NCBI RefSeq assembly: GCF_019173455.1
Contig: NZ_JADPQH010000001.1
Coordinates: forward strand, 1,704,391-1,768,390
Length of the DNA: 64,000 bases
Source: Nesterenkonia sp. Act20
GTDB lineage: Bacteria > Actinomycetota > Actinomycetes > Actinomycetales > Micrococcaceae
Direction of reading: 5' to 3'
The notes below the pieces were generated by a model. It saw nothing but the letters and a program-made list of their open reading frames with translations. It ran no database searches and was not told the DNA's origin. Positions 1 to 64,000 of this stretch are shown one piece after another (the stretch's first letter is position 1; each line of letters begins with the position of its first letter). The position numbers were made by a program, and so were the translations under genes.

Positions 1-533
1 AACGTCAGCCCGAGCCCGAACGGCAGCTCCACACTTCCGGCCGCCTTCTCCTGTGGCACTTCCGGCCGGTCTATGGCAGACGCGTTCCGTGATGCTCCGT
101 TCTGCCTCTCCCCGTCAGCTGTCACGACCATCTCCTGCGCGACGCTGACATGGTTAGGCACGTAAACCCCGGGCTTCTCTTCGTTGCCCGGCGCAATCTG
201 CATGTACGGCAGACGGAGTTCCATGGCGAGGTCGATCTCGTAGGCAGTTCCTTCAGAGGAGGGCTCAAGCCGCGGTATCACGAGCAGGGGATGGTCACCT
301 ACGAACCAAAGGACGTCCCACCGTTCGGGCAGTTCATGAACCGGATAGGTCTGACCGTCCAGCTCGAGGTACAGGTCCTCGCCAGGGACGGCTTCCCCAT
401 CCACGCTGACGCGTACTGTCTGAACCGAAGAAAGCCAGAGGCTGCGGTACCACGGTAGCTGCAGTTCGAGCGCCAGCCCCTTCTCATGGGGGTGGAGGCT
501 TGAGTCTGTGATGAGAACGTCGTGCGTGGCCAT
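1..533 (-). CDS. C-glycoside deglycosidase beta-subunit family protein (third copy), 3' end outside window
   Basis: This reading frame is open from an ATG at 533 to the window edge (177 codons seen). A GGAG ribosome site lies 6 bases upstream of the ATG. The first ~130 residues match the two other small proteins of this operon (9048-9464 and 11625-12029): N-terminal MATH, WYRSLWLSSV near residue 30, and MQIAPG near residue 120. This is the DUF6379 family, whose characterised members are beta-subunits of C-glycoside deglycosidases that pair with a TIM-barrel alpha-subunit. Unlike its paralogues it runs on for at least 40 residues of polar sequence past the point where they stop, so it may carry an extra segment or be fused to something off the left edge. 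It is the last visible gene of the long operon. Family assignment is by resemblance; substrate is not known. Confidence 0.75.
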   Translation of the reverse strand, partial: MATHDVLITDSSLHPHEKGLALELQLPWYRSLWLSSVQTVRVSVDGEAVPGEDLYLELDGQTYPVHELPERWDVLWFVGDHPLLVIPRLEPSSEGTAYEIDLAMELRLPYMQIAPGNEEKPGVYVPNHVSVAQEMVVTADGERQNGASRNASAIDRPEVPQEKAAGSVELPFGLGLT

Positions 534-557
534 GGGTTGCTTCTCCTTATGGATGAT

Positions 558-1532
558 TCAGGTTTCGTGTCGTGCAGGTGCGACGGAACGTGCGCTGCGG
601 AGGGGCGGTGCAGATCGGGCGTGCCCAACAATGTTGGTGATCTCTCCAACGCCTTCGACCCACAGAGTGACCACGTCGCCCTGCTTCAGGGGCGGGGGTT
701 CCATCACTCCGCTGCGTCCCCAGAGTTCGGCCAGACAGCCCCCGTTGCCGACGGTGCCTGATCCGAGGACGTCACCGGGGCGGACGACAGAGTCGCGCGA
801 GGCATAGGCGACGAGTTCCGGGAATGTCCATCCCATGTGCAGGAACGTGTCGTGGCCGACCCTCACACCATTGACGAACGCTTCGGCCTTCAGTGGGAGC
901 AGCCCCTCCGGAGTGCGCCGGGGGTGGAGCTCATCCGCCGTGACGATCCATGGCCCGAGGGTGGTGGCGAAGTCTTTTCCCTTACACGGACCGAGGCGCA
1001 CCCGCATCTCCCTGCTCTGCAGATCACGGGCCGACCAGTCATTCATGACGACGTAGCCGAAGATGTGCCCGTCCGCCTCCTCGGGGGTTAGAGACACGCC
1101 GCTAGAACCGGCGACTCCGCCGACCACAGCAGCCAGCTCGAGCTCGAAGTCCAACCTGTCTGTCATCGGGGGCCGTAAAAGATCTCCGCTACCAAGAATC
1201 GTGTGCGGGTTGGCAAAATAGTAGGTGGGGGCCTCGTACCATTCAGGTACAACTTCGCTGCGGCCATCGACGGCGGCGCTCACCCCCTCGACATGCTCCT
1301 CGAAGGCCACGAAGTCGCGCACCGAAGTGGGCTCGAGGGGAGACGTGAGCGTCACCTGACGCAAGGGTGTCGGCGGCGCCGACGCAACCTGGTCTCTGAC
1401 GCTGTCGACTAGAGCCAGCCCATCGATGAAGAGTTGGCGCATCGTGATGCCGCCCGGAAAGGGAACGACACCCCCGTCGCGAATGAAGCCTTCTTCGAGA
1501 CGTCCGTCATTCCACCATCGTCCCAGTCTCAT
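558..1532 (-). CDS. Fumarylacetoacetate hydrolase-family protein
   Basis: 324 residues. The FAH-fold core shows the acidic metal-binding pattern FELELAAVVGG (about residue 128), MNDWSARDLQ and the closing GDVLGSGTVGNGG segment. FAH-family enzymes hydrolyse or decarboxylate acyl-pyruvate and 2-oxo-acid products of aromatic ring cleavage, using a divalent metal in the cytoplasm. The length (about 320) and the FAHA-like N-terminal extension suggest a two-part FAA hydrolase and not the short hydratase type. Its ATG overlaps the stop of the upstream amidohydrolase by 4 bases, and the beta-subunit gene follows after 24 bases, so translation is coupled. It is one of two FAH paralogues in the operon (the other is at 4724-5674). 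The two are not close duplicates, so they probably act at different steps. Exact substrate unknown. Confidence 0.88.
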   Translation of the reverse strand: MRLGRWWNDGRLEEGFIRDGGVVPFPGGITMRQLFIDGLALVDSVRDQVASAPPTPLRQVTLTSPLEPTSVRDFVAFEEHVEGVSAAVDGRSEVVPEWYEAPTYYFANPHTILGSGDLLRPPMTDRLDFELELAAVVGGVAGSSGVSLTPEEADGHIFGYVVMNDWSARDLQSREMRVRLGPCKGKDFATTLGPWIVTADELHPRRTPEGLLPLKAEAFVNGVRVGHDTFLHMGWTFPELVAYASRDSVVRPGDVLGSGTVGNGGCLAELWGRSGVMEPPPLKQGDVVTLWVEGVGEITNIVGHARSAPPLRSARSVAPARHET

Positions 1533-2563
1533 GTACTGGCCTCCTGGGTCTCGACGTCGACGAGGGCACCCGAGAAGGGAACCAGTTCAGCTGCGTTTTC
1601 GCTGAGAACGCTGCGGGTCTCATCGTCGCCCAAGTCTGCGGCCAGCACGGCTGAGACTGGATCCTCGCAACCCATGTCGAACGGGTAATCACTGCCCATG
1701 AGGACGCGGTCCGCCCCGACGATCGAGATCAGGTGCCGCAGCGCTGCGGAGTCGTGCACGACGCTGTCGAACCATAGGCGTCGCAGGTAGCTCGAAGGCG
1801 GCTCGGCGCACCCTTGAGCCTCCGGTCGGAGGTGCCAGGCCCGGTCGGAGCGTCCAATGGAGCTCGGGAGATACCCACCACCGTGCGCGGCGATCACTTT
1901 CAAACCCAGGTGCCGATCCAAGACCCCAGCGAAGATCAGATGGGACAGAGCCACCGCGTTCTCGGTGAGCTGACCCACCGTGTTTGACAGGTAGAACCGG
2001 TCGAGACGAGCATCAAGGCTGCAGCCGAAGGGATGTAAGAAGACGACCGCCTGGAGTTCTTCAGCCCGGGCCCAGAAGGGCTCGAGCCGTTCATCGGAGA
2101 GCTCCACGTCGCCAGCAAAGGAAGAAAGCTCGACTCCAGCAAGGCCATTCTCGACAACAGCGTCGTCCAGGCAGGAGACCATGAGCTCCGGATGCTGCAA
2201 CGGGACCAGTCCAAGGCCGATCAGCCTCTCCGGGGCACCAGATACATGCTGACCGATCTGCCGGTTGACCTCGCAGACGACCCACTCCGCCAACTCAGCG
2301 TCCGCCCATGGGTAGTAGTGGTTCGGTGAAGGACTCACCCACTGCCGCTCGACACCTTGGGCATCCATGGTGTCCAGTCGAGCCTGGAGAGCTGTCAACT
2401 GCTCGAAGCGCTCACCGATCATGGATGCCGAGGTCCTGAGGCTCGCTGCCCCGTTTCGGGTGGCCTCCAGGACGGCGGCAGTCGCGGCACCCTCTGGATC
2501 CCGACGCTCCACCTCTGCCTGGATACCTGGCATCAGCAGATGGGCGTGCACGTCGACACTCAT
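1529..2563 (-). CDS. Amidohydrolase-2 family protein, ACMSD-like decarboxylase/hydrolase
   Basis: 344 residues beginning directly with the metal motif MSVDVHAH (HxH at residues 6-8). Further ligands are visible: FLHPFG, AAHGGGY and the late Asp in MGSDYPFDMG. This layout is that of amidohydrolase family 2, which includes 2-amino-3-carboxymuconate-semialdehyde decarboxylase, gamma-resorcylate decarboxylase and related metal-dependent non-oxidative decarboxylases. In an aromatic catabolic operon such an enzyme usually decarboxylates an aromatic acid or a ring-cleavage product. The gene overlaps both neighbours by 4 bases (ATGA), which argues for tight co-translation with the FAD monooxygenase and the FAH enzyme. 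A lactonase or hydrolase role is also possible. Confidence 0.85.
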   Translation of the reverse strand: MSVDVHAHLLMPGIQAEVERRDPEGAATAAVLEATRNGAASLRTSASMIGERFEQLTALQARLDTMDAQGVERQWVSPSPNHYYPWADAELAEWVVCEVNRQIGQHVSGAPERLIGLGLVPLQHPELMVSCLDDAVVENGLAGVELSSFAGDVELSDERLEPFWARAEELQAVVFLHPFGCSLDARLDRFYLSNTVGQLTENAVALSHLIFAGVLDRHLGLKVIAAHGGGYLPSSIGRSDRAWHLRPEAQGCAEPPSSYLRRLWFDSVVHDSAALRHLISIVGADRVLMGSDYPFDMGCEDPVSAVLAADLGDDETRSVLSENAAELVPFSGALVDVETQEAST

Positions 2564-3693
2564 GCTGGCACCGCCATCTTCTTCGCCGTGGCGACGATGA
2601 GCCCAGGGGCGTCCGCCTCGCGGTCGCTCTCGAGCTGCCAGCGTCCGAGCTGTACAGATGCTTCGACCACGGCGGCGGCTCGGGAAGTCCGACGGTCGTG
2701 GAACGCGTCCCAGAGCGTGTCATCGAGCTTCTCGGCCCCCGTCAGGAGTTCAGTGAGCACGGTGGCGTCCTCCAGCCCCTGCGCCGCACCTTGAGCGATC
2801 GTCGGGGGGCAGCTATGGGCCGCGTCACCGAGGATCACCACACGACCCCGGTTCCAGGGAGCCTCGACAATGTGGGAGGTGAACCAGGTGTAATTAACCT
2901 TGGCACCTTGCCGGAGGTCTGTTCGAATATGCTCCCACGGTCCGCCGTAGCCGGAAGAGAGCTCTTCCATGATGCGGATTGCCTCGGCATCGTCGACGTT
3001 CGTACGGTCCTGGGCCTTCTCCACGAGGAATGCGTACATCGAGTCTTCACCGGTAGGCGTGTAGCCCGCGATGTACACGGGGCCGCCATAGTACAGCTGC
3101 GTTTCAGTCACCTCCGCGGGCCGAGAGACGAAGGTGCGCCAGATTCCCATTCCCGTCGGCTCAGGCTTCTCGGTGATCCCCAGCTCTCTACGAACGGTGG
3201 AATTCAGTCCGTCGGCCCCGATGACGAGGTCATAACCTCCTCGGTCCTCCCCGTTCACCGAAAGTCGGACCTCGGTACCGCTCTCCTCGAGCCGGGTGAC
3301 CTGTGCGTCCAGATGGACGCGGGCGCCAGCGTCGATCGCCCCCCGATGCATGATGCGTGCAAGGTCAGCACGTGGCATCCCCATGGCCGCTGGCAGATCC
3401 TGTCCGCCAGTTTTGACGTCAGGCAGGTCAGCGATGATATCGGCGGCGGGGCCGGGCGCTCGTAGCTTCAGGCCCTCAAAGGGATAACCGCTCTGCCGGA
3501 CCTGATCCCAGAGGCCCAGGGCGCGCAGGGCCCGCAAAGCGTTTCCCTGCAGCGTGATGCCGGATCCGCGTGTACTCATCTCAGACGCGGCTTCGTACAC
3601 ATCGACGGAGACACCCGATTGGGCGAGTCCGATTGCCGCCGCGAGGCCGGTGACGCCGGCTCCGACCACGGCTACATTGGTGACTGCTGACAT
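2560..3693 (-). CDS. FAD-dependent aromatic monooxygenase (class A)
   Basis: 377 residues. The N-terminus has the Rossmann motif VAVVGAGVTGLAAA. The middle has the DG motif LVIGADGLNSTVR and the C-terminal half has ILGDAAHSCPP, which binds the FAD ribityl/pyrophosphate. Together these define PHBH-type class A flavoprotein hydroxylases, which use NAD(P)H and O2 to hydroxylate phenolic rings. Start chosen at ATG 3693 because AAGGAG lies 7 bases upstream; an in-frame GTG at 3723 overlaps the previous stop but has no comparable site. In the operon it could make the catechol needed by the extradiol dioxygenase at 5735-6751. Ring substrate cannot be read from sequence. Confidence 0.88.
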   Translation of the reverse strand: MSAVTNVAVVGAGVTGLAAAIGLAQSGVSVDVYEAASEMSTRGSGITLQGNALRALRALGLWDQVRQSGYPFEGLKLRAPGPAADIIADLPDVKTGGQDLPAAMGMPRADLARIMHRGAIDAGARVHLDAQVTRLEESGTEVRLSVNGEDRGGYDLVIGADGLNSTVRRELGITEKPEPTGMGIWRTFVSRPAEVTETQLYYGGPVYIAGYTPTGEDSMYAFLVEKAQDRTNVDDAEAIRIMEELSSGYGGPWEHIRTDLRQGAKVNYTWFTSHIVEAPWNRGRVVILGDAAHSCPPTIAQGAAQGLEDATVLTELLTGAEKLDDTLWDAFHDRRTSRAAAVVEASVQLGRWQLESDREADAPGLIVATAKKMAVPA

Positions 3694-3719
3694 CGGGGTA
3701 CTCCTTCGGTTCAGGCCGC

Positions 3720-4727
3720 TCACAGCACGGCGATGGGGTTGATGGGCGAGCCGACAGCTCCTGTGATGGGCAGTGGCGGGGCGGAGAGGAAGAACTCATA
3801 TCGGCCTGCATCTGCACAGATCCGAGCGAGATCCTCCAGATTCCACATCTCTCCGATAGTCAGTCCCATATTGGGGATACACACCTGGTGAAGCGGTTGG
3901 AATGCCTGGTCAAACTCGTTGGGTCGCACTTCGAATCCCCATGTGTCTGTCGCAACCGCGGCGATCTCAGAACGGTGGAGCCAGCTCGCCGTTGTGAACG
4001 ACAGTCCCGGCGCGGGTCCGCCCGCATAATCCCCCCAAGCGCCAGGCCCCACCCGGCTCAACTGGCCGGTCCGCACCAGGAGAACGTCTCCACGGCGCAC
4101 ATCACTGGTGGCTCCTTGCTCCGCGATGCAGCTCTTGAGCTCCTCTTCGGTGATCGCATGTCCGTCGGCAAGTGCACCCGTCTTCGGCTCCAGATGCCGA
4201 CCAAGGTCCAACAGGACCCCTCGGGAGACCACGGTTGCAGCCGCATGCTCGATGCCAGTGACAAGATCTCCATCACTGGTGACCACGTCACCGGCACGAC
4301 GGCCGTTCCAGGCCCGACCATGGTCGAAGATGTGACCCAGCCCATCCCACTGCGTAGAACACTGCAGAGGCATGGAGACGACATCGTCGGCTCCCCCGAT
4401 CCCATGGGGGAAGCCCTGAGCCCCCCGTTCGGCGTCGGTTCCGGTGTCCAGCATCGTGTGGACGGGGTTGGTCCGCCGGCGCCATCCCTTCTGCGGTCCA
4501 TCCATGTCGAAACGCTGGGCCAGGGAGACCGTGCGACCCTCGCTGATGAGTCCGGCGGCCTCTACACGCTTGGCGGCGTCGATGAAGTTCAACGTGCCAA
4601 GTACGTCGTCCTGTCCCCAACGGTTCCAATTGCTGCAAGCTTTGGCGGCTTCAGCGATCTCTCGCTCTGGCGCCAGGCGGTCGAGCTCACGAGGAAGACG
4701 GGTGGGAGAGTGAGGGTTCCCAGTCAT
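3720..4727 (-). CDS. Cyclase-family (kynurenine formamidase-like) hydrolase
   Basis: 335 residues of the cyclase family (PF04199), metal-dependent hydrolases typified by kynurenine formamidase and isatin hydrolase. The metal-binding region reads QWDGLGHIFDHG, equivalent to the family's HxGTHxDxPxH stretch but with Gln-Trp replacing the first His region, as in the longer subfamily found in aromatic catabolic clusters. The N-terminal NRWGQDDVLGTLNFI is also typical of that subfamily. The ATG at 4727 overlaps the stop of the FAH gene by 4 bases and follows a GAGGAGG site, so this start is preferred over an upstream in-frame Met. Probable role: hydrolysis of a lactone, amide or cyclic intermediate of aglycone degradation. 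Confidence 0.85.
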   Translation of the reverse strand: MTGNPHSPTRLPRELDRLAPEREIAEAAKACSNWNRWGQDDVLGTLNFIDAAKRVEAAGLISEGRTVSLAQRFDMDGPQKGWRRRTNPVHTMLDTGTDAERGAQGFPHGIGGADDVVSMPLQCSTQWDGLGHIFDHGRAWNGRRAGDVVTSDGDLVTGIEHAAATVVSRGVLLDLGRHLEPKTGALADGHAITEEELKSCIAEQGATSDVRRGDVLLVRTGQLSRVGPGAWGDYAGGPAPGLSFTTASWLHRSEIAAVATDTWGFEVRPNEFDQAFQPLHQVCIPNMGLTIGEMWNLEDLARICADAGRYEFFLSAPPLPITGAVGSPINPIAVL

Positions 4728-5674
4728 CGGTCCTCCTCGGTCCGGCATCGGACGATCTGGCTTCCCAGATGTTCGATGGATCCGACCATTTCATCCTCGT
4801 CGCGCAGCATCCGACCCCAGTGCATGCCATTTCCGGCGGGGCTGCCGGTGAGCAGCAGGTCTCCGGGCAGCAGAGGCATCGTCTGTGAGGCGTGCGCCAC
4901 CAACGTGGGTACGTCGAACAGTAGGTCGGAGGTGCGAGAGTCCTGCATCAACTCTCCGTTCAGGGTCAGACGAATTCCCAGATCCCCTGGCTCTACGAAG
5001 TGTTCCGGCACGAGGTACGGGCCGGTGGGCAGAAAACCGGGGGCGTTCTTGGCGCGATACCAGTCGGTGCCGATCTCCTTCATGTCTTGTCTGAAGACGA
5101 GGTCTCTCGTGGTGATGTCGTTGACGATTGTGTACCCAGCGATATGGGACCTCGCCTCGGAGGCCTCGATGCGGTACGCAGCTCGCCCGATGACCACTGC
5201 CAGCTCCAGCTCCCAGTCGTGCTGATCGCTGTAATGAGGCAGCTCCAGCACCTCGTCGGCACTCACTACGCAGGCAGGCAGCCCGATGAAGAAGTACGGC
5301 TCGCCTTCGACCTTCCTTCGGTCCATCAGGTCCGCAGCGAAGGCGCGTGCTTCCTCCATAGTCCGGCTGCCGTCCTGGGTGAGCCCGGCGGCCACGAGCT
5401 CGATCACGTGCTCTCGGTAGTTCGCGCCGGTCTGGAGCACCTGACGAGGCTCTACCGGGGCGGCGAGTTGAACCTGGTCGAGACTGTGCCACTGCGTCGT
5501 CGCCGCCGCCACGTCGCCCAAGTGATCCCAGTCTGGGTCGGCCAGGAAATCGTTGAGGCTTCCCGCCCCCAACTCAGCTTCGGTGAGTGGGTGGACGGCC
5601 CCGTCTCGGATCAGTCCAGTGCGTCCATCCCGCATACGAACGAGTGCGTAGGGGACATCGAGACTCCAATCCAT
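4724..5674 (-). CDS. Fumarylacetoacetate hydrolase-family protein (second copy)
   Basis: 316 residues with FAH-fold motifs WELELAVVIGR, VNDITTRDLVFRQ and a C-terminal PGDLLLTGSPAGNG loop. The SPAGNG ending and the conserved Glu/Asp ligands fit the ureidoglycolate lyase / acylpyruvase / 2-hydroxyhepta-2,4-diene-1,7-dioate isomerase branch. Start placed at ATG 5674 (MDWSLD); GGAAGGAG lies about 12 bases upstream, slightly far, and ATG 5698 is an alternative. It follows the extradiol dioxygenase by 60 bases, the position expected for an enzyme processing the ring-fission product. Cytoplasmic, divalent-metal dependent by family. Confidence 0.88.
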   Translation of the reverse strand: MDWSLDVPYALVRMRDGRTGLIRDGAVHPLTEAELGAGSLNDFLADPDWDHLGDVAAATTQWHSLDQVQLAAPVEPRQVLQTGANYREHVIELVAAGLTQDGSRTMEEARAFAADLMDRRKVEGEPYFFIGLPACVVSADEVLELPHYSDQHDWELELAVVIGRAAYRIEASEARSHIAGYTIVNDITTRDLVFRQDMKEIGTDWYRAKNAPGFLPTGPYLVPEHFVEPGDLGIRLTLNGELMQDSRTSDLLFDVPTLVAHASQTMPLLPGDLLLTGSPAGNGMHWGRMLRDEDEMVGSIEHLGSQIVRCRTEEDR

Positions 5675-5734
5675 TGATTTCACTCGCTCCTTCCACATCC
5701 GCTGACTGTCACGACGTTGCTGCGCATGCCGCCC

Positions 5735-6751
5735 TCAGCCTCGACCCTGGACGGCATACGGGTTGAGCAGAGCGTCCTTGACCTCCTCCGGGACTCCCTC
5801 CTCTGTGGCACTGGGCCCGTCGGCAGCAGGGAAAGACTCGGTCATGGACATCGGCATGGCGCCATTCCGGTAGAAGTTGTTCGAGCCCTGGGATGGAGTC
5901 CAGGTGTTCGGCTGCCAGTCCGGCACATAGTTGCGGTAGCCGCCGGTGTTCAACTCAATGCGCAGCGTCGACGGTTCTCGGTAGTAGAGGAAGTTTTGTT
6001 CGCCGATGCCGTGGATAGAGGGGCCGTACTCGATGTCAGTCCCGTTCTCCATGAGCACATCGGCCGCAATGAGCAGCTCCTCGCGAGTGTCGACCCAGAA
6101 CGCGTAGTGATTCACCCGGCCAGCACGCGTCGAACCATCGAGGACGACACCGAGATCATGTGATTTCTCGTTGGTAGTGAGGACCGAGAAGACCGACACC
6201 GGAGCTTCATCCAACACAGTGCGAGCCATATGCCTGAATCCGAACACGCGGGTGTACCACTCGCAGAACGCGTCAACATCGCGGGCAGCGACCGTGACAT
6301 GATCCAGCTGGCGAGGAGCACCGGCGTGGGAGGATCGGCGCTGCGGACGGTCCGGGTAGATGGAGGCAACTTCGCCCCCGCTGGAGTGGTGCTCGACCTC
6401 CCAGTGCAGAGTCATGGGATGCCCCTGCGGGCCGGTGAAGCGATAGGCGCGGCCGATCGTGTAGCCGTCGAACCACTCGCCCTGGACGCCTTCAGCCTCG
6501 ACACGCCTTACCGCCTCTTCGAGAGCCTCCGGGCTCGTAGTGCGCCACGCGGCGGTATGCAGGCCGGGTTCCTCGCCCTGGATGACGACGACGCTGTATC
6601 GGTAGTAGTCCCCCCAGCAGCGCAGGTAGACGGCGTCGTCGGTCCGGTCGACAACGTGAAGGCCCACCTGCTTTTCATAGAAGGAGACGGAAGCCTCGAC
6701 GTCGGGAGTTGTGATGGCCACGTAGGAGAGGTGGGAGAGAAGGCTGATCAT
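5735..6751 (-). CDS. Type I extradiol (catechol 2,3-) dioxygenase, VOC superfamily
   Basis: 338 residues in two vicinal-oxygen-chelate domains. The Fe(II) triad is visible at about His151 (LDHVTV), His215 (RVNHYAFW) and Glu266 (LRIELN), with a conserved Tyr near 257 (LYYREPS). The spacing matches XylE-type catechol 2,3-dioxygenase, which opens a catechol ring next to the diol using O2. Start set at ATG 6751, preceded by AAAGGATC; an upstream in-frame Met at 6829 lacks a site. A complete metal triad argues for activity. The gene sits between sugar-processing and FAH genes, and gaps of 114 and 60 bases on either side make it the likely junction between the sugar and aromatic halves of the operon. 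Confidence 0.92.
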   Translation of the reverse strand: MISLLSHLSYVAITTPDVEASVSFYEKQVGLHVVDRTDDAVYLRCWGDYYRYSVVVIQGEEPGLHTAAWRTTSPEALEEAVRRVEAEGVQGEWFDGYTIGRAYRFTGPQGHPMTLHWEVEHHSSGGEVASIYPDRPQRRSSHAGAPRQLDHVTVAARDVDAFCEWYTRVFGFRHMARTVLDEAPVSVFSVLTTNEKSHDLGVVLDGSTRAGRVNHYAFWVDTREELLIAADVLMENGTDIEYGPSIHGIGEQNFLYYREPSTLRIELNTGGYRNYVPDWQPNTWTPSQGSNNFYRNGAMPMSMTESFPAADGPSATEEGVPEEVKDALLNPYAVQGRG

Positions 6752-6865
6752 GGTCGATCCTTTCGATTCGGTTCTTCCTCCACTATCGGTGACCTGCGCC
6801 ACACTGATTCGGGGGGATTGCGTATACACGGGATCACAGAGATTTATGGGTGACGCCGATCGGCC

Positions 6866-7870
6866 TCATTCCCGGGTGGAGAACGCTGCGTCGAATGCGG
6901 CACCTGATGGCGTGATCGCGTTCAAGCGACGCACGAATTGGAGCGACTCAGGTGCACCGTGCAGACGATCCATACCGGCGTCCTCCCATTCCACGCTCGT
7001 CGGGCCGTCGTACCCTATGGCGTTCAGCGCGCGGAAGAGCCGCTCCCAGGGCACCTCACCGTGACCGGTCGAGACGAATGTCCAGCCACGTCGCGGATCC
7101 CCCCATGGGAGATGGGAGCCGAGCACGCTGTTGCGACCATCCAGGTACGTCACCGACTCTTTGACGTGGACGTGGCGGATATGGTCAGCAAAATCGAGCA
7201 CGAAGGCCACTGGGTCCAGCTGCTGCCACATGAAGTGCGATGGGTCGAAGTTGATCCCGAAACCTGACCGGTGCCCGATTGCTTCGAGTGTGCGGCGGGT
7301 GGTCCAGTAGTCGTAGGCGATCTCTGAGGGGTGTACCTCCAGCGCGAACCGCACACCGACCTCGTCGAACACGTCGATGATGGGATTCCAGCGGTCAGCG
7401 AAGTCCCGGTACCCTGCGGCGATCATGTCCTCGGAGGCGGGTGGGAACATCGCCACGTACTTCCAGATGGAAGAACCGGTGAACCCCGTCACGGTCTTCA
7501 CCCCAAGTCTGGCTGCCAGACGAGCGGTGTTCTTGAGCGCCTCCGCGGCGCGATGACGGACACCCTCTGGATCTCCATCCCCCCAGACCTTTTCGGAAAG
7601 GATGTCCTGGTGTCGCTGGTCGATCGGATCGTCACAGACCGCTTGCCCCGTCAGGTGGTTCGAGATAGCCCAAACCTTCAGGCCGTGCTTTTCCAAGAGC
7701 GCAAGGCGGTCAGCGATGTAGTCGTCTTCGTCCCAGCGCCACGGATCCAGGTGATCACCCCAGCAGGCGACTTCTAGTCCGTCGTAACCCCACTCACCGG
7801 CGAGACGACATACTTCTTCGAACGGCAGGTCCGCCCATTGCCCAGTGAACAGCGTGATCGGTCGGCTCAT
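6866..7870 (-). CDS. Sugar phosphate isomerase/epimerase-type TIM barrel
   Basis: 334 residues of the AP-endonuclease-2/xylose-isomerase-like TIM barrel family. Metal ligands are recognisable: Glu in FALEVHPSE, Asp and His in GINFDPSHF, His in RHVHVKES and Glu in SVEWEDAG. Start at ATG 7870 overlaps the stop of the dehydrogenase gene (7867) by 4 bases; a Met 15 residues upstream is inside that gene. Members of this family next to Gfo/Idh/MocA enzymes act on inositols, 3-keto sugars and related polyols. Here it could isomerise or cleave the oxidised sugar after release from the aglycone. The longer alpha-subunit-like barrels at 9479-11628 differ in sequence, so it is probably not a third copy of them. 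Confidence 0.85.
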
Positions 7871-9051
7871 GATTTTCTTCCGTCCTGGCTCGGCGCCGCG
7901 CCCACTCGGGTCCACGCAGACTCGTGCTGGGCGCTCTGTTCGACGGCGGCGAGAACCCGCTGGACTTGAAGCCCTTCAACGAAAGTCGAATGTGCAGGTT
8001 CTCCGGTGAAGATCGCCTCGACAAGGTCTTTGGCCTGGTGCACGAAACCGTGCTCGTAGCCAAGTCCGTGCCCGGGAGGCCACCAAGCCGAGACATAGGG
8101 ATGATCGGGCTCTGTGGCGAGGATCGTGGTGAAGCCCTGAGATGCGGGATCGGACGTACGATCGTAGAACTTAACTTCATTGAGACGCTCAAGGTCCCAC
8201 GCGAGCGCTCCCTCGGTTCCGGAGACTTCAATCGTGAGCGCGTTCTTGCGCCCGGCGGCGAAACGTGTCGCCTCGAAGGAAGCGAGCGCACCCCCGGACA
8301 GACGTCCCGTGAATAGCGCTGCGTCATCGACTGTGACGTCGCCCCACTCCTCGCGCCCCTCAGCGGCCAGCTTGTTGTCTGCGGGCAACGGGCGACGCTT
8401 GACGATCGTCTCGAGGGTCCCGGTGACAGCGTCTACCGTCTGTCCGGTCACGTAATGGACCATGTCAATGATGTGTGCCCCGATGTCGCCCAGGGCGCCC
8501 GAACCGGCATGCTCCTTCTGCAACCGCCACACGAGGGGAGCGTCGGGGTCCACCAGCCAATCCTGGCGGTAGGCTGCGCGTACCTGCTGCACACGTCCGA
8601 TGCGACCATTCCTGATCATGTCCCGAATGAGCGTGGTGGCCGGCAGGCGTCGATACGTGAATCCGGCGATGGCGTGGGTCCCAGCCCGCGCAGCGGACCC
8701 GACCATCGCCTCTGCCTCAGGGACCGTGTTGGCCAGGGGTTTCTCACAGAGCACGTGCTTACCAGCATCGAGAGCCGCCTGTGCGATCTCCGCGTGCGAG
8801 TCCCCTGGCGTCACGATGTCAATGACGTCGATGTCCCCCCGGGCGACGACCTCCCGCCAGTCGGTGGCCGTCTCAGACCACCCCCACCTGCGTGCTGATT
8901 GTTCGACGGTCTGTGCGTTGCGCCCGACGAGGACGGCCATCTCCACATCGAGGGGGAGATCGAACACCGCGGGCGCCTGGCGCCATCCAACGGAATGCGC
9001 GGCACCCATGAATCCGTGACCAATCATCGCCACTCGCAGCGGACGGCTCAC
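7867..9051 (-). CDS. Gfo/Idh/MocA-family NAD(P)-dependent oxidoreductase
   Basis: 394 residues. The N-terminal Rossmann fold starts [16 protein letters not shown]. The family lysine motif CEKPLANT lies near residue 100 and the catalytic [12 protein letters not shown] (Asp-x3-His type) near residue 190. Such enzymes oxidise or reduce a ring hydroxyl of a free or bound sugar or inositol. In C-glycoside pathways a member of this family (DgpA-type) oxidises the 3-OH of the glycoside before C-C cleavage. Here it may do that, or may reduce the 3-keto sugar after release, since a flavin GMC oxidoreductase is also present. It overlaps the beta-subunit gene upstream and the TIM barrel downstream by 4 bases each. 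Confidence 0.9.
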
Positions 9052-9464
9052 GACAACACCACCTCACGCTGGACTGGGACACGGTTGGTGACGTAGCGTC
9101 CCGGCCCCCCGTCGAGTCCCGGAGCGATCTGCATGTACAGCAGTCTCATGGTGAGGACGACCTCAACGCTGACGCGCTCCCCAACGGAGGGAACCTCGTC
9201 CAACGCGATGACGACATCCGGCCGGTCGGCGACAAACCAAAGAGTCTCCCACTGGTGGGGAAGCTCATCGACCTTGTAGGAACGCCCCTGTAGCACGAAT
9301 CGAAGTCGGTCCCGCGCAATCTCTACGCCGTCGACGCTGGCCGCAACGTCGTCTACGGCCGATAGCCAGAGACTCCGATACCAGGGCAGCTGCACGGACA
9401 CTGCGATACCGTCCTCAACGCGCTGCACGTCCTGGTCTGAAAATAGCGAGTTATGTGTAGCCAT
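9048..9464 (-). CDS. C-glycoside deglycosidase beta-subunit family protein (second copy)
   Basis: 138 residues, DUF6379/C-glycoside deglycosidase beta-subunit family. It shares MATH at the N-terminus, the WYRSLWLS segment near residue 28 and the MQIAPG segment near residue 111 with the gene at 1-533. The family is a small beta-sandwich that completes the active-site surface of a TIM-barrel alpha-subunit. It starts 14 bases after the alpha-like gene at 9479-10516, which suggests those two form a heteromer. It ends with a 4-base overlap into the Gfo/Idh/MocA gene. No transmembrane segment or signal peptide, so cytoplasmic. Confidence 0.8.
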   Translation of the reverse strand: MATHNSLFSDQDVQRVEDGIAVSVQLPWYRSLWLSAVDDVAASVDGVEIARDRLRFVLQGRSYKVDELPHQWETLWFVADRPDVVIALDEVPSVGERVSVEVVLTMRLLYMQIAPGLDGGPGRYVTNRVPVQREVVLS

Positions 9465-9478
9465 CTAGTGTCCTCTCC

Positions 9479-10516
9479 TCAAGCCTGAACAGTGGCGGAT
9501 TCTTCGATTGCGCGCCGCATCAGCGCATGCTGTTTCTTCACCAGATCGATAGGATCGGCCTCCCCCAGGTCTGAAAAGGCATGACCCTCCCATTCACTGG
9601 AGATAAAGCCCTTGAATCCGCCCGCTACGAACTGGCGCACGATCCGCGGGATGTCCATCGCCGGCTCATGCCCGTCGGCGCCAATGTCGTAGAACTTCGC
9701 ATGGACGTGGAACGTCTGAGGCATGATGTCCAGCCATTCCTCTGGCGGCACAAGTCCGTGCATGTTAAAAGCGAGCCGAGTGAAGGGCCCGAAGCGCAAC
9801 GGGTCGACGCCCTCGCCACGGAGGTACTCTTCGAACTGCTCGTTGCGCTCGTGCATTGGCGTCGGTCGTCGCCAGATCTCGTCCATCACCGTGAAGTCAG
9901 GATCTTGCAGCCCCATTTTGCGCAACTGGGATAGAAGAGTTGGTGAGAGGCTGTGCATGGTCGAAGAGAAGTCCGCAGTAAAGCCCAGACGCTCGGAGCC
10001 AAGATCCTCGTACATCTCGCGGATTTCCAGGATCTCCGGGGAGTTGGGCCCCTTGGGGGCGTGAATCTCATACCCAAGAAGCTGGTCGTACTTTTCGGCC
10101 AAAGGCAGGAGACGCCTCAACAGCTCGCGGCCGGCGGAACGGATCACCACCCTTTTGAACCCAAGGGTGTGGGCGGTCTTGAGCTGGCGAGCGAAGAACT
10201 CGTACTCTTCTTCCTTCGTCATGTCCCGCTCTTTGCGTCGGCCCATATCTAGGTTGGTACCGATGGCGCTTGGCTCGAGACCCCGCTCATCCAATGTGCG
10301 AAACCACATGTCGACAAATTCAGTGTCCACATCAGGGTATGTGCGCAGTAGCTGCGCGATGTTGAACTCAACCCCAGGACCGATGCCCTCATCGGCGACA
10401 GCATTTATCAGGCTCTCTGGGGTGTACTGTCCTGCCGCGAACTCACTCGTCATGGAGTAGAGGGTCGTACCAAGTTGAATGTCTGTTCCTGCAATACCGT
10501 TCTTCAGTTGGCTCAT
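9479..10516 (-). CDS. TIM-barrel C-glycoside deglycosidase alpha-subunit-like protein (second copy)
   Basis: 345 residues of the sugar phosphate isomerase/epimerase TIM-barrel superfamily. The four putative metal ligands are all present: Glu in LLGYEIHAP, Asp in GFTADFSST, His in FHVHAKFYD and Glu in FISSEWEGH. Characterised C-glycoside deglycosidases use a Mn-type site in this fold to break the bond between a 3-keto sugar and an aromatic carbon. The start at ATG 10516 (MSQLKNG) overlaps the upstream alpha paralogue's stop as ATGA; the open frame extends 56 codons further but inside that gene. It is followed by a beta gene. The pair alpha-alpha-beta with another beta upstream gives two potential heteromers with different specificities. 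Confidence 0.8.
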   Translation of the reverse strand: MSQLKNGIAGTDIQLGTTLYSMTSEFAAGQYTPESLINAVADEGIGPGVEFNIAQLLRTYPDVDTEFVDMWFRTLDERGLEPSAIGTNLDMGRRKERDMTKEEEYEFFARQLKTAHTLGFKRVVIRSAGRELLRRLLPLAEKYDQLLGYEIHAPKGPNSPEILEIREMYEDLGSERLGFTADFSSTMHSLSPTLLSQLRKMGLQDPDFTVMDEIWRRPTPMHERNEQFEEYLRGEGVDPLRFGPFTRLAFNMHGLVPPEEWLDIMPQTFHVHAKFYDIGADGHEPAMDIPRIVRQFVAGGFKGFISSEWEGHAFSDLGEADPIDLVKKQHALMRRAIEESATVQA

Positions 10517-11628
10517 CGTGCGGCTCCTTCCTGCTGGGCGGTGGCGTGGTGTCGTTTCAGGACTGCCCGAGCTTCGGCCGGATTTGTGACCATGCGGGAC
10601 CCGGCCGTCTCTGCCGCTGACCGCTGTACAGCCTGCTCGTCCCGCACGATGTCGAATGGACTCTGCCAGTCGTTCCAGTGCCAACCTTCGTACTCGCTGG
10701 AGACAGCGCCTGAATAGCCGTTTTCGACCAGCAGAGCGATGAGCTCTCGCACGGGGACCGAAGGTTCCTCCCCGTGCTCGTCGATGCCGAAATACTTGCC
10801 GTGGACATGGCGGACCCAGGGCATGATCTCGAGCCAGTCATCCACGGGCGCCGGACCGAACAAGCCAGTGGCCGCGATCCCGCTGTCAATGCCGAACTCG
10901 GGGTGACCGTGTTGCGCGGCCAGTCCGATGAATCGACCAAAGCGTCCATTGTGGTCATCTTGATCTACAGGCGGCCCCTGCCGGTAGTACTCATCCCAGA
11001 GGTCGACGAGCGCCGTCAGATACTCTTCTGTGGCACCCCTGCGCCGGTAGGCTTCCACACGGGACGGGGCAAATCCCTTCACCGTGGCGCCCCAGTCCAT
11101 CGTGAATCCCAACAGGGGTGAACCCACCTTTTCAAAGCGGTCCCGCAGCGCCAGGATTCTCGGATGGGAAGCGTACTGGTCAGCGTGTACCTCAAGTGCG
11201 AGAGTCACGCCGTTCTGCTCAGCGATCGGGACGAGCCGTTCCATTGAGTCCGGCGTGATGGAGATCTGCACCCGCGCCACGGGGAAGCCAAGCTTCGCCG
11301 CAGCCTCGATCTGGGGACGCATGTACTCCACCAGCTCATCCTGGTCGAGGAGCCGGTCCCGGTGGATACCGATGTCCGCGTTGATCGCTAGTGAGGTCGG
11401 GACCAAGTCGACTTCCTCAAGCAGATCGCGGAACCATCCAGCGAAGCGGTCTTCGACTGCAGGAAATCCCTTGAGACTCGAGAACCCAATGACTTCGAGG
11501 CCAGGGCCGTATCCTTCGGCTGCCACCTTGCGGATCAATGATTCGAGATCATATTCACGCGCGTGGAATGGCCGGGTGAAGCTGTAAAGGGTGACGCCTT
11601 GAACTGGCGTGCCGAGCTGGTCATTCAT
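10513..11628 (-). CDS. TIM-barrel C-glycoside deglycosidase alpha-subunit-like protein (first copy)
   Basis: 371 residues, paralogous to the next gene (shared GVTLYSFT/GTTLYSMT start, similar ESLI..VA.EG.GPG segment). The metal-ligand pattern is ALEVHADQY (Glu), GFTMDWGAT (Asp), RHVHGKYFG (His) and VSSEYEGWH (Glu). It overlaps the stop of the beta-subunit gene upstream by 4 bases, so beta and alpha are made together. The C-terminus is about 25 residues longer than in the paralogue. By family it should act on a 3-keto C-glycoside in the cytoplasm. A plain isomerase or epimerase role cannot be excluded from sequence, but the two linked beta genes favour the deglycosidase reading. Confidence 0.8.
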   Translation of the reverse strand: MNDQLGTPVQGVTLYSFTRPFHAREYDLESLIRKVAAEGYGPGLEVIGFSSLKGFPAVEDRFAGWFRDLLEEVDLVPTSLAINADIGIHRDRLLDQDELVEYMRPQIEAAAKLGFPVARVQISITPDSMERLVPIAEQNGVTLALEVHADQYASHPRILALRDRFEKVGSPLLGFTMDWGATVKGFAPSRVEAYRRRGATEEYLTALVDLWDEYYRQGPPVDQDDHNGRFGRFIGLAAQHGHPEFGIDSGIAATGLFGPAPVDDWLEIMPWVRHVHGKYFGIDEHGEEPSVPVRELIALLVENGYSGAVSSEYEGWHWNDWQSPFDIVRDEQAVQRSAAETAGSRMVTNPAEARAVLKRHHATAQQEGAAR

Positions 11629-12029
11629 GCGGGAACCTCTTCCTTGGTCGTCATGAGCTTCTCGTCGTGTTCATCGATTCGTAGGACTTCTCCATCGCCG
11701 ATGATGATGTAGGGAATGTAGAGCGACAGGTGGACGGCTACCGTGTGCTCATTAGCGGAAGCGACCGCGAGCTCGCCGGAGAGCACCGCTGAGTCAACCG
11801 GGAACCACCACTCATCCACTTCATCTCGCATCTCGGCGAAGGTGAAGGTCCGGCCGTTCATCTCCCAACGCACGGATTCGGCGGGGGCCGTGACACCGTC
11901 AACCGTCAGACGTGCGTCCTCTATGCATGAGGCTGGCAGCGCTCGGTACCAGGGAATCCGTACCTCTACGGACGCTCGTGATCCCGCAGTGCGTAGCGTG
12001 CCTTGCTCAATGATGCGATCAGGAATCAT
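11625..12029 (-). CDS. C-glycoside deglycosidase beta-subunit family protein (first copy)
   Basis: 134 residues of the DUF6379 family. It keeps the core IPWYRALPAS segment (compare LPWYRSLWLS in the other copies) but diverges elsewhere; the MQIAPG segment is replaced by YIIIGDG. ATG 12029 is chosen because AAGGAGG is 5 bases upstream; a TTG six codons earlier would overlap that site. The stop overlaps the alpha gene by 4 bases, the arrangement expected for two subunits of one enzyme. It is the most divergent of the three beta copies, which suggests a separate heteromer. Confidence 0.78.
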   Translation of the reverse strand: MIPDRIIEQGTLRTAGSRASVEVRIPWYRALPASCIEDARLTVDGVTAPAESVRWEMNGRTFTFAEMRDEVDEWWFPVDSAVLSGELAVASANEHTVAVHLSLYIPYIIIGDGEVLRIDEHDEKLMTTKEEVPA

Positions 12030-12107
12030 CTGGTCCTCCTTGTCCAAGCGGCGCGAGCGAAGCTCCCGCCGGGTATGTGTATATCTGGGTCGACCGCGCC
12101 GGGGGCC

Positions 12108-13655
12108 TCATGAAAGGCGCCGAGCGATCTCGCGCGCACCGCGGACGGCCAGCGCAACGGATGTGAGCGTGGGATTGCACGCTGTCGAGGTGGGGATGAC
12201 GCCGTTGCCGGCCACGAACAGGTCGGCGACTCCCCAAACCTCGCTGTCGGGTCCGCAGACGCTCGACCCGTCATCTACAAGTCCCATACGGGTGGTCCCT
12301 TGGTAGTGCAGCGAAGATCCCAGCGGGAGGGTGAATGAGGCTTCATCCAGCGGATCGCCGATGGCCCGGCCCCATTTGACGATGGCCTCGCGCGCTCGGG
12401 CCAACTCGGCGTGGTCGTAGTCCGAGAGTCTGTAGTGAATGCGTGGCGCGGGGAGCCCGAAGGGGTCAACGCGATCATCGGAGAACTCGACGCGGTCATC
12501 TGGCGAGAGTTCCTTCGCGCAGAAGACACCAATCCCGACCACAGAGCCGGGGACGACAGGATCGTCTTCGGCGACCGGAACCGGAGAGGCATCCAATTGC
12601 ATGATCTGACCATGAAAGGGCTCGTCGTCCGTATAAGGCACCCATGTCACGCCACTGGTGACTGAGATTCCAACGGCAGGGGCACCATCCGCAGGGCTGT
12701 GCGCATCGGGTTGCTCTGCATCTCGGAGTCTGACCGCGAATACGATCTGTGTCTGATCGTTGAGGTACCGGCCAAGAGCGAGCGGGCGAACACCGGATGC
12801 CCAAAGCAGCTGAGGGCTCCGTATCGCGTCCGCCGCGACGACGATGTGCCGTGCGCGAACCTCATGAGTTTCTCCACTGAGCCGGTCTCTCACCATCACG
12901 CCGACGGCACGGCCTGACTCAACTAGGATCCGCGTGACCACAGATTCGTCGAAGAGGCTGTATCCGGCGTCCGCTCGCGTGACGTCTCCGAGCACGACGT
13001 CGGAGCCCGCCCAGACCAGAACGTCATCCTCACGCCTCTCTACGGCCAGCGGCATTCGCCGCACCCCGGCCTCGGCGGGTCGTGATCCGTTCACGGCAGC
13101 GGCCAGTCGTGTGCGTACAAGCTCGCTGAATGGAGAACTGTCGAATGCCTCCGAAGTGACCCCAAGCATACGCTCCGCTTCACTGAGCAGCTCGTCGAGA
13201 TCGGGCAAGAAATCGATTCGTTCCCCACCCTGAGGCCGCGGGCACGCCCCTGTCCAGTGTGCAGCCATGCCTCCGACGTTGCAGGACATAGCGGCGACGG
13301 GCAGACCGTCCTCCCCGTCGATACCATCATCGGTGCCTGAACCCGTTGAGCCGTCCCCGAGTAGGAAGGTCCCGGGCCGCGCACGCAGCTGCCCACCCTT
13401 GACCTCTCCCGGATGAGCAACGGTCTCAGCGTCTGCGGCTGGCCCGGCTGAAAGACGTTGCGCCTGCCGTCGTGCCTCAGGGTCGGCAATAGTCTTCACG
13501 TGCGCACCGGGAGGCGTGGAGACAGTAGGTCCAGCCTCGAACATTGCAACCTTCGTTCCAGGGCGGTTCTCTGCCAGGACGCGTGCGTAGGTAGCCCCCG
13601 TCGGTCCGCTACCGATAATCGCCACCTCCACAGCCTCCGGGTAGCGGCCACTCAT
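12108..13655 (-). CDS. GMC-type FAD oxidoreductase, probable C-glycoside/pyranose 3-oxidase
   Basis: 515 residues. The N-terminal FAD-binding motif is VAIIGSGPTGATYA. A CNVGGMAAHWTGACPRP segment marks the FAD-contact region of the pyranose-oxidase/GMC group, and the C-terminus has LHYQGTTRMG (catalytic His region) and VAGNGVIPTSTACNPTLT (catalytic Asn region). CarA-type FAD enzymes of this family oxidise the 3-OH of glucose in aromatic C-glycosides, making the C-C bond labile for the alpha/beta deglycosidase. It lies immediately upstream of a beta-alpha-alpha-beta block, just as in known car clusters, and its start overlaps the isomerase-like gene by 4 bases. No signal peptide is seen, so it acts on imported substrate. 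Confidence 0.85.
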   Translation of the reverse strand: MSGRYPEAVEVAIIGSGPTGATYARVLAENRPGTKVAMFEAGPTVSTPPGAHVKTIADPEARRQAQRLSAGPAADAETVAHPGEVKGGQLRARPGTFLLGDGSTGSGTDDGIDGEDGLPVAAMSCNVGGMAAHWTGACPRPQGGERIDFLPDLDELLSEAERMLGVTSEAFDSSPFSELVRTRLAAAVNGSRPAEAGVRRMPLAVERREDDVLVWAGSDVVLGDVTRADAGYSLFDESVVTRILVESGRAVGVMVRDRLSGETHEVRARHIVVAADAIRSPQLLWASGVRPLALGRYLNDQTQIVFAVRLRDAEQPDAHSPADGAPAVGISVTSGVTWVPYTDDEPFHGQIMQLDASPVPVAEDDPVVPGSVVGIGVFCAKELSPDDRVEFSDDRVDPFGLPAPRIHYRLSDYDHAELARAREAIVKWGRAIGDPLDEASFTLPLGSSLHYQGTTRMGLVDDGSSVCGPDSEVWGVADLFVAGNGVIPTSTACNPTLTSVALAVRGAREIARRLS

Positions 13656-14446
13656 GCGATCCCCGCCAGGTCCGAGATGTAGCGTGTCGAGGCCAGGCTC
13701 TCCTGTGTCGGGTAGTACTCGAGACCGATCGGCCCGTCGTAGCCTGAGGCTTGCAGGATTTTTAGCCGCTCTGGCCAGTCCAGCTGTCCTGAACCAGGCT
13801 CTCCGCGCCCTGGACTGTCGGCGAGTTGCACGTAGCGCACGAGATCGCCGGCCTCGGCCAGCTCTGCGGCCATATTTTCGCCCTCAACGGCTGAGTGGTA
13901 GATGTCGTAGAGCACTCCAAACGACTCGGAGTCCACGCCTCGCGCTACATACACGGCTTCTGAGGTTCGGTCCAGCAAAGCACCGGGGTGGTCCACACGT
14001 ATGTTGACCGGTTCTAACACCAAGGTGATGCCGGACCCATCGATCTGAGATACAGCCCGCCGATAGATTTCAGTGAGTTCGTCCAACTGGGCTTGCCGTT
14101 TCATGCCTCCGAAACCGGTGCCACTGCCTACTACGATTCGGGGGCAGCCCAGAGTTCGGGCGATCTCAACTCCTTCGTCGAGTTTGCGATAGAACTCGGA
14201 GTGGTCCTTGGGCGGGATCATGAATTGCGTTCGGGGTTCCGCGAGTTGCGCGATCAAGCTCACGCCGGTCTCCTCGAGCGCATTCTTCAGCGCCGGAATA
14301 TCCTTGGGACGGGCGGGAGCGTCAACCCCTGTTGGGCCCCACATCTCGACGGCGCTGAACCCCGCCGCAGCCGCGGCACGAACCCGCGCTGGGTAGTCAC
14401 CAGCTTCGTGGAAGATGAGCTCAATATTGGGGGCGAGTTGAAACAT
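13652..14446 (-). CDS. Hydroxypyruvate isomerase-like TIM-barrel protein
   Basis: 264 residues, the usual length of hydroxypyruvate isomerase (Hyi)-family TIM barrels. Metal ligands: Glu in LVLEPVN, Asp and His in LYDIYHSAV, Gln in VRYVQLADSPGR, Glu in GLEYYP. The VQLADSPGR-GEPGSG segment is characteristic of Hyi and related 3-oxo-tetronate or 2-keto-sugar isomerases. It begins 66 bases after the ABC permease genes and overlaps the GMC oxidoreductase by 4 bases. It may interconvert keto-sugars released by C-glycoside cleavage; actual hydroxypyruvate activity is not implied. Confidence 0.85.
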   Translation of the reverse strand: MFQLAPNIELIFHEAGDYPARVRAAAAAGFSAVEMWGPTGVDAPARPKDIPALKNALEETGVSLIAQLAEPRTQFMIPPKDHSEFYRKLDEGVEIARTLGCPRIVVGSGTGFGGMKRQAQLDELTEIYRRAVSQIDGSGITLVLEPVNIRVDHPGALLDRTSEAVYVARGVDSESFGVLYDIYHSAVEGENMAAELAEAGDLVRYVQLADSPGRGEPGSGQLDWPERLKILQASGYDGPIGLEYYPTQESLASTRYISDLAGIA

Positions 14447-14512
14447 GGGGAGTTAACTCCTGTCAGTGAGTTTGGAAAATGGCACGCCAGCGCTAGCGAC
14501 TTGGAGCACTCG

Positions 14513-15352
14513 TCAGCCTTTGAGCCCGCCGGCAAATCCTTGGATGAACTTCTTTTGGGCGAACATGTACAGCGCGAGGATTGGGATCATGGAGATGATC
14601 ACGATGGCGAAAATCTGGTTCCATTGAGAAACGAGGGACCCCACGTAGTAGTACATGGCCACCGGGAGGGTCTGGACCTCGGACCCTCCCAGGAACACGA
14701 GGCCCGTGAAGAAGTCGTTCCAGATGATGAGGCCCCCGAGGATCGCGACGGTCCCGGTCGCGGGGGACATCAAGGGGAGCACGATGCGAAAGAAGATCTG
14801 GCCCCGACTGGCTCCGTCGATTAGCGCCGCTTCCTCGTACTCGATTCCGAGACCTCGGAAGAACCCTGAATATAAGAAGGTTGCTAGGGGCAGCATCATG
14901 CCGGTGTACAGCACGATCATTCCCCACACCGTCCCAGTCAGCCCTAGAGTCGACGCGCCCATGTACAGCGGAACCGTCGCTAACTGCGGTGGCAAGATGA
15001 TGCCCACAAGGAAGAGGTAGTACATAGACTTGCTCCAACGCGGCGACGCGCTGCGGGAGATGACATATCCAGCGAGAGACCCTAGGACGATGAGGCACAG
15101 CACCGAACCGCCCGTCATGATGACGCTGTTCCTCAACCCCCCAAGGACATCAGAGTTGCCCGCGGCCGTCAGAACGGTCTGGAAACTGCTCAAGCTTGGC
15201 GTCTCGGGTAGGGCGAATGGCGAGGTTCCGAAGACCTCCGAGTCGTCCTTCAACGACATGGAGATCACGAAGAAGAAGGGCAGGAGGTACAGAACCGCAA
15301 TCAGCCAGAGAGCGACCTCACGGACAGCCGTGAATGTGGTGTATCGGAACAT
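14513..15352 (-). CDS. Carbohydrate ABC transporter permease (MalG-type)
   Basis: 279 residues with six predicted membrane helices. The ATPase-contact EAA loop reads EEAALIDGASRGQIFF followed by ..LPL near residue 190, as in MalG/UgpE-type permeases (CUT1 family). It begins 2 bases after the stop of its partner permease, so the two subunits are co-translated. With the lipoprotein at 16399-17682 it forms the importer for the operon's substrate. No gene for the nucleotide-binding subunit is visible; CUT1 systems in actinobacteria commonly share an MsiK-type ATPase encoded elsewhere. Confidence 0.93.
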   Translation of the reverse strand: MFRYTTFTAVREVALWLIAVLYLLPFFFVISMSLKDDSEVFGTSPFALPETPSLSSFQTVLTAAGNSDVLGGLRNSVIMTGGSVLCLIVLGSLAGYVISRSASPRWSKSMYYLFLVGIILPPQLATVPLYMGASTLGLTGTVWGMIVLYTGMMLPLATFLYSGFFRGLGIEYEEAALIDGASRGQIFFRIVLPLMSPATGTVAILGGLIIWNDFFTGLVFLGGSEVQTLPVAMYYYVGSLVSQWNQIFAIVIISMIPILALYMFAQKKFIQGFAGGLKG

Positions 15353-15354
15353 GA

Positions 15355-16395
15355 TCAGTCCTTGCGTTCTTGGGTGAGGCGCTGTTGGACCACCGCGAAG
15401 AAGATGATGATGAGGGTCAGGACCAGCGCCAGCGCCGCGCCGTAGCCGAAGTTCCCCAGGGCGAATGACTCCTTGTAAACGACAGTGGCAAGATTCTCAG
15501 TGACTCCTGCGGGCCCTCCACCCGTGATGGCCAGAATGGGGTCAAAAATCCGCAATCCGTTGACAATGCCGAGGATGGTTGAGATGGCAATTGCCGGTCG
15601 CAGCGAGGGCAAAACTACGAACCACAGACGTTGAAGCGTGGAGGCGCCGTCGATGGCCGCCGCCTCTTCCATCTCCTGTGGAACTCCGGCCAGGCCTGCC
15701 ATAAAGATGACCATCGGGATCCCGGTGGTCTGCCAGGCAATCACTAGGAGCACCACCCAAATCGCGAAGGTCGGATCAGCAACCCAGGCCCTCGCGAAAT
15801 CACCCAGGCCGACCGCCGTAAGGAATGCGTTGAGGGGGCCGTCGAAATCGAAGATATAGCGCCAGACGTACGCGGTGGCCAACGGAGAGAGCACTACCGG
15901 CATGAAGAACAGGACTCGAAGCCAGTAGCGCGTCTTGAGGCCGCGGTTCAGTCCCAGTGCAAGCGCTAGGCCCATCACGTTCGCAACAAGGACAGAGCCG
16001 AAAGCTAGGAATAACGTGTTTCCCAGTGCAAGAAGCATCTCGGCGTCTGCGAAGATCTCCGTGAAGTTCTGGACACCGATCCATTCAAAGCTGCCAATGC
16101 CAGTCCAATCGGTGAAGGCGTAAAACCCCCCGAAGGCGGTCGCGACATAGTGGATGCTGAAGACCAGCAGCACAGCGGGCATAGCCCACCACCATCGCCC
16201 GAATCGCGTCCGGGTCCCCCGCGGACCCTGACGGCTGGCGGCACCTGGTGCTCGCTCGCCGACAGGGTCCGCGGGGAGTGATGCGGCGTCGTTCTCGGCG
16301 GTTCCGGTCTGGTTCGCGAGGTTCGGTACCTGTACCTCGGCGACCGGGTCAGACGAGACAGGGTCTCGTCGACGGCGGATCTCAGCCCTAGTCAT
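15355..16395 (-). CDS. Carbohydrate ABC transporter permease (MalF-type)
   Basis: 346 residues. A hydrophilic N-terminal tail of about 70 residues (Arg- and Pro-rich) precedes six membrane helices starting at WAMPAVLLVFSIHYV. The EAA loop is EEAAAIDGASTLQRL..LPSL near residue 250. This is the MalF/UgpA-type half of a CUT1 sugar importer. It starts 3 bases after the binding-protein stop and ends 2 bases before the MalG-type gene. The long cytoplasmic tail is unusual only in length. The substrate is inferred from the operon to be a glycoside or its sugar. Confidence 0.93.
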   Translation of the reverse strand: MTRAEIRRRRDPVSSDPVAEVQVPNLANQTGTAENDAASLPADPVGERAPGAASRQGPRGTRTRFGRWWWAMPAVLLVFSIHYVATAFGGFYAFTDWTGIGSFEWIGVQNFTEIFADAEMLLALGNTLFLAFGSVLVANVMGLALALGLNRGLKTRYWLRVLFFMPVVLSPLATAYVWRYIFDFDGPLNAFLTAVGLGDFARAWVADPTFAIWVVLLVIAWQTTGIPMVIFMAGLAGVPQEMEEAAAIDGASTLQRLWFVVLPSLRPAIAISTILGIVNGLRIFDPILAITGGGPAGVTENLATVVYKESFALGNFGYGAALALVLTLIIIFFAVVQQRLTQERKD

Positions 16396-16398
16396 CGG

Positions 16399-17682
16399 TT
16401 ACTCTCCCCAGGCGTCGTCCATAGCGGTGAGTACCTGCTCCGGGGTGGACTGACCCGTAAGCAGCCCCTGGATCCCGGCGCCCAGTTCTTCATAGACAGC
16501 TGGGTTGGGCCACTCATCATTGGCGAACGGGGCGTAGTAGTCACCTTCCAGGAGGAGATCCTGTACTGGTTCGTAGGAGCTGCCCTCGAAATCGTAGTTT
16601 TCGAGGTCTGCCGGGAGAGCGTCAGAAACCTCCGCGTAGATCTCCAAGGCCCTATCCTCCTGCAGCCAAGCGATGAAGTCGTTCGCGGCTTGGTTGTCCT
16701 CGGCCTCGGCATTCAGGGAGACCAGGTAGTTGGCGGCGACCTGAAGAGACGGTTCCCCTCCCTCAGCGGGAGGGAAGGCATTGAGTACGAACTCAAGGTC
16801 CTCGTTTGCCTGCTCGAGCTCGGGGGCGGCGCCTCCGGGCCCAAACATGGCCATGGCCTCGCCCTGTACAAGCGAATTAGTCAGCACGTCGAATCCCGCA
16901 CCTTCAGCACCTGGCTGGAAGCACTGGGCATCGATCATGGCGACAACGTTCTCCAAGGCCTGTTGCCAACCCTCACTGTCAGCGAAAGTGACTTCACCCG
17001 CAGCCCGCTTCTCATTCCACTCTGGATCCTCTGCATACACAGCGGTGGACGCCGCCATGAGCGCGGTTACGCCGGAGTTTTGCGGAGTGCCGCCGGCAAG
17101 GACCAGCAGACTGTTTCCACCCTCGGCAGTTTCGCCGCAGGCAGCGATGAGGTCTTCAAAGGTTTCTGGGAAGGTCTCGAGTCCGAGCTCCTCAGCTGTG
17201 GTCTGGTTCGTCACAAGACCGTTGAGTGCCAGCCCGGGTGCGACGCCGTAGTACTCGTCTTCAAACGTGTACTGCTCATGGTTGCCTTCCGGCAGGAGAT
17301 CTCCAGCTGAGTCATCCAGAGGTGCCAGGAATCCTGCTTCAGCCAGCGAGACCACGCCTCTGGTCTGTCCGGCACCGGGGACCGTCTGCATGACGTCAGA
17401 CGCGTTGCCTCCTTGCAACTGAGTGCGCAAGGATTCGCCATAGCTATCCTGGGGCTGAGAATTCAGCGTGATCTCAACGTCAGGGTTCTCATCCATATAC
17501 GCCTCGGCAAGGGCCTCCCAAGGACTCTCGAGATTATTCGCCGCGGCGTAAGTGAAAGAGAACGCTTGCTCCTCGGCGCCGTTTTCACCTTCGGACCCAC
17601 CGCCGCAAGCGGTGAGTCCGAGAGCAGCAACGGTGGAGACTCCGATCCACCGTCCTAGGTATCGCGATCTGTCAGTGGTCAT
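16399..17682 (-). CDS. Sugar ABC transporter substrate-binding lipoprotein
   Basis: 427 residues. The N-terminus has a lipoprotein signal: positive residues, a hydrophobic VSTVAALGLTAC stretch and Cys in the lipobox LTAC-GGG, so it is anchored outside the membrane. The rest matches extracellular solute-binding family 1 (MalE-like), with many acidic residues typical of actinobacterial binding proteins. Start placed at ATG 17682 (MTTDRS), 7 bases after AAGGG; ATG 17697 is possible. It is the first gene after the LysR regulator and the most likely point of operon induction. Binding of an intact aromatic glycoside is inferred, not shown. Confidence 0.92.
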   Translation of the reverse strand: MTTDRSRYLGRWIGVSTVAALGLTACGGGSEGENGAEEQAFSFTYAAANNLESPWEALAEAYMDENPDVEITLNSQPQDSYGESLRTQLQGGNASDVMQTVPGAGQTRGVVSLAEAGFLAPLDDSAGDLLPEGNHEQYTFEDEYYGVAPGLALNGLVTNQTTAEELGLETFPETFEDLIAACGETAEGGNSLLVLAGGTPQNSGVTALMAASTAVYAEDPEWNEKRAAGEVTFADSEGWQQALENVVAMIDAQCFQPGAEGAGFDVLTNSLVQGEAMAMFGPGGAAPELEQANEDLEFVLNAFPPAEGGEPSLQVAANYLVSLNAEAEDNQAANDFIAWLQEDRALEIYAEVSDALPADLENYDFEGSSYEPVQDLLLEGDYYAPFANDEWPNPAVYEELGAGIQGLLTGQSTPEQVLTAMDDAWGE

Positions 17683-17732
17683 GATCCAGCCCTTCATCGT
17701 CGGATTGAGATTCAACTAGTGGTGCTGATCTC

Positions 17733-17755
17733 AGTATCCTGTGGTCTGGGTCACA
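17733..17755 (-). promoter_or_regulatory. Candidate promoter with inverted repeat ahead of the ABC/C-glycoside operon
   Basis: Between the LysR stop and the binding-protein start, the minus strand has GATACT (17733-17738), a possible -10. Directly upstream is TGTG-N8-CACA (17740-17755), an imperfect dyad in the place where a LysR-type activator or other operon regulator could sit. No convincing -35 was found, which suits an activator-dependent promoter. Inference only. Confidence 0.3.
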
Positions 17756-17828
17756 TCATTATCAGGCTCAGCGATACCGGACATCACGCGACTCGTCGGG
17801 GGTAGGCCCCGAAAGTGCGGTGAGGGCG

Positions 17829-18779
17829 TTACTGACGGCGGTTGTGAGCCAATCGGGTACCGAGGGCTTGCGCGGCCTTGCGAAGCTGTGCTCGCAGCCA
17901 TTGATGTTCGGGATCACCCTCGTGCGCGGGGTGCCACCACACGGCATTCAAGAGCTCCGCCTCAAACAGCGGCGCCGGCAGGATCTTGATAGTCCCCCGA
18001 GCCTCAGCCTCGGTCGCCACGCCTTCCTGCATAACGGCAAGCCGATTCGTTCCGGCGACGACATGGGGAAGAGCTGAGAAGCTCTCCACCAGCATCGCCA
18101 CACGCGGCTCAACTCCGAGAGCCCGCAACTGGCCTCCCGGCACCGTCCAGTCCGCAAGACCGTCGAGGGTGGCGACCCAGGTCGCTTGCGAGAGGGCCTC
18201 TGTTACGTCGCCTTCCTCTACCAGGCGATTCTCTGGGTCAGCGATGACCACCCATCGGTCACGCCACAGATCGAGGTGTGGGAATCCGGATACGTAACCG
18301 TGGGGGAGGAACATGGCATCGACGGCACGCAAGGACCGCGTCGCGTCTTCGACGACTTTCTGGTCATGGAGCATGAAACGTAGCCGCACACCAGGCGCCT
18401 GCGCGGAAACGATGCGAGATAGCTCCGCGCCGATCTGAGTGAACGCGTGGTCAGAACCGTAGAAGACGAACTCGCGATGAGAAAGTCGCGGATCCCAGTC
18501 AACCTTGGCGTCGAACACGCGAACGGCGGCGCGAAGGGCCGTGTTTACAGGGTCTATCAACTCCGCCGCCAGCGGCGTGAGCTCGTTAGTGGACCCGCGC
18601 CTAATGAGGAGTTCGTCGTCGAAATGCTCCCTCAGGCGCGCCAAAGAGGCAGAGAGCGCTGGCTGACTGAGCCAGAGTCGCGAGGCCGCCCTGGTGACAT
18701 TGCGCTCCGTCAACAGAGCATCCAGCGCGAGGAGCAGATTGAGATCCAAGCGCGACATCGAACGTCCCACATCAGCCAC
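17829..18779 (-). CDS. LysR-family transcriptional regulator
   Basis: 316 residues. The N-terminal winged HTH is recognisable: LLALDALLTERNVTRAASRLWLSQPA followed by LSASLARLREHFDDELLIRRG, with a C-terminal periplasmic-binding-like effector domain. The motif set and the DLNLLLALDALL opening are like the NodD/LinR-type branch that senses flavonoids and other aromatics. The GTG at 18779 is chosen because AGGAGG lies 6 bases upstream; an ATG at 18758 has no site. It is co-directional and immediately upstream of the long operon, so it is the obvious candidate regulator. Confidence 0.9.
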   Translation of the reverse strand: MADVGRSMSRLDLNLLLALDALLTERNVTRAASRLWLSQPALSASLARLREHFDDELLIRRGSTNELTPLAAELIDPVNTALRAAVRVFDAKVDWDPRLSHREFVFYGSDHAFTQIGAELSRIVSAQAPGVRLRFMLHDQKVVEDATRSLRAVDAMFLPHGYVSGFPHLDLWRDRWVVIADPENRLVEEGDVTEALSQATWVATLDGLADWTVPGGQLRALGVEPRVAMLVESFSALPHVVAGTNRLAVMQEGVATEAEARGTIKILPAPLFEAELLNAVWWHPAHEGDPEHQWLRAQLRKAAQALGTRLAHNRRQ

Positions 18780-19049
18780 TTCAAGCCTCCTGGTTGTTGC
18801 CGGATCTCCCGCGCGCCCACACTCTACGACAAGTGGTCTCCTTCGCTGTTGGCAGCCACGAGCTGGGGCATGAGACGACGGGCTTCCGGGGGTTTTTGGC
18901 CGCCGCAGGCGAGGGTGATCCGTGACGAACGGGTGCGGTCACAATTCCACAGCAGGGAACGCCATACTCCGAACAATGATGAACCATCTCGCATCTTGGT
19001 CTCCAAGCTACGCCGCCAAACAGCGAACGGGTCTGCCGCACGAATAGGT

Positions 19050-19714
19050 GGCAGTCTCACGTGCCCGACAGTTTGGTTTCCACTCGCCCTGACTAGCTTC
19101 TGGCGGCGAGCAGTTGAATGGTGCGGGCGAGGCGTAGTCATGCGGCGTGGTGTATGCGAGGCTCGACCGGCGGCGTCGACGGTGATATCCCACCTCGATG
19201 TAGTCAGAGATCGCGTTCGCCAACTCGACCCGGGTCCGCCACTTCCTGCGATGGAGCACCTCGATCTGCATCGAGGACCAGAAGGACTCCGTCATCGCAT
19301 CATCCAGGGCATTGACGGCCAGGATTGAGTGTTGCTTGGAGTCGATCGCCCACCCGCTGATCCTGCGGCTGCAGGCGTCGAGAACAGCGGCGCAATAGAT
19401 CTTGCCTTCTCTGACGTGGATTCCAGCGGCGGGATGTTCCATGTTGTCCGTGAGCCACAGTGTGTTGAGCGCGAGCCGGTGAACTTTCGGTTGACCAGGG
19501 CACCAGCTGTGGCCACAACTTTGAGGCGCTTGACCCTGGTAGCCCTCTTCACTCCTGCCCGGCTCAACAGCATCTCAACGAGCCGACTGAAGCAGCTGCT
19601 CCCCATCCCGAGAGTGAGCTCGGCGTGGATCTGCCGCCAACAGTGATTGCCGCCGGATGCGATGTGTATTGCTCTGATGAGGCCGGTGTCGGCGCAGCCT
19701 TGTGGCAAGCCCAC
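19050..19714 (-). pseudogene. IS3-family transposase (OrfB) remnant, frameshifted and internally deleted
   Basis: Two minus-strand frames hold pieces of an IS3-type OrfB. The first (about 19600-19714) has the HTH_21-like IHIASGGNHCWRQIHAELTLG. The second (about 19050-19442) has the integrase-core EGKIYCAAVLDACSRRISGWAI, then jumps from VNALDDAM straight to TESFWSSMQIEVL, and ends YHRRRRRSSLAYTTPHDYA. The jump removes the stretch that normally holds the second catalytic Asp (HSDHGSQF in active copies). The frame change around 19470 is a second lesion. The copy cannot encode an active transposase. No clear terminal inverted repeats were found. Confidence 0.75.
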
Positions 19715-19774
19715 TCACGGACCGAAGAACCACCACGAAAGCTGTCGGTGATAACAAACATGGACATGCGCTTT

Positions 19775-19805
19775 TTGCGCTGACACCTACTAAGGCTATC
19801 CTTAG
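19775..19805 (+). promoter_or_regulatory. Promoter with overlapping palindromic operator, ABC transporter operon
   Basis: TTGCGC (19775-19780), a 16-base spacer and TATCCT (19797-19802) form a plausible sigma-70 type promoter. A perfect 6-base inverted repeat CTAAGG-CTAT-CCTTAG (19790-19805) covers the -10. Its right half, GGCTATCCTTA, differs at one base from the right half of the DtxR/IdeR iron-box consensus, while the left half fits poorly. A metal-responsive repressor is therefore possible but unproven. The binding-protein gene starts 50 bases downstream. Confidence 0.45.
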
Positions 19806-19855
19806 CTGTCGTTTCAACTGATCGTCTCTGCTGACACCCCCAAGGTGGTTTCCCT

Positions 19856-21412
19856 GTGAGCACTTCCATACCCCGTGTCCTCTTCGTCACTTTCGCCGCC
19901 CCGACCCTGACGTTAAGCGGTTGCGGATTCACCGGAGACGCGGCCTCATCCGAGACTGCAAGCGGGACACCAGATACTGATCAGCGCATCGTCGTGGACA
20001 ATTTCCGCGCCCCTACCGCGAATTGGGCGGTGGAATCCGACGACGCCTACATTCTGTCCCTCTCGGGATGCCTCGAAACGCTCACGACCTTCGATCAGGA
20101 TGAGGGCGAGGTTCTCCCCTCACTGGCCACCGAGTGGGAGCAAACGAGCCCGCTGCACTGGGACTTCAATATTCGTGACGGTGTGAAGTTCCAGGATGGA
20201 AGTGAGTTGGACGCTGAGTCCGTCGTCGTCGCGTTGAATCACGTTCTCGATGCTGAAGTTCCGGCTCGAGCATTCAACCGGACCATGATCCGCGAGGTCA
20301 CCGCGCTCGATGACCAGACCGTCCGAGTGAGCACCCCGGAAGAAAATCCGTTGGTTCCTTACCGATTGGCCAGCGTCAACACGGGGATCCTTTCCCCGGC
20401 CGCCTACGCCGAGAAGGGTGTGGATCCCTTCGGTCACTGCACTGGACCATTCACGCCCGTCTCAGAGAAAGTGAAGCAGTCCTTGACTCTCGATCGCCAC
20501 GAGGATTACTGGGGTGGTGATGTCCAGCTCGCGGGGGCAGAGATCCGGTTCATCACCAACGGCGCTACCCGCGCAACCCAGGTGCAGACAGGCGAAGCCG
20601 ATATCTCTTTGTCGGTCCCCGTGGCGAGTCTTGCCACGCTGGAGGCTGACCCCAGTGTTCGTGTTCTGAGTGCGGATTCGCCGAGGAGTTCGACGCTCTA
20701 CATGAACAACGATCGCGCCCCGCTGGATGATGTTGAGGTGCGACGGGCGATCCGAGCCGCACTGGATCTCGAAGCTTTGTCCGGGAGTGTCTACGAGGGC
20801 GCGGCCCTTCCCTCCGAAGGGCCCTTTGCGCCGTCAGAACCTTGGGCAGAAGGGGCAAACCGATCCCCTCAGGATCTTGATCAAGCCCGCGAGCTGCTGG
20901 CCGATGCCGGGTACACCTCCGACCGGCCATTGGAGATCATCGCCATTGTGGAGCGAGCTGAGTTCGGCGACGTTGCTGCCGTCATCCAAGAGAATCTCGA
21001 CGAGATCGGCATTCCTGTGACGATCGAGTCCAAAGAATACGCCTCGGCGGAACCTGACGTGCTCAATGGGGACTACGACATGCTGTTGAGTCAGCGCAAT
21101 CGACTGATCGACATCGCTGATCCGATCGGATTTCTTACCGCCGACTACACCTGTGATGGCGCCTATAACCTGAGTCACTTCTGTGACCCGGCCTTCGACC
21201 GGATTCTCGCTGAGGCGGTCACGACAAAAGAGGCCTCCGAGCGTTACGAGCTCTACGCCGAAGCTGGGAAGATCCTCGACGACCAGGCCGTCAACGCGTG
21301 GTTGGTCAATGAACAGGCCATCGACGCTATCGGGGATGATGTCCTCTCCTATGAGCAGGATCCGCTTTCCCGTTATGTCCTGACAGCGGAGACGGCGAAA
21401 GCGAGCTCCTGA
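19856..21412 (+). CDS. ABC transporter substrate-binding lipoprotein (SBP_bac_5, peptide/nickel/metallophore type)
   Basis: 518 residues. A lipoprotein signal ends at LTLSGC (Cys near residue 23). The mature part is a family 5 extracellular binding protein (DppA/NikA-like): SGCLETLTTFD near residue 70, then LATEWEQTSPLHWDFNIRDGVKFQDG, the family signature. The GTG at 19856 follows AAGGTGG. It is the first gene of a four-gene importer with two permeases and a fused ATPase. Family 5 proteins bind oligopeptides, nickel chelates, opine-type metallophores or heme; the sequence alone does not separate these. The palindrome over the promoter hints at metal control. Confidence 0.9.
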   Translation: MSTSIPRVLFVTFAAPTLTLSGCGFTGDAASSETASGTPDTDQRIVVDNFRAPTANWAVESDDAYILSLSGCLETLTTFDQDEGEVLPSLATEWEQTSPLHWDFNIRDGVKFQDGSELDAESVVVALNHVLDAEVPARAFNRTMIREVTALDDQTVRVSTPEENPLVPYRLASVNTGILSPAAYAEKGVDPFGHCTGPFTPVSEKVKQSLTLDRHEDYWGGDVQLAGAEIRFITNGATRATQVQTGEADISLSVPVASLATLEADPSVRVLSADSPRSSTLYMNNDRAPLDDVEVRRAIRAALDLEALSGSVYEGAALPSEGPFAPSEPWAEGANRSPQDLDQARELLADAGYTSDRPLEIIAIVERAEFGDVAAVIQENLDEIGIPVTIESKEYASAEPDVLNGDYDMLLSQRNRLIDIADPIGFLTADYTCDGAYNLSHFCDPAFDRILAEAVTTKEASERYELYAEAGKILDDQAVNAWLVNEQAIDAIGDDVLSYEQDPLSRYVLTAETAKASS

Positions 21413-21434
21413 CGGACATCGCGAACCTGCTCTG

Positions 21435-22376
21435 ATGCTGCATTTCGCCGCCAAGCGGACCACGACCCTCGTGATAGCGGTCGTGGTCGCGTCCTTCGCG
21501 GTCTTCCTCGTCCCGTATCTCACCCCGGGTGACCCTGTGCGGAAGATCATCCGTTCCCGGGTCGCCGGTGAGGTCATCGACGATTCTTCGGTTCGACAGC
21601 TCAGTCAGAGCCTCGGACTGGATGATCCACTGTTGGTGCAGTACATCCGTTGGTTGCGCGAGCTCATCAGCGGAAACATGGGGCTGTCCTTCGGAAGCCG
21701 CACGCCTGTGGCAGATCAGGTGATCTCCGCCATGGGCGTCACCTTGAGCCTGGTGACCGCGGCGCTGGTGCTGGCCGTAGTGGTGTCTCTGCCTCTGGGC
21801 GTCCTCTCTGGTCTGCGACCGGGAAGTCTGACGGACCGTGCCGTCACCACCGTGACCCAGGCATTGATCGCCGTGCCGGAATACTGGGCTGCCCCGCTCC
21901 TCGTGCTGGTCCTCGCGGTGAAATTGACCCTTCTGCCCACCGCCGGGTGGACGGATCCCACATCCGTGGTGCTGCCCGCGTTGACACTTGCCCTGCGGCC
22001 GATCGCCTTCTTCACCTCGGCTGTCCGCACCGGCGTCCTCGACGCCGCGGCCGCCGCGCATATCCAGGCGGCCCGCGCGCGAGGACTGAGTGCGCGCCAG
22101 ACCGTCATGCGCCACGTCTTGCCCAACAGCCTCGTCCCGGTCTCCACCCTGTTGGCTGTGTGGTTTGCGGGCCTGCTGGGAGGTTCAGTGATTGTGGAGG
22201 TGATCTTCGCGATTCCAGGCATGGGGAAGCTTCTCTTCGACGCCGTGGTCAACAGCGATATCCCGCTGGCTCAGGGGGGAGTCGTCGTCGTGGTTGCGCT
22301 GGCTGTTGCGGTGACGACCTTGGCAGATTTCATCCACCGGTTCCTCACCAAAACGGTGGGAGGACCCGTTGCGTAA
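21435..22376 (+). CDS. ABC transporter permease (DppB/NikB-type)
   Basis: 313 residues with about six membrane helices. The N-terminus has the DppB-type VPYLTPGDPVRKIIRSR loop followed by LSQSLGLDDPLLVQYIRWL. The EAA loop is AAHIQAARARGLSARQTVMRHVLPNSLVP near residue 200. It starts 22 bases after the binding-protein stop and overlaps the next permease by 8 bases (TTG within its last codons). It forms the heterodimeric channel with the following protein. Confidence 0.92.
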   Translation: MLHFAAKRTTTLVIAVVVASFAVFLVPYLTPGDPVRKIIRSRVAGEVIDDSSVRQLSQSLGLDDPLLVQYIRWLRELISGNMGLSFGSRTPVADQVISAMGVTLSLVTAALVLAVVVSLPLGVLSGLRPGSLTDRAVTTVTQALIAVPEYWAAPLLVLVLAVKLTLLPTAGWTDPTSVVLPALTLALRPIAFFTSAVRTGVLDAAAAAHIQAARARGLSARQTVMRHVLPNSLVPVSTLLAVWFAGLLGGSVIVEVIFAIPGMGKLLFDAVVNSDIPLAQGGVVVVVALAVAVTTLADFIHRFLTKTVGGPVA

Positions 22377-23208
22377 ACGACTGACCGCAACAACACTCAG
22401 CGTGCTTGTGCTGGTGGCCATCGTAGGTGCGGTGGCTCTGGCGCCATGGATTTCGCCGCATCAGTCCTCTGAGCAGAGTCTTTCCGAACGGCTGGCCGCA
22501 CCGTCGTCTGCTCACTGGCTCGGTACCGATCATCTGGGCCGCGACATCCTGAGCCGGCTCCTCGACGGCGGCAGCTTTTCGCTTTCCGTGGCCGCGCTGG
22601 CCACTGTGCTGACCTGCATCGTAGGAGTGGGAATCGGTATCCTCAGCGCACGGCGTCGCGGGTGGATCGATGAGCTGCTCACCCGGACGAACGACGTGCT
22701 GCTCGCACTTCCCGAGATGGTGGTGGCGCTGTTCATCGTCGCAGCGTTGGGGACCGGTTTCTGGCCGCTGCTTCTCGCGCTGACAGTCACAGGCTGGACC
22801 CCCTTTGCGCGTCTGGCAAGGTCTCTGACCTATGACGTCTCGGCACGCGGTTTCGTGGATGCCGCCCGAGTGGTGGGATGCTCGCCGAGGTTCATCATCT
22901 TCCGCCATATCCTGCCGCATCTCGCTGGTCCTGTGCTCGGGCAAGCGACCCTGCGGTTCGGACACCTTCTGATCAGTGTGGGAGCACTGTCCTACCTTGG
23001 TCTGGGCGTCCAGCCCCCGCAGTCGGACTGGGGATCGATGCTGGCCGCGGCGCAACCCTATGCAGATCGCGCACCGCTGGGAATCCTTGCCCCCGGAATC
23101 GTGATTTTCACCGTGGCACTATGCGTGACTGTGATCGGCCAACGCGCAGCCCATATGAGCGCCGTCCCTCTGTTGGCTCCTTCTGCCGAACAACGGACGC
23201 AACCCTGA
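22369..23208 (+). CDS. ABC transporter permease (DppC/NikC-type)
   Basis: 279 residues. Hydrophobic N-terminal helix, then LAAPSSAHWLGTDHLGRDILSRLL, the DppC hallmark, and the EAA loop DAARVVGCSPRFIIFRHILPHLAGP near residue 170. The start is a TTG at 22369 with GGGAGG 5 bases upstream; it overlaps the stop of the partner permease, so translational coupling is likely. The stop overlaps the ATPase ATG by one base (TGATG). Confidence 0.9.
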   Translation: MRKRLTATTLSVLVLVAIVGAVALAPWISPHQSSEQSLSERLAAPSSAHWLGTDHLGRDILSRLLDGGSFSLSVAALATVLTCIVGVGIGILSARRRGWIDELLTRTNDVLLALPEMVVALFIVAALGTGFWPLLLALTVTGWTPFARLARSLTYDVSARGFVDAARVVGCSPRFIIFRHILPHLAGPVLGQATLRFGHLLISVGALSYLGLGVQPPQSDWGSMLAAAQPYADRAPLGILAPGIVIFTVALCVTVIGQRAAHMSAVPLLAPSAEQRTQP

Positions 23209-24875
23209 TGACCTCGGAGCTGGTTATCGACGGGCTGCAGGTGAGCGTCCAGTCACCTGTCAGTCAGAAGGCAGGCACGTTGCTGGTCAACGACGTGTCT
23301 CTCTCTGTAGCGCCTGGCGAGTTCGTGGCGTTGGTGGGCAGTTCTGGTTCGGGAAAGACCCTCACCGCATTGTCCTGCCTGGGGTTGCTCCCCAAGGGTC
23401 TGGGCGTCACGGGGGGATCGGTGACAATAGGTGACCTCGAGATCACAACGGCTTCGGAACGAGAGCTGAACTCGGCGCGGGGCGGTCGGCTCGGCATGCT
23501 GTTCCAACAGCCGAAACGGATGTTCAATCCCAACCGCACCATAGGAGAGCACCTCCAGGAGCCGTTGCGTCTGCATCAAGGCGTTCGAGGCCTGAGGGCT
23601 CGCGCGAAGGCTCTTGACCTTCTTGACGAGGTCGGCCTCCATGACCCGTTGAAAAGCTCCAAGGCCTACCCCCACCAACTCTCCGGGGGCATGGCTCAGC
23701 GCGCCATGACAGCCCTGGCTTTGGCAGGACAGCCTGAGATGCTTTTAGCTGATGAGCCGACTTCTGCACTGGACAAGGGGTTGGAGACCCAGATTCTGCA
23801 GCTTTTGAATCGCGAACGTCACGAGCGCGGGCTAGGGATCCTCTACATCACTCACGACATCAGAACTGTCGCTGACTATGCGGACCGAGTGCTGGTCATG
23901 GGTGCCGGCTCAATCCTCGAGGAGGGGCGTGTGGAGGAGGTTCTGCGCCGTCCCGAATCTTCCTATACTCGAGAGCTCCTGGACGCGGCGCTCTTGGCGC
24001 CGAAGTCTCGGCGTCGGCCGCTGCCTGCAGAAGGCCCCGTCCTGGCCCTGGAAGGCGTCGGCAAACGATTTGGGCGAAAGCGGAAGGGGGAGAGGCCCGC
24101 TCTGGAAGACGTCTCGCTGAGCCTGGGCCGCGGAGAGGTCCTGGGAGTACTCGGACAGTCGGGGTCAGGAAAAAGCACTCTGGCAAAGACGATCGTGGGG
24201 CTTGAAGCCCCCAGCACAGGGGTCATCTCCCGACATCTGGAAGCGGGACAGCCGCATCGACGCACCGCTGTGCAACTCGTGTTCCAAGAGCCACACCACG
24301 CGTTCGACCCACGCATGACACTGGGCACGAGCTTGCACGCGCCACTGATATCCCACCGTCATCTGACTCCTGAACAGCGCGTCGAGCAGATTCAGACTGC
24401 GATGAACGAGGTGGAGCTCGACCCGGTACTGCTCGACAGACATCCTGGTCAGTGTTCCGGCGGGCAGCTTCAACGTGCGACCATCGCGAGAGCGTTGCTC
24501 CTGGAACCAGAGGTCCTCATCTGCGATGAGGCCACCTCGGCGTTGGACGCCGTGACTCAACGCCGGATCCTTGACCTGCTTCTCAATCTCCAGCGGAGCC
24601 GAGGGCTCTCTGTGATCATGGTTTCTCATGACATGGACGTGATCAGGTATATGTGTGACCGGGTCGCGGTGCTGCTGGATGGACAGGTCATCGAGGTCGC
24701 GGCGACCGGGGACTTCTTCACCGCACCTCAGCACCCGCACAGCCAGGCACTCGTCTCGGCGTCGATTCCTTGCCGCGCCCTCGGCGCCTGGGACGCAGCA
24801 CAGAGCCGCTCGAGTTTCCTCAACGTCGGACACAACGCCCCGCCCCCAGAGCGGTTCGACTCTTCGCCGAGATGA
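23208..24875 (+). CDS. Fused double ABC ATPase (DppD-DppF type)
   Basis: 555 residues carrying two complete ABC domains in one chain. Domain 1: Walker A GSSGSGKT (near residue 44), signature LSGGMAQR, Walker B MLLADEPTSAL. Domain 2: Walker A GQSGSGKST (near residue 315), signature CSGGQLQR, Walker B VLICDEATSALD. An open frame extends about 330 bases upstream inside the permease gene. The ATG at 23208 is chosen because it shares a base with the permease stop and places the first domain normally. The first signature has Met-Ala in place of the usual Gln-Arg register (GGMAQR), a feature seen in fused peptide/nickel ATPases. Confidence 0.93.
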   Translation: MTSELVIDGLQVSVQSPVSQKAGTLLVNDVSLSVAPGEFVALVGSSGSGKTLTALSCLGLLPKGLGVTGGSVTIGDLEITTASERELNSARGGRLGMLFQQPKRMFNPNRTIGEHLQEPLRLHQGVRGLRARAKALDLLDEVGLHDPLKSSKAYPHQLSGGMAQRAMTALALAGQPEMLLADEPTSALDKGLETQILQLLNRERHERGLGILYITHDIRTVADYADRVLVMGAGSILEEGRVEEVLRRPESSYTRELLDAALLAPKSRRRPLPAEGPVLALEGVGKRFGRKRKGERPALEDVSLSLGRGEVLGVLGQSGSGKSTLAKTIVGLEAPSTGVISRHLEAGQPHRRTAVQLVFQEPHHAFDPRMTLGTSLHAPLISHRHLTPEQRVEQIQTAMNEVELDPVLLDRHPGQCSGGQLQRATIARALLLEPEVLICDEATSALDAVTQRRILDLLLNLQRSRGLSVIMVSHDMDVIRYMCDRVAVLLDGQVIEVAATGDFFTAPQHPHSQALVSASIPCRALGAWDAAQSRSSFLNVGHNAPPPERFDSSPR

Positions 24876-25208
24876 CCCACGATGACCCCCAGGGGTCGTG
24901 GGCAGTTTCAGGGCCAAAGCCTCAAGAGGCCTCAGCTCTCTCCTGGACGGGTCCGGGGTCCGCACCGGGAGCCCCGAGGGATCTCGTCAGGACGAACACT
25001 ATTCGGGGCAGCGGGTGGCATCCCCCATTTTGGCCAAGTGCTCGGGAAACAAGTGACAGTCCTGAGGTTTCGAGTCCGTCGTCCAAGCAGAGATCGCGGT
25101 CCCTGACATGGACAAAAGCGTGGAGGGCCCCCTGAGCTCCAGTACCACGCCGATGTTCTGGTCGTCTCGTCTGAAGCGACCAGGATGTAGGGCGCCGCTG
25201 CGTGTGAT
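24876..25208. other. No recognisable gene between ABC operon and IS remnant
   Basis: This 333-base stretch has short open frames on both strands, none with recognisable protein motifs. The minus-strand frame continuing the OrfB remnant below runs through it but no longer resembles a transposase, so it may be the eroded IS end or unrelated flanking sequence. Confidence 0.5.
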
Positions 25209-25694
25209 GGACGCGTTCATACCGCACACGAGCCGAGAGAACACATCCTTCACCACGCAGGCGTAGATCTTGCCTTCCTCGATGTGATGCTCCGTGATAT
25301 CGGTAAGTCACAGCTGATTCGGCGCAGTCGCTGTGAAGTTCCGCTGGACCCGATCATCACAGACCGGAGGGCCTGGCTTCTTGTTCATCCGTCTGGCTCT
25401 GCGGATTGTGGCCGAGAAGATCCGTTGCTGAGAACACAGCCTCCAGGCCCGGCGCTCCGAGACACGAGGCCCGGCCGCGCGGAGCTCATCAGCGATGAAC
25501 CGGTGCCCGAACTCGGGGTCATCGGCGTGGATGTCATAGGCGGCATTGAGCAGCTCGGCCTCCTGCCAATCACGCTCCGAGACGGGGTTCGCCGCCCACT
25601 GATAGAACGCCTGCTTCGAGAAGCCCAACACCCGACAGGCCACCGCTACCGGGATTCCGGCGGCGGCAAGCTCACGGACCAGCGGGAACATCAT
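25209..25694 (-). pseudogene. IS3-family OrfB remnant with in-frame TGA and lost 3' half
   Basis: The frame starts PLVRELAAAGIPVAVACRVL and continues through FGHRFIADELRAAG and KKPGPPVCDD. It meets a TGA at 25308-25310, where active relatives have Trp (..NQL-stop-LTDITEHHIEEGKIYA). The same frame then continues as CVVKDVFSRLVCGMNAS to about 25209, after which similarity to the integrase core disappears. The element therefore has a nonsense change and lacks the second and third DDE residues. It overlaps OrfA by 4 bases, the usual IS3 arrangement. Confidence 0.78.
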
Positions 25695-25993
25695 TTTGCG
25701 CGGGCCTGCCCGACCTTCAAGTTCGCCTGGGACAGATACGCGGTGGCTCGACGCAGGATCTCGTTTTCTTGTTCGAGTTCGCGGATACGTGTGAGCACCT
25801 TCGACTGGTCTGCTTGGCCAGCAGCATCCTCAGCAGGCTCGACACCGTGGTGATGTGCTCGATTCTTGCTCACCCACATTGGCAGGGCTGACTTCGAGAT
25901 GCCCAGGTCTTCGCAGACCTGTTTCTGTGTCATCCCGGAATCGAGCAGCTCCAGTGCGGAGGCCTTGAACTCCTCGGAGTAGATCTTCGGCAT
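25691..25993 (-). CDS. IS3-family transposase OrfA
   Basis: 100 residues: HTH (EEFKASALELLDSGMTQKQ..LGISKSALPMWV) followed by a leucine-zipper-like ELEQENEILRRATAYLS. This is the DNA-binding OrfA of an IS3-type element, apparently intact. Its OrfB partner (25209-25694) is broken, so transposition in cis is not expected. The element lies on the opposite strand from the ABC operon and, with the remnant at 19050-19714, brackets it. Confidence 0.85.
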   Translation of the reverse strand: MPKIYSEEFKASALELLDSGMTQKQVCEDLGISKSALPMWVSKNRAHHHGVEPAEDAAGQADQSKVLTRIRELEQENEILRRATAYLSQANLKVGQARAK

Positions 25994-26234
25994 GGGACTA
26001 TTCTCTCTGCCTTCTTAGCAGTCAGGAAGTCAACAGAACCGTCAGCAGACCCGATCGACGTTCATACCGGACCGACTCAGTGGCTGCCCCAATGGCGAAC
26101 TGATGGAACATGGAACGACGGGTCATGAGCGCACGTCGATGACGCAGCGAGCCCGATAGGTCGCCTTCGTTGCCACTCACCGCGATATCCCCCGAAAAGG
26201 CCCTCCTCGACTCCGCAGCCTGCACTGACGAGGT

Positions 26235-27224
26235 GTGACAATCCATATACCGGGCCCCTGCCCCTGCCGTCCTCATTGCAGGGACTGTGACGGAATCATG
26301 CTCGCCAAAGTGTCTCGAAACGGCCTATGGGTCTTCGCCCACCTGCGCAGACCGGAGACTTGCACCATGGAAAGGGAATCCCCCGCACACCGCGATCTCA
26401 AGCACCGCATCGCCCTGATGATTCGAGACGCAGGATTCGAAGCAACCGTCGAGGCCACACCAAATGTGGATGATTCCGGCGGGTGGCGCGCCGATGTACT
26501 CGGTACGGCCCCCTCGGGACGGCGCGTGGCGTTCGAAATCCAGTTGGCGGGGATTACCATCGCGGAAGGCCAAGAACGCACCGATCGATATGCCCGCGAT
26601 CAGAGCATGACTATCTGGGTCTCAACGAGACATACCGTCTGGATCAGCGGATTGCCAAGTGCCCGGCTGGTTCTCAGGGACGGCACGATCACCGCTGACC
26701 GCGGATTATCCCGCCTCAACGACAGAACCCCCTACTTGTGGAAGCCGGCCGGCGAGGTGGACTTCTCACGCGTCGTCCGGGCCTGCTCAATGGCAGGATC
26801 ACCACAGCGCCAGCCGCGTATTTTTCGGAGCATGACATCTCGCGCCTCACCCAGGCACTCGTCCGAGGTAGAACCTGGGCCGTCTTGGATAGATCAGTTG
26901 TGTCGCTGGCCTCGGAGCAATTCGCGAAAGCATTCGGCAACCGTTTCACCAAGCAGTCCATGGTCAAGGTCGTGCCTGCAGCTGGAATCATTGTTGGCGG
27001 CACGTTCAACTGGGCGATCTTCGAAGGGGTCGTCGACGCTGCCGATATCGCCTACCGGCAGCGCTTTCTTCTCGAGAAGTACCCGCACCTCCGTGACGAA
27101 GACGCATCCCTACCATTCCCAGGTGCCGATGCAGATGCAGATACCCACGCTGACGACGAAGCAATTGGCGTACTTAGCGAAGTCCTCGAGGCCGGCGGGC
27201 CAGATATTTGCTAACTCAAGCTGA
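26235..27224 (+). CDS. CoiA-like nuclease-domain protein, probably 3'-truncated
   Basis: The open frame starts at GTG 26235. Residues 1-45 hold a Cys-rich segment (CPCRPHCRDCDG) leading to KVSRNGLWVFAH, the N-terminal signature of actinobacterial CoiA-like proteins. Residues 47-110 hold an endonuclease-like core: Glu-Ser-x2-His-x3-Lys, then GGWRADVLG and VAFEIQLA, consistent with a PD-(D/E)xK fold. Similarity ends near residue 185 (about 26800); the remaining 140 residues look out of frame because the alternative +2 frame there encodes an EcsC-like C-terminus. The gene is probably a truncated CoiA-family protein joined to foreign DNA. An internal ATG at 26298 would lose the Cys cluster. Confidence 0.6.
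   Translation: MTIHIPGPCPCRPHCRDCDGIMLAKVSRNGLWVFAHLRRPETCTMERESPAHRDLKHRIALMIRDAGFEATVEATPNVDDSGGWRADVLGTAPSGRRVAFEIQLAGITIAEGQERTDRYARDQSMTIWVSTRHTVWISGLPSARLVLRDGTITADRGLSRLNDRTPYLWKPAGEVDFSRVVRACSMAGSPQRQPRIFRSMTSRASPRHSSEVEPGPSWIDQLCRWPRSNSRKHSATVSPSSPWSRSCLQLESLLAARSTGRSSKGSSTLPISPTGSAFFSRSTRTSVTKTHPYHSQVPMQMQIPTLTTKQLAYLAKSSRPAGQIFANSS
26800..27214 (+). pseudogene. EcsC-family protein, C-terminal fragment
   Basis: In a different frame from the CoiA-like gene, this stretch reads AKAFGNRFTKQSMVKVVPAAG then IVGGTFNWAIFEGVVDAADIAYRQRFLLEKY. This is the EcsC-family C-terminal pattern (VPxxGxxxGxxxN followed by an amphipathic helix). The N-terminal two thirds of EcsC are missing and no start codon with a ribosome site precedes it. 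It is best read as a deletion remnant fused out of frame to the CoiA-like gene. The far C-terminus carries an Asp/Ala-rich PGADADADTHADD tail. Confidence 0.55.
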
Positions 27225-27338
27225 GGGGTCTCAGTAATTGTCGGCCCGCGCTGCCATCTCATCGAACACACTGAAATCAGTCGGGAGCACTTCTCAGCTA
27301 TGGGCTATTAGGACTAACTCCCTCGAGATGAATATCGC

Positions 27339-28562
27339 TCAGTGGTCGATCACAAGTCCACCCCGGCTGAACACCTGACCGATTCCGGTCTCCGGCGCGC
27401 TGAGCACGGTAATGTCCTCGAGCGGATTCCGCTCAAGAAGCAGCAGGTCCGCGAAGGCGCCTTCGGCAAGCACACCCAGTTCACCTTCCCTACGGAGCAG
27501 CTTCGCAGCCGTAGTCGTCGCGGATCGTAAGATAGATCCAGGTGTCTGAACCTGGGCACGAATGTTAAATTCGTGGCTCTGCCAACCTCGCATACCACCT
27601 AAGAGATCAGACCCGTAAGCGATGTTCACTCCACCTTCGTCGGCAAGCCGCAGAGCCTGCAGCCCGGCATGAAGCACGCTCTCCACCTTGTCCTGGCTCT
27701 CCCGGGGAAGCCCGTTCTCCGCACCGTCCGCTTGCAGACGCTCGTAAGTGACGAGGGTCGGCACCAGGAAGGCCTCAAACTCACGGAACAGTCGCACACT
27801 TTCTTCGTCGAGGAGGTTGCCGTGCTCGATCGACCGCACACCAAGTCGAAGGCCCCGGTTGATGGCCTTGGCTGTGTAGGCGTGCCCGAGAACGTACCTG
27901 TTCGCAGCCTCTGCTTCTTCTACTGCCGCTCGGATCTCATCATCGGCGAACTGGGTGGAGTCCACTCGGTCCGTGGGGGACGCAACTCCCCCAGAAAGCA
28001 TGAGCTTGATGTGATCAGCGCCCGTGCGCAGCTGATGCCGCGCGGCTCGGCGTACCTCTGAGACACCGTCGCACACCACGCCAATGTGCGAACAACACTG
28101 GTGAGTATCCATAACTGAACTACCGGGCCCACGCATGTCCGCATGACCACCGGTCTGAGAGATCGCCTTGCCCCCATAGAAAAGCCGAGGCGCCGTAAAG
28201 AGCTCTTCCTCAGCAGCACGGGCCAGACCGAAATCAGCCCCGCCGGTATCACGCAAGGCAGTGAAACCACGACGCAAGGCGTCCTGCATGGAGTTGATAG
28301 CCGTAGCCGCCAGATATGACGGAGATTCCTCGCCAAGCTGTCCGAGATTCGCAGTGTTCGCCAGCACATGAACGTGGCAGTCGATGAGACCGGGCATCGC
28401 AATGCGTCCACCGGCATCCAAGGCCTCGTCCTCGGCCGGCCCACCGATCGAAGCGATACGATCGTGAGCAATCCGCAGCGTGGTCGGTTCAGAAATCGCC
28501 TCTGTCTCAGGATCAAGCAGCCGCACGTTGGTAATCGCACGGTGGGAATGGTCGAGTTTCAT
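27339..28562 (-). CDS. Metal-dependent amidohydrolase (imidazolonepropionase/prolidase-like)
   Basis: 407 residues of the amidohydrolase superfamily. The chain opens with a small beta-sandwich part (ITNVRLLDPETEAI), then the metal site PGLIDCHVHV near residue 60, the carboxylated-Lys candidate DHIKLMLSGG near 190, His in GHAYT and RSIEHGN, and Asp in AYGSDLLGG. This arrangement matches imidazolonepropionase-related dipeptidases and Xaa-Arg/Xaa-Pro hydrolases. It is divergent from an RpiR regulator and a sodium:solute symporter, which suggests uptake and hydrolysis of one small compound (peptide, hydantoin or N-acyl compound). No signal peptide, so cytoplasmic. Confidence 0.87.
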   Translation of the reverse strand: MKLDHSHRAITNVRLLDPETEAISEPTTLRIAHDRIASIGGPAEDEALDAGGRIAMPGLIDCHVHVLANTANLGQLGEESPSYLAATAINSMQDALRRGFTALRDTGGADFGLARAAEEELFTAPRLFYGGKAISQTGGHADMRGPGSSVMDTHQCCSHIGVVCDGVSEVRRAARHQLRTGADHIKLMLSGGVASPTDRVDSTQFADDEIRAAVEEAEAANRYVLGHAYTAKAINRGLRLGVRSIEHGNLLDEESVRLFREFEAFLVPTLVTYERLQADGAENGLPRESQDKVESVLHAGLQALRLADEGGVNIAYGSDLLGGMRGWQSHEFNIRAQVQTPGSILRSATTTAAKLLRREGELGVLAEGAFADLLLLERNPLEDITVLSAPETGIGQVFSRGGLVIDH

Positions 28563-28627
28563 CCAACAGCCTTTCTGGAATCCGGCACCGCTGATCGTTT
28601 AGCGCGGTGACGACAACATAACGATAC

Positions 28628-28641
28628 GCAAAGGACTTTGC
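28628..28641. promoter_or_regulatory. Perfect 14-base palindrome in divergent amidohydrolase/RpiR promoter region
   Basis: GCAAAG-GA-CTTTGC lies 66 bases from the amidohydrolase start and overlaps the ribosome site of the RpiR gene. A dyad in that position is a reasonable autoregulatory operator for the RpiR protein. A weaker TGCAA-N6-TTGCA dyad is at 29542-29557 ahead of the symporter. Confidence 0.4.
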
Positions 28642-28646
28642 AACGC

Positions 28647-29489
28647 ATGGGCCACAGTGTCTCAACTTGGGTCGACAAGCTGGTCGACGGCCGCAGCCCC
28701 TCGCCCGCGCTGGCCCGGGTGGTGGCGGTCCTTCGAGCAGACCCTGAGCTGTGCGCCTTCGCCACCACGCAACAGCTGGCCACAGTCGCCCGAGTCAATA
28801 TCGGCACCGTGACCAGAACGGCACAGTTCCTCGGCTTCTCGGGGTGGCCGGACCTGATCCTCGACTACCGCGGGCGCTATCTCGCCACACTTACTGCAGA
28901 CAGGATTCTCAGTGCCTCCAGCTCTGGAGTACAGGGGCTCGCGTCGATCATGGAAGACGTGCGGGCGCTGGAATTACTCAGCGAGACTCTCGACGAGAGT
29001 CTGATCAACGCCGGAGCCGAACTCATCGGAAGGTCCCGGCGAGCTGTCGTGCTGGCGACTGGAATCTACGCGGGCCCCGCGGCGCAACTGGTTCATGGAG
29101 CTCAGCTCCTCGGTTATGACCTGTCCCTTCAGACGGGCGCGGTCTCCGCGCAGATGACAGCGGTGCGGCAGCTCCGAGCTGAGGACCTCGTGATCACGTT
29201 CAACATCTGGAAGACCACAGAGGCAGTGAATCAACTGGCTTTGCTGGCCGCGGAGCGTGGGGTGCCGCTGCTAGCGATCGTGGATCGCTCGACAACGGTG
29301 GCGCAGCGCGCAGAAGTAGCGATCACGGTGCCCAGCGAATCCTCGCGGTACCTGCCATCCACCATTCCCGCTACCTCAGTGATCCAGGCATTACTGATGG
29401 GAGTCGCCGAACGGGACAGAGCCGGAGCAGAGGCCAATCTGCGTGAGGCAGATGAGATGTGGAACCGGGTCGGAGTCGTCGTGGAGTAA
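28647..29489 (+). CDS. MurR/RpiR-family transcriptional regulator
   Basis: 280 residues. The N-terminal HTH_6 domain shows ATTQQLATVARVNIGTVTRTAQFLGFSG, where Ser-Val in the usual recognition helix is Gly-Thr-Val-Thr. The C-terminal SIS sugar-isomerase fold contains IGRSRRAVVLATGIYAG (about residue 130) and EDLVITFNIW. SIS domains of this family bind phosphorylated sugars or amino sugars, although some members regulate amino-acid or hydantoin uptake. ATG 28647 is used, 11 bases after AAAGGA; a TTG at 28638 is an alternative. It probably controls the flanking amidohydrolase and symporter genes. Confidence 0.85.
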   Translation: MGHSVSTWVDKLVDGRSPSPALARVVAVLRADPELCAFATTQQLATVARVNIGTVTRTAQFLGFSGWPDLILDYRGRYLATLTADRILSASSSGVQGLASIMEDVRALELLSETLDESLINAGAELIGRSRRAVVLATGIYAGPAAQLVHGAQLLGYDLSLQTGAVSAQMTAVRQLRAEDLVITFNIWKTTEAVNQLALLAAERGVPLLAIVDRSTTVAQRAEVAITVPSESSRYLPSTIPATSVIQALLMGVAERDRAGAEANLREADEMWNRVGVVVE

Positions 29490-29627
29490 TCCGTGCGGTC
29501 GAGGCTCCAATCAAAAGTGAACGGGCGAAACACGGCGGCAATGCAATAGATGTTGCAATGCTGTCTGTGGAACGTCAGTATAGGTGAGTTCCACGTCACA
29601 CTCGCCCCTTGGATGGAGTACCGCACC

Positions 29628-31049
29628 GTGACCAACATCGTCGTTCTCATCTGTTATCTGCTACTCATGGTGGCCTTCGCAGCGTGGCTGGGAAAGCGCG
29701 CCAAGATCAAAACCGGAACGGACTTCGTCCTCGCCGGGCAGTCTCTGCCTGCCTGGGTCCTCGCGGGAACTATGCTCACCACGTTCGTCGGTTCCGGGTC
29801 CATCATCGGTGGTGCCAGCTTCGTGTTCCAGAACGGACCGCTGCCCGGAATCTTCTTCTTCCTCGGCACGCTGCTCGGGGCCCTAACTCTTGGCTTCCTG
29901 GCAAAGAAGATTCGCCGCAAGTCGTTCCACACTGTTCCTCAGCTGTTGCGCACACGCTTCGGCAAGAACACCGGGATCATCGGGACCGTCATTGTTCTGA
30001 TCGCGTTCATGGGGATCGCCGCCACACAGTTCACCGGTGCCGGCTACATCTTCAGCCTCATTACACCCCTGAGCCAGACGCAGGGCGCCATCGTGGCAGT
30101 GCTGTTGATTACGTTCCTCGCCCTTGCCGGGGGGCTGAAGTCCGTGGCTTGGACAGATTTTATCTCCGCAATCGTCATCATCATCGGTCTGGTAATCGCT
30201 GTCGGGTACGTCTTCGTCCAGGACCTCGGGGGCTTCGGCAGCTACGTGGACCGCCTTGACCCGACGTTGAGCACCTTCACCGGGCCGCTGACGCCGATTC
30301 AGATGCTGGGTTACTTCCTGCCGTTGTTTCTGCTCTGCCTGGGTGATCAGAACATGCATCAGCGGCTCTCGGCGGCGAAAAGCCCCCGGACGGCTCAGCG
30401 CGCCGCCTTCCTGTTCTTTGCTGGAGGTCTGATGATGATCATCCCCATCATCTTGCTGGCCTCCTCCGCCACAATCGTGAACCCCGAGTCTGAACCCGAC
30501 ATGGCGGTACTGGGACTCGCCGCCGGCGGATTCACCCCCGAATTGGTCGGCGCGGTCATCCTCGTGACTGCACTAGCGCTGATCGTGACCACCGGTTCGT
30601 CATATCTACTTACCTGCTCGGGGAACATCGTCTATGACCTGGTCTTCCGCAATACGGCCCGCGCGGATGCTTCGACCCCGGGCAGACAGGTGCTCACGGC
30701 TCGGCTGGCGGTGACCGTGATTGCGATCTGCGCCTATATCCTCGTCCAGTTCTTCCCCACCCTGTTGGACCTGCAAATGTACGCCTACACCATGTATGGC
30801 GCAGCAGTGACTCCCGCAGTACTCGCAGCGCTCTTCTGGAAGCGAGTCAGCGCAGCCGGCGCCACAGCATCGATGCTCACCGGCGGTGTGGTGACGGTCC
30901 TTTGGGAAGTTTTCGGCGAGGGAGTCAACTCCGTCGTCGTCGCCTTCCCGGTGGCACTCGTGATGCTGGTCGTCGTCTCTCTCGCCACCAAACCTGCCCC
31001 GGCACTTGAAGACAGCACCGCCGTGGAGCGAGAGACTTCCGTGGTCTAA
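29628..31049 (+). CDS. Sodium:solute symporter family (SSS) transporter
   Basis: About 473 residues with 12-13 membrane helices. SSS-family features: LAGQSLPAWVLAGTMLTTFVG (helix 2 with the Na-site Thr/Ser region), GAGYIFSLITPL and GGLKSVAWTDF, a strong family signature. Start chosen at GTG 29628 because GGAG is 9 bases upstream; ATG 29613 is possible but lacks a site. Substrate unknown; pantothenate, proline and carboxylate carriers are relatives. With the neighbouring amidohydrolase it suggests uptake of a compound that is hydrolysed in the cytoplasm. Confidence 0.88.
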   Translation: MTNIVVLICYLLLMVAFAAWLGKRAKIKTGTDFVLAGQSLPAWVLAGTMLTTFVGSGSIIGGASFVFQNGPLPGIFFFLGTLLGALTLGFLAKKIRRKSFHTVPQLLRTRFGKNTGIIGTVIVLIAFMGIAATQFTGAGYIFSLITPLSQTQGAIVAVLLITFLALAGGLKSVAWTDFISAIVIIIGLVIAVGYVFVQDLGGFGSYVDRLDPTLSTFTGPLTPIQMLGYFLPLFLLCLGDQNMHQRLSAAKSPRTAQRAAFLFFAGGLMMIIPIILLASSATIVNPESEPDMAVLGLAAGGFTPELVGAVILVTALALIVTTGSSYLLTCSGNIVYDLVFRNTARADASTPGRQVLTARLAVTVIAICAYILVQFFPTLLDLQMYAYTMYGAAVTPAVLAALFWKRVSAAGATASMLTGGVVTVLWEVFGEGVNSVVVAFPVALVMLVVVSLATKPAPALEDSTAVERETSVV

Positions 31050-31177
31050 ATACGAGGGAAGTCCAGCGGTACTAACGCTTCCACCCGTCTCATAACCCTT
31101 AGGTCGCGAGGCAGCGGACGAGACACTTCTGCCCCGGATGGAGATTCACGGAATCCCGCAGCGGACGAGTTCTCCAA

Positions 31178-31233
31178 GCGTCTCGCAACAGTGTCTCGCA
31201 GGATCCGTGCACTCGTCCTCAGTTGCGAGACGC
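31178..31233. repeat. 12-base perfect inverted repeat containing GTCTC/GAGAC motifs
   Basis: GCGTCTCGCAAC (31178-31189) and GTTGCGAGACGC (31222-31233) are exact inverted copies, with a further TGTCTCGCA at 31192-31200 between them. CGCAACAGTGTCTCGCA (31184-31200) recurs in opposite orientation, 16 of 17 bases identical, at 35200-35216. GTCTC-containing repeats also precede the serine recombinase at 56416-56460, so resolvase subsites are a reasonable guess. Confidence 0.5.
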
Positions 31234-31344
31234 CTCTGCACCATTTGGCGTGGAAGAACGTTCGAGGAGGGATGTCCTAGTGGGCGCTGGGGGATGCTGC
31301 CCCCGGTCCTGGCGCCAAGATCGCGCGCGTTACTCCAGGCACGC

Positions 31345-31398
31345 GTAGACCCCGCGGTCGGAGTGTGAGGGAACACTGTTTCCGAACGCGGGGTCTAC
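31345..31398. repeat. 54-base hairpin with 12-base terminal arms
   Basis: GTAGACCCCGCG (31345-31356) pairs exactly with CGCGGGGTCTAC (31387-31398). Inside are CGGA (31359-31362)/TCCG (31381-31384) and AGTGT (31362-31366)/ACACT (31373-31377). There is no U-run, so it is not a standard terminator. Read outward each arm begins GGGGTCTAC, resembling the GGGGTCT start of Tn3-family terminal repeats. Confidence 0.55.
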
Positions 31399-31536
31399 TG
31401 AATCACTCGCACCTTCAAGAGGTACTTACAACACTAGAGAGCTTTCTTGAATGCGCCGTGGTCGTCGCCTGGGCACTCCCTGGAGCCAACAACCCGGCAG
31501 CACAAGAATCTAAAAAGTACGCACAGGAGCCGATCG

Positions 31537-31980
31537 CTAATCGGGCGGTTCCGGGATTTGGCGTAACCACGTCGGTTCCTCCTCGACAAGCTCACCGAAG
31601 CGCTGCCCCGGCATTGACCGTGCAATGTCAGCCTCGCTGAGCATCCCTACCAGCGTGTGACGCTCTACCACCGGCAGGAGGCTGACCTGGTGAGTGCTCA
31701 TCATCTCGATGGCACCTTCGACGGGTTCATCAGCTGCGATGGTCACCGGTTCGTCCTCACCGATCTCTCCTGCCGTGACATGGCTGGGGTCGGTGCCGAT
31801 CGCGACGCATTTGCGGACAATATGCCGCTCAGTGAGAAGACCTATGACCCGGCCATCACGCAGACAGATGGGCAACGCACCCACTTCCAGATCCTTCAAC
31901 TTCTGTGCTGCCTCTTCAAGGCTCTGGTGCTCACCCAGGCACTGGGCACCTTCGGTCATGATCTCGCGCACCGTCGTCAT
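31537..31980 (-). CDS. Tandem CBS-domain protein
   Basis: 147 residues made of two CBS motifs. The first (VREIMTEGAQCLGEHQSLEEA to RVIGLLTERHIVRK) and the second (TAGEIGEDEPVTIAADEPV to LVGMLSEADIAR) form one Bateman module able to bind adenine nucleotides. No enzymatic domain is attached, so a stand-alone energy-sensing or stress role is likely; such proteins are common beside universal-stress or oxygen-limitation genes in actinobacteria. It sits near a second, more divergent CBS protein (33131-33595). Partner unknown. Confidence 0.9.
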   Translation of the reverse strand: MTTVREIMTEGAQCLGEHQSLEEAAQKLKDLEVGALPICLRDGRVIGLLTERHIVRKCVAIGTDPSHVTAGEIGEDEPVTIAADEPVEGAIEMMSTHQVSLLPVVERHTLVGMLSEADIARSMPGQRFGELVEEEPTWLRQIPEPPD

Positions 31981-32154
31981 TGCATGCTCCTCTCAGTCGC
32001 GGTGAGAACCCAGACACGGCCCAGCACTGTTCGCTCGCATGCCACGTCCCTCCACAGCGACTTCTCGCGCAGAGATTTCGCGCTTCCGAGGCGAGTTGGG
32101 GGCTAGCGTCATCGACCTACTACACGCTGAGGGCGGAGTCTCTCGCTGGTGGTA

Positions 32155-32673
32155 TTACCGACGGCGGCCCAGCTCAGGGTCATCACGTGCCGGGTCATCA
32201 AGGGCCGTGTCATCGACCCCGGTGTGCTTCTTTCTCCCTGGCAGGAATGACAATGCGACCATCGTGACGCCCAACACCAGGTGCAGCCAGTCATCAGCCG
32301 TGTTCAGAGGAACGAAGTTCACGGCAGAGTCCTTGTCAATGACCAACCCGTACACCCACAGGATCAGGTACACGATGCCGCCGAAGAGCAGGTAGAGCCG
32401 CGCCGAGGTACTAGACCGCGCCAAGACCAACCCCACGACGCCGTAGAGCAGGTGCACGATGTTATGCAGGATCGAGACTTGAAAGATCCCCAGAAGCATC
32501 GCTTCAGAGTGATGTCCCGCGAACTGCAACGTCTCATAGCCGGTGGTCACCCCGGGGATGAACCCCAAGACCCCCACGATGAGGAAAACGACCCCGTAGA
32601 TCGCAGCGACGATTTGCACCGGGGTCCGACGAGGTGATCTGTAGCCAGTCGAGCGGGCGGAGGAGGCAGTCAT
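32155..32673 (-). CDS. DUF4383 four-helix membrane protein
   Basis: 172 residues with four membrane helices and a polar, Asp/Arg-rich C-terminal tail. The last helix region NTADDWLHLVLGVTMVALSF and LHNIVHLLYGVVGL are the DUF4383 signature. Start set at ATG 32673 (MTASSAR) with GGAAGAAT upstream; an in-frame Met 12 codons earlier is weaker. Function is not known for this family, which is frequent in actinobacteria and cyanobacteria. Confidence 0.85.
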   Translation of the reverse strand: MTASSARSTGYRSPRRTPVQIVAAIYGVVFLIVGVLGFIPGVTTGYETLQFAGHHSEAMLLGIFQVSILHNIVHLLYGVVGLVLARSSTSARLYLLFGGIVYLILWVYGLVIDKDSAVNFVPLNTADDWLHLVLGVTMVALSFLPGRKKHTGVDDTALDDPARDDPELGRRR

Positions 32674-33130
32674 GATTCTTCCTTCCCTGAACATTCCAGT
32701 GGGAACCAAAAGGACCTACATGTTGACTCTACATCTGGCGGGAATCCACGCGATAGGCCTCATTAGTGCACTGATGTTTCAATATTCAATTCAGGTCCCG
32801 CATTTCGTGTGCCGACCCTGGGGGAAGCTTTCAGCCCCCCTGGCTGGGGCGTCCCCCGCGAGGCACCCGGCGCCGCATCTCCCGCAACACCTCAGACCCT
32901 TGGTCGGGCACGGCAGAGGCGACACCTGTGGTGATCTGAACGCCGTGCAGAAGGCCGCCTCTGCTCGGCTCGAGGCTCGAGGGGTAGACAACCACACCAG
33001 GGCTCGGCGTACTCTGAAGGCCCTCAACCACACGCCCCAACCGGTCACCACGACCAGGTTTGGCTCCACTGCACCAGGTCAGACGTCCTCAGTAAGTCCA
33101 CGGGTTAATACAACTGATGAGGTGAGCACC

Positions 33131-33595
33131 ATGGCACCCCGCGACACACCGGCGACACAAGCACGTGACCTGATCCAGCCCCTAGGGTCGACTCTCTGTG
33201 AAACTCGCTCCCTGGACAGCGCTGACCGACTGCTGCGAGAGGTGGGCCTCGATTATGTGGTGATCACGAACCTCTCCGACCACGCCATCGGGATCATCAC
33301 CGAACGAGATATCGCCGAACTGCAACTCGCCAGACCTGAGAAGTGGGCCTCCCGACGGTGTGCCTGCGCAGTCCACCCTCATCCCACGCTCCAGGCCGAC
33401 GTGACGATGGCTGAGGTGGTCGAACTGTTCAGTCACACCGAGATTCGCCCTCTTCTGGTTCTCGAGGGCCGTGAAGCCCTCGGTGTGCTGCGGCCGACCG
33501 AGGTTTTTCAATGGTGCGCGCAATACTGGCCCGCCGCCTTGGACCAGCTGGCCCGCCATGCCCGACACGAGAACCTCCAGCCCAGCCACGGTTAG
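33131..33595 (+). CDS. CBS-domain protein
   Basis: 154 residues. Two CBS repeats: LCETRSLDSADRLLREVGLD to IGIITERDIAEL, and VTMAEVVELFSHTEIRPLLV to ALGVLRPTEVFQW. The open frame reaches back to 32672, but the upstream part has no protein-like motifs. ATG 33131 follows AGGTGAG and begins just before the first repeat, so it is taken as the start. A C-terminal His/Arg-rich tail follows. Similar in design to 31537-31980 but not a close copy. Confidence 0.8.
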   Translation: MAPRDTPATQARDLIQPLGSTLCETRSLDSADRLLREVGLDYVVITNLSDHAIGIITERDIAELQLARPEKWASRRCACAVHPHPTLQADVTMAEVVELFSHTEIRPLLVLEGREALGVLRPTEVFQWCAQYWPAALDQLARHARHENLQPSHG

Positions 33596-33777
33596 CACCC
33601 ACTCCACGGGTCCGCGGATCGAAGCGACCACACGGCCCGCTCACGCCGACGCTTCTGCTACACCCATCATCATGATGTCTAGAGGCAGTCCAGCCCGAAC
33701 CGTGGTAGACGACCCCATCTTTCACCGCAGACCAGTCCCGCAGAACAGTGCGCCTGAAGTCCCATAAGGTGAGGCGT

Positions 33778-34413
33778 GTGCCTCGACGTGTATATCTGAT
33801 TCAAGGACTGGCCCAAAATATGAGCCACTGGGACAAAGTCCTGACGCACCTGCCTCAGGATGTCCCGGTGACGGCGATCGACATGCTGACGCTGGGGTTC
33901 GAGGGCGATCAGTTTTCCTGGTCGCGCGCCGCACAGGAACTGGACAGCCATATCGGAGAGGCAGATGCTGTCATCTGTGGGCTCTCCTCCGGTGCGGTGA
34001 TCGCCGCCAAGCACGCGGCCACGTACACATCTGGCCGTGATCACCACTATGTGCTCGCGGCGCCTCAGATGAATCCGCGCGGATGGCCCAGCCGGATGTT
34101 GCTGCGCAGACGCCGACTGATCCACCGATATATCGAGTTCCGCACCGGCCGGAAACTAGAGCCGAAGAAGGTAGCCAGCATCCTCGAGGCCTACCTGACA
34201 CTGGACCTCCGGGGAGACCTCACCAAGATCACCAGCCCAGTCCTGGTGTTGGTGGGCCGCAAAGACCGCGTCCACTACAGGCCGACTGTCGACATCGCGC
34301 AACTGGTCCCCCATAGTGAACGGGTGAAGCTCCAGCGTGGGACTCACGAGAGTAACCGCAGCGCGCCCCGGCAATTTGCAGAACAACTGAGCCGGTCAGC
34401 GCGATCGACATGA
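33778..34413 (+). CDS. Alpha/beta-fold hydrolase-like protein
   Basis: 211 residues. VYLIQGLAQNMSHWDKVL gives the oxyanion loop after strand 3. ICGLSSGAVIA is a G-x-S-x-G-like nucleophile elbow (Ser near residue 70), VLVLVGRKDRVHY carries the acid loop and GTHESN the terminal His. The fold and order match a small alpha/beta hydrolase. Start placed at GTG 33778, 8 bases after AAGG; ATG 33748 is an alternative. Substrate is unknown. A basic patch RMLLRRRRLIHRYIEF lies where a cap domain would be, unlike typical esterases. Confidence 0.72.
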   Translation: MPRRVYLIQGLAQNMSHWDKVLTHLPQDVPVTAIDMLTLGFEGDQFSWSRAAQELDSHIGEADAVICGLSSGAVIAAKHAATYTSGRDHHYVLAAPQMNPRGWPSRMLLRRRRLIHRYIEFRTGRKLEPKKVASILEAYLTLDLRGDLTKITSPVLVLVGRKDRVHYRPTVDIAQLVPHSERVKLQRGTHESNRSAPRQFAEQLSRSARST

Positions 34414-34571
34414 CCCCCAGAACGGCACTGCGGGGCTGGGTTGCTCCTCGCACCGAGAAGGTCAGCCGAGTCTCTCCAGAGTGGCTCGGAATCTCCCCAG
34501 CGGGACAGTCTCCCTGCATTGCAGTCAACGGGGACGCGCAGAGTAGGGCTTCTGCGAGATTCATAAGCTGA

Positions 34572-34900
34572 ATGCGCAAGTCGGTGACCGTCGAGCAACT
34601 GCAGGAGGGACTCCGTGAGGCGACACGGCGGGCCGTGAGCCGGGAGCTGACCGAGGAAGAGCTCGCCGATTACCTTTCCCCTGGCAGGACTCGACCCGCT
34701 CAGGGTCCTGGATGGCGATGGCCGTGCCGACCCGGCTGGTGTGGGGACGCGACAACGAGTTCCAGAAGATCGAATTCGCGCGACGCTACGTCCGTGAGCT
34801 CCCCGCCAGCGACCTCATTGAAGTAGCTGGCAAGCACATCCCCACGGAAGATTCACCAGAAAAAGTCTCAGTTGCCATCTTCGAACATCTTCAGGCGTAG
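34572..34900 (+). pseudogene. Alpha/beta hydrolase remnant, 5'-deleted and frameshifted
   Basis: The first frame reads VTVEQLQEGLREATRRAVSRELTEEELADYLSP, then a frame change near 34690-34710 leads into WMAMAVPTRLVWGRDNEFQ and PASDLIEVAGKHIPTED, ending at 34900. TEEELADYLSP and the LVWGRDN...AGKHIPTED pattern are the cap and C-terminal acid/His regions of haloalkane-dehalogenase/epoxide-hydrolase-like proteins. The N-terminal half with the nucleophile is missing and the two parts are out of frame, so this is a decayed gene. The short leading frame has a good ATG but could not make a working enzyme. Confidence 0.65.
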
Positions 34901-35335
34901 GTCCTTCCTCGGGTCTCATGTCGCTACGGGCCCGTCGAGTCCTGAAACACTGAGGGCTCACCAGGCCGCCCGGTTCAGGGGACCTTGCCATGTCGGGGAT
35001 TCCGGGAATCGTCGTTTCCACGGTCGCACGCTAGAAGATCCCTCAGCGTGCACCGAGTCCTCAACTGGAAGACGAATGCACGCAAGACGCCCCTCAGCGT
35101 GCGGTCATGGAAGTGCTGAGATCCACGGAGAACTCCCGGTCCCGCAGCTCTAATACTGCGACCGTCGAAGAGCCGGAACCTCCATATGGGATGAAAGCGT
35201 GCGAGACAGTGTTGCGGTCATATGGCAGGTACCCCTGTGACCAAGACCGAACCCAGGCTCGGTGCACACTCCCTCTCAGGACAGATCACACCCGTGAGGA
35301 CGCTCGGTGTCAGGCCAACCAGGATTCTTTGCCAG
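34901..35335. other. Intergenic region with a copy of the 31.2-kb recombination-like motif
   Basis: No supported gene in 435 bases. TGCGAGACAGTGTTGCG (35200-35216) matches, in opposite orientation and with one mismatch, the motif at 31184-31200. Nothing else with a clear signature was seen. Confidence 0.5.
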
Positions 35336-35638
35336 TCAGGGAGCGGTGACCGGGTGATTCTCTGCGGACCATTGATTCATCCCGCCTCGCATGCTGGCAA
35401 CGTTGAAGCCTTCGTCGGTCAGTACCTGAGCGGCATCGAGACTGCGCCTCCCGCTCCGGCAGACGGTGATCGTCTCACGTGCCGAATCGAGTTCAGCCAA
35501 CCGTGTGCTCAACTCTCCGAGAGGGATGTGGACAGCACCAGGAATCATCCCGGCGGCTACTTCGTTGTCCTCTCGAACATCAACGATCTGCACAGCGTCC
35601 AGTCGATTGACAGTCGCTGCGGGCGAAACTTCCTGCAT
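35336..35638 (-). CDS. Single-domain rhodanese-like protein
   Basis: 100 residues, one rhodanese domain. The catalytic loop is VCRSGRRSLDAA, with Cys near residue 60; the R-S-G-R-R loop is typical of GlpE/YgaP-like sulfurtransferases, which move sulfane sulfur from persulfides or thiosulfate to an acceptor. The AAGGAG site lies 8 bases before the ATG at 35638. It is the fifth member of a minus-strand sulfur gene set (35336-39269) and lies 150 bases after the CstR-type repressor. Confidence 0.9.
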   Translation of the reverse strand: MQEVSPAATVNRLDAVQIVDVREDNEVAAGMIPGAVHIPLGELSTRLAELDSARETITVCRSGRRSLDAAQVLTDEGFNVASMRGGMNQWSAENHPVTAP

Positions 35639-35789
35639 AGTTAGACTCCTTAGCCTTGGTTCTATGGATAGCGACTCAGGGCATCACACTGAGACGAGTC
35701 GTGATCGGGCCTCACCGGACCGAACAGCTCGGCGATGTCGTCGAGTATGCGGCAACACCACGGTGGGCCCGGCGAGCGATCTGAGTCGA

Positions 35790-36071
35790 TCAGGAAAGGG
35801 AAAGGAAGAGTTTCTCCAGCTCATCTACTGTGAGTCCGTCTTCGATTTCGGCCGCGCGCTCTGGTTCGGTGATGCAGAACTGCATCGCCGAGGAGACCAC
35901 GCTGAACCCGGCGCGGTCCAGGGCGGTGGAGACCGCCGAGAGCTGGGTGACGACATCGCGGCAGCTTCCGCCGTTCTCCACGGCGTTGATCACCGAGTCC
36001 AGCTGGCCGCGGGCTCTCTTGAGCCGGTTGACGATGCGGCGTCGGTTCTCTGCGTCGGCTTCTCTCATCAT
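35790..36071 (-). CDS. CsoR/DUF156-family repressor of CstR (persulfide-sensing) type
   Basis: 93 residues, all-alpha CsoR-family regulator (RRRIVNRLKRARGQLDSVINAVE). Copper-sensing CsoR uses Cys-x(n)-His-x3-Cys. Here the two Cys are at positions 37 (GGSCRDVV) and 66 (AMQFC), spaced 29 apart as in Staphylococcus CstR, and the residue at the copper-His position is Ala62. That rules against Cu(I) binding and fits a di- or tetrasulfide-forming persulfide sensor. The two near-perfect operators at 39301-39348 match what this family binds. It lies 102 bases after the sulfite-exporter-like gene in the operon it should repress. Start may be 36071 or the adjacent ATG 36068. Confidence 0.88.
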   Translation of the reverse strand: MMREADAENRRRIVNRLKRARGQLDSVINAVENGGSCRDVVTQLSAVSTALDRAGFSVVSSAMQFCITEPERAAEIEDGLTVDELEKLFLSLS

Positions 36072-36173
36072 GATCTCTCTGTTTGTCGCGATGTGGTGTG
36101 TTGATCGCCCAGGCGCTCATCCGGACCGGCGTGTTCCGCGCCTGGTCGGTGGCTTGCGCCGGTTCGTTCAGAT

Positions 36174-37124
36174 CTATCCGGTTCCCTTGGTCCCGCGGTG
36201 TAGATCTCGCCGTCTCGTCGGCTCGTCTGGGGTGCTGACCGAGGATCCTGTGGTCACCGGTTCTGAGCGAGGTTCGTGCTCTGCCGTGGCGCGGCGGACT
36301 GCTCTGCGGCGGTAGAGAAGGAATCCCAGCAGTGCGAGAATCAGCGCTGCGGCGCCCGCCCCGTAGGCCAGCGGAAGCTCCTGAAGGAACACCACAATGC
36401 CCATGGCCAACACCAGGTACCCGAAGACCTTCTTCAGTGCCTTCTCGGGGACATGTTTGCCCAGTGCGGAGCCGATCAGTGCGCCGATCACGGTGATCGC
36501 GGTGATCATCAGCACTGGCCCCCAGTCGATGCTCACGTCAGTCAGGTACCCCGCGAGTCCGGTGAAGGACTTCATCGAGATGATCAGCAGCGAGGTGCCC
36601 ACCGCGGCGGGCATCGAGAGCCCGCCCAGCAACACAAGCGCCGGAACGACCAGGAATCCTCCTCCGGCGCCGACCACGCCGGTCACCAGCCCGACCACGA
36701 GTCCTTCGAGGATGATCTTGCCCAAGGGCAGCTTCTTCTTCGGCCCGCCGACAGACGCGGCCCGGCGGTCCAGGATCATGGCCAGCGCGGTGGCGACCAT
36801 CATGATCCCGAAGGCCACCATGAGCACCACACTGGGCAACTGAGTTCCTATCAATCCGCCACCGAAGGCTCCTGCCATCGCGGCGGCGCCGAAGATGAAT
36901 CCGGTGCGCCACTGCACGTTCCCGCGCCTGGCGTGGGGGATCACGCTGACCAGGGAGGTGACTCCGATGATGAACATCGACGCGGCGATGGCCTCATGGG
37001 CAGGGAACCCTGCCACGTAGGTCAGCAGGGGCACGGCGAGGATGGTGCCTCCGCCGCCGAGCAGGCCCAGTGAGAGCCCGATCCCGACGGCGAGGACCAT
37101 CGCCAGAATCAGGCCGCCGCTCAT
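36174..37124 (-). CDS. TauE/SafE-family membrane transporter
   Basis: 316 residues with about eight membrane helices in two pseudo-repeats: GLSLGLLGGGGTILAVPLLTYVAG at the start and GVVGAGGGFLVVPALVLLGGL in the middle are the two halves of the TauE/SafE signature. Such carriers export sulfite, sulfoacetate or thiosulfate. A cytoplasmic C-terminus with RRRAVRRATAEHEPR ends the chain. It overlaps the rhodanese-DUF2892 gene by 4 bases. In this cluster it likely removes the sulfite made by persulfide dioxygenase. Confidence 0.9.
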   Translation of the reverse strand: MSGGLILAMVLAVGIGLSLGLLGGGGTILAVPLLTYVAGFPAHEAIAASMFIIGVTSLVSVIPHARRGNVQWRTGFIFGAAAMAGAFGGGLIGTQLPSVVLMVAFGIMMVATALAMILDRRAASVGGPKKKLPLGKIILEGLVVGLVTGVVGAGGGFLVVPALVLLGGLSMPAAVGTSLLIISMKSFTGLAGYLTDVSIDWGPVLMITAITVIGALIGSALGKHVPEKALKKVFGYLVLAMGIVVFLQELPLAYGAGAAALILALLGFLLYRRRAVRRATAEHEPRSEPVTTGSSVSTPDEPTRRRDLHRGTKGTG

Positions 37125-37789
37125 CCCCGCGGCGCCGGAGTCTGAGCTGCCTGGATCGCGGTGGAGCGGGGGATCTCGGCCAGCAGCTTCTCCACTGTGG
37201 GGTCAGCTTCGACCTTGTTCCAGGGCATCTTGTTCAGCGCTGCGGCCATCGCGCAGGAGTCGGTCAGCGCGGAGAAGGTCAGTCCGGCGCCGATCGCTCC
37301 GGCCAGGTAGCCGACCTTCGGGGAGATCAGCTTGCTGCCTAAGAATCCGGTGAGGACCAGGGAGCCGGCGACCATGCGGACCTGGCGGTCCATGGCCCAG
37401 CGCTGCTGACCACGTTGGGTGTGCTGGCTGTGCTGGGCTTCCATCGCGACGACGCCGCCCTCGAGCACCCGTGCGGTGTCCACTCCTGCGGCGCGCAGGT
37501 GCTGCAGGGCCTGGTTGGCGCGGTTGCCGGTCTGGCAGATCAGCACGATCTCCCCGGTGAACTGCTCGGCCAGGGTCTCCTTGTTCTTCTGCAGCAGGTC
37601 CAGCGGGACGTTGTGGGACCCGGGGACCCGCAGCGACTCGTGCTCCGCAGGTGTGCGCACGTCGACCAGCAGCGGGGCGTTCTGTGAGCGCAGCTTCTCC
37701 GCGAGTTCGGTGGGACTCATCGGTGACGCGGGCGCCGTCGTCGTCGGGGCGCTGGTGTCAGGAGCGGGGGTTGTGGTGGTGGTAGCCAT
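37121..37789 (-). CDS. Rhodanese with C-terminal DUF2892 membrane domain
   Basis: 222 residues. A Thr/Pro/Ala-rich N-terminal linker (about 40 residues) precedes a rhodanese domain with active-site loop ICQTGNRANQ (Cys near residue 105). The C-terminus has MDRQVRMVAGSLVLTGFLGS and VGYLAGAIGAGLTFSALTDSC, the two-helix DUF2892 domain, so the enzyme is membrane-anchored like YgaP. The open frame continues upstream of the ATG at 37789, but the earlier part is low-complexity and crosses a hairpin, and GGAACGTCC precedes the ATG. It overlaps the exporter gene by 4 bases. Confidence 0.9.
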   Translation of the reverse strand: MATTTTTPAPDTSAPTTTAPASPMSPTELAEKLRSQNAPLLVDVRTPAEHESLRVPGSHNVPLDLLQKNKETLAEQFTGEIVLICQTGNRANQALQHLRAAGVDTARVLEGGVVAMEAQHSQHTQRGQQRWAMDRQVRMVAGSLVLTGFLGSKLISPKVGYLAGAIGAGLTFSALTDSCAMAAALNKMPWNKVEADPTVEKLLAEIPRSTAIQAAQTPAPRG

Positions 37790-37825
37790 GAAGCGGGACG
37801 TTCCTCTCGAAAACTGATGGGGGTG

Positions 37826-37861
37826 CCGGCGGGCACCTCGGATTCCCGAGGTGCCCGCCGG
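37826..37861 (-). terminator. Strong intra-operon hairpin after the persulfide dioxygenase gene
   Basis: CCGGCGGGCACCTCGG (37826-37841) and CCGAGGTGCCCGCCGG (37846-37861) form a perfect 16-base stem with a 4-base loop. On the minus strand it begins 16 bases after the CstB-like stop and is followed by AGTTTTCG after 14 bases. It could terminate part of the transcripts or protect the upstream message. Confidence 0.6.
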
Positions 37862-37877
37862 GGTTTCAGCGTGGGTC

Positions 37878-39269
37878 TTAGCTGGAGTGCTTGTATTCCG
37901 ACCAGCCGGCGTAGCTGCCGACGAGTTCACGGACGTCGTGGCCCTGCCGGCGCAGCGCACTGGCCGCCACGGAGTTCCGGACCCCGGACTGGCAGTAGGT
38001 CACGATTGGACCGCTGGCGGGAAGCTGGTCCTGGTGCCAGAGCACCCGGCCGGCGCTGAGCTGCTTCGACCCTGGGATGTGGCCTTCCGAGTGCTCGGAC
38101 TTGTTGCGGACATCCAGCAGCAGGGCAGGCTCAAAGTCTTCGAGCTCTTCCGGGGTGATCGTGGCCGGCTGTGTCTGCGGCAGATCAGCCAGGCTGATCG
38201 TGAAGCCCTTGACCGCGTCAATGCCGACCCGCATCAGGTGGTTCCGCATGTCCTCGGCCTGGTCCTGATCTGCGGCGAGCAGGATCAGGGGCTGCTGCTG
38301 GGTCTCGGGGTCGTAGGCCCAGGCGCCGAAGCTGGCGAACTTGCCGCCGGCCGGGATGTTCAGCGCACCGAGCACGGTGCCCTGCTTGACCTCGTCATTG
38401 GCGCGGGTGTCCACGAAGATCGCCCGGTCCTCCTCCAGGGCGCTGCGCACCTGGTCCGAGGTAAATGCCTCCAGCGGGTTCAGCGGGCCCAGCACGGCGG
38501 GGCCGTCCTTGTTCTCCCGCTTCATCCGGCCAAAGTAGGCGTGGGCATCCGGCTGGCCGTCGAGGAGCTCGTCGATGAAGCCCTGCTCGTCATCGGCGGC
38601 GAGGTGCTTGGACCACCAGGCGTTGGCCCGCTCGTAGCCGACCGTGGTGGCAGGCAGCGCGCCCAGGGCCTTGCCGCAGGCGCTGCCGGCGCCGTGGCCG
38701 GGGTAGACCAGGATGTGATCGGGCAAGGTGAGGAACTCGTTCTTCAGGCTGGCGTAGAGCTGCTTGGCACCTTCGAAGCGGGTGTCCTCTCCCCCGGCGG
38801 CCTCATCGAGGAGGTCCGGGCGGCCCAGGTCTCCGGCGAAGACGAAGTCTCCGGAGATCATGTAGCCGGCGTCCTCGCTGAAGGCACCGTCGGTCACCAG
38901 GAAGATCAGGTGCTCCGGGGTGTGACCGGGAGTGTGGCGGGCTTCGATGGTGATGTTGCCAAGCTTGATGGTGTCACCGTGGGTGAGCCGGGTGGCGTCG
39001 AAGCCGTACTGCCAGTCCTCGCCGCCTTCGCCGGAGATGAAGGCCTCGGCGTCTGCGGCAGTCGCCAGCTCGCGGGTGCCGGAGAGGTAGTCAGCGTGGA
39101 TATGGGTCTCGGCGACCTTGGTGATGCGCATGCCGTGGCGGGCGGCGAGGTCGAAGTACTCGCCGACGTCGCGGCGGGCGTCGATGACCATGCCCTCGCC
39201 GGTGGCCTGGCAGCCGATGAAGTAGCTGGCCTGGGCCAGGTCCTCGTCGTAGATCCGTTCCAGAAGCAT
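37878..39269 (-). CDS. CstB-like persulfide dioxygenase-rhodanese fusion
   Basis: 463 residues. Residues 1-250 are a metallo-beta-lactamase-fold persulfide dioxygenase: ETHIHADYLSGTREL (HxHxD), ARHTPGHTPEH, ISGDFVFAGDLGRPDLLDE. Two rhodanese domains follow. The first, near 270-350, has LILLAADQDQAEDM where the Cys loop would be, so it is probably inactive. The second has an intact TYCQSGVRNSVA loop (Cys near 430). The enzyme should oxidise glutathione- or low-molecular-weight-thiol persulfide to sulfite and thiosulfate. It is the first gene behind the twin operators at 39301-39348, and its product feeds the exporter downstream. Confidence 0.93.
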   Translation of the reverse strand: MLLERIYDEDLAQASYFIGCQATGEGMVIDARRDVGEYFDLAARHGMRITKVAETHIHADYLSGTRELATAADAEAFISGEGGEDWQYGFDATRLTHGDTIKLGNITIEARHTPGHTPEHLIFLVTDGAFSEDAGYMISGDFVFAGDLGRPDLLDEAAGGEDTRFEGAKQLYASLKNEFLTLPDHILVYPGHGAGSACGKALGALPATTVGYERANAWWSKHLAADDEQGFIDELLDGQPDAHAYFGRMKRENKDGPAVLGPLNPLEAFTSDQVRSALEEDRAIFVDTRANDEVKQGTVLGALNIPAGGKFASFGAWAYDPETQQQPLILLAADQDQAEDMRNHLMRVGIDAVKGFTISLADLPQTQPATITPEELEDFEPALLLDVRNKSEHSEGHIPGSKQLSAGRVLWHQDQLPASGPIVTYCQSGVRNSVAASALRRQGHDVRELVGSYAGWSEYKHSS

Positions 39270-39300
39270 GTGATCGCTCCCCTTCCTTGAAAGTCATTGG

Positions 39301-39348
39301 ATACCCCGGGGGGTATGTCACTACTGTCGCATATACCCCTGGGGGTAT
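39301..39348 (-). promoter_or_regulatory. Twin CsoR/CstR-type operators
   Basis: Two near-perfect palindromes, ATACCCCGGGGGGTAT (39301-39316) and ATACCCCTGGGGGTAT (39333-39348), lie 32 bases apart centre to centre, about three helical turns. They match the G/C-tract operator of CsoR-family repressors and sit just ahead of the CstB-like gene (start 39269). The CstR-type protein at 35790-36071 is the obvious ligand. Confidence 0.85.
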
Positions 39349-39532
39349 GCAAGGTGAGGTTGGAGAACCACCCACAGCCGAGGCCCATGCGACGCGGCGC
39401 CAGCCCCGGCCAAGGACCACCAGGCGCGCTCGAGCCCGCCTGACAGTGGGGGTGCAGACGTGGGCCCGGGCATCACCCGTGTTCAGCTGCCGAACGAAGC
39501 CCGGACGCCACTTTCCCCGTCGACGAGACCGT

Positions 39533-40252
39533 TTACCTGGCCGGGTCGGCAGCGATGGCAGTGGCAGTGGCAGTGGTGCCGGATTCGACGGGAAGTTCAT
39601 GCACGCGCCACTCCAACATTCCCTCATGAAGCCGTAGGGCGTCTCGTCCTGCGGCGTGGAGAAGGGCTACTGCTTCATAGGCGAGGACGCAGTAGGCGCC
39701 ACGGCAGTAGGCGACCACCTGTTGGCCTGAGGGCAGTTCGTCGATGCGTCGTGGAAGCTCTTCCACCGGGATGGAGATCGCCCCGGGGATGTGCGCCGCC
39801 GCGTATTCCTCGACGGGTCGCACATCGAGCACCGTGACATCTCCTGCGCCCACCCGGGTGAGGAGCTCGTCGCGGCTGACCTCCTGAGTCGGGGGAATGG
39901 CTGCGGGTCGTCCGCTGTCGAGATAGTCCTCGCGGGCGCGGCCTACGTCAGCGACACGGTCTCCGGCGACATTGCGCAACTGCTCAAAGAGGCGGTACAC
40001 GTCGAGTCCCGCCAGTCCGTAATGGACCCACGTGCCCTCGCGGCGGGCGTTGACCAGTCCAGCCTGCCTGAGCACCTGCAGGTGTGCCGAGGTTGTGCTC
40101 ACCCCCAGCTGAGCCGCCGCGGCAAGATGCTCCACGCTGCGCTCACCCTGGGCGAGTAAGTCCAGAAGCTCCAGACGCTTGCCGCTGCCCAGAGCTTTTC
40201 CCACTCGCGCGACCTGCTCGAACAGCACCGTCTTCTTCTCCCGGTCACCCAT
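39533..40252 (-). CDS. ArsR-family regulator fused to a rhodanese domain
   Basis: 239 residues. Residues 1-110 are an ArsR winged HTH: RLELLDLLAQGERSVEHLAA followed by LGVSTTSAHLQVLRQAGLV. Residues 130-225 are a rhodanese domain, ELLTRVGAGDVTVLDVRPVEEY to VAYCRGAYCVLAYEA; the active-site loop CRGAYC has two Cys. The fusion suggests sensing or transfer of sulfane sulfur coupled directly to DNA binding. GGAG is 4 bases before the ATG. It is divergent from the MFS gene at 40364, and the operator-like dyad at 40292-40313 lies between them. C-terminal tail is Thr/Ala-rich. Confidence 0.9.
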   Translation of the reverse strand: MGDREKKTVLFEQVARVGKALGSGKRLELLDLLAQGERSVEHLAAAAQLGVSTTSAHLQVLRQAGLVNARREGTWVHYGLAGLDVYRLFEQLRNVAGDRVADVGRAREDYLDSGRPAAIPPTQEVSRDELLTRVGAGDVTVLDVRPVEEYAAAHIPGAISIPVEELPRRIDELPSGQQVVAYCRGAYCVLAYEAVALLHAAGRDALRLHEGMLEWRVHELPVESGTTATATAIAADPAR

Positions 40253-40291
40253 TTGCTCCCCCAGTCATCTCCGACATAACGCGACATCCAC

Positions 40292-40313
40292 TATTCTAGA
40301 CTTCTTTGGAATA
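40292..40313. promoter_or_regulatory. Inverted repeat between the ArsR-rhodanese and MFS genes
   Basis: TATTC-N12-GAATA (40292-40313) lies between divergent starts at 40252 and 40364. The ATTC...GAAT half-sites resemble those of sulfide-responsive ArsR-family regulators (BigR/SqrR type). Likely operator of the ArsR-rhodanese protein. Confidence 0.5.
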
Positions 40314-40363
40314 CTGGACTATATGCTGTCGCCTCTCTGGCGACTATCGGAGAACGGAGCACC

Positions 40364-41662
40364 ATGGACATGCCAGGACGAGGGACTGACGGCGGCTCGG
40401 GCGGCCGGTTCTTGAGGCTGGGACTGCGCGCCAACCTTGCTCAGTTCACTCTCCTGGTTGCGGTCAATGCGCTGGTCGGAGGCATGGTGGGCCAGCAGCA
40501 GACGGTGCTGCCGCTGCTGGCGGAATCGGAGTTCGAGCTCACCGGCTACAGCTTCATCTTCACCTATGTTGCGGCCTTCGGAATCACCAAGGCCATCGCC
40601 AATTACTTCGCCGGGACCCTGTCCGATAAGTACGGGCGCAAGCCGGTCCTGCTGATCGGGTGGCTCTTTGCCGTGCCGGTCCCGCTGATGCTCATCTTCG
40701 CTCCAAACTGGGGCTGGGTCGTCGCGGCGAATGTGCTTCTAGGCATCAATCAGGGGCTCACCTGGTCGACCACTGTGGTGATGAAGATCGACCTGGTGGG
40801 GCCTGCCAAACGTGGCCTGGCCATGGGACTGAACGAAGCCGCTGGATATGGCGCGGTCGCTGTGACCTCTCTGCTGGCTGGGTATCTTGCCGAGCAGTAC
40901 GGGCTGCGCCCGGCACCCTTCCTGTTGGGCTTGGCCTATACGGCGCTGGCACTGCTGCTCTCCGGAGCGTTCGTGCGCGAGACGCGCGGGCACGCCCAGT
41001 TAGAGGCCGCCCAGCACCTGCCCCGACGAGATGGGATCCATGATCACCTCCACGCGGATCTCACCAACCGACAGGTCACGATCCAGACGAGCCTGAAGGA
41101 GCCTGCTCTGTCTGCGGCGAGTCAGGCCGGTTTGGTCAACAACCTCAACTTCGGCCTGTCTTGGGGCCTCTTTCCGCTGCTCTTCGCCACCGCTGACCTC
41201 ACGCTCAGCCAGGTCTCGGTTCTTTTCGCCCTCTATCCGGGGGTGTGGGGAGCGGGACAGCTGGTCACTGGAGCGCTCTCGGATCGCATCGGTCGCAAGC
41301 ACCTGATCACCGCCGGGATGGCCACCCAGGCCATGGCCTTGATGGTGATCGCTTCGGGTGATGGGTTCACCCACTGGGCCACCGGCACGGTGCTACTCGG
41401 GGCAGGCACCGCGATGGTCTATCCGACCCTGCTGGCCGTGGTGGGCGATGTCGCCCACCCCGCCTGGCGTGGTCGAGCCGTCGGTGTCTACCGGGTCTGG
41501 CGTGATCTCGGCTACGCGGCAGGCGCGGTGCTGGGTGGTGTCGTGGCTGATGCGCTGGACCTTTCTGCCGCAGTCTGGGCCGCAGCAGTCGTGAGCGCGA
41601 TATCCGCTCTAGTGGTGGCCGCGCGAATGTATGAGACTCACCAGAGGACACCAACGAGCTGA
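40364..41662 (+). CDS. Major facilitator superfamily transporter
   Basis: 432 residues, 12 membrane helices. The MFS signature between helices 2 and 3 is AGTLSDKYGRKPVLLIG, repeated in the second half as GALSDRIGRKHLITAG. A long hydrophilic loop (about residues 205-250, His-rich: HLPRRDGIHDHLHADL) connects the halves. ATG 40364 follows GGAG by 4 bases; a second ATG is 6 bases on. Expression is probably controlled by the divergent ArsR-rhodanese protein, so export of a sulfur compound or a thiol-reactive toxin is plausible. Confidence 0.85.
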   Translation: MDMPGRGTDGGSGGRFLRLGLRANLAQFTLLVAVNALVGGMVGQQQTVLPLLAESEFELTGYSFIFTYVAAFGITKAIANYFAGTLSDKYGRKPVLLIGWLFAVPVPLMLIFAPNWGWVVAANVLLGINQGLTWSTTVVMKIDLVGPAKRGLAMGLNEAAGYGAVAVTSLLAGYLAEQYGLRPAPFLLGLAYTALALLLSGAFVRETRGHAQLEAAQHLPRRDGIHDHLHADLTNRQVTIQTSLKEPALSAASQAGLVNNLNFGLSWGLFPLLFATADLTLSQVSVLFALYPGVWGAGQLVTGALSDRIGRKHLITAGMATQAMALMVIASGDGFTHWATGTVLLGAGTAMVYPTLLAVVGDVAHPAWRGRAVGVYRVWRDLGYAAGAVLGGVVADALDLSAAVWAAAVVSAISALVVAARMYETHQRTPTS

Positions 41663-41727
41663 GGCGCCCTCAGTACACACGTCCACCATGGAGGACATCT
41701 CACCCGGCCCTGCACTCAGTCCTGCGG

Positions 41728-42147
41728 TTACTCCTGCGCGGTACCGCTGAGAGCATTCAACGCCGCACGCAGCCGCTGTTCTGCGTCCTCAGCGACCTCT
41801 CGAACCGCGGGGGCCCCGCTGAGCTGAACCATCGTCTGCGGGTCAATCGCGTCGATAGTGGCGTGATCCTCGGTCGCACCACGGCGCACGACCACGTTGC
41901 AGGGCAGCAGCGCGCCGAGCTCAGGTTCTGCCGCGAGGGCCTTGCTTGCCAGCGTGGGGTTGCACGCGCCGAGGATGATGTAGTCACCCACGGCGTCCCC
42001 GGCGTCGGCCCCGAGCTTTGTGGTGAAGGTGGCTTTGACGTCGATCTCGGTGAGGATACCGAAACCCTGCTCGGCCAGCGCCGCGCGAGTGGCCTCCACC
42101 GCCTGGTCATAGGTCATCGGGACGGTGATGGTGTGGGTGTAGCTCAT
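41728..42147 (-). CDS. DUF302-domain protein
   Basis: 139 residues with a DUF302 domain: TVPMTYDQAVEATRAALAEQGF, GILTEIDVKATF, YIILGACNPTLASKAL (Cys in GACNP) and PCNVVVRRG. The Cys-containing GACNP and PCNV loops are typical. ATG 42147 follows AAGGAG. Function unknown; members often lie beside metal or redox-stress genes. A broken copy is at 49672-49857. Confidence 0.9.
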   Translation of the reverse strand: MSYTHTITVPMTYDQAVEATRAALAEQGFGILTEIDVKATFTTKLGADAGDAVGDYIILGACNPTLASKALAAEPELGALLPCNVVVRRGATEDHATIDAIDPQTMVQLSGAPAVREVAEDAEQRLRAALNALSGTAQE

Positions 42148-42207
42148 GGGGTACTCCTTCGACTCACGGTTCACCGGACCCGGAGAGGGCCGGCTGGGTT
42201 CAGGTTC

Positions 42208-43203
42208 TCAGATGACGCACCCGGAGGCGAGGGCGGCCAGTGCCGCACCGTGGGCGGTGACGCTGGTGACGATCAGCACCGCCATGATCGCGGTGATCGC
42301 GGCGGCTCCCAGGAGTCCCCGGCGCGGATTCACCGGTGAGATCAGCTGTCGCACGCGCTCTGGTCCGGCCGCCAGCATCATGCGCGAAGGGCCTGGCTGG
42401 TCGCTGGCGGTGCGCTGTGCACTGCTGGCCTCCCCCATGGCCAGGAGGGCAGAGGCGAGGGAGCGGGTGCCCGCGCGGCGTTGGGCGGCATTATCGGCCG
42501 AGACTTCCAGATAGTGCGGCACCGCGTCAGCGATTGCGGCGGCGAAGGGCACCCAGCGCAGGGGCCTGGTGATGCTTCCGATGAAGTCCAGGACCAGGTG
42601 GTGGCGTTCGCGCAGGTGTGTTGCTTCATGGGCGAGCACAGCGCGCAGCTCCTGATCACCCAGCCCCGCCAGCAGGCCGGTGGAGACCACGATGCCCCAA
42701 CGGTCCCGGCCCAGCGCGAAGGCCGAACGGTGTGGATCATCGATCACGGTGACCTGATGGCCGTCGATGATGCGCCGGTGACCCACCGGCAGCAGCGAAC
42801 GGCAGGTCTCACGCAGCTGGGCCTGTCGTTTCCACGCCGCCCTTCCACCCAGACCGAGCACGAGCAGCACCGCCGCTGCCGGAGCGAAGAGGAACGCGGC
42901 AGCGGGGACGACGGTCTGCGTCGCGAAACCCGCGGAGAAGGGGTTCGATGCTTCTAAGCAGCGCTGGCAGACCTCGGCCACTGGGGCCGGCAGCGGACTG
43001 GGGCCCGTCAGCGACCAGGCCAAAAACAGGCCTGCGGCCATCACCGACGCCAGCCAGAGCACCAGACTCAGTCCCAGGCCCAGCACCGCGAATCGCGGAA
43101 AGCGGATCAAGGCGGGTGCGGCAGCGCGGATCAGCGGGCGTCCGATGACTGCCGTGGCCAGCACAGCAAAGACCATCAGCCCGGAGAGCACCATCGGGTT
43201 CAC
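42208..43203 (-). CDS. M56-family (BlaR1-like) membrane metallopeptidase
   Basis: 331 residues with several N-terminal membrane helices, a cytoplasmic zincin domain with VLAHEATHLRERHH (HExxH, Glu catalytic, near residue 195), and a C-terminal helix. No extracellular penicillin-binding sensor domain is present, so the signal is not a beta-lactam. The start is the GTG at 43203, overlapping the repressor's stop as GTGA. It should cleave the BlaI-type repressor encoded immediately upstream, as in BlaR1/BlaI pairs. Confidence 0.88.
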   Translation of the reverse strand: MNPMVLSGLMVFAVLATAVIGRPLIRAAAPALIRFPRFAVLGLGLSLVLWLASVMAAGLFLAWSLTGPSPLPAPVAEVCQRCLEASNPFSAGFATQTVVPAAAFLFAPAAAVLLVLGLGGRAAWKRQAQLRETCRSLLPVGHRRIIDGHQVTVIDDPHRSAFALGRDRWGIVVSTGLLAGLGDQELRAVLAHEATHLRERHHLVLDFIGSITRPLRWVPFAAAIADAVPHYLEVSADNAAQRRAGTRSLASALLAMGEASSAQRTASDQPGPSRMMLAAGPERVRQLISPVNPRRGLLGAAAITAIMAVLIVTSVTAHGAALAALASGCVI

Positions 43204-43598
43204 GGTGAGCCCTGGAAGTCTTGGGAATTTGCCCCGGAGAGATAGGCGCGCAGGAGGTCCCGCTCATCATCGGGCATGGTGTCGACGAAGTGGAGGATCG
43301 AGGCGGTCCGGTCTCGGCTGACCCCCAATGCCTGGCGCATCAGGCCTGCGGCGTGTTCCTCGCGGGAGCGCTGCGGCAGGTAGCGCACCCCGCGCCCCTC
43401 GCGGTTCGGTGAGACCAGGCCTTTGCGCTCGAGATTTCCCATCACCGTGGCGATGGTGGTGTAGGCGGGTCGACTGGGGAGGTGATCCATGACTTCTCGC
43501 ACGGTACATCCCGAGTGATCCCAGATCAGGTCCATGACCTTCTGCTCCAGAGGGCCGAGCCGCCCGGCAGATGCTTCGTGCTGTGGTTTCTCATTCAT
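43200..43598 (-). CDS. BlaI/MecI/CopY-family repressor
   Basis: 132 residues. LGPLEQKVMDLIWDHSGCTV to RPAYTTIATVMGNLERKGLV is the BlaI winged HTH; HAAGLMRQAL and DDERDLLRAYL fit the C-terminal dimerisation helices. ATG 43598 overlaps the stop of the CPVC membrane gene as ATGA; the open frame further upstream is inside that gene. Tandem operators at 44225-44254 lie in the divergent promoter region of this gene set. Confidence 0.9.
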   Translation of the reverse strand: MNEKPQHEASAGRLGPLEQKVMDLIWDHSGCTVREVMDHLPSRPAYTTIATVMGNLERKGLVSPNREGRGVRYLPQRSREEHAAGLMRQALGVSRDRTASILHFVDTMPDDERDLLRAYLSGANSQDFQGSP

Positions 43599-44194
43599 GC
43601 GGTGACCAGCTCCTTCCGGGGTCGCACAGCGCAGGCGACCTGACCCTTGAGTCTCCAGATCAGCGCGACGCCGGTGAGCACCATGGCGCCCAGAGCGAGG
43701 ATCGGCTGCAGGGGCGTGAAGTAGGTGATGGCTCCAGAGTATCCGAGAGCGATCAGCGCGATCTTGTTGCACACCGGACAGCCCACGGCGAACCAGGCCA
43801 GCACCATACCGATCATCCCGAAGCGGCTGCTGCGTCGCTCCTCAGACGAGGAGATTCCTTCTTCAGTGGTGAGGGCCGCGCCGGAGTCTTCTGGACTGGA
43901 TGGACTCCTTGAGCCCACCGGGTCCGGGGTCGAAGACCGCACATAGGTCGCCAGAAGCATGCCGCTGAGCACCGAGGTCAGGATCCACACCGGATAGTTC
44001 CACCACACCGGTGGGATGTCCCGGGCGAAGAAGGAATTGGGAATCAAGACCGTGGCGACCCCCACAACCACACCGACGACCAGGCTCGCCACGGCCGCCA
44101 CGAGAATCTGTCGAGGAGTCCACGAGCGCAGAGCCTGCACAGCAAGCACCGTCGAGGCCCGCCAGGTGCCACGTTTCAAGGAGAGAGAAGCCAT
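43595..44194 (-). CDS. Membrane protein with CPVC redox motif
   Basis: 199 residues, about four membrane helices. Helices 1-2 (ILVAAVASLVVGVVVGVAT; WILTSVLSGMLLATYV) are followed by an acidic, Ser-rich cytoplasmic loop, then WFAVGCPVCNKIALIALGYSGAI with a vicinal-thiol CPVC motif, and a final helix. Such CPVC proteins are seen beside thioredoxin-like genes in actinobacteria, but no function is established. ATG 44194 is preferred over a GTG at 44212 because AGTGGA lies before it. It is first in an operon with the BlaI-type repressor and M56 peptidase. Confidence 0.7.
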   Translation of the reverse strand: MASLSLKRGTWRASTVLAVQALRSWTPRQILVAAVASLVVGVVVGVATVLIPNSFFARDIPPVWWNYPVWILTSVLSGMLLATYVRSSTPDPVGSRSPSSPEDSGAALTTEEGISSSEERRSSRFGMIGMVLAWFAVGCPVCNKIALIALGYSGAITYFTPLQPILALGAMVLTGVALIWRLKGQVACAVRPRKELVTA

Positions 44195-44224
44195 GGGTCC
44201 ACTATGCCGCACGCCAACTAACTT

Positions 44225-44254
44225 GCATAGTTACTATGCGGCATAGTTACTATG
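44225..44254. promoter_or_regulatory. Tandem palindromic operators in divergent redox-gene promoter
   Basis: GCATAGTTACTATGC (44225-44239) is a perfect 7-1-7 palindrome, and GCATAGTTACTATG (44241-44254) repeats it directly. A half-site ACTATGC is at 44202-44208. The pair lies between the minus-strand CPVC gene (44194) and the DsbA-like gene (44302), so one repressor, most likely the BlaI-type protein, could control both. Confidence 0.75.
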
Positions 44255-44301
44255 GGTGATCGTTGTTCCGCTGTGAGTTGTTCTTCTGTGAAAGGTTCCC
44301 C

Positions 44302-45090
44302 ATGATGTCTGACGCCACCTCCACGCGAGAGAAACCTGTCACGAGGTTCTCCCCGATTTTTCCGGTGATCGTCATCATCGTTGCCGCTGCTCTGATCGCC
44401 TTCGTCGTCTGGCAAAACACCGGCGACGACGCTGCTGACTCGACGCAGACCGCCGTGGAGCAGGAGTCCCCTGACGAAGGTGTCCAGCCAGAGGGGCCGG
44501 TCGCGGTGCCCGAGGGCGGCGCCGAGCCGCAGCAGCAGGACATGAGCGACATCGAACGCCGAGACTCCGAGGACCCTCTGGCAGTCGGTCCTGTAGACGC
44601 CCCGGTGGCGATCGTGATGTTCAGCGACGCGCAGTGTCCCTTCTGCGCCGCCTGGCATGACCAGACGCTGCCTACGATGATGGAATACGTCGAGGCAGGA
44701 GAGCTGCGCATCGAGTGGCGTGATGTCAATGTCTTCGGCGAAGCCTCCGAACGAGCCGCCCGAGCCACCTACGCCGCGGCGATGCAGGACAAATTCATGG
44801 AGTACCAGGGGCTACTCTTTGACGGTGGTGAGACTCTGCCCGAGTCTGACCTCACCGAGGACGGACTGGTGGACCTGGCTGAGCAGGTGGGTCTCGACAC
44901 CGCAGAGTTCGAGAAGGACATGGACTCCCCGGAGGTCGCCGAGCAGGTCGAGGCCAACGCTCAGGAGGGCCTGGACATCGGGGCCTATTCCACTCCAGCA
45001 TTCATCGTGGCGGGAGAACCGATTATCGGTGCCCAGCCCACTGAGGTCTTCGTCTCCGCAGTGGATGACGCCTTGGCCCAGGACCGCTGA
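44302..45090 (+). CDS. DsbA-family thiol:disulfide protein, membrane-anchored
   Basis: 262 residues. One N-terminal membrane helix (FPVIVIIVAAALIAFVVW) and an acidic linker are followed by a thioredoxin-fold DsbA-like domain with CPFC active site (about residues 112-115) and the cis-Pro loop YSTPAFIVAG. ATG 44302 follows AAAGG by 7 bases; a frame opening 39 bases upstream lacks a site. The stop overlaps the CcdA-like ATG. This arrangement suggests an extracytoplasmic oxidase or reductase supplied by the CcdA-like membrane protein. Confidence 0.9.
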   Translation: MMSDATSTREKPVTRFSPIFPVIVIIVAAALIAFVVWQNTGDDAADSTQTAVEQESPDEGVQPEGPVAVPEGGAEPQQQDMSDIERRDSEDPLAVGPVDAPVAIVMFSDAQCPFCAAWHDQTLPTMMEYVEAGELRIEWRDVNVFGEASERAARATYAAAMQDKFMEYQGLLFDGGETLPESDLTEDGLVDLAEQVGLDTAEFEKDMDSPEVAEQVEANAQEGLDIGAYSTPAFIVAGEPIIGAQPTEVFVSAVDDALAQDR

Positions 45091-45962
45091 TGGAGATCAG
45101 TCTGGTCACCGCCTTCCTCGGCGGAATGCTGGCGCTGTTGAGCCCGTGCAGCGCGTTGTTGTTGCCGGCGTTCTTCGCCTCGACCATCGGGGCTCGGCTG
45201 AAGCTGCTGGTCCACGGGAGCATCTTCTACCTGGGACTGGTGCTCACACTTGTCCCCCTGGGGCTGGGCCTGGGTGCGGTCGGCACCTTGTTCATCGATC
45301 ATCGCCAGGCGTTGATCATGGGCACATCAGTGATACTCATCCTCCTCGGACTGGCCCAGATGCTCGGCCTGGGGTTCGACTTCTCCAAAGCCCTGCCCGG
45401 GACTCAGCGGCTGCAGCAGCAAGCACACACCAGAAAGGGCCTGGTGCGCACTTTTCTGCTCGGCGCGGCCAGCGGCGTGGCCGGCTTCTGCGCAGGACCG
45501 ATCCTGGGAGCGATCCTCACCCTGGCGGTGGCTCAGGGAAGCATCCTCCAAGCCGGGCTGATGCTGGGGGTCTACGGCGCTGGGATGGTCGTGCCCTTGA
45601 TCATTCTCGCCGCACTGTGGGGACGCATCGGCGACCGGTCGATGAGGTTCATCAGAGGACGCGGGTTCACCGTTCTGGGTCGCCAGCTCCACACCACCTC
45701 AGTCATCGCAGGCGCCCTGATCACCGGGGTCGGCGTGTTGTTCTGGACGACCAACGGCCTGGTGACTGCCCCCTCCCTGGTCCCCAGTGAGACCCAGGGG
45801 TGGCTGCAAGCGATGAGCTCCACAGTCTCTGGACCAGTCGCCGACACTGTCTTGATCCTTGTGATCTCTGGGGCGGTCCTTCTTGTCTGGATCATGAACC
45901 ATCGCCGCGCCGGGCGCACCCAGGACCGCACTGAATCCCCCCAGAAGGAGACTCTGCGATGA
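45090..45962 (+). CDS. ccdA: CcdA/DsbD-type membrane electron carrier
   Basis: 290 residues with six to seven helices. The active-site segments are LLSPCSALLLPAFF (Cys near residue 19) and GFCAGPILGAI (Cys near residue 135), the two CcdA cysteines in their normal context. The protein passes electrons from cytoplasmic thioredoxin to extracytoplasmic thiol proteins. Its ATG uses the last A of the DsbA-like stop region (TGATG), and the following lipoprotein overlaps it by 4 bases, so all three are made together. Confidence 0.88.
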   Translation: MEISLVTAFLGGMLALLSPCSALLLPAFFASTIGARLKLLVHGSIFYLGLVLTLVPLGLGLGAVGTLFIDHRQALIMGTSVILILLGLAQMLGLGFDFSKALPGTQRLQQQAHTRKGLVRTFLLGAASGVAGFCAGPILGAILTLAVAQGSILQAGLMLGVYGAGMVVPLIILAALWGRIGDRSMRFIRGRGFTVLGRQLHTTSVIAGALITGVGVLFWTTNGLVTAPSLVPSETQGWLQAMSSTVSGPVADTVLILVISGAVLLVWIMNHRRAGRTQDRTESPQKETLR

Positions 45963-47230
45963 GTTCGAGCCCATATGCCCCTCGTCGTGCCCGGATAACC
46001 GCGCTTATTAGCGTCCTCGCGCTGAGCCTGGGAGCGTGTGCCACCGAGCAGGCGCAGGAGCCCACCTCGCAAGAGGAGGCGGCGCCGGCTTCCGTCTCGG
46101 TGGACCCCGATCCGGTCCGTGTCGAGTCCGCAGCCAAAGACGCTGAGCTCGATGACGTCCACCTCCCCGTTCATCTGACGGACCTGGTCAGCGTGGATCC
46201 CCAGTGGGATACGCCCCCGCAGGTCCACGATGACGTGTTCCTCGCTCCAGGAGAACAAGACGGACGTCTGGTCTTCAGCGCCGTGGCCGCCGACGGGACC
46301 GTGCTGTGGACCGCGGAGCGTCCGCTGAGCTGCTCAGGCTTTGCCCTGACCAGCGCCGGCGACCGCTCTCTGGCTGTGCTGACAGATCTCACCGAACCAG
46401 GCCAGTCGGCTGAAACGCTGGGGACCACCACCGCGACAGCCTATGACCTACACACCGGGGAAGAGGTGTGGGGGCCCGTGGAGGTCCCAGGACCGCATCA
46501 GGGTCCGGGCCTAGTGTTCGCGGAACGTGGTGATGAACCACTCGGGGACACCGGCCAGCGCGTCGCACTGGATGCGCAGACCGGGGAACGCGTCGGCGAC
46601 GGAGCCGATGTTGTCGGGGAGTTCTACGGCACAGTCGTGGTCACCGACGATGGAGATCTTGCTGCCTCTGCCAGCGGCAGTGCCGGCGATCAATGGCGGG
46701 TACCTGCCGATGATGGGGCGGCCGACCTCGACTCGGAGCCAGTAGTAAGTCCTGCGACAAGTCGACTGCCACCGGGCAGCGCGTTGATCGGTTCACCAGA
46801 GGACGGCTACGGTCTCTGGGACCTCAACGAAGGAAAGCTTCTGGAGTCTGACCTCGATGATGCGATGTTCGACATCATGGCCCAGACATGGGTCGCCGTC
46901 CGCGACGAGACACTGATCGGGCTCGACCCCAGCGGCGAGGAGCTCTGGTCTACCGATTTCGACCAGGAGCCTCAGCTCCTCAGTGCCGGCGGGGTCATGG
47001 CTTACGTCCTGACTGAGGGGAAAGACCTTGGCATCTACAACACTGTGACCGGCAACGAGGCGCGTGTCTATGATCCCCTCGAAGACGGAGAAACCGCGGT
47101 CCCACTGGCCTTTACTGAAGGAGCCGCAACTGTCGTCGATACCGGGTCGGAGCTGTTGCTGGTCACTGACCAGCCACGAGCCGCCGAAGACTATGAAGAC
47201 CAGAACGACCCGCTCGGGGGGCAACCCTGA
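45959..47230 (+). CDS. PQQ-like beta-propeller lipoprotein
   Basis: 423 residues. Signal peptide LISVLALSLGAC with lipobox LGAC (Cys near residue 23), then an acidic mature region with repeats of the AxDxxTGExxW type: AYDLHTGEEVWGP, ALDAQTGERVGDG, GLDPSGEELWSTD. These are PQQ-binding-like beta-propeller blades. No cofactor ligands can be assigned. ATGA overlap with the CcdA gene. It may be a surface scaffold or sensor for the redox module. Confidence 0.8.
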   Translation: MSSSPYAPRRARITALISVLALSLGACATEQAQEPTSQEEAAPASVSVDPDPVRVESAAKDAELDDVHLPVHLTDLVSVDPQWDTPPQVHDDVFLAPGEQDGRLVFSAVAADGTVLWTAERPLSCSGFALTSAGDRSLAVLTDLTEPGQSAETLGTTTATAYDLHTGEEVWGPVEVPGPHQGPGLVFAERGDEPLGDTGQRVALDAQTGERVGDGADVVGEFYGTVVVTDDGDLAASASGSAGDQWRVPADDGAADLDSEPVVSPATSRLPPGSALIGSPEDGYGLWDLNEGKLLESDLDDAMFDIMAQTWVAVRDETLIGLDPSGEELWSTDFDQEPQLLSAGGVMAYVLTEGKDLGIYNTVTGNEARVYDPLEDGETAVPLAFTEGAATVVDTGSELLLVTDQPRAAEDYEDQNDPLGGQP

Positions 47231-47261
47231 AAGATCGACTGGCAAAAGAGGGGCGCTGTCG

Positions 47262-47489
47262 ATGAGGCTGAGCCCGGGAGATTTGTGGGAAGGCCGCTAC
47301 GCCGACTCTGAAGGTGTTTGGTCAGGACGGGTCACTCCTGTGATTCACAGCCATAATGGCGGTCTGTTCGCGGCGCTGAATCTCGCCCGGCTGCAAGCGG
47401 CGGAGCCCCGTGACTGCCTCGCCGGGCATTCCTGGGGGCTTCGTCGCGCTCGTTCATCAGCCGCCACGCGGAGCGAGCCGCGACCTTGA
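47262..47489 (+). pseudogene. SAM-methyltransferase N-terminal remnant
   Basis: The 75-residue frame starts MRLSPGDLWEGRYADSEGVWSGR, matching the N-terminus of class I SAM methyltransferases of the (F/W)-WxxRY..S..VWSG type. The similarity ends within 30 residues and no SAM-binding GxGxG follows. A deletion has removed the rest of the gene. It is 31 bases past the beta-propeller stop and probably not expressed as a working enzyme. Confidence 0.6.
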
Positions 47490-47769
47490 ATGGACTGTCA
47501 GGGCCAGGGGCCTATGTGCGAGACGATTCGCATCAGCGCGCCCATAGCAGAATCGACCTTCACGCTGACCAATCCTCGCCGCTGACGATGATGAGGCGCC
47601 GCTCAGGAACTTCGGATGCTCAACCAGTGGTGTCGTCTCGAGGGCGCGCTTATTGTGTACCAAGGAGTCGAGCGGAGATCATGGGTCTGCCGGCACCGAC
47701 ACAACCTCTGGCGCGAACAAGGCCAGAGGTGGCCGACGAGTAGAAGTTCTCGCTGACAAGGAGTCACGC

Positions 47770-48435
47770 ATGGCTGGTCGCGTTGAAGCAGTGGTTTTTG
47801 ACGTCTTAGAGACGTTGCTCGATCTGGACCCCATTGGTTCCAGACTGCAGGAGGTCGGCCAACCGGCTTCGACACTTGGCCCGTTCTTCATGCGCTTTCA
47901 ACGCGACGCCATGGCGCTCTCCCTCGCCGGTGACAACGCCGATTTCACACGTACAGCACGCCAGGCTTTGCGCACCGAGACGAAGCAGGCCATGTCAGAC
48001 ACCGAAATCGACTACGTGCTCGAGGGTTTCAGCGCAATGCCCGCGTTCCCCGATGCCGCTCCCGCCCTGAAGAAACTCTCCGAGGCTGGAGTAACCGTGG
48101 GGTGCCTGACGGTCGGCGACCCTGAGAACACGCGCTCCTTCCTGCAAGGAGCAGGCTTAGATTCCTACGTCGATCACGTCGTCACCTCTGATGCGGTGGG
48201 GGTATGGAAGCCAGCTCCCGATGTCTACCACTACACCGCGGAGACGCTGGGCTGCGCCATGGACCACCTGGCACTGGTGGCGGTCCATGCCTGGGACTGC
48301 CATGGGGCGATGAAGGCAGGCGCCCTGGCAGGCTGGTGCTCCCGCCTCGAGGGCGAACCCGGCGAGATCTTCCTTCCTGCTGAAGTCTCGGGAGCGGATC
48401 TTGTCGAGGTGGTCGACGGGCTTCTCGCGCTCTAA
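47770..48435 (+). CDS. HAD-family hydrolase, 2-haloacid dehalogenase-like
   Basis: 221 residues. The nucleophile motif VVFDVLETLLDLD (Asp11) lacks the +2 Asp of phosphatases and has the hydrophobic pattern of haloacid dehalogenases. Later motifs: CLTVGDPENT (motif II, normally TNGS), VWKPAPDVY (motif III Lys) and HAWDCHGAMKAG (motif IV). The open frame extends further upstream, but ATG 47770 has AAGGAG 6 bases before it. The change of the SNG motif to TVGD makes true dehalogenase activity uncertain. Confidence 0.85.
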   Translation: MAGRVEAVVFDVLETLLDLDPIGSRLQEVGQPASTLGPFFMRFQRDAMALSLAGDNADFTRTARQALRTETKQAMSDTEIDYVLEGFSAMPAFPDAAPALKKLSEAGVTVGCLTVGDPENTRSFLQGAGLDSYVDHVVTSDAVGVWKPAPDVYHYTAETLGCAMDHLALVAVHAWDCHGAMKAGALAGWCSRLEGEPGEIFLPAEVSGADLVEVVDGLLAL

Positions 48436-48543
48436 CCAGAACCTCGATCGACGCATCAGCTCGAGACGCGGCCCTCATCGAGCACCGCCGGGCTCCTCAT
48501 ACAGGTGACTATAAGCAACCGAATGGGCATCTGATCTCGCACT

Positions 48544-48569
48544 CCCCGTAAGACGGTCGGCTTACGGGG
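48544..48569 (+). terminator. Hairpin downstream of the HAD gene
   Basis: CCCCGTAAG (48544-48552) and CTTACGGGG (48561-48569) make a perfect 9-base stem with an 8-base loop, about 110 bases after the HAD stop. No U-run follows, so termination is plausible but not certain. Confidence 0.4.
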
Positions 48570-49137
48570 CTTCCGCCGGGCAGGGTATACGTGCACTGAA
48601 CCCCACGCTGACGCCACATGTCCGCTTCTGCGTCACATAAGCGGAGGCCCTCGCGGGAACTGTGCGTCACGGGAGTCAGAGAACTCGGACGGATCCTGTC
48701 CTGAGGTACCTAGAGCCAGCATGATCGCTCCGACCATACCAACTGCCGACAACTTCGGGGTCATTGAACAGCTCCCACTCGGCCGCGATCTCCGAGACCG
48801 GCGGACCAATGCCTCCAGATAGGCGAGGAATGAGCACCGAGAAAAGTCTTGGATGACGAAGCGCGGGCCTACGATCCGGAGTACAGCACAGCACGACATG
48901 AACGAGCGCAGGGCCGGCCCAGGACCCCGCCAGCGCCCGTCCTAGTGCAGCGCACAAGACTCCGCACTGCACCGGTTGAACATCTTGAGCCGGTTATGGC
49001 GTGGGAGTAGGGTGACGCTCAAGCCTCATCAAGGAAGGGATGAAAAACGCGGGGTTAGCGTCGTTGCCGACACTCCTGCCCATCCTTCAGGTCTCTTCTT
49101 CTGCGAGTGACGGTCAGGACTCAATGGAGGGAAAGCT
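48570..49137. other. Intergenic region, no gene recognised
   Basis: No frame on either strand shows a recognisable domain in these 568 bases. GGAGGGAA just before 49138 is the ribosome site of the next gene. Confidence 0.5.
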
Positions 49138-49599
49138 ATGGAGAACACCCAGCCGACTGTCGATCTCACTGATCCAGTGCGCTCTGTCACCTCGGATTCC
49201 GCCCAAGCCGATCTGGACCGGGAGATCATCGAGCGTCTTCAGCGGTACGCGGGAAAACCTGCGTCGGAAGTCTCCGCACGCATCCGCCACCTAGAACGTG
49301 AGTGGGACATCGAGCGCGTCCTTGAACTCAACGCGTCGTCCCTGGCCTTGGTGGGGACGGTGCTCGGGGTGACCGTCAACAAAAAATGGCTGCTACTGCC
49401 AGGCACGGTTCTCCCATTTCTCTTCCAGCACGCCGTCCGAGGCTGGTGCCCGCCTGTGGTGCTCTTCCGGCGCCTGGGTGTGCGCACCCAGAAAGAGATC
49501 CAGCTAGAGAAGTACGCCCTTAAAGTCCTTCGTGGTGATTTTGACTCCCCCACAGGCACCCCCGACGCCGAAGGTGCGCTTCGCCGAGCCACCCGCTAG
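49138..49599 (+). CDS. Conserved hypothetical protein with DUF2892-like membrane segment
   Basis: 153 residues. An acidic N-terminus (ASEVSARIRHLEREWDIERVLELNAS) is followed by two hydrophobic stretches, LALVGTVLGVTVNKKWLLLP and VLPFLFQHAVRG, then WCPPVVLFRRLGVRTQKEIQLEKYALKVLRGDF. The WCPP-x-LRRLGVRT pattern recurs in small actinobacterial membrane proteins related to YgaP's DUF2892 domain. ATG follows GGAGGGAA. Function unknown; the neighbouring DUF302 copy and sulfur genes upstream hint at a redox or sulfur context. Confidence 0.7.
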   Translation: MENTQPTVDLTDPVRSVTSDSAQADLDREIIERLQRYAGKPASEVSARIRHLEREWDIERVLELNASSLALVGTVLGVTVNKKWLLLPGTVLPFLFQHAVRGWCPPVVLFRRLGVRTQKEIQLEKYALKVLRGDFDSPTGTPDAEGALRRATR

Positions 49600-49671
49600 A
49601 CACCCAACACTGGAGAAGCTCTGCACGTAACCAGAGAAAGCCAGGAGAAGCACCTCGAGAAGGACCCAATC

Positions 49672-49857
49672 ATGTCCTATACCCGCACCATCACTGTCCG
49701 GTCGCCCTACGCCCGAGCCGGAGAACTTCCCCGCGAAGGTTTGGCAGAAAAGGGTGTCGGCATCCTGCGCAGGATCGAGGTCAAGGCCACCTTTGAACAG
49801 AAACTCGTTACAGAATCCGCCGAGGCCCTCGGTGACTACGTGATCCTCGGCGCCTGA
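49672..49857 (+). pseudogene. Truncated DUF302 protein
   Basis: 61 residues match the start of the DUF302 protein at 41728-42147 (MSYTRTITV, GILRRIEVKATFEQKL, GDYVILGA). A TGA stop falls where the full-length copy has the Cys of GACNP. The following codons still read NPGLASLVASR before another stop. The copy therefore ends before its Cys loops and is probably non-functional. Confidence 0.7.
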
Positions 49858-49974
49858 AACCCCGGACTAGCCAGCCTCGTTGCCAGTCGATGACAACGAG
49901 GGCAGGATGGGAGCGGGGGAGGTACTTGTTCTGAACTGGCCTCCTCAGCGCCGACGATCTCACGAGGCGGAAAT

Positions 49975-50466
49975 ATGAGTCAGACACAGAACCCGAGGGT
50001 TCATGGAGTTGATCACCGTCGATCCGTCTGGGTGGCGGGCCTTCTAGGGTTCGCCATCATGGCGGCGGTTGACCAGATCGTTTTTCATCAGATTCTTGCG
50101 TGGCACCACTTCTATGACCGCGGCACCTCCGATATCGCTTTGTTGTCGGATGGCCTTCTCCACTCCGCCGAGCTCATCATGCTTGTGGCCGGCATCTTCC
50201 TGATTGCCGACCTCAGCCGTCGCCAGGCTCTGGGTATGGCCTCAGCATGGGGTGGGTTCTGTCTCGGGGCCGGGACGTTCCAGCTCTTCGATGGGATCGT
50301 CAATCACAAGGTCCTGCGCCTGCACCAGATCCGGTACGACGTTGAGAGTATTCTTCCCTATGACTTGGCATGGAATCTCTTCGGTGCCGCCCTACTCATC
50401 ATCGGTGTGATCATCACTTGGAGGGCCGGACAGAGAGTGCGGCAGGCGCGTGAGCACAGTCTCTGA
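49975..50466 (+). CDS. DUF2243 membrane protein
   Basis: 163 residues with four hydrophobic segments. AAVDQIVFHQILAWHHFYDRG and LFDGIVNHKVLRLHQIRYDVE, each with conserved His, are the DUF2243 signature; the His residues could bind a metal or heme. It precedes CtaG by 27 bases, and the two families are often neighbours. Function not established. Confidence 0.88.
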   Translation: MSQTQNPRVHGVDHRRSVWVAGLLGFAIMAAVDQIVFHQILAWHHFYDRGTSDIALLSDGLLHSAELIMLVAGIFLIADLSRRQALGMASAWGGFCLGAGTFQLFDGIVNHKVLRLHQIRYDVESILPYDLAWNLFGAALLIIGVIITWRAGQRVRQAREHSL

Positions 50467-50493
50467 TTCTCACTCGCAGGTGTCTGAGCAACG

Positions 50494-51291
50494 ATGACGG
50501 CCTGGTGGATTCCGGCGTTCATTGGCAGTGCACTTATCGGCGGCTATACCCTGACACTGCTGAAGCGCCCTGGCACCCTGCCAGCGTGGCCTGTGTGGCG
50601 GAGCCTCGCCTGGATAACCGGAGTGCTTGTGGTGATCACCGCTCTCAGCCCACCTCTGAGCGAACTCGCACACCACGATCACCGCTACCACATGGCTCAA
50701 CACCTGTTGCTAGGGATGTACGCCCCCCTGGGCCTTGTCCTTGGTGCCCCACTGACACTTCTGCTGGGTTGCCTGCCTCGACGAGGTCAGCGGGGAGTGA
50801 CACGAGTTCTCCGCAGCACGCTGGTCCACGTTATATCCCATCCGATCGCGGCTGCCCTGCTCAATATCGGGGGGATGTTCGTCCTTTACCTCACTCCGCT
50901 CTACTTGATCAGCATGGAACGTACGGAGGTCCATTGGCTGATCATGGCTCATTTCCTTCTCGCAGGTTATCTCTACACGTGGGCGATCGCCGGTCCTGAT
51001 CCAGCGCCTCGGCGCCCAGGGATGGTCACACGGGTAACAGTGCTCATTCTCGCTGCGGGTGCCCACGCGTTTCTCGCCAAGTTTCTCTACGCCAATGCAG
51101 CACAATTCACAGACGGCCACAGCCACAGTGGCGGATCGACCATGGAGGCTGCCGCTCAGTGGATGTATTACGGAGGGGACATCGCTGAGGTTGCACTGGC
51201 CGTGATGCTTTTTGCGTGGTGGTATCGCCGGCGTAAACCGATTCCAAAGTCAGCATCCGTCCACCGCGAAGGGATGAACCACGCCGGTTAA
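50494..51291 (+). CDS. ctaG: CtaG-family cytochrome c oxidase assembly protein
   Basis: 265 residues, seven helices. His-rich loops ELAHHDHRYHMAQHLLLGM, PLYLISMERTEVHWLIMAHFLLAG and the C-terminal YYGGDIAEV mark the Caa3-type CtaG family (PF09678), linked to CuA/CuB assembly of cytochrome oxidase. A His/Ser-rich loop TDGHSHSGGST lies between helices 5 and 6. No oxidase gene is nearby, so it may serve an oxidase encoded elsewhere or another copper protein. Confidence 0.87.
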   Translation: MTAWWIPAFIGSALIGGYTLTLLKRPGTLPAWPVWRSLAWITGVLVVITALSPPLSELAHHDHRYHMAQHLLLGMYAPLGLVLGAPLTLLLGCLPRRGQRGVTRVLRSTLVHVISHPIAAALLNIGGMFVLYLTPLYLISMERTEVHWLIMAHFLLAGYLYTWAIAGPDPAPRRPGMVTRVTVLILAAGAHAFLAKFLYANAAQFTDGHSHSGGSTMEAAAQWMYYGGDIAEVALAVMLFAWWYRRRKPIPKSASVHREGMNHAG

Positions 51292-51706
51292 AAGCAGCGC
51301 GAATTGCCGTCCCCACCCACGGCAAGTTCTCGTTTGCCCGGTTGGCGGGCAGCCAAGGCCTAGGGCATGGACCGTCCTGGGCCTAGTGTGGACTGTCCTC
51401 TTGTGCGTGCCGGTACCCGTAACCCGGTCGTCTTGGGGGCACTGACGTGCCACCCGAGGGCGCGGTGCCCGCAGACGGATCCCTCAGCGCGCGTGGAGTC
51501 CTCGAAAGAAGCATGGGCGACCGGAAGACGCCCGGCTATCGAGCAGCGTCAACGATCGCTCACCGATCGCGCTCTTACCTCCGAGCGTGACACGCAGCAG
51601 TAAGCGGCGCCGCTCTTGCACCGCTTACTGCCTCGTGAGGAGGGTGGGAGGCGCGGAGACTGGCTCGGATACTTGTTCGGCGAAAGGGGTATGTCTCTAC
51701 GGTGAA
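51292..51706. other. Intergenic region, no gene recognised
   Basis: 415 bases with no supported coding frame or hairpin. Two convergent gene sets (CtaG and the 51707 gene) end on either side, so a terminator would be expected, but none with a clear stem was found. Confidence 0.5.
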
Positions 51707-52156
51707 CTAGCTGGATCGATGAAGCCTCTGGATAACCCGTTCCGGGGACTTCAACACCTCAGTATGCGATGAGTCTGCAGTTAACCACCGCAGCAGCGTA
51801 TCGATGGTTTCGACCTCTTTTCTGGTCAGGCGAAGTCGTCCGCGCATAGTAATGGGGAGTTCTACCTTGCCCTGACTCGACTGGACCGTGATGCGCATTC
51901 GTGCAGCGGGAAATCCGAGCTCCAGCCCTGCGGCAGCAAGTAACCACACCGGGCTCGCGGCTAGGGCCGACCATAGTCTTGGACTCGTTTTTCCGACGAG
52001 TCCTATCTCGTAGACCTCCTCCCACCTGTAATGAGCGTCGCTGGGCCGGCCGACGATGCTTTCTGGGGTGAGGGTCACGTGCTCTTCCGCGGGGTCGCCA
52101 ACGATGAGTTTCCCGTCGAAACAGACCACGGGGCCAAACCACTCTTCTTGAGGCAT
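51707..52156 (-). CDS. Hypothetical protein with one membrane segment
   Basis: 149 residues, family not recognised. The N-terminal 60 residues (VVCFDGKLIVGDPAEEHVTL..VGRPSDAHYRWEEVYEIGLVG) look like a small beta-rich, PH-like domain. A hydrophobic segment (SALAASPVWLLAAAGLELGF) follows, then a basic region LPITMRGRLRLTRKEVETIDTLLRWL. It lies 27 bases after the HTH/DUF3887 gene on the same strand, so the two may form a unit. Role unknown. Confidence 0.5.
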   Translation of the reverse strand: MPQEEWFGPVVCFDGKLIVGDPAEEHVTLTPESIVGRPSDAHYRWEEVYEIGLVGKTSPRLWSALAASPVWLLAAAGLELGFPAARMRITVQSSQGKVELPITMRGRLRLTRKEVETIDTLLRWLTADSSHTEVLKSPERVIQRLHRSS

Positions 52157-52183
52157 AGTGCGCTTGTCCTACGATCGTTGAGT

Positions 52184-52759
52184 TCAGAAGGGGTAGGAGG
52201 TCGAGGAAGGGTCAATGATCAGGATCCCGGCGATGTTGCCCTCGAAGTTGATGGCGACTCTTCCCATCATCTGGCCGGCTTCGAAGCGAAGCGTCGTCAC
52301 ACCGATGACAGTTCCTAGAACTTCTTCATCTTCAGGCAGCACTGTTCCGTCGCTGGTTTGTGCGTGGGTGTCCGTGCAGCTGAGGAACTTGCCCAGCTCT
52401 GCCACTACCTGATCCCACACTCGCGTCAGAGTCTCGGGCTGAAGTTCTTGAGCAGCCTCCGGCGTCATCCGCTCAGTGACCTTTAGAGGTTGTCCCTGGG
52501 CGATATGGGTGTACGTCGATTCCGTGAGTGTCAGAACGTCTTCGATTTTGGTCTTGCCCATTGCCGCTCCTGAAGTTGTCCATGCTTTGCCGAACCGTTT
52601 ATACGCCGCCTGCTTCGTGGTTCCGAGAACTTCGCCGATTTCTTCCCATGTGGCTCCGCGCTGTCGAGCGTTCCAAACGACCACGGACAAACGAGCGCGG
52701 GCTTCTAGCAACTCGCGGTTCGCTTCTCGAATCTCCTCCACACCTGAGAAGTCAACCAT
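52184..52759 (-). CDS. HTH protein with C-terminal DUF3887-like domain
   Basis: 191 residues. An N-terminal helix-turn-helix of sigma-region-4 type, RQRGATWEEIGEVLGTTKQ leading into AAYKRFGKAW, is followed from about residue 85 by TRVWDQVVAELGKFLSC and ends with VTTLRFEAGQMMGRVAINFEGNIAGILI, the DUF3887 pattern. The combination is seen in actinobacterial proteins of unknown role. It is adjacent and divergent to the zinc-hook ATPase gene at 53442, with about 680 bases between them, so it could be its regulator. ATG 52759. Confidence 0.65.
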   Translation of the reverse strand: MVDFSGVEEIREANRELLEARARLSVVVWNARQRGATWEEIGEVLGTTKQAAYKRFGKAWTTSGAAMGKTKIEDVLTLTESTYTHIAQGQPLKVTERMTPEAAQELQPETLTRVWDQVVAELGKFLSCTDTHAQTSDGTVLPEDEEVLGTVIGVTTLRFEAGQMMGRVAINFEGNIAGILIIDPSSTSYPF

Positions 52760-53441
52760 AGGTTGACGTTAGAGAGAAGCCTACGGCGCGAACAATAAGT
52801 GGGCGGCCAATGGTTGGACGCTGTCCCAGTTTGCTGTTTCTGAAACGTGTTTCGTAGATATCCCCTGCATAAGAAACTTCGGCGCACCGCCGTCCCAGAA
52901 ATCTGGATTGAAAGAGCATGCCTCCATTCGTGGTGGTCTGACGGCACATTCCCGCTGGACACCTTGCTGTACGACGCAACGACACGCGCCACATCATTCG
53001 CTGCCGACCCTGGTGCCTGAATCAAAGAGACGAGCCAGCGATCCTGAAACTCAAGTCCACTCCAGTGCCCGTAAGCCGGTCGCTCACCGGGCACTCCCCC
53101 ACACCAAAATCACGCCATACAGACGCTGGGATCGGAATGCACGGATACCCCGCCCGATTAAAAGCACGATGAAGGTCCCCTATACGCAGAGGACGGCTTC
53201 GTGCTTAGAGCTGCACATCCTGCACAACTCACCTATCGAAGGGTCGGACGGTTGGGCCAGCATCCATAACCCCGACGTTGGCGAGCCTAACTGCCTCCGC
53301 ATTATGCGTGTTCAATTTCGGCCTGTTACCAAGGAATCCAACTGGGTATCGTCTGACGTACTGTTTCCACCATCCCGGAGTCCAATTCAGCTCAGGATTC
53401 AAGGGGCAAAGTCCGCCCCGGCACAGACAGACGGAGTCAAA
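52760..53441. other. Long leader/promoter region of the ATPase gene
   Basis: 682 bases without a supported gene. The ATPase frame is open through most of it, but the translation there is low in motif content and no ribosome site marks an earlier start. Nothing resembling a structural RNA was recognised. Confidence 0.45.
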
Positions 53442-55781
53442 ATGCTCAAGTTCATCCGCCGGATTTCTCGCGTCGGCGTGTTCAACGACGCCGACGGCAC
53501 GAGCTTCCCCCTCGAGAGTCTCTCCTTGATCTACGCGGGGAATGGACAAGGCAAATCCACACTCTGCGCAGCCCTCTCAGCTGCGGGCACAGGTGGGACT
53601 GACGAAATTATTGAGCGACAAGCGATCGGCACCGACCAACCAGCGCTCATCAAACTCGAGAACGGTAGCGGCGACTCTCTCGTATACGCGAAAGAGCGAT
53701 GGATCGGAGCACCGCTGAACACCTCCGTGTTCGACACTGCTTTTGTTGAGCGCAATGTGCACACCGGCGGCGAAGTGCGCCCCTCCCACCGCGCTGAGCT
53801 TCTCGCTTTCGCAATAGGGGAGACTGCCGTTGCTCATGAGGCGGTCCTCGAAACGGCGCAGAGCAACCTCGCAACGGCCAAGGAGGAACTTCGGCAAAAC
53901 GAATCCAACATCCTAAGTGCAGCGCACGTGGTCGACAGCTCGTGCACTGTGGATTCGTTCAAGAAAGTAGCAGTTCCTCCAGAGGTAGCTGAGAAGATCT
54001 CCGAGGCTGAGGTAGCTCTAAACGATGGGAAGAACGCAGCTCGAATTTATGGTCAATCACTACCGCGAGAAATCGATGGTTTACGTCTCCTCACCGATGA
54101 GTTCTTCGATGTACTGGAAAGTGGTCTTCCTGGGGTCCATCGTCAGGCTCGGGAACGCGTCAAGAGGCATGTAAAGCATCTTGAAGAGCGCGGATCCCGA
54201 GTCGACCCAGAATCGTGGTTGGCGCAAGGCACAAAACTCCCCAATGACTCCAAGTGCCCCTTTTGCGGCCAGGGTCTCGAGGGCACCGATCTGGTGGATA
54301 TGTACGCCGCCTACTTCGACGAGGCTTACAACAACCTGTGGTCACGTCTAGAGGCGCTCGAAGCGACTCTTGGAGTTTCAGCGAGGACTCGTCGGCTGAA
54401 AGAGCTCAATGCGGCTTGGCGACAAGCGGACGAGTCGCTGAGGGCGTGGAGAACTCATCTCGACCTGCCTCCATTGCCATCTCTGGAGTCTTTGGATGAA
54501 CGCCTCGCAGCCTTGGGTGACTGGCTGGATGCGTCCCTAGCAGCAAAGAAAGAACGCATGGACCTTGCTTCGGACCTCAGCAACGAGAGGCAGTTCGGTC
54601 GAGACTTGGAAGATGCAGTCCTCGCCACCACTGTGAGGACGAACGAAACTATAAGGGATGCCCAACAAAAGATCGGAGCCTACAAGGAGTCTCTCGTAAA
54701 ACGCAGTGTCTCCGAGCTGGAAGCCGATCTAGCGGCGGTGAGATTACAGGAACTGCGTGGAACCCGAGAGATCCAAGAGCTCTTTGCTGCTCGAGCGCGA
54801 CTCCAGGGAGACATCAAGACTTATGAGGCCAACGCAAGGGCGGCCAGGGCCACAATAAAAGAAACCATGAACTCCACGCTCCTTGAGTTCGAGCAGTCGA
54901 TCAACAAGCATCTGCTTGAACTCCACGCTGGGTTCTCGGTGGAAAAAGTAACTGCCACCTTTGCCGGAGGCGGGAGTCGAGGAAGTTACGCACTGAAGCT
55001 TCAGGGGCAATCTATAGATGTGTCCAGTGGGGTCCCGCCCTTCCGCTTGGCGCTAAGCGAAGGGGACAAGAGAACTCTAGCCTTCGCCTTTTTCTGTGCC
55101 GTAATCCTTTCCGAGACCAACCTCCAGGGCCGGGTAGTTATCGTTGACGACCCTGTAACGAGTCTCGATAAGCATCGCCGCACACATGCGATCGATCACC
55201 TGAATGAGATTTCTCGACGGGGCGCTCAGGTCATCGTGTTCTCCCACGACGCTACGTTCCTCAGGGACACCAGGGACCGAGTCGCCAGTTCCGGCTCGGA
55301 CCAATCAGGGCAACCCCGATTGTCGACCGAGATACAACTGAAGCGAAACCATAGAGGCCACTCGTCCTTTGCGAATATCGACCTAGATCTTGAGTGTGCG
55401 AGTAGATACTTCGTCAACCATCAGACGATCACTCACTTCTTGGAAGGACAGGAGTTCAACGGCAGACCGGTAACTCATGCCGACGCAGGCAAAGCCATTC
55501 GGCCTCTTATCGAGTCCTACCTCCACAGAAGGTTCCCGGGAGGACTCATCCCGAAGGACAAACGGATGCTTGGACAAGCCATAGGACACATCCGCGACTC
55601 ACCCAGTCATCATGTCGTCGCCTACGCTAAACCCCTCCTCGAAGAACTCGACCACTTGAACAACTTCGGTCTGCGTTATCACCACGACTCAAAATCCGAC
55701 GCAGGTGAGCATGAACCTGACGAACACGAAGTTCTAGCTTTTGCCAGTCGAGCACTCCGTGTGGTCCACGGCGCCCCGTAG
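53442..55781 (+). CDS. AAA_13/RloC-like SMC-type ATPase with zinc-hook motif, putative defence protein
   Basis: 779 residues. Walker A GNGQGKST at 33-40. A long helical region holds NDSKCPFCGQG near residue 272, a CxxC like the Rad50/RloC zinc hook. The C-terminal half has an ABC-type signature LSEGDKRTLAFAFF near 539, Walker B VVIVDDPVTSLD near 565-570 and H-loop IVFSHDATF near 600. A final ~120-residue part ends in RPLIESYLHRRFPG and FGLRYHHDSKSD, possibly an effector domain. ATG 53442 follows GGAG by 5 bases and starts 32 residues before Walker A. The AAA_13 class includes phage-exclusion nucleases; a toxic effector here is inferred. It sits next to a serine recombinase. Confidence 0.85.
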   Translation: MLKFIRRISRVGVFNDADGTSFPLESLSLIYAGNGQGKSTLCAALSAAGTGGTDEIIERQAIGTDQPALIKLENGSGDSLVYAKERWIGAPLNTSVFDTAFVERNVHTGGEVRPSHRAELLAFAIGETAVAHEAVLETAQSNLATAKEELRQNESNILSAAHVVDSSCTVDSFKKVAVPPEVAEKISEAEVALNDGKNAARIYGQSLPREIDGLRLLTDEFFDVLESGLPGVHRQARERVKRHVKHLEERGSRVDPESWLAQGTKLPNDSKCPFCGQGLEGTDLVDMYAAYFDEAYNNLWSRLEALEATLGVSARTRRLKELNAAWRQADESLRAWRTHLDLPPLPSLESLDERLAALGDWLDASLAAKKERMDLASDLSNERQFGRDLEDAVLATTVRTNETIRDAQQKIGAYKESLVKRSVSELEADLAAVRLQELRGTREIQELFAARARLQGDIKTYEANARAARATIKETMNSTLLEFEQSINKHLLELHAGFSVEKVTATFAGGGSRGSYALKLQGQSIDVSSGVPPFRLALSEGDKRTLAFAFFCAVILSETNLQGRVVIVDDPVTSLDKHRRTHAIDHLNEISRRGAQVIVFSHDATFLRDTRDRVASSGSDQSGQPRLSTEIQLKRNHRGHSSFANIDLDLECASRYFVNHQTITHFLEGQEFNGRPVTHADAGKAIRPLIESYLHRRFPGGLIPKDKRMLGQAIGHIRDSPSHHVVAYAKPLLEELDHLNNFGLRYHHDSKSDAGEHEPDEHEVLAFASRALRVVHGAP

Positions 55782-55810
55782 GCCACACCTAGGAGATGCC
55801 TACTAGACTC

Positions 55811-56386
55811 CTACCCTTTTGCTTGCTGGTGACGGTAGAAGGTCGCCCTGCTCCACCCGACCAGCTTGGCCGCCTCAGTCGCAGTCCGACCTCGAGCTCG
55901 AGCCTCCTGAACCACCCGAAGCTTCTCCGCGATCACCGCGGGATCCGCTGGTGGACGGCCGAACCGTGTGCCGCCCTGTTTTGCAGCCGCGATGCCGGCG
56001 TTGACTCGCTCAGTGATGAGCTCCCGTTCGTACTCCGCCAGCGTGGCCAGCATGTTCAACATCAGCCGGCCCGTCGAGGTCGCAGGGTCAATCCCATCGC
56101 TGATGGACTTCACCGCCACTCCCCTATCCCGGAGAAGATTCACCGTGTTCAACACGTCGATCAACGACCTGCCTAACCGGTCGACTCGCCAAACCACCAC
56201 GGTGTCCCCGGACTCGGCATACTCGAGCAGCCTTTTCATTCCTGGACGGGAGACTGCGGTCTTCGATCCGGAGGTGACATCGAAGAACACATCCCGACGC
56301 TGCACCCCCTCCCCCAGCAGAGCATCGACCTGCAGCTGTGAATCCTGACTCGCCGTGCTGACCCGCGTGTACCCCAGAAGCCTCAT
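55811..56386 (-). CDS. Serine recombinase/resolvase
   Basis: 191 residues. The catalytic Ser lies in MRLLGYTRVSTASQD, followed by VVVWRVDRLGRSLIDVL, GRLMLNMLATLAEYERELITERV and a C-terminal HTH (RTATEAAKLVGWSRATFY). This is a small resolvase/invertase of Tn3/Hin type. ATG 56386 is chosen because the motif-bearing core begins there; a frame 21 codons longer exists. Four GAGAC-containing repeats just upstream (56416-56460) may be its res subsites. It is convergent with the ATPase gene, whose stop is 29 bases away. Confidence 0.92.
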   Translation of the reverse strand: MRLLGYTRVSTASQDSQLQVDALLGEGVQRRDVFFDVTSGSKTAVSRPGMKRLLEYAESGDTVVVWRVDRLGRSLIDVLNTVNLLRDRGVAVKSISDGIDPATSTGRLMLNMLATLAEYERELITERVNAGIAAAKQGGTRFGRPPADPAVIAEKLRVVQEARARGRTATEAAKLVGWSRATFYRHQQAKG

Positions 56387-56415
56387 GGGACAAGAATGCC
56401 TCACAAACGTGGCCA

Positions 56416-56460
56416 GAGACGCCTTCTGAGACGAATTACGTCGAGACAAGTTAACGAGAC
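56416..56460. repeat. Four spaced GAGAC repeats ahead of the resolvase gene
   Basis: GAGAC occurs at 56416-56420, 56428-56432, 56443-56447 and 56456-56460, with spacings of 12, 15 and 13 bases. Read on the minus strand they are CGTCTC or TGTCTC units, a layout like resolvase subsites. The resolvase start is 30 bases away. Confidence 0.5.
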
Positions 56461-56703
56461 ATAGCGAACGCCGGATTCACGCGAAGCTGGAAGTGAGCAG
56501 CAGAGCCCCTGCCGAGTGTCTTATAAAACTACTGATTTATAGAACAACTCGGCCGAACCCGCTCAACTGAAATGCGAGTAGCCACACAGCTGGTCCGAGC
56601 TCGCATGCTCCACCACCTTCGACAGAAGTATCTATAGTCCCCATGCTAAATTTCGTCCTGAATGGGACAGCCACGTTTCTGATCGGTGAAATAGAGGTAG
56701 CTC

Positions 56704-57852
56704 GTGTTGGATGAAACACGCAGACAACAAGCACTCGATGCACTTAAAGTCCTCGACACCCCTCCGGATGAACGCGTGGACCGAATCACACGCATGGCCC
56801 AGCAGATCTTCAACGTCCCCATGGTCAGCGTCACCCTCCTGGACCGAGATCGCCAATGGAGGAAATCCGAAATCGGCCTCGGTGGACCCGAAGCCCCACG
56901 ACAAGACGCCTTCTGTGACGCCGCCATTCGCCAGACCGGAACGATGGTCATCGAAGATGCCTCCCAAGACCAAGTCTTCGCCTCGAATCCCTTCGTCACG
57001 GGAGATCCCCATCTGCGCTTCTACGCAGGCCATCCCTTACAAGCAGCCGGCGGCGAGCAGGTAGGCACACTCTGCATCCTCGACACCAAGCCACGCACCC
57101 TGGACAAGAGCGAACGAGATCTGCTGAAAGATCTCGCTCTCTGGGTCCAAACCGAGCTGGCCCAGCAGCAGGAACTCGACCACGCCGCCGTCGTCCAGCG
57201 GGCACTGACGCCCCGCGACCTGCCCCAGCCCGCTGGGTTCACCGTCACGGCAGGCTCCGCCCCGGCTGGCTGCGTCTCGGGCGACTTCCACGACGTGGTG
57301 CTCCGCGACGGTCAGCTGCGCGTCACCCTGGCTGATGTCATGGGCAAAGGCACCGGTGCCGGCATCATCGCTTCCGCGATCCGCGCGTCGATGCGCACCG
57401 CACCAGAACGCCCACTGCTGACTGTTGTGGCCGAGATCGATGCGATCTTGGAACAAGACATCGGGGATCTGCATATGTTCGCCACCCTCTTCTGCGCCGA
57501 CATCGACACCGCATCCGGGCAGGTCAGCTATGTCGATGGCGGACACAGTCTCAGCTTCATTCACCGTACAGACGGCAGCTGGGAGCACCTGAACTCCACC
57601 GGCCTGCCCTTGGCGATGGGCATGGGAGATCCCCATAGACTGGCCACGGCGCATCTGAGGCCCGGGGATGCACTCATGTGCTGCAGCGACGGAGTGCTGG
57701 ACATGCTCGACCTCGAAGATCCCTTCGCCCAGGTCGATGAAATCCTGGCCAAATACGGTGTGGACGGGGCCGTGCAGGAAGCGTTGCGGCGCGCGGTAGT
57801 GAGTAAAGCTACTGATGACGTCACCGCCGTCGTGGTCAGAAGAGATCACTGA
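56704..57852 (+). CDS. GAF-domain SpoIIE-type protein phosphatase
   Basis: 382 residues. Residues 1-150: GAF sensor domain (RRQQALDALKVLDTPPDERVDR to FYAGHPLQAAGGEQVGTLCILD). Residues 190-380: PP2C/SpoIIE domain with SGDFHDVV, LADVMGKGTGAG and a terminal CCSDGVLDMLD to DDVTAVVVRR, carrying the Asp metal ligands. Start is GTG 56704 with AGAGGT 5 bases upstream. It should dephosphorylate an anti-sigma antagonist in response to a small-molecule or redox signal. The next gene encodes an RsbW-like kinase, but no antagonist gene is visible. TATCTATAG at 56629-56637 lies ahead of it. Confidence 0.92.
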   Translation: MLDETRRQQALDALKVLDTPPDERVDRITRMAQQIFNVPMVSVTLLDRDRQWRKSEIGLGGPEAPRQDAFCDAAIRQTGTMVIEDASQDQVFASNPFVTGDPHLRFYAGHPLQAAGGEQVGTLCILDTKPRTLDKSERDLLKDLALWVQTELAQQQELDHAAVVQRALTPRDLPQPAGFTVTAGSAPAGCVSGDFHDVVLRDGQLRVTLADVMGKGTGAGIIASAIRASMRTAPERPLLTVVAEIDAILEQDIGDLHMFATLFCADIDTASGQVSYVDGGHSLSFIHRTDGSWEHLNSTGLPLAMGMGDPHRLATAHLRPGDALMCCSDGVLDMLDLEDPFAQVDEILAKYGVDGAVQEALRRAVVSKATDDVTAVVVRRDH

Positions 57853-57948
57853 GACTTCCCCCTGACCCAACTCGGGGCCACTCGCATTGCACGGGTAGCT
57901 CGATGCGGACCTACCAGGCTGCGTGTCGTGGAGGGAGTGGCCTCAGAA

Positions 57949-57957
57949 TATCTATAG
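57949..57957 (+). promoter_or_regulatory. TATCTATAG motif ahead of the anti-sigma gene
   Basis: TATCTATAG at 57949-57957 lies 40 bases from the ATG. The same 9-mer is at 56629-56637 ahead of the phosphatase gene, and TATCTATA is on the minus strand at 59329-59336 ahead of the MarR gene. A shared -10-like element or operator is possible. Confidence 0.4.
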
Positions 57958-57996
57958 CGACAATGGGCTATTGCGGCGTGGTTGTATTATTGAACA

Positions 57997-58416
57997 ATGA
58001 AGGACCAGACATCACACGCCTCCCTGGTGGGGACTGCTGAGATCGGCTTCGTCGATCAGGTTCTGGACGCCGTAGAGGATCTTTGCAGTGCCCCTCGGGA
58101 CATTTCGGATGAGGACCGCACGTTCTTTTCCCTAGCGGTCAGTGAGGTCGTGACGAACATCGTCACCCACTGCGACCAAGATTCCGGTGTCACGGTGAGA
58201 GCTGATCTTGCAGTAAACCAGGAAACTCTGAGGGCTCAGTTCCACGATGACGCCAAGCCCGTCGACATTCCGCTGGACGAAGCGGTGATGCCAGAGGAAC
58301 TGGCCGAGTCGGGCAGAGGCCTGGCCATCGCGAAAATGGCACTCGACGAGCTCAGCCACAAAGTCAACGACGGCCACATCTGGACACTGGTCAGAAACCG
58401 CCGCCCAACGAGGTAA
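57997..58416 (+). CDS. RsbW-like anti-sigma factor/serine kinase (HATPase_c)
   Basis: 139 residues of the HATPase_c_2 family. The N-box is FFSLAVSEVVTNIVTHC near residue 48 and the G-box EESGRGLAIAKMALDEL near residue 105; residues between form the ATP lid. The length and lack of a sensor fit RsbW/SpoIIAB-type kinases, which hold a sigma factor until partner switching. It follows the SpoIIE-type phosphatase by about 144 bases with its own motif at 57949. The sigma factor and antagonist must lie elsewhere. Confidence 0.88.
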   Translation: MKDQTSHASLVGTAEIGFVDQVLDAVEDLCSAPRDISDEDRTFFSLAVSEVVTNIVTHCDQDSGVTVRADLAVNQETLRAQFHDDAKPVDIPLDEAVMPEELAESGRGLAIAKMALDELSHKVNDGHIWTLVRNRRPTR

Positions 58417-58653
58417 CGGCCGGGAACATAAACCCGAGGGTTGATGGCATCAACACGCGTGAAGCTGAGCAGTCCCCTTCACAGAGTGCCCGCAGGTTGA
58501 GGCAATACGAAGGTCTGGGTCCGGTGTAACACCAAACCAAAGCCCTCGCGAGAAGACTCCTCTAATCGGAGGCGACTCTTGATGGTCCACTTCTCACCAC
58601 CTGTCCGAGCTTTCCCTTCTCCGGCAGGTCGTGTGGGGCTCTCTTCGGCAGGC

Positions 58654-59211
58654 TCAGTTGCTGCTCAACCGGCCGTACGTCCCAGTGTCGCTGACACTTC
58701 TCACCAGTCCCTGCAGGAATTTCGCTGCACCGGCGCGTTCCTGTTCCGTCAAAGCCTCCGTAGCCTCGAGCATCCCGGAGCGCATCCCACCAAGAGTCGC
58801 CTTGACCTTCTCGTGCGCTTCAGCGGTGATCTCCAGAACCACGGACCGACCGTCGTGAGGGTGGGGCACCCGGAGCAGATGACCATCGCGGCAGAGCCGG
58901 TCGACCAACACGCTTGTTGAGGCAGTCGTCATCTTCAACTCGAACGCCAGGTCCGTCTGCCGGAGCATACGGCCAGCCTCACGTTCGCGAATCAGGAAAC
59001 GCAGAGCTGTCAGATCCTTCTCACTCATCCGCATCAGTTCGCGGGTCCGAACCTGCATCTGCCTCTGAGCCTCTTGGTACTGGCGCAACAGATTCAGCAA
59101 CTCAATCGAGGAGCCCGACTCGTCATTGTGCTGATACCAATACCCACTCTGTTCGGCAGGCTCTTCTGCCGTCTTCTCGCTACTAGTCGCGTCAGAACCT
59201 TCTGAATTCAC
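58654..59211 (-). CDS. MarR-family transcriptional regulator
   Basis: 185 residues. A polar N-terminal tail precedes a winged HTH: SEKDLTALRFLIREREAGRMLRQ, then TDLAFELKMTTASTSVLVDR, with LCRDGHLLRVPHPHDGRSVV as the wing. GTG 59211 is the start, 4 bases after AAGGAG. No adjacent target gene is obvious; TATCTATA at 59329-59336 is upstream on the same strand. It may autoregulate. Confidence 0.9.
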   Translation of the reverse strand: MNSEGSDATSSEKTAEEPAEQSGYWYQHNDESGSSIELLNLLRQYQEAQRQMQVRTRELMRMSEKDLTALRFLIREREAGRMLRQTDLAFELKMTTASTSVLVDRLCRDGHLLRVPHPHDGRSVVLEITAEAHEKVKATLGGMRSGMLEATEALTEQERAGAAKFLQGLVRSVSDTGTYGRLSSN

Positions 59212-59558
59212 GGTGCTCCTTCTTTGAACTCCACCAGCGTGAATCCCTCCACGTAGATGCCCACCGCATTGATGCCTATGAACATGCTGGCCGCCCTAGG
59301 CAACATAGCTGTTGATCATATTTGACTATATAGATAGCCCGCTCAGAACCGATCGTGTCCATGCGGTCGACGCCATTGCTGCCACACAGCTCCCTGGGCT
59401 TCGGCGACAGTCACCGGTATGGGCAGTCTCGCTCACAGCATGTACCGAGAACCCCAAGCAAGCTCACGGAACAGACGAGTAACGGACCGCTACTACCAAT
59501 CTCTCATCGATGCATAGAAACCAATTTTTAGCTGAAGAAAAACTGCACGCCACACTTC

Positions 59559-59586
59559 TTGGCATAGATTACAGTTTTCTTAGCAT
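59559..59586 (+). promoter_or_regulatory. Candidate lsr2 promoter
   Basis: TTGGCA (59559-59564), a 16-base spacer and TAGCAT (59581-59586) fit a sigma-70-type promoter. It would give a leader of about 100 bases before lsr2. Confidence 0.45.
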
Positions 59587-59609
59587 CGAATATCAGAAAA
59601 AGCTTCTGG

Positions 59610-59667
59610 AGGGAACGTTCCCTGTAGAGAATGACCCAGAGGGTGAGGCAGTGACTGCCTCACCCTC
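59610..59667 (+). promoter_or_regulatory. lsr2 leader: 14-base palindrome and 13-base-stem hairpin
   Basis: AGGGAACGTTCCCT (59610-59623) is a perfect palindrome. GAGGGTGAGGCAG (59639-59651) then pairs exactly with CTGCCTCACCCTC (59655-59667) around a TGA loop. The stem ends 25 bases before the ATG, just upstream of the GAGGTG ribosome site. It lacks a U-run. A protein-binding site followed by a translational or stability element is a reasonable reading. Confidence 0.5.
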
Positions 59668-59691
59668 GTTGACGCAGTGAGGTGTTTGAAG

Positions 59692-59994
59692 ATGGCTCAG
59701 AAAGTAGAAGTGGTGCTCGTGGATGATCTCGACGCCAGTCAAGCAAACGAGACCGTGACTTTTGGTTTGGACTCTCGGTTCTATGAGATCGACCTCAGCG
59801 ATGAGCACGCGAAGGAGCTTCGCGAGACGCTGAAGAAGTACATCCGTAAGGGTCGCGCGATCGCGCCCCCGTCGCCACAGAATGAGGCCCGGCAGATCCG
59901 TGAGTGGGCAACGAAGAACGGGTATCAGGTCTCCGCCCGTGGCCGGTTGCACCGTGACATCGTCGAGGCCTACCGCAACGCCAAGAAGCGCTAA
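59692..59994 (+). CDS. lsr2: Lsr2-family nucleoid protein
   Basis: 100 residues. N-terminal dimerisation domain (KVEVVLVDDLDASQANETVTFG, YEIDLSDEHAKELRETL), a Pro-rich linker and a C-terminal DNA-binding domain with the AT-groove RGR motif in VSARGRLHRDIVEAYRNAKKR. Lsr2 silences AT-rich and horizontally acquired DNA in actinobacteria. Start is ATG 59692 after GAGGTG; an in-frame ATG 15 bases upstream is less good. It is not next to lysS or clpC, the usual neighbours of the core copy, so this may be an extra copy. A terminator hairpin follows. Confidence 0.95.
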   Translation: MAQKVEVVLVDDLDASQANETVTFGLDSRFYEIDLSDEHAKELRETLKKYIRKGRAIAPPSPQNEARQIREWATKNGYQVSARGRLHRDIVEAYRNAKKR

Positions 59995-60026
59995 CCCACG
60001 ACACGCTCTTCACAGACGGGTGGGGC

Positions 60027-60050
60027 CTGGAAGCGCATGTGCGCTTCCAG
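60027..60050. terminator. Hairpin between convergent lsr2 and RES toxin genes
   Basis: CTGGAAGCGCA (60027-60037) pairs with TGCGCTTCCAG (60040-60050), flanked by GGGG and CCCC that can extend the stem. Both genes end within 35 bases, so a bidirectional terminator is likely. Confidence 0.65.
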
Positions 60051-60074
60051 ACTCCGCCCCAATCTGACCGGCGA

Positions 60075-60761
60075 TTAGAAGACTCGTAGTTTGTAGAGCT
60101 CCGCGATGGACACCAGCTCGGGCGCCTGGGGATCGATGGGGCTGGTCTTGGTCTCCCGGAACTCCGCCCCGCCGAAGACGGCCCAGCACTCAAACCGAGT
60201 ATCCACGCGGGAGAGATACCGCAGACCCCCATAGACGGGCCTGCCAGCGGCGTCGCGCTGATCAAAGGCCCACGAAGCGATAGCCCGCGTGAGTAGTCGG
60301 TTGCGTCCGCGGACACTGGCCACGTCAATCACCCCCTCCCCCAGGTCGACCAGCTCTGCCGCCATCGCAGTGGTAAGAACCTCGTGAGTCTTCGCACTCT
60401 CCACATCAAGAAAAGGCAAAGGGTCGCTGAGCACGGCCTCTGCGACGGTACGCTTGTCTCGCCAATCCCGCGGCACTCCTCCGACCATCATGAAGCCTGC
60501 GTCTTGTTCTGCCACGTGCTTCCTGATGGCAGGTGATGGTCGGAACCGAGCCAGAGTCTCCGCGTAGGCACCCTCAAGGGAACTCGCGAAATACAGCACC
60601 CCATGACCGGGGACGTCGAAACGGTTGCCCGCATGCTTGCGCGGGCTGTCTTCAGCAGAGATCTCAGACCAGTAGAAGGGATTCTCCGCTCGAGCGACTC
60701 GAAAGAGCCGCGCGTCGTGGAGGTCTTTGATGGCGGGGGTTCCGAGGTGTTCAGGCAGCAT
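60075..60761 (-). CDS. RES-domain toxin
   Basis: 228 residues. LHDARLFRVARAENPFYWSE (catalytic Arg), GVLYFASSLEGAYAETLARF (Tyr and Glu) and the C-terminal YGGLRYLSRVDTRFECWAVF (Ser) are the RES-family elements; this toxin class degrades NAD+. Start is ATG 60761, which overlaps the antitoxin stop by 11 bases; the open frame further upstream lies inside the antitoxin. Length is slightly above the usual ~150-200. Confidence 0.88.
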   Translation of the reverse strand: MLPEHLGTPAIKDLHDARLFRVARAENPFYWSEISAEDSPRKHAGNRFDVPGHGVLYFASSLEGAYAETLARFRPSPAIRKHVAEQDAGFMMVGGVPRDWRDKRTVAEAVLSDPLPFLDVESAKTHEVLTTAMAAELVDLGEGVIDVASVRGRNRLLTRAIASWAFDQRDAAGRPVYGGLRYLSRVDTRFECWAVFGGAEFRETKTSPIDPQAPELVSIAELYKLRVF

Positions 60762-61113
60762 TGAGATACGCGCGCGCTGCGGCCATGACGTCCCGGGCAG
60801 CTCCATCGCGGATCGCTTCAGCCGGAGAAGCATCATCGAGCTGGGGATTCATCCCCATGAACCATGCCCTGATCGTGGCAGGCTCCTCCTTCTGCCGCAG
60901 GAACGTGAACACGGTATCGAGATCCCGAACTCTCTTCTCTGAGTCATACCGAATGCCGTGACCACCGGCCCAACGCTGCAAAGACCGGTTGTCGACCTCC
61001 ATGATGAAGGACAGCAACGAGGGACCGAAGACCTCTATGAGCTCTTGGACGATCTCCGCGACCCCCCTGATCGGGAACTCCGCGGCTGAGTGCGTACGAA
61101 CAGTCTCACTCAT
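60751..61113 (-). CDS. Xre/MbcA/ParS-type antitoxin
   Basis: 120 residues. An HTH-like N-terminal half (GVAEIVQELIEVFGPSLLSF.. VDNRSLQRWAGG) is followed by a toxin-binding C-terminal domain, AWFMGMNPQLDDASPAEAIRDG and AARAYLNA, the MbcA/Xre pattern. ATG 61113 follows AGGAGG by 8 bases; a GTG three codons earlier would overlap that site. Co-translated with the RES toxin and expected to neutralise it and repress the pair. Confidence 0.87.
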   Translation of the reverse strand: MSETVRTHSAAEFPIRGVAEIVQELIEVFGPSLLSFIMEVDNRSLQRWAGGHGIRYDSEKRVRDLDTVFTFLRQKEEPATIRAWFMGMNPQLDDASPAEAIRDGAARDVMAAARAYLNAA

Positions 61114-61487
61114 CGATGCCACCTCCTATAGCTGTATTGCAACCTATTGTCGCACTAAAGTCGCTAATTTGTCTCCCCTTTAGGTCGCCGTTCTCCAAGA
61201 GAAGTTGATCCGGAGGGCGAGGCGTCACTGTCGCCAGGTGCTCATCCTGGGCCACGACGCCGAGGTCTACCTAGACGCGTCAGAAGTCCCTGTCGTCGAG
61301 TTGATTCCTCAACCTTGCTATCAGGAGAGCCTGGGGCGCACCGGGGCGCACCGGTTAGATCTGCCAGATAAGATCCGCGAGATTCCGGGGCACACAAGGC
61401 GCACCGTACCCAACACTTACTACTACCACTCTTCGCCATTTCACCATCACGACACCAAGATCCTAAGCCTCCACACTACGCAGAAAG
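61114..61487. other. Intergenic region upstream of the toxin-antitoxin pair
   Basis: About 370 bases with no supported gene; a 104-residue open frame here (61205-61519) shows no motif. Likely holds the promoter of the toxin-antitoxin operon. Confidence 0.45.
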
Positions 61488-61489
61488 GG

Positions 61490-61513
61490 CCCCTCTCCGG
61501 AGTCGGAGAGGGG
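61490..61513 (-). terminator. Terminator of tRNA-Gly
   Basis: CCCCTCTCCG (61490-61499) and CGGAGAGGGG (61504-61513) form a perfect 10-base stem with a 4-base loop, extended by GG/CC flanks. On the minus strand it is followed by CCTTTCTG, a weak U-tract, about 70 bases after the tRNA. Confidence 0.65.
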
Positions 61514-61580
61514 TCCTGATCAGTGGTTTTGTAGAATTTCTAGCCCAGACCTGGTTCTCGACCAGCCCTGGTTCTTCGAG

Positions 61581-61651
61581 AGCGGGCGACGGGAATCGAA
61601 CCCGCGTCGTCTGCTTGGGAAGCAGAAGCTTTGCCATTAAGCTACGCCCGC
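61581..61651 (-). tRNA. tRNA-Gly(CCC)
   Basis: The minus strand folds as a cloverleaf: acceptor GCGGGCG/CGCCCGC, D-arm around AGCTTAATGGCAAAGCT, anticodon stem TCTGC/GCAGA with loop TTCCCAA giving anticodon CCC, and T-arm GGGTTCGATTCCC. CCA is not encoded. About 71 bases, no intron. Confidence 0.93.
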
Positions 61652-61782
61652 AATTCGGTCGCCAGCACGAGGCGTGATGACCTGACTCGAGATTACCAGG
61701 TGAGTTGCAGCACCGAGACCCCGGTGGGTTTCAACGTGGCTTCTTCTCAGGTCCCGTATCGCCGAAAAGCTAGAGTAAGGCC

Positions 61783-63045
61783 ATGAGGCAATCCCGGTCC
61801 AGGCGCCGTCCCGGTCACACGCGCATCTTTCCCCTCACACTGCGCACCCTAGCGGCCACGGCTGCCGCGGTGCCCACCGTGGCCGCCGCCTCGGTGGTGG
61901 CATTGGACCTGGTCAAGCGCCGAAGTCGCAAACAGCGCAGAGCTCCCCGGCCGGGGACCTTCCAGGCCCAGGCCGAGGGGTCACAGCTGAGCATCTACAC
62001 CGACGGCGCCTCGCTCTATGAGGACATGATCGCGGCCATCGACTCTGCCGAGCGCTCCATCTTCATGGAGACCTACATCTGGAAGAACGATGAGGTGGGG
62101 CAGCGGTTCATCGAAGCGTTCAACGCGGCGGCCCGCCGCGGCGTCGACACCTATGTCATCTACGACGGCTTCGCGAACCTCGTGGTGCCCAGCGCCTTCT
62201 ATCGTCAGCTCGAGGATTCCGTCCACGTCTTTCGGCTGCCGGCGGTGGGCCGGAAGGTGTGGAAGGGGCCGTTGCGCTACACCGGGATGAACCACTCCAA
62301 GGTGCTGGTGGTCGATGACATGACCGGGTTCGTGGGCGGCTACAACATCGGCTCACTCTTCGCCCGCGAATGGCGGGACACCCACCTGCGTGAGGTGGGC
62401 CCCGCCGCATGGGGTCTTCGCCAGACTATCGCGCGCAAGTGGAACGAGGACCGCGCCACCGAGGAGCAGATTCCTTGGGTTCCGCCGACCAGTTGGGACC
62501 CCACCGTGCGGGTGGCCGCGAACCTGCCGATCGACCTCGTATATCCCATCCGGAACATGTACCTCAAGGCGATCGAGCGATCGCAGCACCACGTCTGGAT
62601 CTCCACGCCCTACTTCATTCCTGACCAGCAGATCCTGCGCGCCCTGAAACGGGCGGCCGAACGAGGCGTGGATGTGCGGGTGATGGTGCCGAAGGTGTCA
62701 AACCATGTGCTCGGCGACTGGGTGTCCCGCGGCTTCTACGGACAGATGCTCGACTCAGGAATCACCATCCTGCTCTACGCCACGTCGATGATGCACTCCA
62801 AGACCGCGACGATCGACGGCGAATGGTCCACCGTCGGCAGCGCGAACATCGACCGACTCTCGCTCTCCTTCAACTACGAGTCCAATGTCGAGATCGTCGA
62901 TCCAGGCTTCGCGGCTGAGATGGAGAAGGTCTTCCACAGCGACGCGGAACACTGCGAGATCGTGGACCCGCACGCCTGGCGGGATCGCAACCCCATGGCA
63001 CGCGCCACGGAGTTCGCGCTCACCCCGTTCCGTCCCGTGCTCTGA
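61783..63045 (+). CDS. cls: Cardiolipin synthase (phospholipase D family)
   Basis: 420 residues. A short N-terminal tail and one membrane segment (LAATAAAVPTVAAASVVAL) precede two HKD motifs: NHSKVLVVDDMTGFVGGYNIG near residue 170 and MHSKTATIDGEWSTVGSANID near residue 337. These are the paired PLD catalytic sites of bacterial cardiolipin synthase, which joins two phosphatidylglycerols at the membrane. ATG follows TAAGG. Some PLD-family phosphodiesterases share this layout, but length and membrane anchor favour Cls. Confidence 0.92.
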   Translation: MRQSRSRRRPGHTRIFPLTLRTLAATAAAVPTVAAASVVALDLVKRRSRKQRRAPRPGTFQAQAEGSQLSIYTDGASLYEDMIAAIDSAERSIFMETYIWKNDEVGQRFIEAFNAAARRGVDTYVIYDGFANLVVPSAFYRQLEDSVHVFRLPAVGRKVWKGPLRYTGMNHSKVLVVDDMTGFVGGYNIGSLFAREWRDTHLREVGPAAWGLRQTIARKWNEDRATEEQIPWVPPTSWDPTVRVAANLPIDLVYPIRNMYLKAIERSQHHVWISTPYFIPDQQILRALKRAAERGVDVRVMVPKVSNHVLGDWVSRGFYGQMLDSGITILLYATSMMHSKTATIDGEWSTVGSANIDRLSLSFNYESNVEIVDPGFAAEMEKVFHSDAEHCEIVDPHAWRDRNPMARATEFALTPFRPVL

Positions 63046-63151
63046 TTCAGCCGCCCGCAGGGAAGATCGCCGGTTGTCTGTGCGTTGACGCTCTTCGGAA
63101 CATGACGCAGCCGCCTCCGAGCGCTGATCGATGAAGAAACCAGGAGAAGCC

Positions 63152-63763
63152 ATGCCGACAGCACTGAGCACCGTGGACCGCGAGACGATGCATCAACTCT
63201 TCGAGGGGCGGCACACGACGAACCTCTTCTCCGACGGGGAGGTCGACCTGGATCTCATTGAGCGGGCCTACGCCGACGCGCGCTGGGCGCCGACCTCGAT
63301 GAACTCTCAGCCGATGCGGCTGACAGTGCTGAAGCCCGGAGCCAGGCGCGAAGCCGTCGTCGAACACTTCAAGGGTGACAACAGCCGGAAGACCTCCGCT
63401 GCACCGATGACCGTGGTCGTGGCCTACGACCCCGCGTGGCATGAGCACATGCCGACGCTGTTTCCCCACGTGGAAGGGTTGCGCGAGAAGTTCGCCGAGA
63501 GGGTCGAGTTCCGCGAGAAGATGGGTCGGGACAACGCGTTCCTTCAGGCCGGCTACTTCATCCTGGCACTGCGCGCACATGGTCTCGATGTCGGCCCCAT
63601 GGCTGGACTGGATGCACCCGGGGTCGACGCTGAGGTACACGCCGAGACCGGGTGGAAGACGCTCATGGTGCTCAATGTCGGCCACGGCCCGAGCGACCAT
63701 GAGGATGCGCAGTACCCGCGCGGCGCACGCTTCGACTTCACCGAAGCCGCGCTGGTCCTCTGA
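63152..63763 (+). CDS. Nitroreductase-family protein (RutE/malonic semialdehyde reductase-like)
   Basis: 203 residues. The FMN-binding pattern is RHTTNLFSDGEVDLD, then RWAPTSMNSQPMRLTVL, DNAFLQAGYFILALRAHGLDVGPM and YPRGARFDF. This matches the short RutE-type nitroreductases (malonic semialdehyde reductase). Start at ATG 63152 after AGGAG by 5 bases; an ATG 7 codons earlier is not preceded by one. Role here unknown; a general NADH/FMN reductase is possible. Confidence 0.87.
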   Translation: MPTALSTVDRETMHQLFEGRHTTNLFSDGEVDLDLIERAYADARWAPTSMNSQPMRLTVLKPGARREAVVEHFKGDNSRKTSAAPMTVVVAYDPAWHEHMPTLFPHVEGLREKFAERVEFREKMGRDNAFLQAGYFILALRAHGLDVGPMAGLDAPGVDAEVHAETGWKTLMVLNVGHGPSDHEDAQYPRGARFDFTEAALVL

Positions 63764-63863
63764 GGTTTCGAGAGTGACGTTCCAAGATTCGACAGGTCAC
63801 TGAGCACGTGAAAACCTGACGCCAGTGACAGAGATGAAGTACCGAGGAAGAAGGAGCATCATC

Positions 63864-64000
63864 ATGACAGAGAACTCACCACAGATCACCGGCAAGACCA
63901 TCGCACTGCTGGTCACCGACGGCGTGGAGCTTCCAGAGCTCAAGGAGCCGATCGCCGCCATCAAGGCAGCGGGCGGTACAGCGAAGATCGTCTCCCCCAA
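63864..64000 (+). CDS. DJ-1/PfpI-family protein, 3' end outside window
   Basis: 45 codons are visible from ATG 63864, with GAAGGAG 8 bases upstream. [21 protein letters not shown] followed by [16 protein letters not shown] is the N-terminal half of PfpI/YhbO-type class I glutamine-amidotransferase-like proteins (Asp-Gly and Glu at the start of the fold). The Cys nucleophile lies beyond the window. Likely a deglycase/stress protein. Confidence 0.85.

Follow-up and report, generated by a model that had tools for sequence, protein, structure and literature searches.

Genetic layout of the locus

Does one run of genes in Nesterenkonia sp. Act20 encode both the removal of sugar from aromatic C-glycosides and the cleavage of the aromatic ring that is set free? 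The window (the whole 64,000-nucleotide stretch analysed) carries 18 co-directional minus-strand genes, from a solute-binding protein gene to the window edge, behind a LysR gene, as judged from open reading frames and Pfam matches. The features are listed below in the direction of reading; CGD stands for C-glycoside deglycosidase and L004 for the genomic locus that extends past the edge.

17829..18779, minus (same strand as the operon): LysR-type regulator (PF00126, PF03466), 131 nt before the solute-binding protein gene
16399..17697, minus: ABC solute-binding protein (PF01547), start set by the gene caller
15355..16395, minus: ABC permease 1 (PF00528)
14513..15352, minus: ABC permease 2 (PF00528)
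13652..14446, minus: TIM-barrel protein, hydroxypyruvate-isomerase-like (PF01261; TIGR03234 158 bits, under the cut-off of 353)
12108..13655, minus: GMC oxidase (GMC1), glycoside/C-glycoside 3-oxidase type (734 bits to 7qf8, 705 bits to 7dve)
11625..12047, minus: putative CGD beta subunit 1 (PF19906 61.6 bits, over the cut-off of 27.6)
10513..11628, minus: putative CGD alpha subunit 1, lacking the pocket loop of the C8 type (7dnm_A 200 bits; catalytic and metal residues kept)
9479..10516, minus: putative CGD alpha subunit 2, AgCGD2-like (C8-type; 76% identity to an AgCGD2 fragment; 7/7 residues kept)
9048..9464, minus: putative CGD beta subunit 2 (PF19906 51.6 bits)
7867..9027, minus: Gfo/Idh/MocA oxidoreductase, proposed 3-keto-glucose reductase (PF01408, PF22725; levoglucosan dehydrogenase model NF052479 345 bits, under the cut-off of 650)
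6866..7870, minus: TIM-barrel protein, proposed 2-hydroxy-3-keto-glucal hydratase by analogy with LgdB2/AtHYD (PF01261)
6752..6865, minus: junction of 114 nt between the deglycosylation and aromatic parts, with half of a conserved box lost and the -10-like GATAGTGG kept
5735..6751, minus: type I extradiol ring-cleavage dioxygenase (PF00903; TIGR03211 249 bits, under the cut-off of 320; H151, H215 and E266 invariant)
4724..5698, minus: fumarylacetoacetate-hydrolase-family protein 1 (FAH; PF01557)
3720..4748, minus: cyclase/metal-dependent hydrolase (PF04199)
2560..3693, minus: class A FAD monooxygenase, proposed A-ring hydroxylase (PF01494; NF005313 393.5 bits, over the cut-off of 372)
1529..2563, minus: amidohydrolase 2, proposed decarboxylase or hydrolase (PF04909)
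558..1532, minus: fumarylacetoacetate-hydrolase-family protein 2 (FAH2; PF01557)
1..533, minus: putative CGD beta-alpha fusion of 499 aa, N-terminal part (whole gene L004:13034-14533; PF19906 and PF01261 in one open reading frame; 7dnm_A 423 bits, 7dnm_B 119 bits)
L004:11515-13068, outside the window, after the CGD fusion: MFS transporter
L004:9953-11518, outside the window, after the MFS gene: GMC oxidase 2 (GMC2)

Open reading frames, gene order and strand match the LysR-led run of 18 genes described in the initial annotation. The window's edge cuts the gene at position 1, which is seen to be a fusion only in the genome; beyond it follow the MFS and GMC2 genes, which bring the run to about 20 genes in all, and then a LysR gene on the plus strand. 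Of the two GMC oxidases of the run, the window itself holds only one. Intergenic gaps are at most 66 nt throughout, in keeping with the short junctions first described, except for the 114 nt before the dioxygenase with its 338-aa start (36 nt if an upstream GTG start is taken). The window has eight four-base overlaps (six ATGA and two GTGA, both GTGA requiring upstream GTG starts) rather than the nine originally counted; a ninth, at the MFS/GMC2 junction, lies outside. Between positions 1 and 19900, neither terminator-like matches (8 vs 9.3 in shuffles) nor sigma-70-like matches (2 vs 3.1) are in excess, the shuffles preserving base composition only. The G+C content of the operon (62.0%, against 61.7% in the rest of the window, from 20001) gives no compositional sign of recent import. 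A profile search matched no ABC ATPase among the proteins of the run.

Predicted sugar oxidase and C-glycoside deglycosidases

The genes first claimed for taking up a C-glycoside, oxidising it at C3, splitting its C-C bond and opening the aromatic ring are present, and the first half of the set is close to characterised oxidase and CGD enzymes. GMC1 scores at most about 104 bits against pyranose 2-oxidase entries, compared with the two far higher scores listed above. We take 7qf8 and 7dve to be bacterial glycoside/C-glycoside 3-oxidase entries and the pyranose 2-oxidases in the comparison to be fungal; 7dve is presumably CarA, the molecule name in the entry being a different one.

Three CGDs are encoded, one of them the beta-alpha fusion, and from their sequences the alpha and beta proteins of the run are putative C-glycoside deglycosidases. 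The metal and catalytic residues E147, H149, D179, H269, K271, E305 and E307 (AgCGD2 numbering, after PMC8563793) are invariant in all three alpha proteins, and alpha-1 has another residue at the position of the aglycone contact Asn248. PF19906 beta subunits occur at three places in the genome, all over the cut-off, and in 0 of 14 control genomes. The fusion was considered as a new architecture and rejected as such: 8qrz_A (435 aa) already matches both parts, the beta query weakly at 24-136 (E 4e-4) and the alpha part from 140. The N-terminal peptide core of PurB has no match in the relatives' loci retrieved, with up to two changes tolerated. By analogy, the TIM-barrel protein at 6866..7870 and the Gfo/Idh protein are likely a hydratase/reductase pair for the sugar.

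The aromatic core

The dioxygenase matches PF00903 in two stretches, and H151, H215 and E266 are invariant across eight sequences; the metal ligands of type I extradiol dioxygenases are His, His and Glu. It reaches none of the NCBIfam equivalog cut-offs for catechol 2,3-dioxygenase, HpaD and BphC (249 of 320, 152 of 321 and 74 of 366 bits, respectively). Because of this, and because a separate homologue (27% identical) lies at C1:411167, an assignment to the homoprotocatechuate or catechol pathway was dropped. Elsewhere in the same genome, a protocatechuate 3,4-dioxygenase beta subunit passes its cut-off and a PobA-like gene falls short of its own.

Co-occurrence of the two halves

The two halves stay together far beyond chance in the sampled genomes of the order. 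Among 396 of these, 12 carry both a close dioxygenase orthologue and a CGD, 15 the dioxygenase only, 4 the CGD only and 365 neither, at thresholds that differ between the two (E 1e-100 for the dioxygenase, E 1e-8 for PF19906). About one genome with both would be expected (Fisher p 1e-12); by genus, the counts are 5/8 CGD genera vs 10/109 (p 1e-4). A CGD is missing in 15/27 dioxygenase genomes and the dioxygenase in 4/16 CGD genomes. Where both occur, they are linked within 13 kb in six of the 12 genomes and unlinked in the other six; the 12 genomes, the five genera and the linkage distances were counted by hand.

The surroundings of the dioxygenase were surveyed in the best 80 of its 223 relatives, with a CGD scored only if its identity within the stretch reached 50% and weaker matches uncounted. 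By this measure a CGD lies within 10 kb in 25 loci; in 20 more, an oxidase or sugar genes of the CGD module reach at least 55% identity; and in 26 the stretch holds neither a CGD-module gene nor GMC2. Twelve of the 80 stretches are incomplete, and absences in those 12 are therefore weak. In six of the 80 loci GH78 (rhamnosidase) genes adjoin the aromatic core, with CGD-module genes absent from those stretches, and some of these loci carry GH3 or GH1 as well. The position of GH78 beside the core indicates flavonoid aglycones, as expected for flavonoid rutinosides.

The combination is common in Microbacteriaceae and is present too in an Arthrobacter and on a Deinococcus plasmid, which rules out an arrangement unique to the window. 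The GMC1 counterpart of Microbacterium trichothecenolyticum (63%) matches PDB 7dve without a difference over 515 residues; the orthologous dioxygenase is 13 kb away, and the cluster includes the same dioxygenase core. In Agromyces tardus the dioxygenase ends the CGD run, and the other core aromatic enzymes are without match in the 49 kb covered. The recurrence of the ring-cleavage core beside deglycosidases, including in the species with the 7dve oxidase, suggests that the aglycone is used as food too.

The junction before the dioxygenase

A conserved box, TTCCCTGAT, occurs upstream of the dioxygenase in 76 of the 80 loci. This conservation suggests an ancestral promoter of the core's own, and the box is a testable candidate site for a LysR-type regulator. 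In the window the proximal half is gone, while the distal half and the -10-like element are still present. The loss agrees with capture of the core into one transcript, without proving it; tight spacing and the lack of excess terminators, likewise read from sequence, also agree with co-transcription. However, retention of the distal half-site and the -10-like element makes a putative internal promoter possible. Inspection by eye for a shared operator of the window's two promoters gave nothing firm, and the conserved box scores -7.4 bits in front of the solute-binding protein gene.

Proposed pathway and alternatives

The run is probably, at somewhat better than even confidence, an operon for the use of C-glycosylated polyphenols, most likely C-glycosyl flavonoids, that ends with meta-cleavage of the A ring. 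The direct basis is its gene content, the active-site residues, the close kinship of the first steps to characterised enzymes and the evolutionary coupling of the halves. We infer that the substrate is a flavonoid and that the genes form a single transcription unit. The ABC system would import the C-glycoside, the flavin GMC oxidase would oxidise its sugar at C3, and the metal-dependent CGDs would then eliminate the aglycone. These have two pocket types, the AgCGD2-like one presumably for C8-linked sugars and the other C6-like. The TIM-barrel hydratase and Gfo/Idh reductase would convert 2-hydroxy-3-keto-glucal to glucose. The FAD monooxygenase may hydroxylate the A ring of the freed aglycone, the extradiol dioxygenase would next open the hydroxylated ring, and the FAH, cyclase and amidohydrolase enzymes would break up the cleavage product. 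The B-ring acid left over would pass to 4-hydroxybenzoate/protocatechuate metabolism encoded elsewhere.

An aglycone other than a flavonoid seems unlikely, since the same core stands beside rhamnosidase genes, at some loci with GH3 or GH1, a setting typical of flavonoid O-glycosides. Nonetheless, CGDs are broad in aglycone range and the soil CarB/CarC were found on carminic acid (available portion of PMC8563793), and the Asn248 difference in alpha-1 points the same way. The run could also be two adjacent, independently regulated catabolic units that share only a neighbourhood, the aromatic part serving another phenol. Several relatives that have the core without CGD genes (with an adjacent divergent LysR in G204 and G321) would fit this, as would the conserved box and what is left of it in the window. 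Such a division is made quite improbable by the marked co-occurrence of the halves and their linkage across several lineages, by a 114-nt gap that has lost the proximal box and holds no terminator-like match, and by the CGD fusion and a GMC oxidase coming after the aromatic genes.

Finally, O-glycosides might be the main substrates of the oxidase and CGD-like proteins, which would split them by C3 oxidation followed by beta-elimination; the operon would then degrade O-glycosylated aromatics. Oxidation, elimination, hydration and reduction are also used for O-glycosides and levoglucosan (PMC10628242, PMC7676230), and PurA oxidises O-glycosides too (PMC12724307), according to the available portions of these articles. 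However, the beta subunits fall in the C-glycoside deglycosidase family, AgCGD2 is a close relative of both alpha-2 and the fusion, and six aromatic-core loci have GH78 glycosidases instead; we consider this reading highly improbable.

A broader picture can be drawn as well, in which our confidence is evenly divided. Soil actinobacteria would have a modular route by which the whole C-glycosyl flavonoid is used. A conserved core for A-ring hydroxylation and meta-cleavage, behind its own LysR-type box, would be combined with swappable sugar-removing modules (C-deglycosidases, or rhamnosidase plus beta-glucosidase), on more than one evolutionary occasion. Here, the core would have become part of the deglycosylation transcript, and its own proximal box would have decayed.

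Relation to known systems

C-glycoside breakdown joined to extradiol ring cleavage was not found described in the searched literature, where one review surfaced, unrelated by its title. The complete route first claimed as undescribed seems to be so, in that literature, for the part past sugar removal, but the combination itself also occurs at other loci. A paper on a Deinococcus aerius cluster (J Mol Biol 2024) may mention neighbouring genes, so an earlier note of ring-cleavage genes there is possible. For vitexin- or puerarin-type compounds, whose aerobic fate is the missing piece, the locus supplies candidate genes.

The dgp operon of the intestinal strain PUE (DgpA, DgpB, DgpC) has CGD alpha and beta homologues and oxidation followed by elimination, as in the window. 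We know of no aerobic ring cleavage in this operon. Its first enzyme is NAD-dependent (PMC12724307, available portion), in contrast to the flavin GMC oxidase of the window.

The car cluster of soil Microbacterium (CarA, CarB, CarC; MiCGD, MtCGD) and AgCGD1/2 of Arthrobacter globiformis combine a GMC 3-oxidase with alpha-beta deglycosidases, as does the window. The catalytic residues are kept and the M. trichothecenolyticum GMC1 counterpart is identical to 7dve, whereas one window CGD is a fusion. In the accessible part of PMC8563793, published function ends at sugar release and the freed aglycone, with the sugar suggested as the prize and ring-cleavage genes unmentioned, whereas in the window the aromatic core directly follows. 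In the PsG3Ox cluster of Pseudarthrobacter siccitolerans the oxidase likewise has two CGD pairs as neighbours (PMC10646112), and Paenarthrobacter sp. No. 37 (PurABC) can use puerarin for growth, producing daidzein (PMC12724307). The available text of both reports gives no aglycone fate, whereas the window has the aromatic core.

In the fde naringenin and ifc isoflavone pathways (Herbaspirillum, Variovorax), 8-hydroxylation by an FAD monooxygenase is followed by a glyoxalase-superfamily dioxygenase acting on the A ring (PMC11069340, PMC11303751). The window has both enzymes in one cluster, a likeness at the level of enzyme family. The portions of these two articles available do not mention C-deglycosylation genes, which the window has, and give cupins for the later ifc steps, where FAH, cyclase and amidohydrolase enzymes are proposed here. 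The levoglucosan pathway (LgdA-B1-B2-C) and the Agrobacterium pathway GlycDH-AtOGE-AtHYD-Gfo follow the same logic of oxidation, elimination, hydration and reduction (PMC10628242, PMC7676230, in the parts available). Their eliminase and substrate are unlike those of the window, but sugar-isomerase-like and Gfo/Idh partners are common to both.

Gene organization

The cluster is real, recurrent and catabolic. It forms a minus-strand run of 20 genes spanning ~21.7 kb of the 2.93-Mb, two-contig genome of Nesterenkonia sp. Act20, the window being C1:1704391-1768390. LysR is followed by a solute-binding protein, two permeases, a hydroxypyruvate-isomerase-like TIM barrel, a GMC oxidase (GMC1), C-glycoside deglycosidase (CGD) beta-1, alpha-1, alpha-2 and beta-2, a Gfo/Idh oxidoreductase and a second TIM barrel. 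The aromatic half then consists of an extradiol dioxygenase, a first FAH, a cyclase, an FAD monooxygenase, an amidohydrolase and a second FAH, and the gene after it is truncated by the window edge. The count of 20 follows from completing this last gene from the genome (locus L004), where it encodes a CGD fusion, and from the MFS and second GMC oxidase (GMC2) genes read after it outside the window.

17829-18779, minus strand, LysR gene in front of the run
L004:13034-14533 (window 1-533 and beyond), minus strand, CGD beta-alpha fusion, 499 aa
L004:6233-8779, CoA-transferase subunits and thiolase, just beyond the cluster
19008-19442, integrase-core (rve_2) fragment preceding the operon

Intergenic gaps range from -35 to 66 nt, except that 114 nt separate the dioxygenase gene from the TIM-barrel gene preceding it. 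The initial annotation counted nine 4-base overlaps; with the starts chosen, six ATGA overlaps are present in the window and a seventh (MFS/GMC2) lies outside it, and upstream GTG starts give two GTGA overlaps in the window. Promoter-like and terminator-like matches showed no excess over shuffled sequence. The thiolase scores best with the acetyl-CoA acetyltransferase model, and a 3-oxoadipate role for the CoA-transferase and thiolase is only a candidate. The rve_2 fragment is a possible insertion-sequence remnant. Both CGD and a close dioxygenase are absent from the same-genus genome G352.

Deglycosylation half

The first half represents known chemistry. GMC1 scores 734 bits to 7qf8 (entry name 'GMC oxidoreductase family protein'), which we take to be PsG3Ox, and 705 to 7dve, with pyranose 2-oxidase entries at or below ~104. 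The metal and catalytic residues named for AgCGD2 in the available part of its description (E147, H149, D179, H269, K271, E305 and E307; PMC8563793) are all kept in the alignment of the three window alpha proteins. Here 7dnm_A was used as AgCGD2, its beta chain being named AgCarC2 and its residue numbering agreeing; identity to this fragment is 76% for alpha-2, 58% for the fusion and 35% for alpha-1. That paper links a Pro-Phe loop and an Asn-Met pair to C8 preference (PMC8563793). Both are present in alpha-2 and the fusion and not in alpha-1, which carries Gly-Leu opposite Asn-Met by alignment, or Ala-Ala when compared visually with the alpha-1 proteins of Microbacterium trichothecenolyticum and Agromyces tardus (themselves Asn-Gly). 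We infer C6/C8 preferences of the window CGDs from these residues. The Asn contacting the C5 hydroxyl in AgCGD2 appears, partly by eye, to be absent from alpha-1 (10513-11628), in contrast to its counterparts in these two species. The fusion aligns in one piece with sequences of G168 (over 489 aa) and G389 (over 492 aa), and a fusion in this beta-alpha order seems to have been solved as PDB 8qrz.

The proposed CGD release product is 1,5-anhydro-D-erythro-hex-1-en-3-ulose (PMC8563793, in part). As far as the available text of PMC7676230 and PMC10628242 goes, the levoglucosan and Agrobacterium pathways hydrate 2-hydroxy-3-keto-glucal with a sugar-isomerase-like enzyme and reduce 3-keto-glucose with a Gfo/Idh enzyme, the Agrobacterium evidence being termed preliminary by its own paper. 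By analogy, the TIM barrel near beta-2 would carry out the hydration and the adjacent Gfo/Idh protein the reduction, roles that fit their position. The Gfo/Idh protein scores below the cut-off of the levoglucosan dehydrogenase model (345 of 650).

Aromatic half

The dioxygenase is a type I extradiol enzyme (PF00903) with H151, H215 and E266 unchanged across eight aligned sequences; it fell short of the equivalog cut-off of each of the three best-scoring ring-cleavage models. The monooxygenase is class A (PF01494; NF005313, 393.5 vs a cut-off of 372). Together with FAH, cyclase and amidohydrolase, the pair resembles a monooxygenase-plus-extradiol A-ring route of the fde/ifc kind, as outlined in the accessible parts of PMC11069340 and PMC11303751. 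IfcA accepts isoflavone aglycones, and the isoflavone glycosides and other flavonoid classes tried were not accepted (PMC11069340, in part), so deglycosylation would come first if the window monooxygenase behaves alike.

Elsewhere in the genome, a PobA-like protein scores 364 and does not reach the cut-off of 539, and one protocatechuate 3,4-dioxygenase match exceeds its own, adjoined by a second, lower-scoring match.

C2:805106-805759, protocatechuate 3,4-dioxygenase beta subunit, over cut-off

Distribution and relatives

The initial annotation placed C-glycoside import and cleavage genes beside ring-cleavage genes. These are present in the run, and the association extends beyond it: among 396 genomes of an order-level sample, 27 carry dioxygenase orthologues (E <= 1e-100), 16 carry CGD beta (E <= 1e-8), 12 carry both and 365 carry neither (Fisher p 1.0e-12; 1.1e-11 with the own genome left out). 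By genus (n=109) the counts are 10, 8 and, for both, 5 (p 1.1e-4). The two lie within 13 kb in six of the 12 genomes; the remaining six have them widely separated or on different contigs. CGD beta was found in five of 394 genomes sampled class-wide, the own genome among them.

A genome-collection scan retained the best 80 of 223 relatives, counting genes within 10 kb (CGD at >=50% identity, CGD-module oxidase/sugar genes at >=55%). Among these 80, 25 loci carry CGD, a further 20 CGD-module oxidase/sugar genes, 9 only GMC2 and 26 neither module genes nor GMC2; six of the 26 have a GH78 rhamnosidase. In Agromyces seonyuensis (L073, on the same contig as G204), a solute-binding protein, two permeases, GH78, GH3 and LysR precede dioxygenase, cyclase, monooxygenase and FAH; tblastn indicates a similar arrangement in L142, and both GH1 and GH78 occur in L070. 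Directly before the dioxygenase lie an MFS gene in L067 and a branched-chain-type ABC system in L069.

In M. trichothecenolyticum DSM 8608 the gene set extends over ~42 kb, and the GMC1 encoded there shows complete identity to 7dve across 515 residues. Both halves are present on an Arthrobacter sp. StoSoilB13 plasmid, ~9 kb apart; its CGD alpha-1 (L064:5370-6441) gave a match split between two reading frames, which suggests a possibly disrupted copy. Deinococcus aetherius pDAETH-1 has a row of ABC genes, CGD alpha-like and beta-like genes (~30%), GMC (46%) and dioxygenase (67%). The row also holds genes annotated as cyclase, FAH and a serine peptidase-family protein, and two annotated as FAD oxidoreductases, whose identities to the monooxygenase of the window are 26 and 31%.

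In Agromyces tardus (L162-L164) the CGD run leads directly to the dioxygenase, and monooxygenase, FAH, cyclase and amidohydrolase gave no match in 49 kb. In Microbacterium mangrovi (L100:12574-19314) a CGD module precedes the dioxygenase; the nearby FAH (42%) and monooxygenase (37%) are distant homologues only. L159:16715-18097 and many of L067-L146 contain a divergent CGD-like alpha/beta pair (~25-30% identity) between the TIM barrel and dioxygenase, usually on the opposite strand, which the window lacks.

Origin of the joined cluster

Most CGD-linked loci fall in a starred set of 63 rows in an 86-row dioxygenase tree (quick method, support by SH-aLRT only). The window lies outside it, in a starred set of eight whose other members are stand-alone (four), GH78-linked (two) or accompanied by a CGD-module sugar gene (one). 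The two halves were therefore probably joined separately in the window lineage, tentatively so because the labels derive from 10-kb flanks.

So far as the literature search reached, the second half in this joined form seems to be undescribed. The portions available of PMC8563793, PMC12724307, PMC10646112, PMC11069340, PMC10628242, PMC7676230, PMC11303751 and PMC10807413 contain no description of ring-cleavage genes together with CGDs, and the account of Paenarthrobacter growth on puerarin, in its accessible part, ends at daidzein (PMC12724307). A search for C-glycoside together with extradiol, covering mainly open-access literature, returned a single paper, a betalain review.

Box upstream of the dioxygenase

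A conserved box, gcATAG.cAaaaTC.g.TTCCCTGATa, was discovered in the relatives without a prior model and ends 49-76 nt 5' of the dioxygenase start in almost every locus of a non-redundant set of 53. Half-trained models gave at least 15 bits in 24/27 and 23/26 held-out loci (shuffled maximum 2.8), and the full model, trained on 53 of the 80 loci scored, at least 20 bits in 76/80 (best 80 of 223 relatives). The box is present in the CGD-linked M. trichothecenolyticum, A. tardus, StoSoilB13 and G168. The window scores at best -11.5 with the full model, and the two half-trained models give -6.9 and -15.8. The window is not the sole box-less case, since L086 and L105 score below 12 bits and none was found in the D. 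aetherius stretch.

6752-6865, junction with half-lost box, distal CATAAA-N6-GTGAT and -10-like GATAGTGG kept

Alignment with seven near relatives indicates that TTCCCTGAT was lost from this junction and the distal and -10-like elements retained. Judged from the alignment, this pattern fits a takeover by the upstream promoter, and leaves room for an altered internal promoter at the junction.
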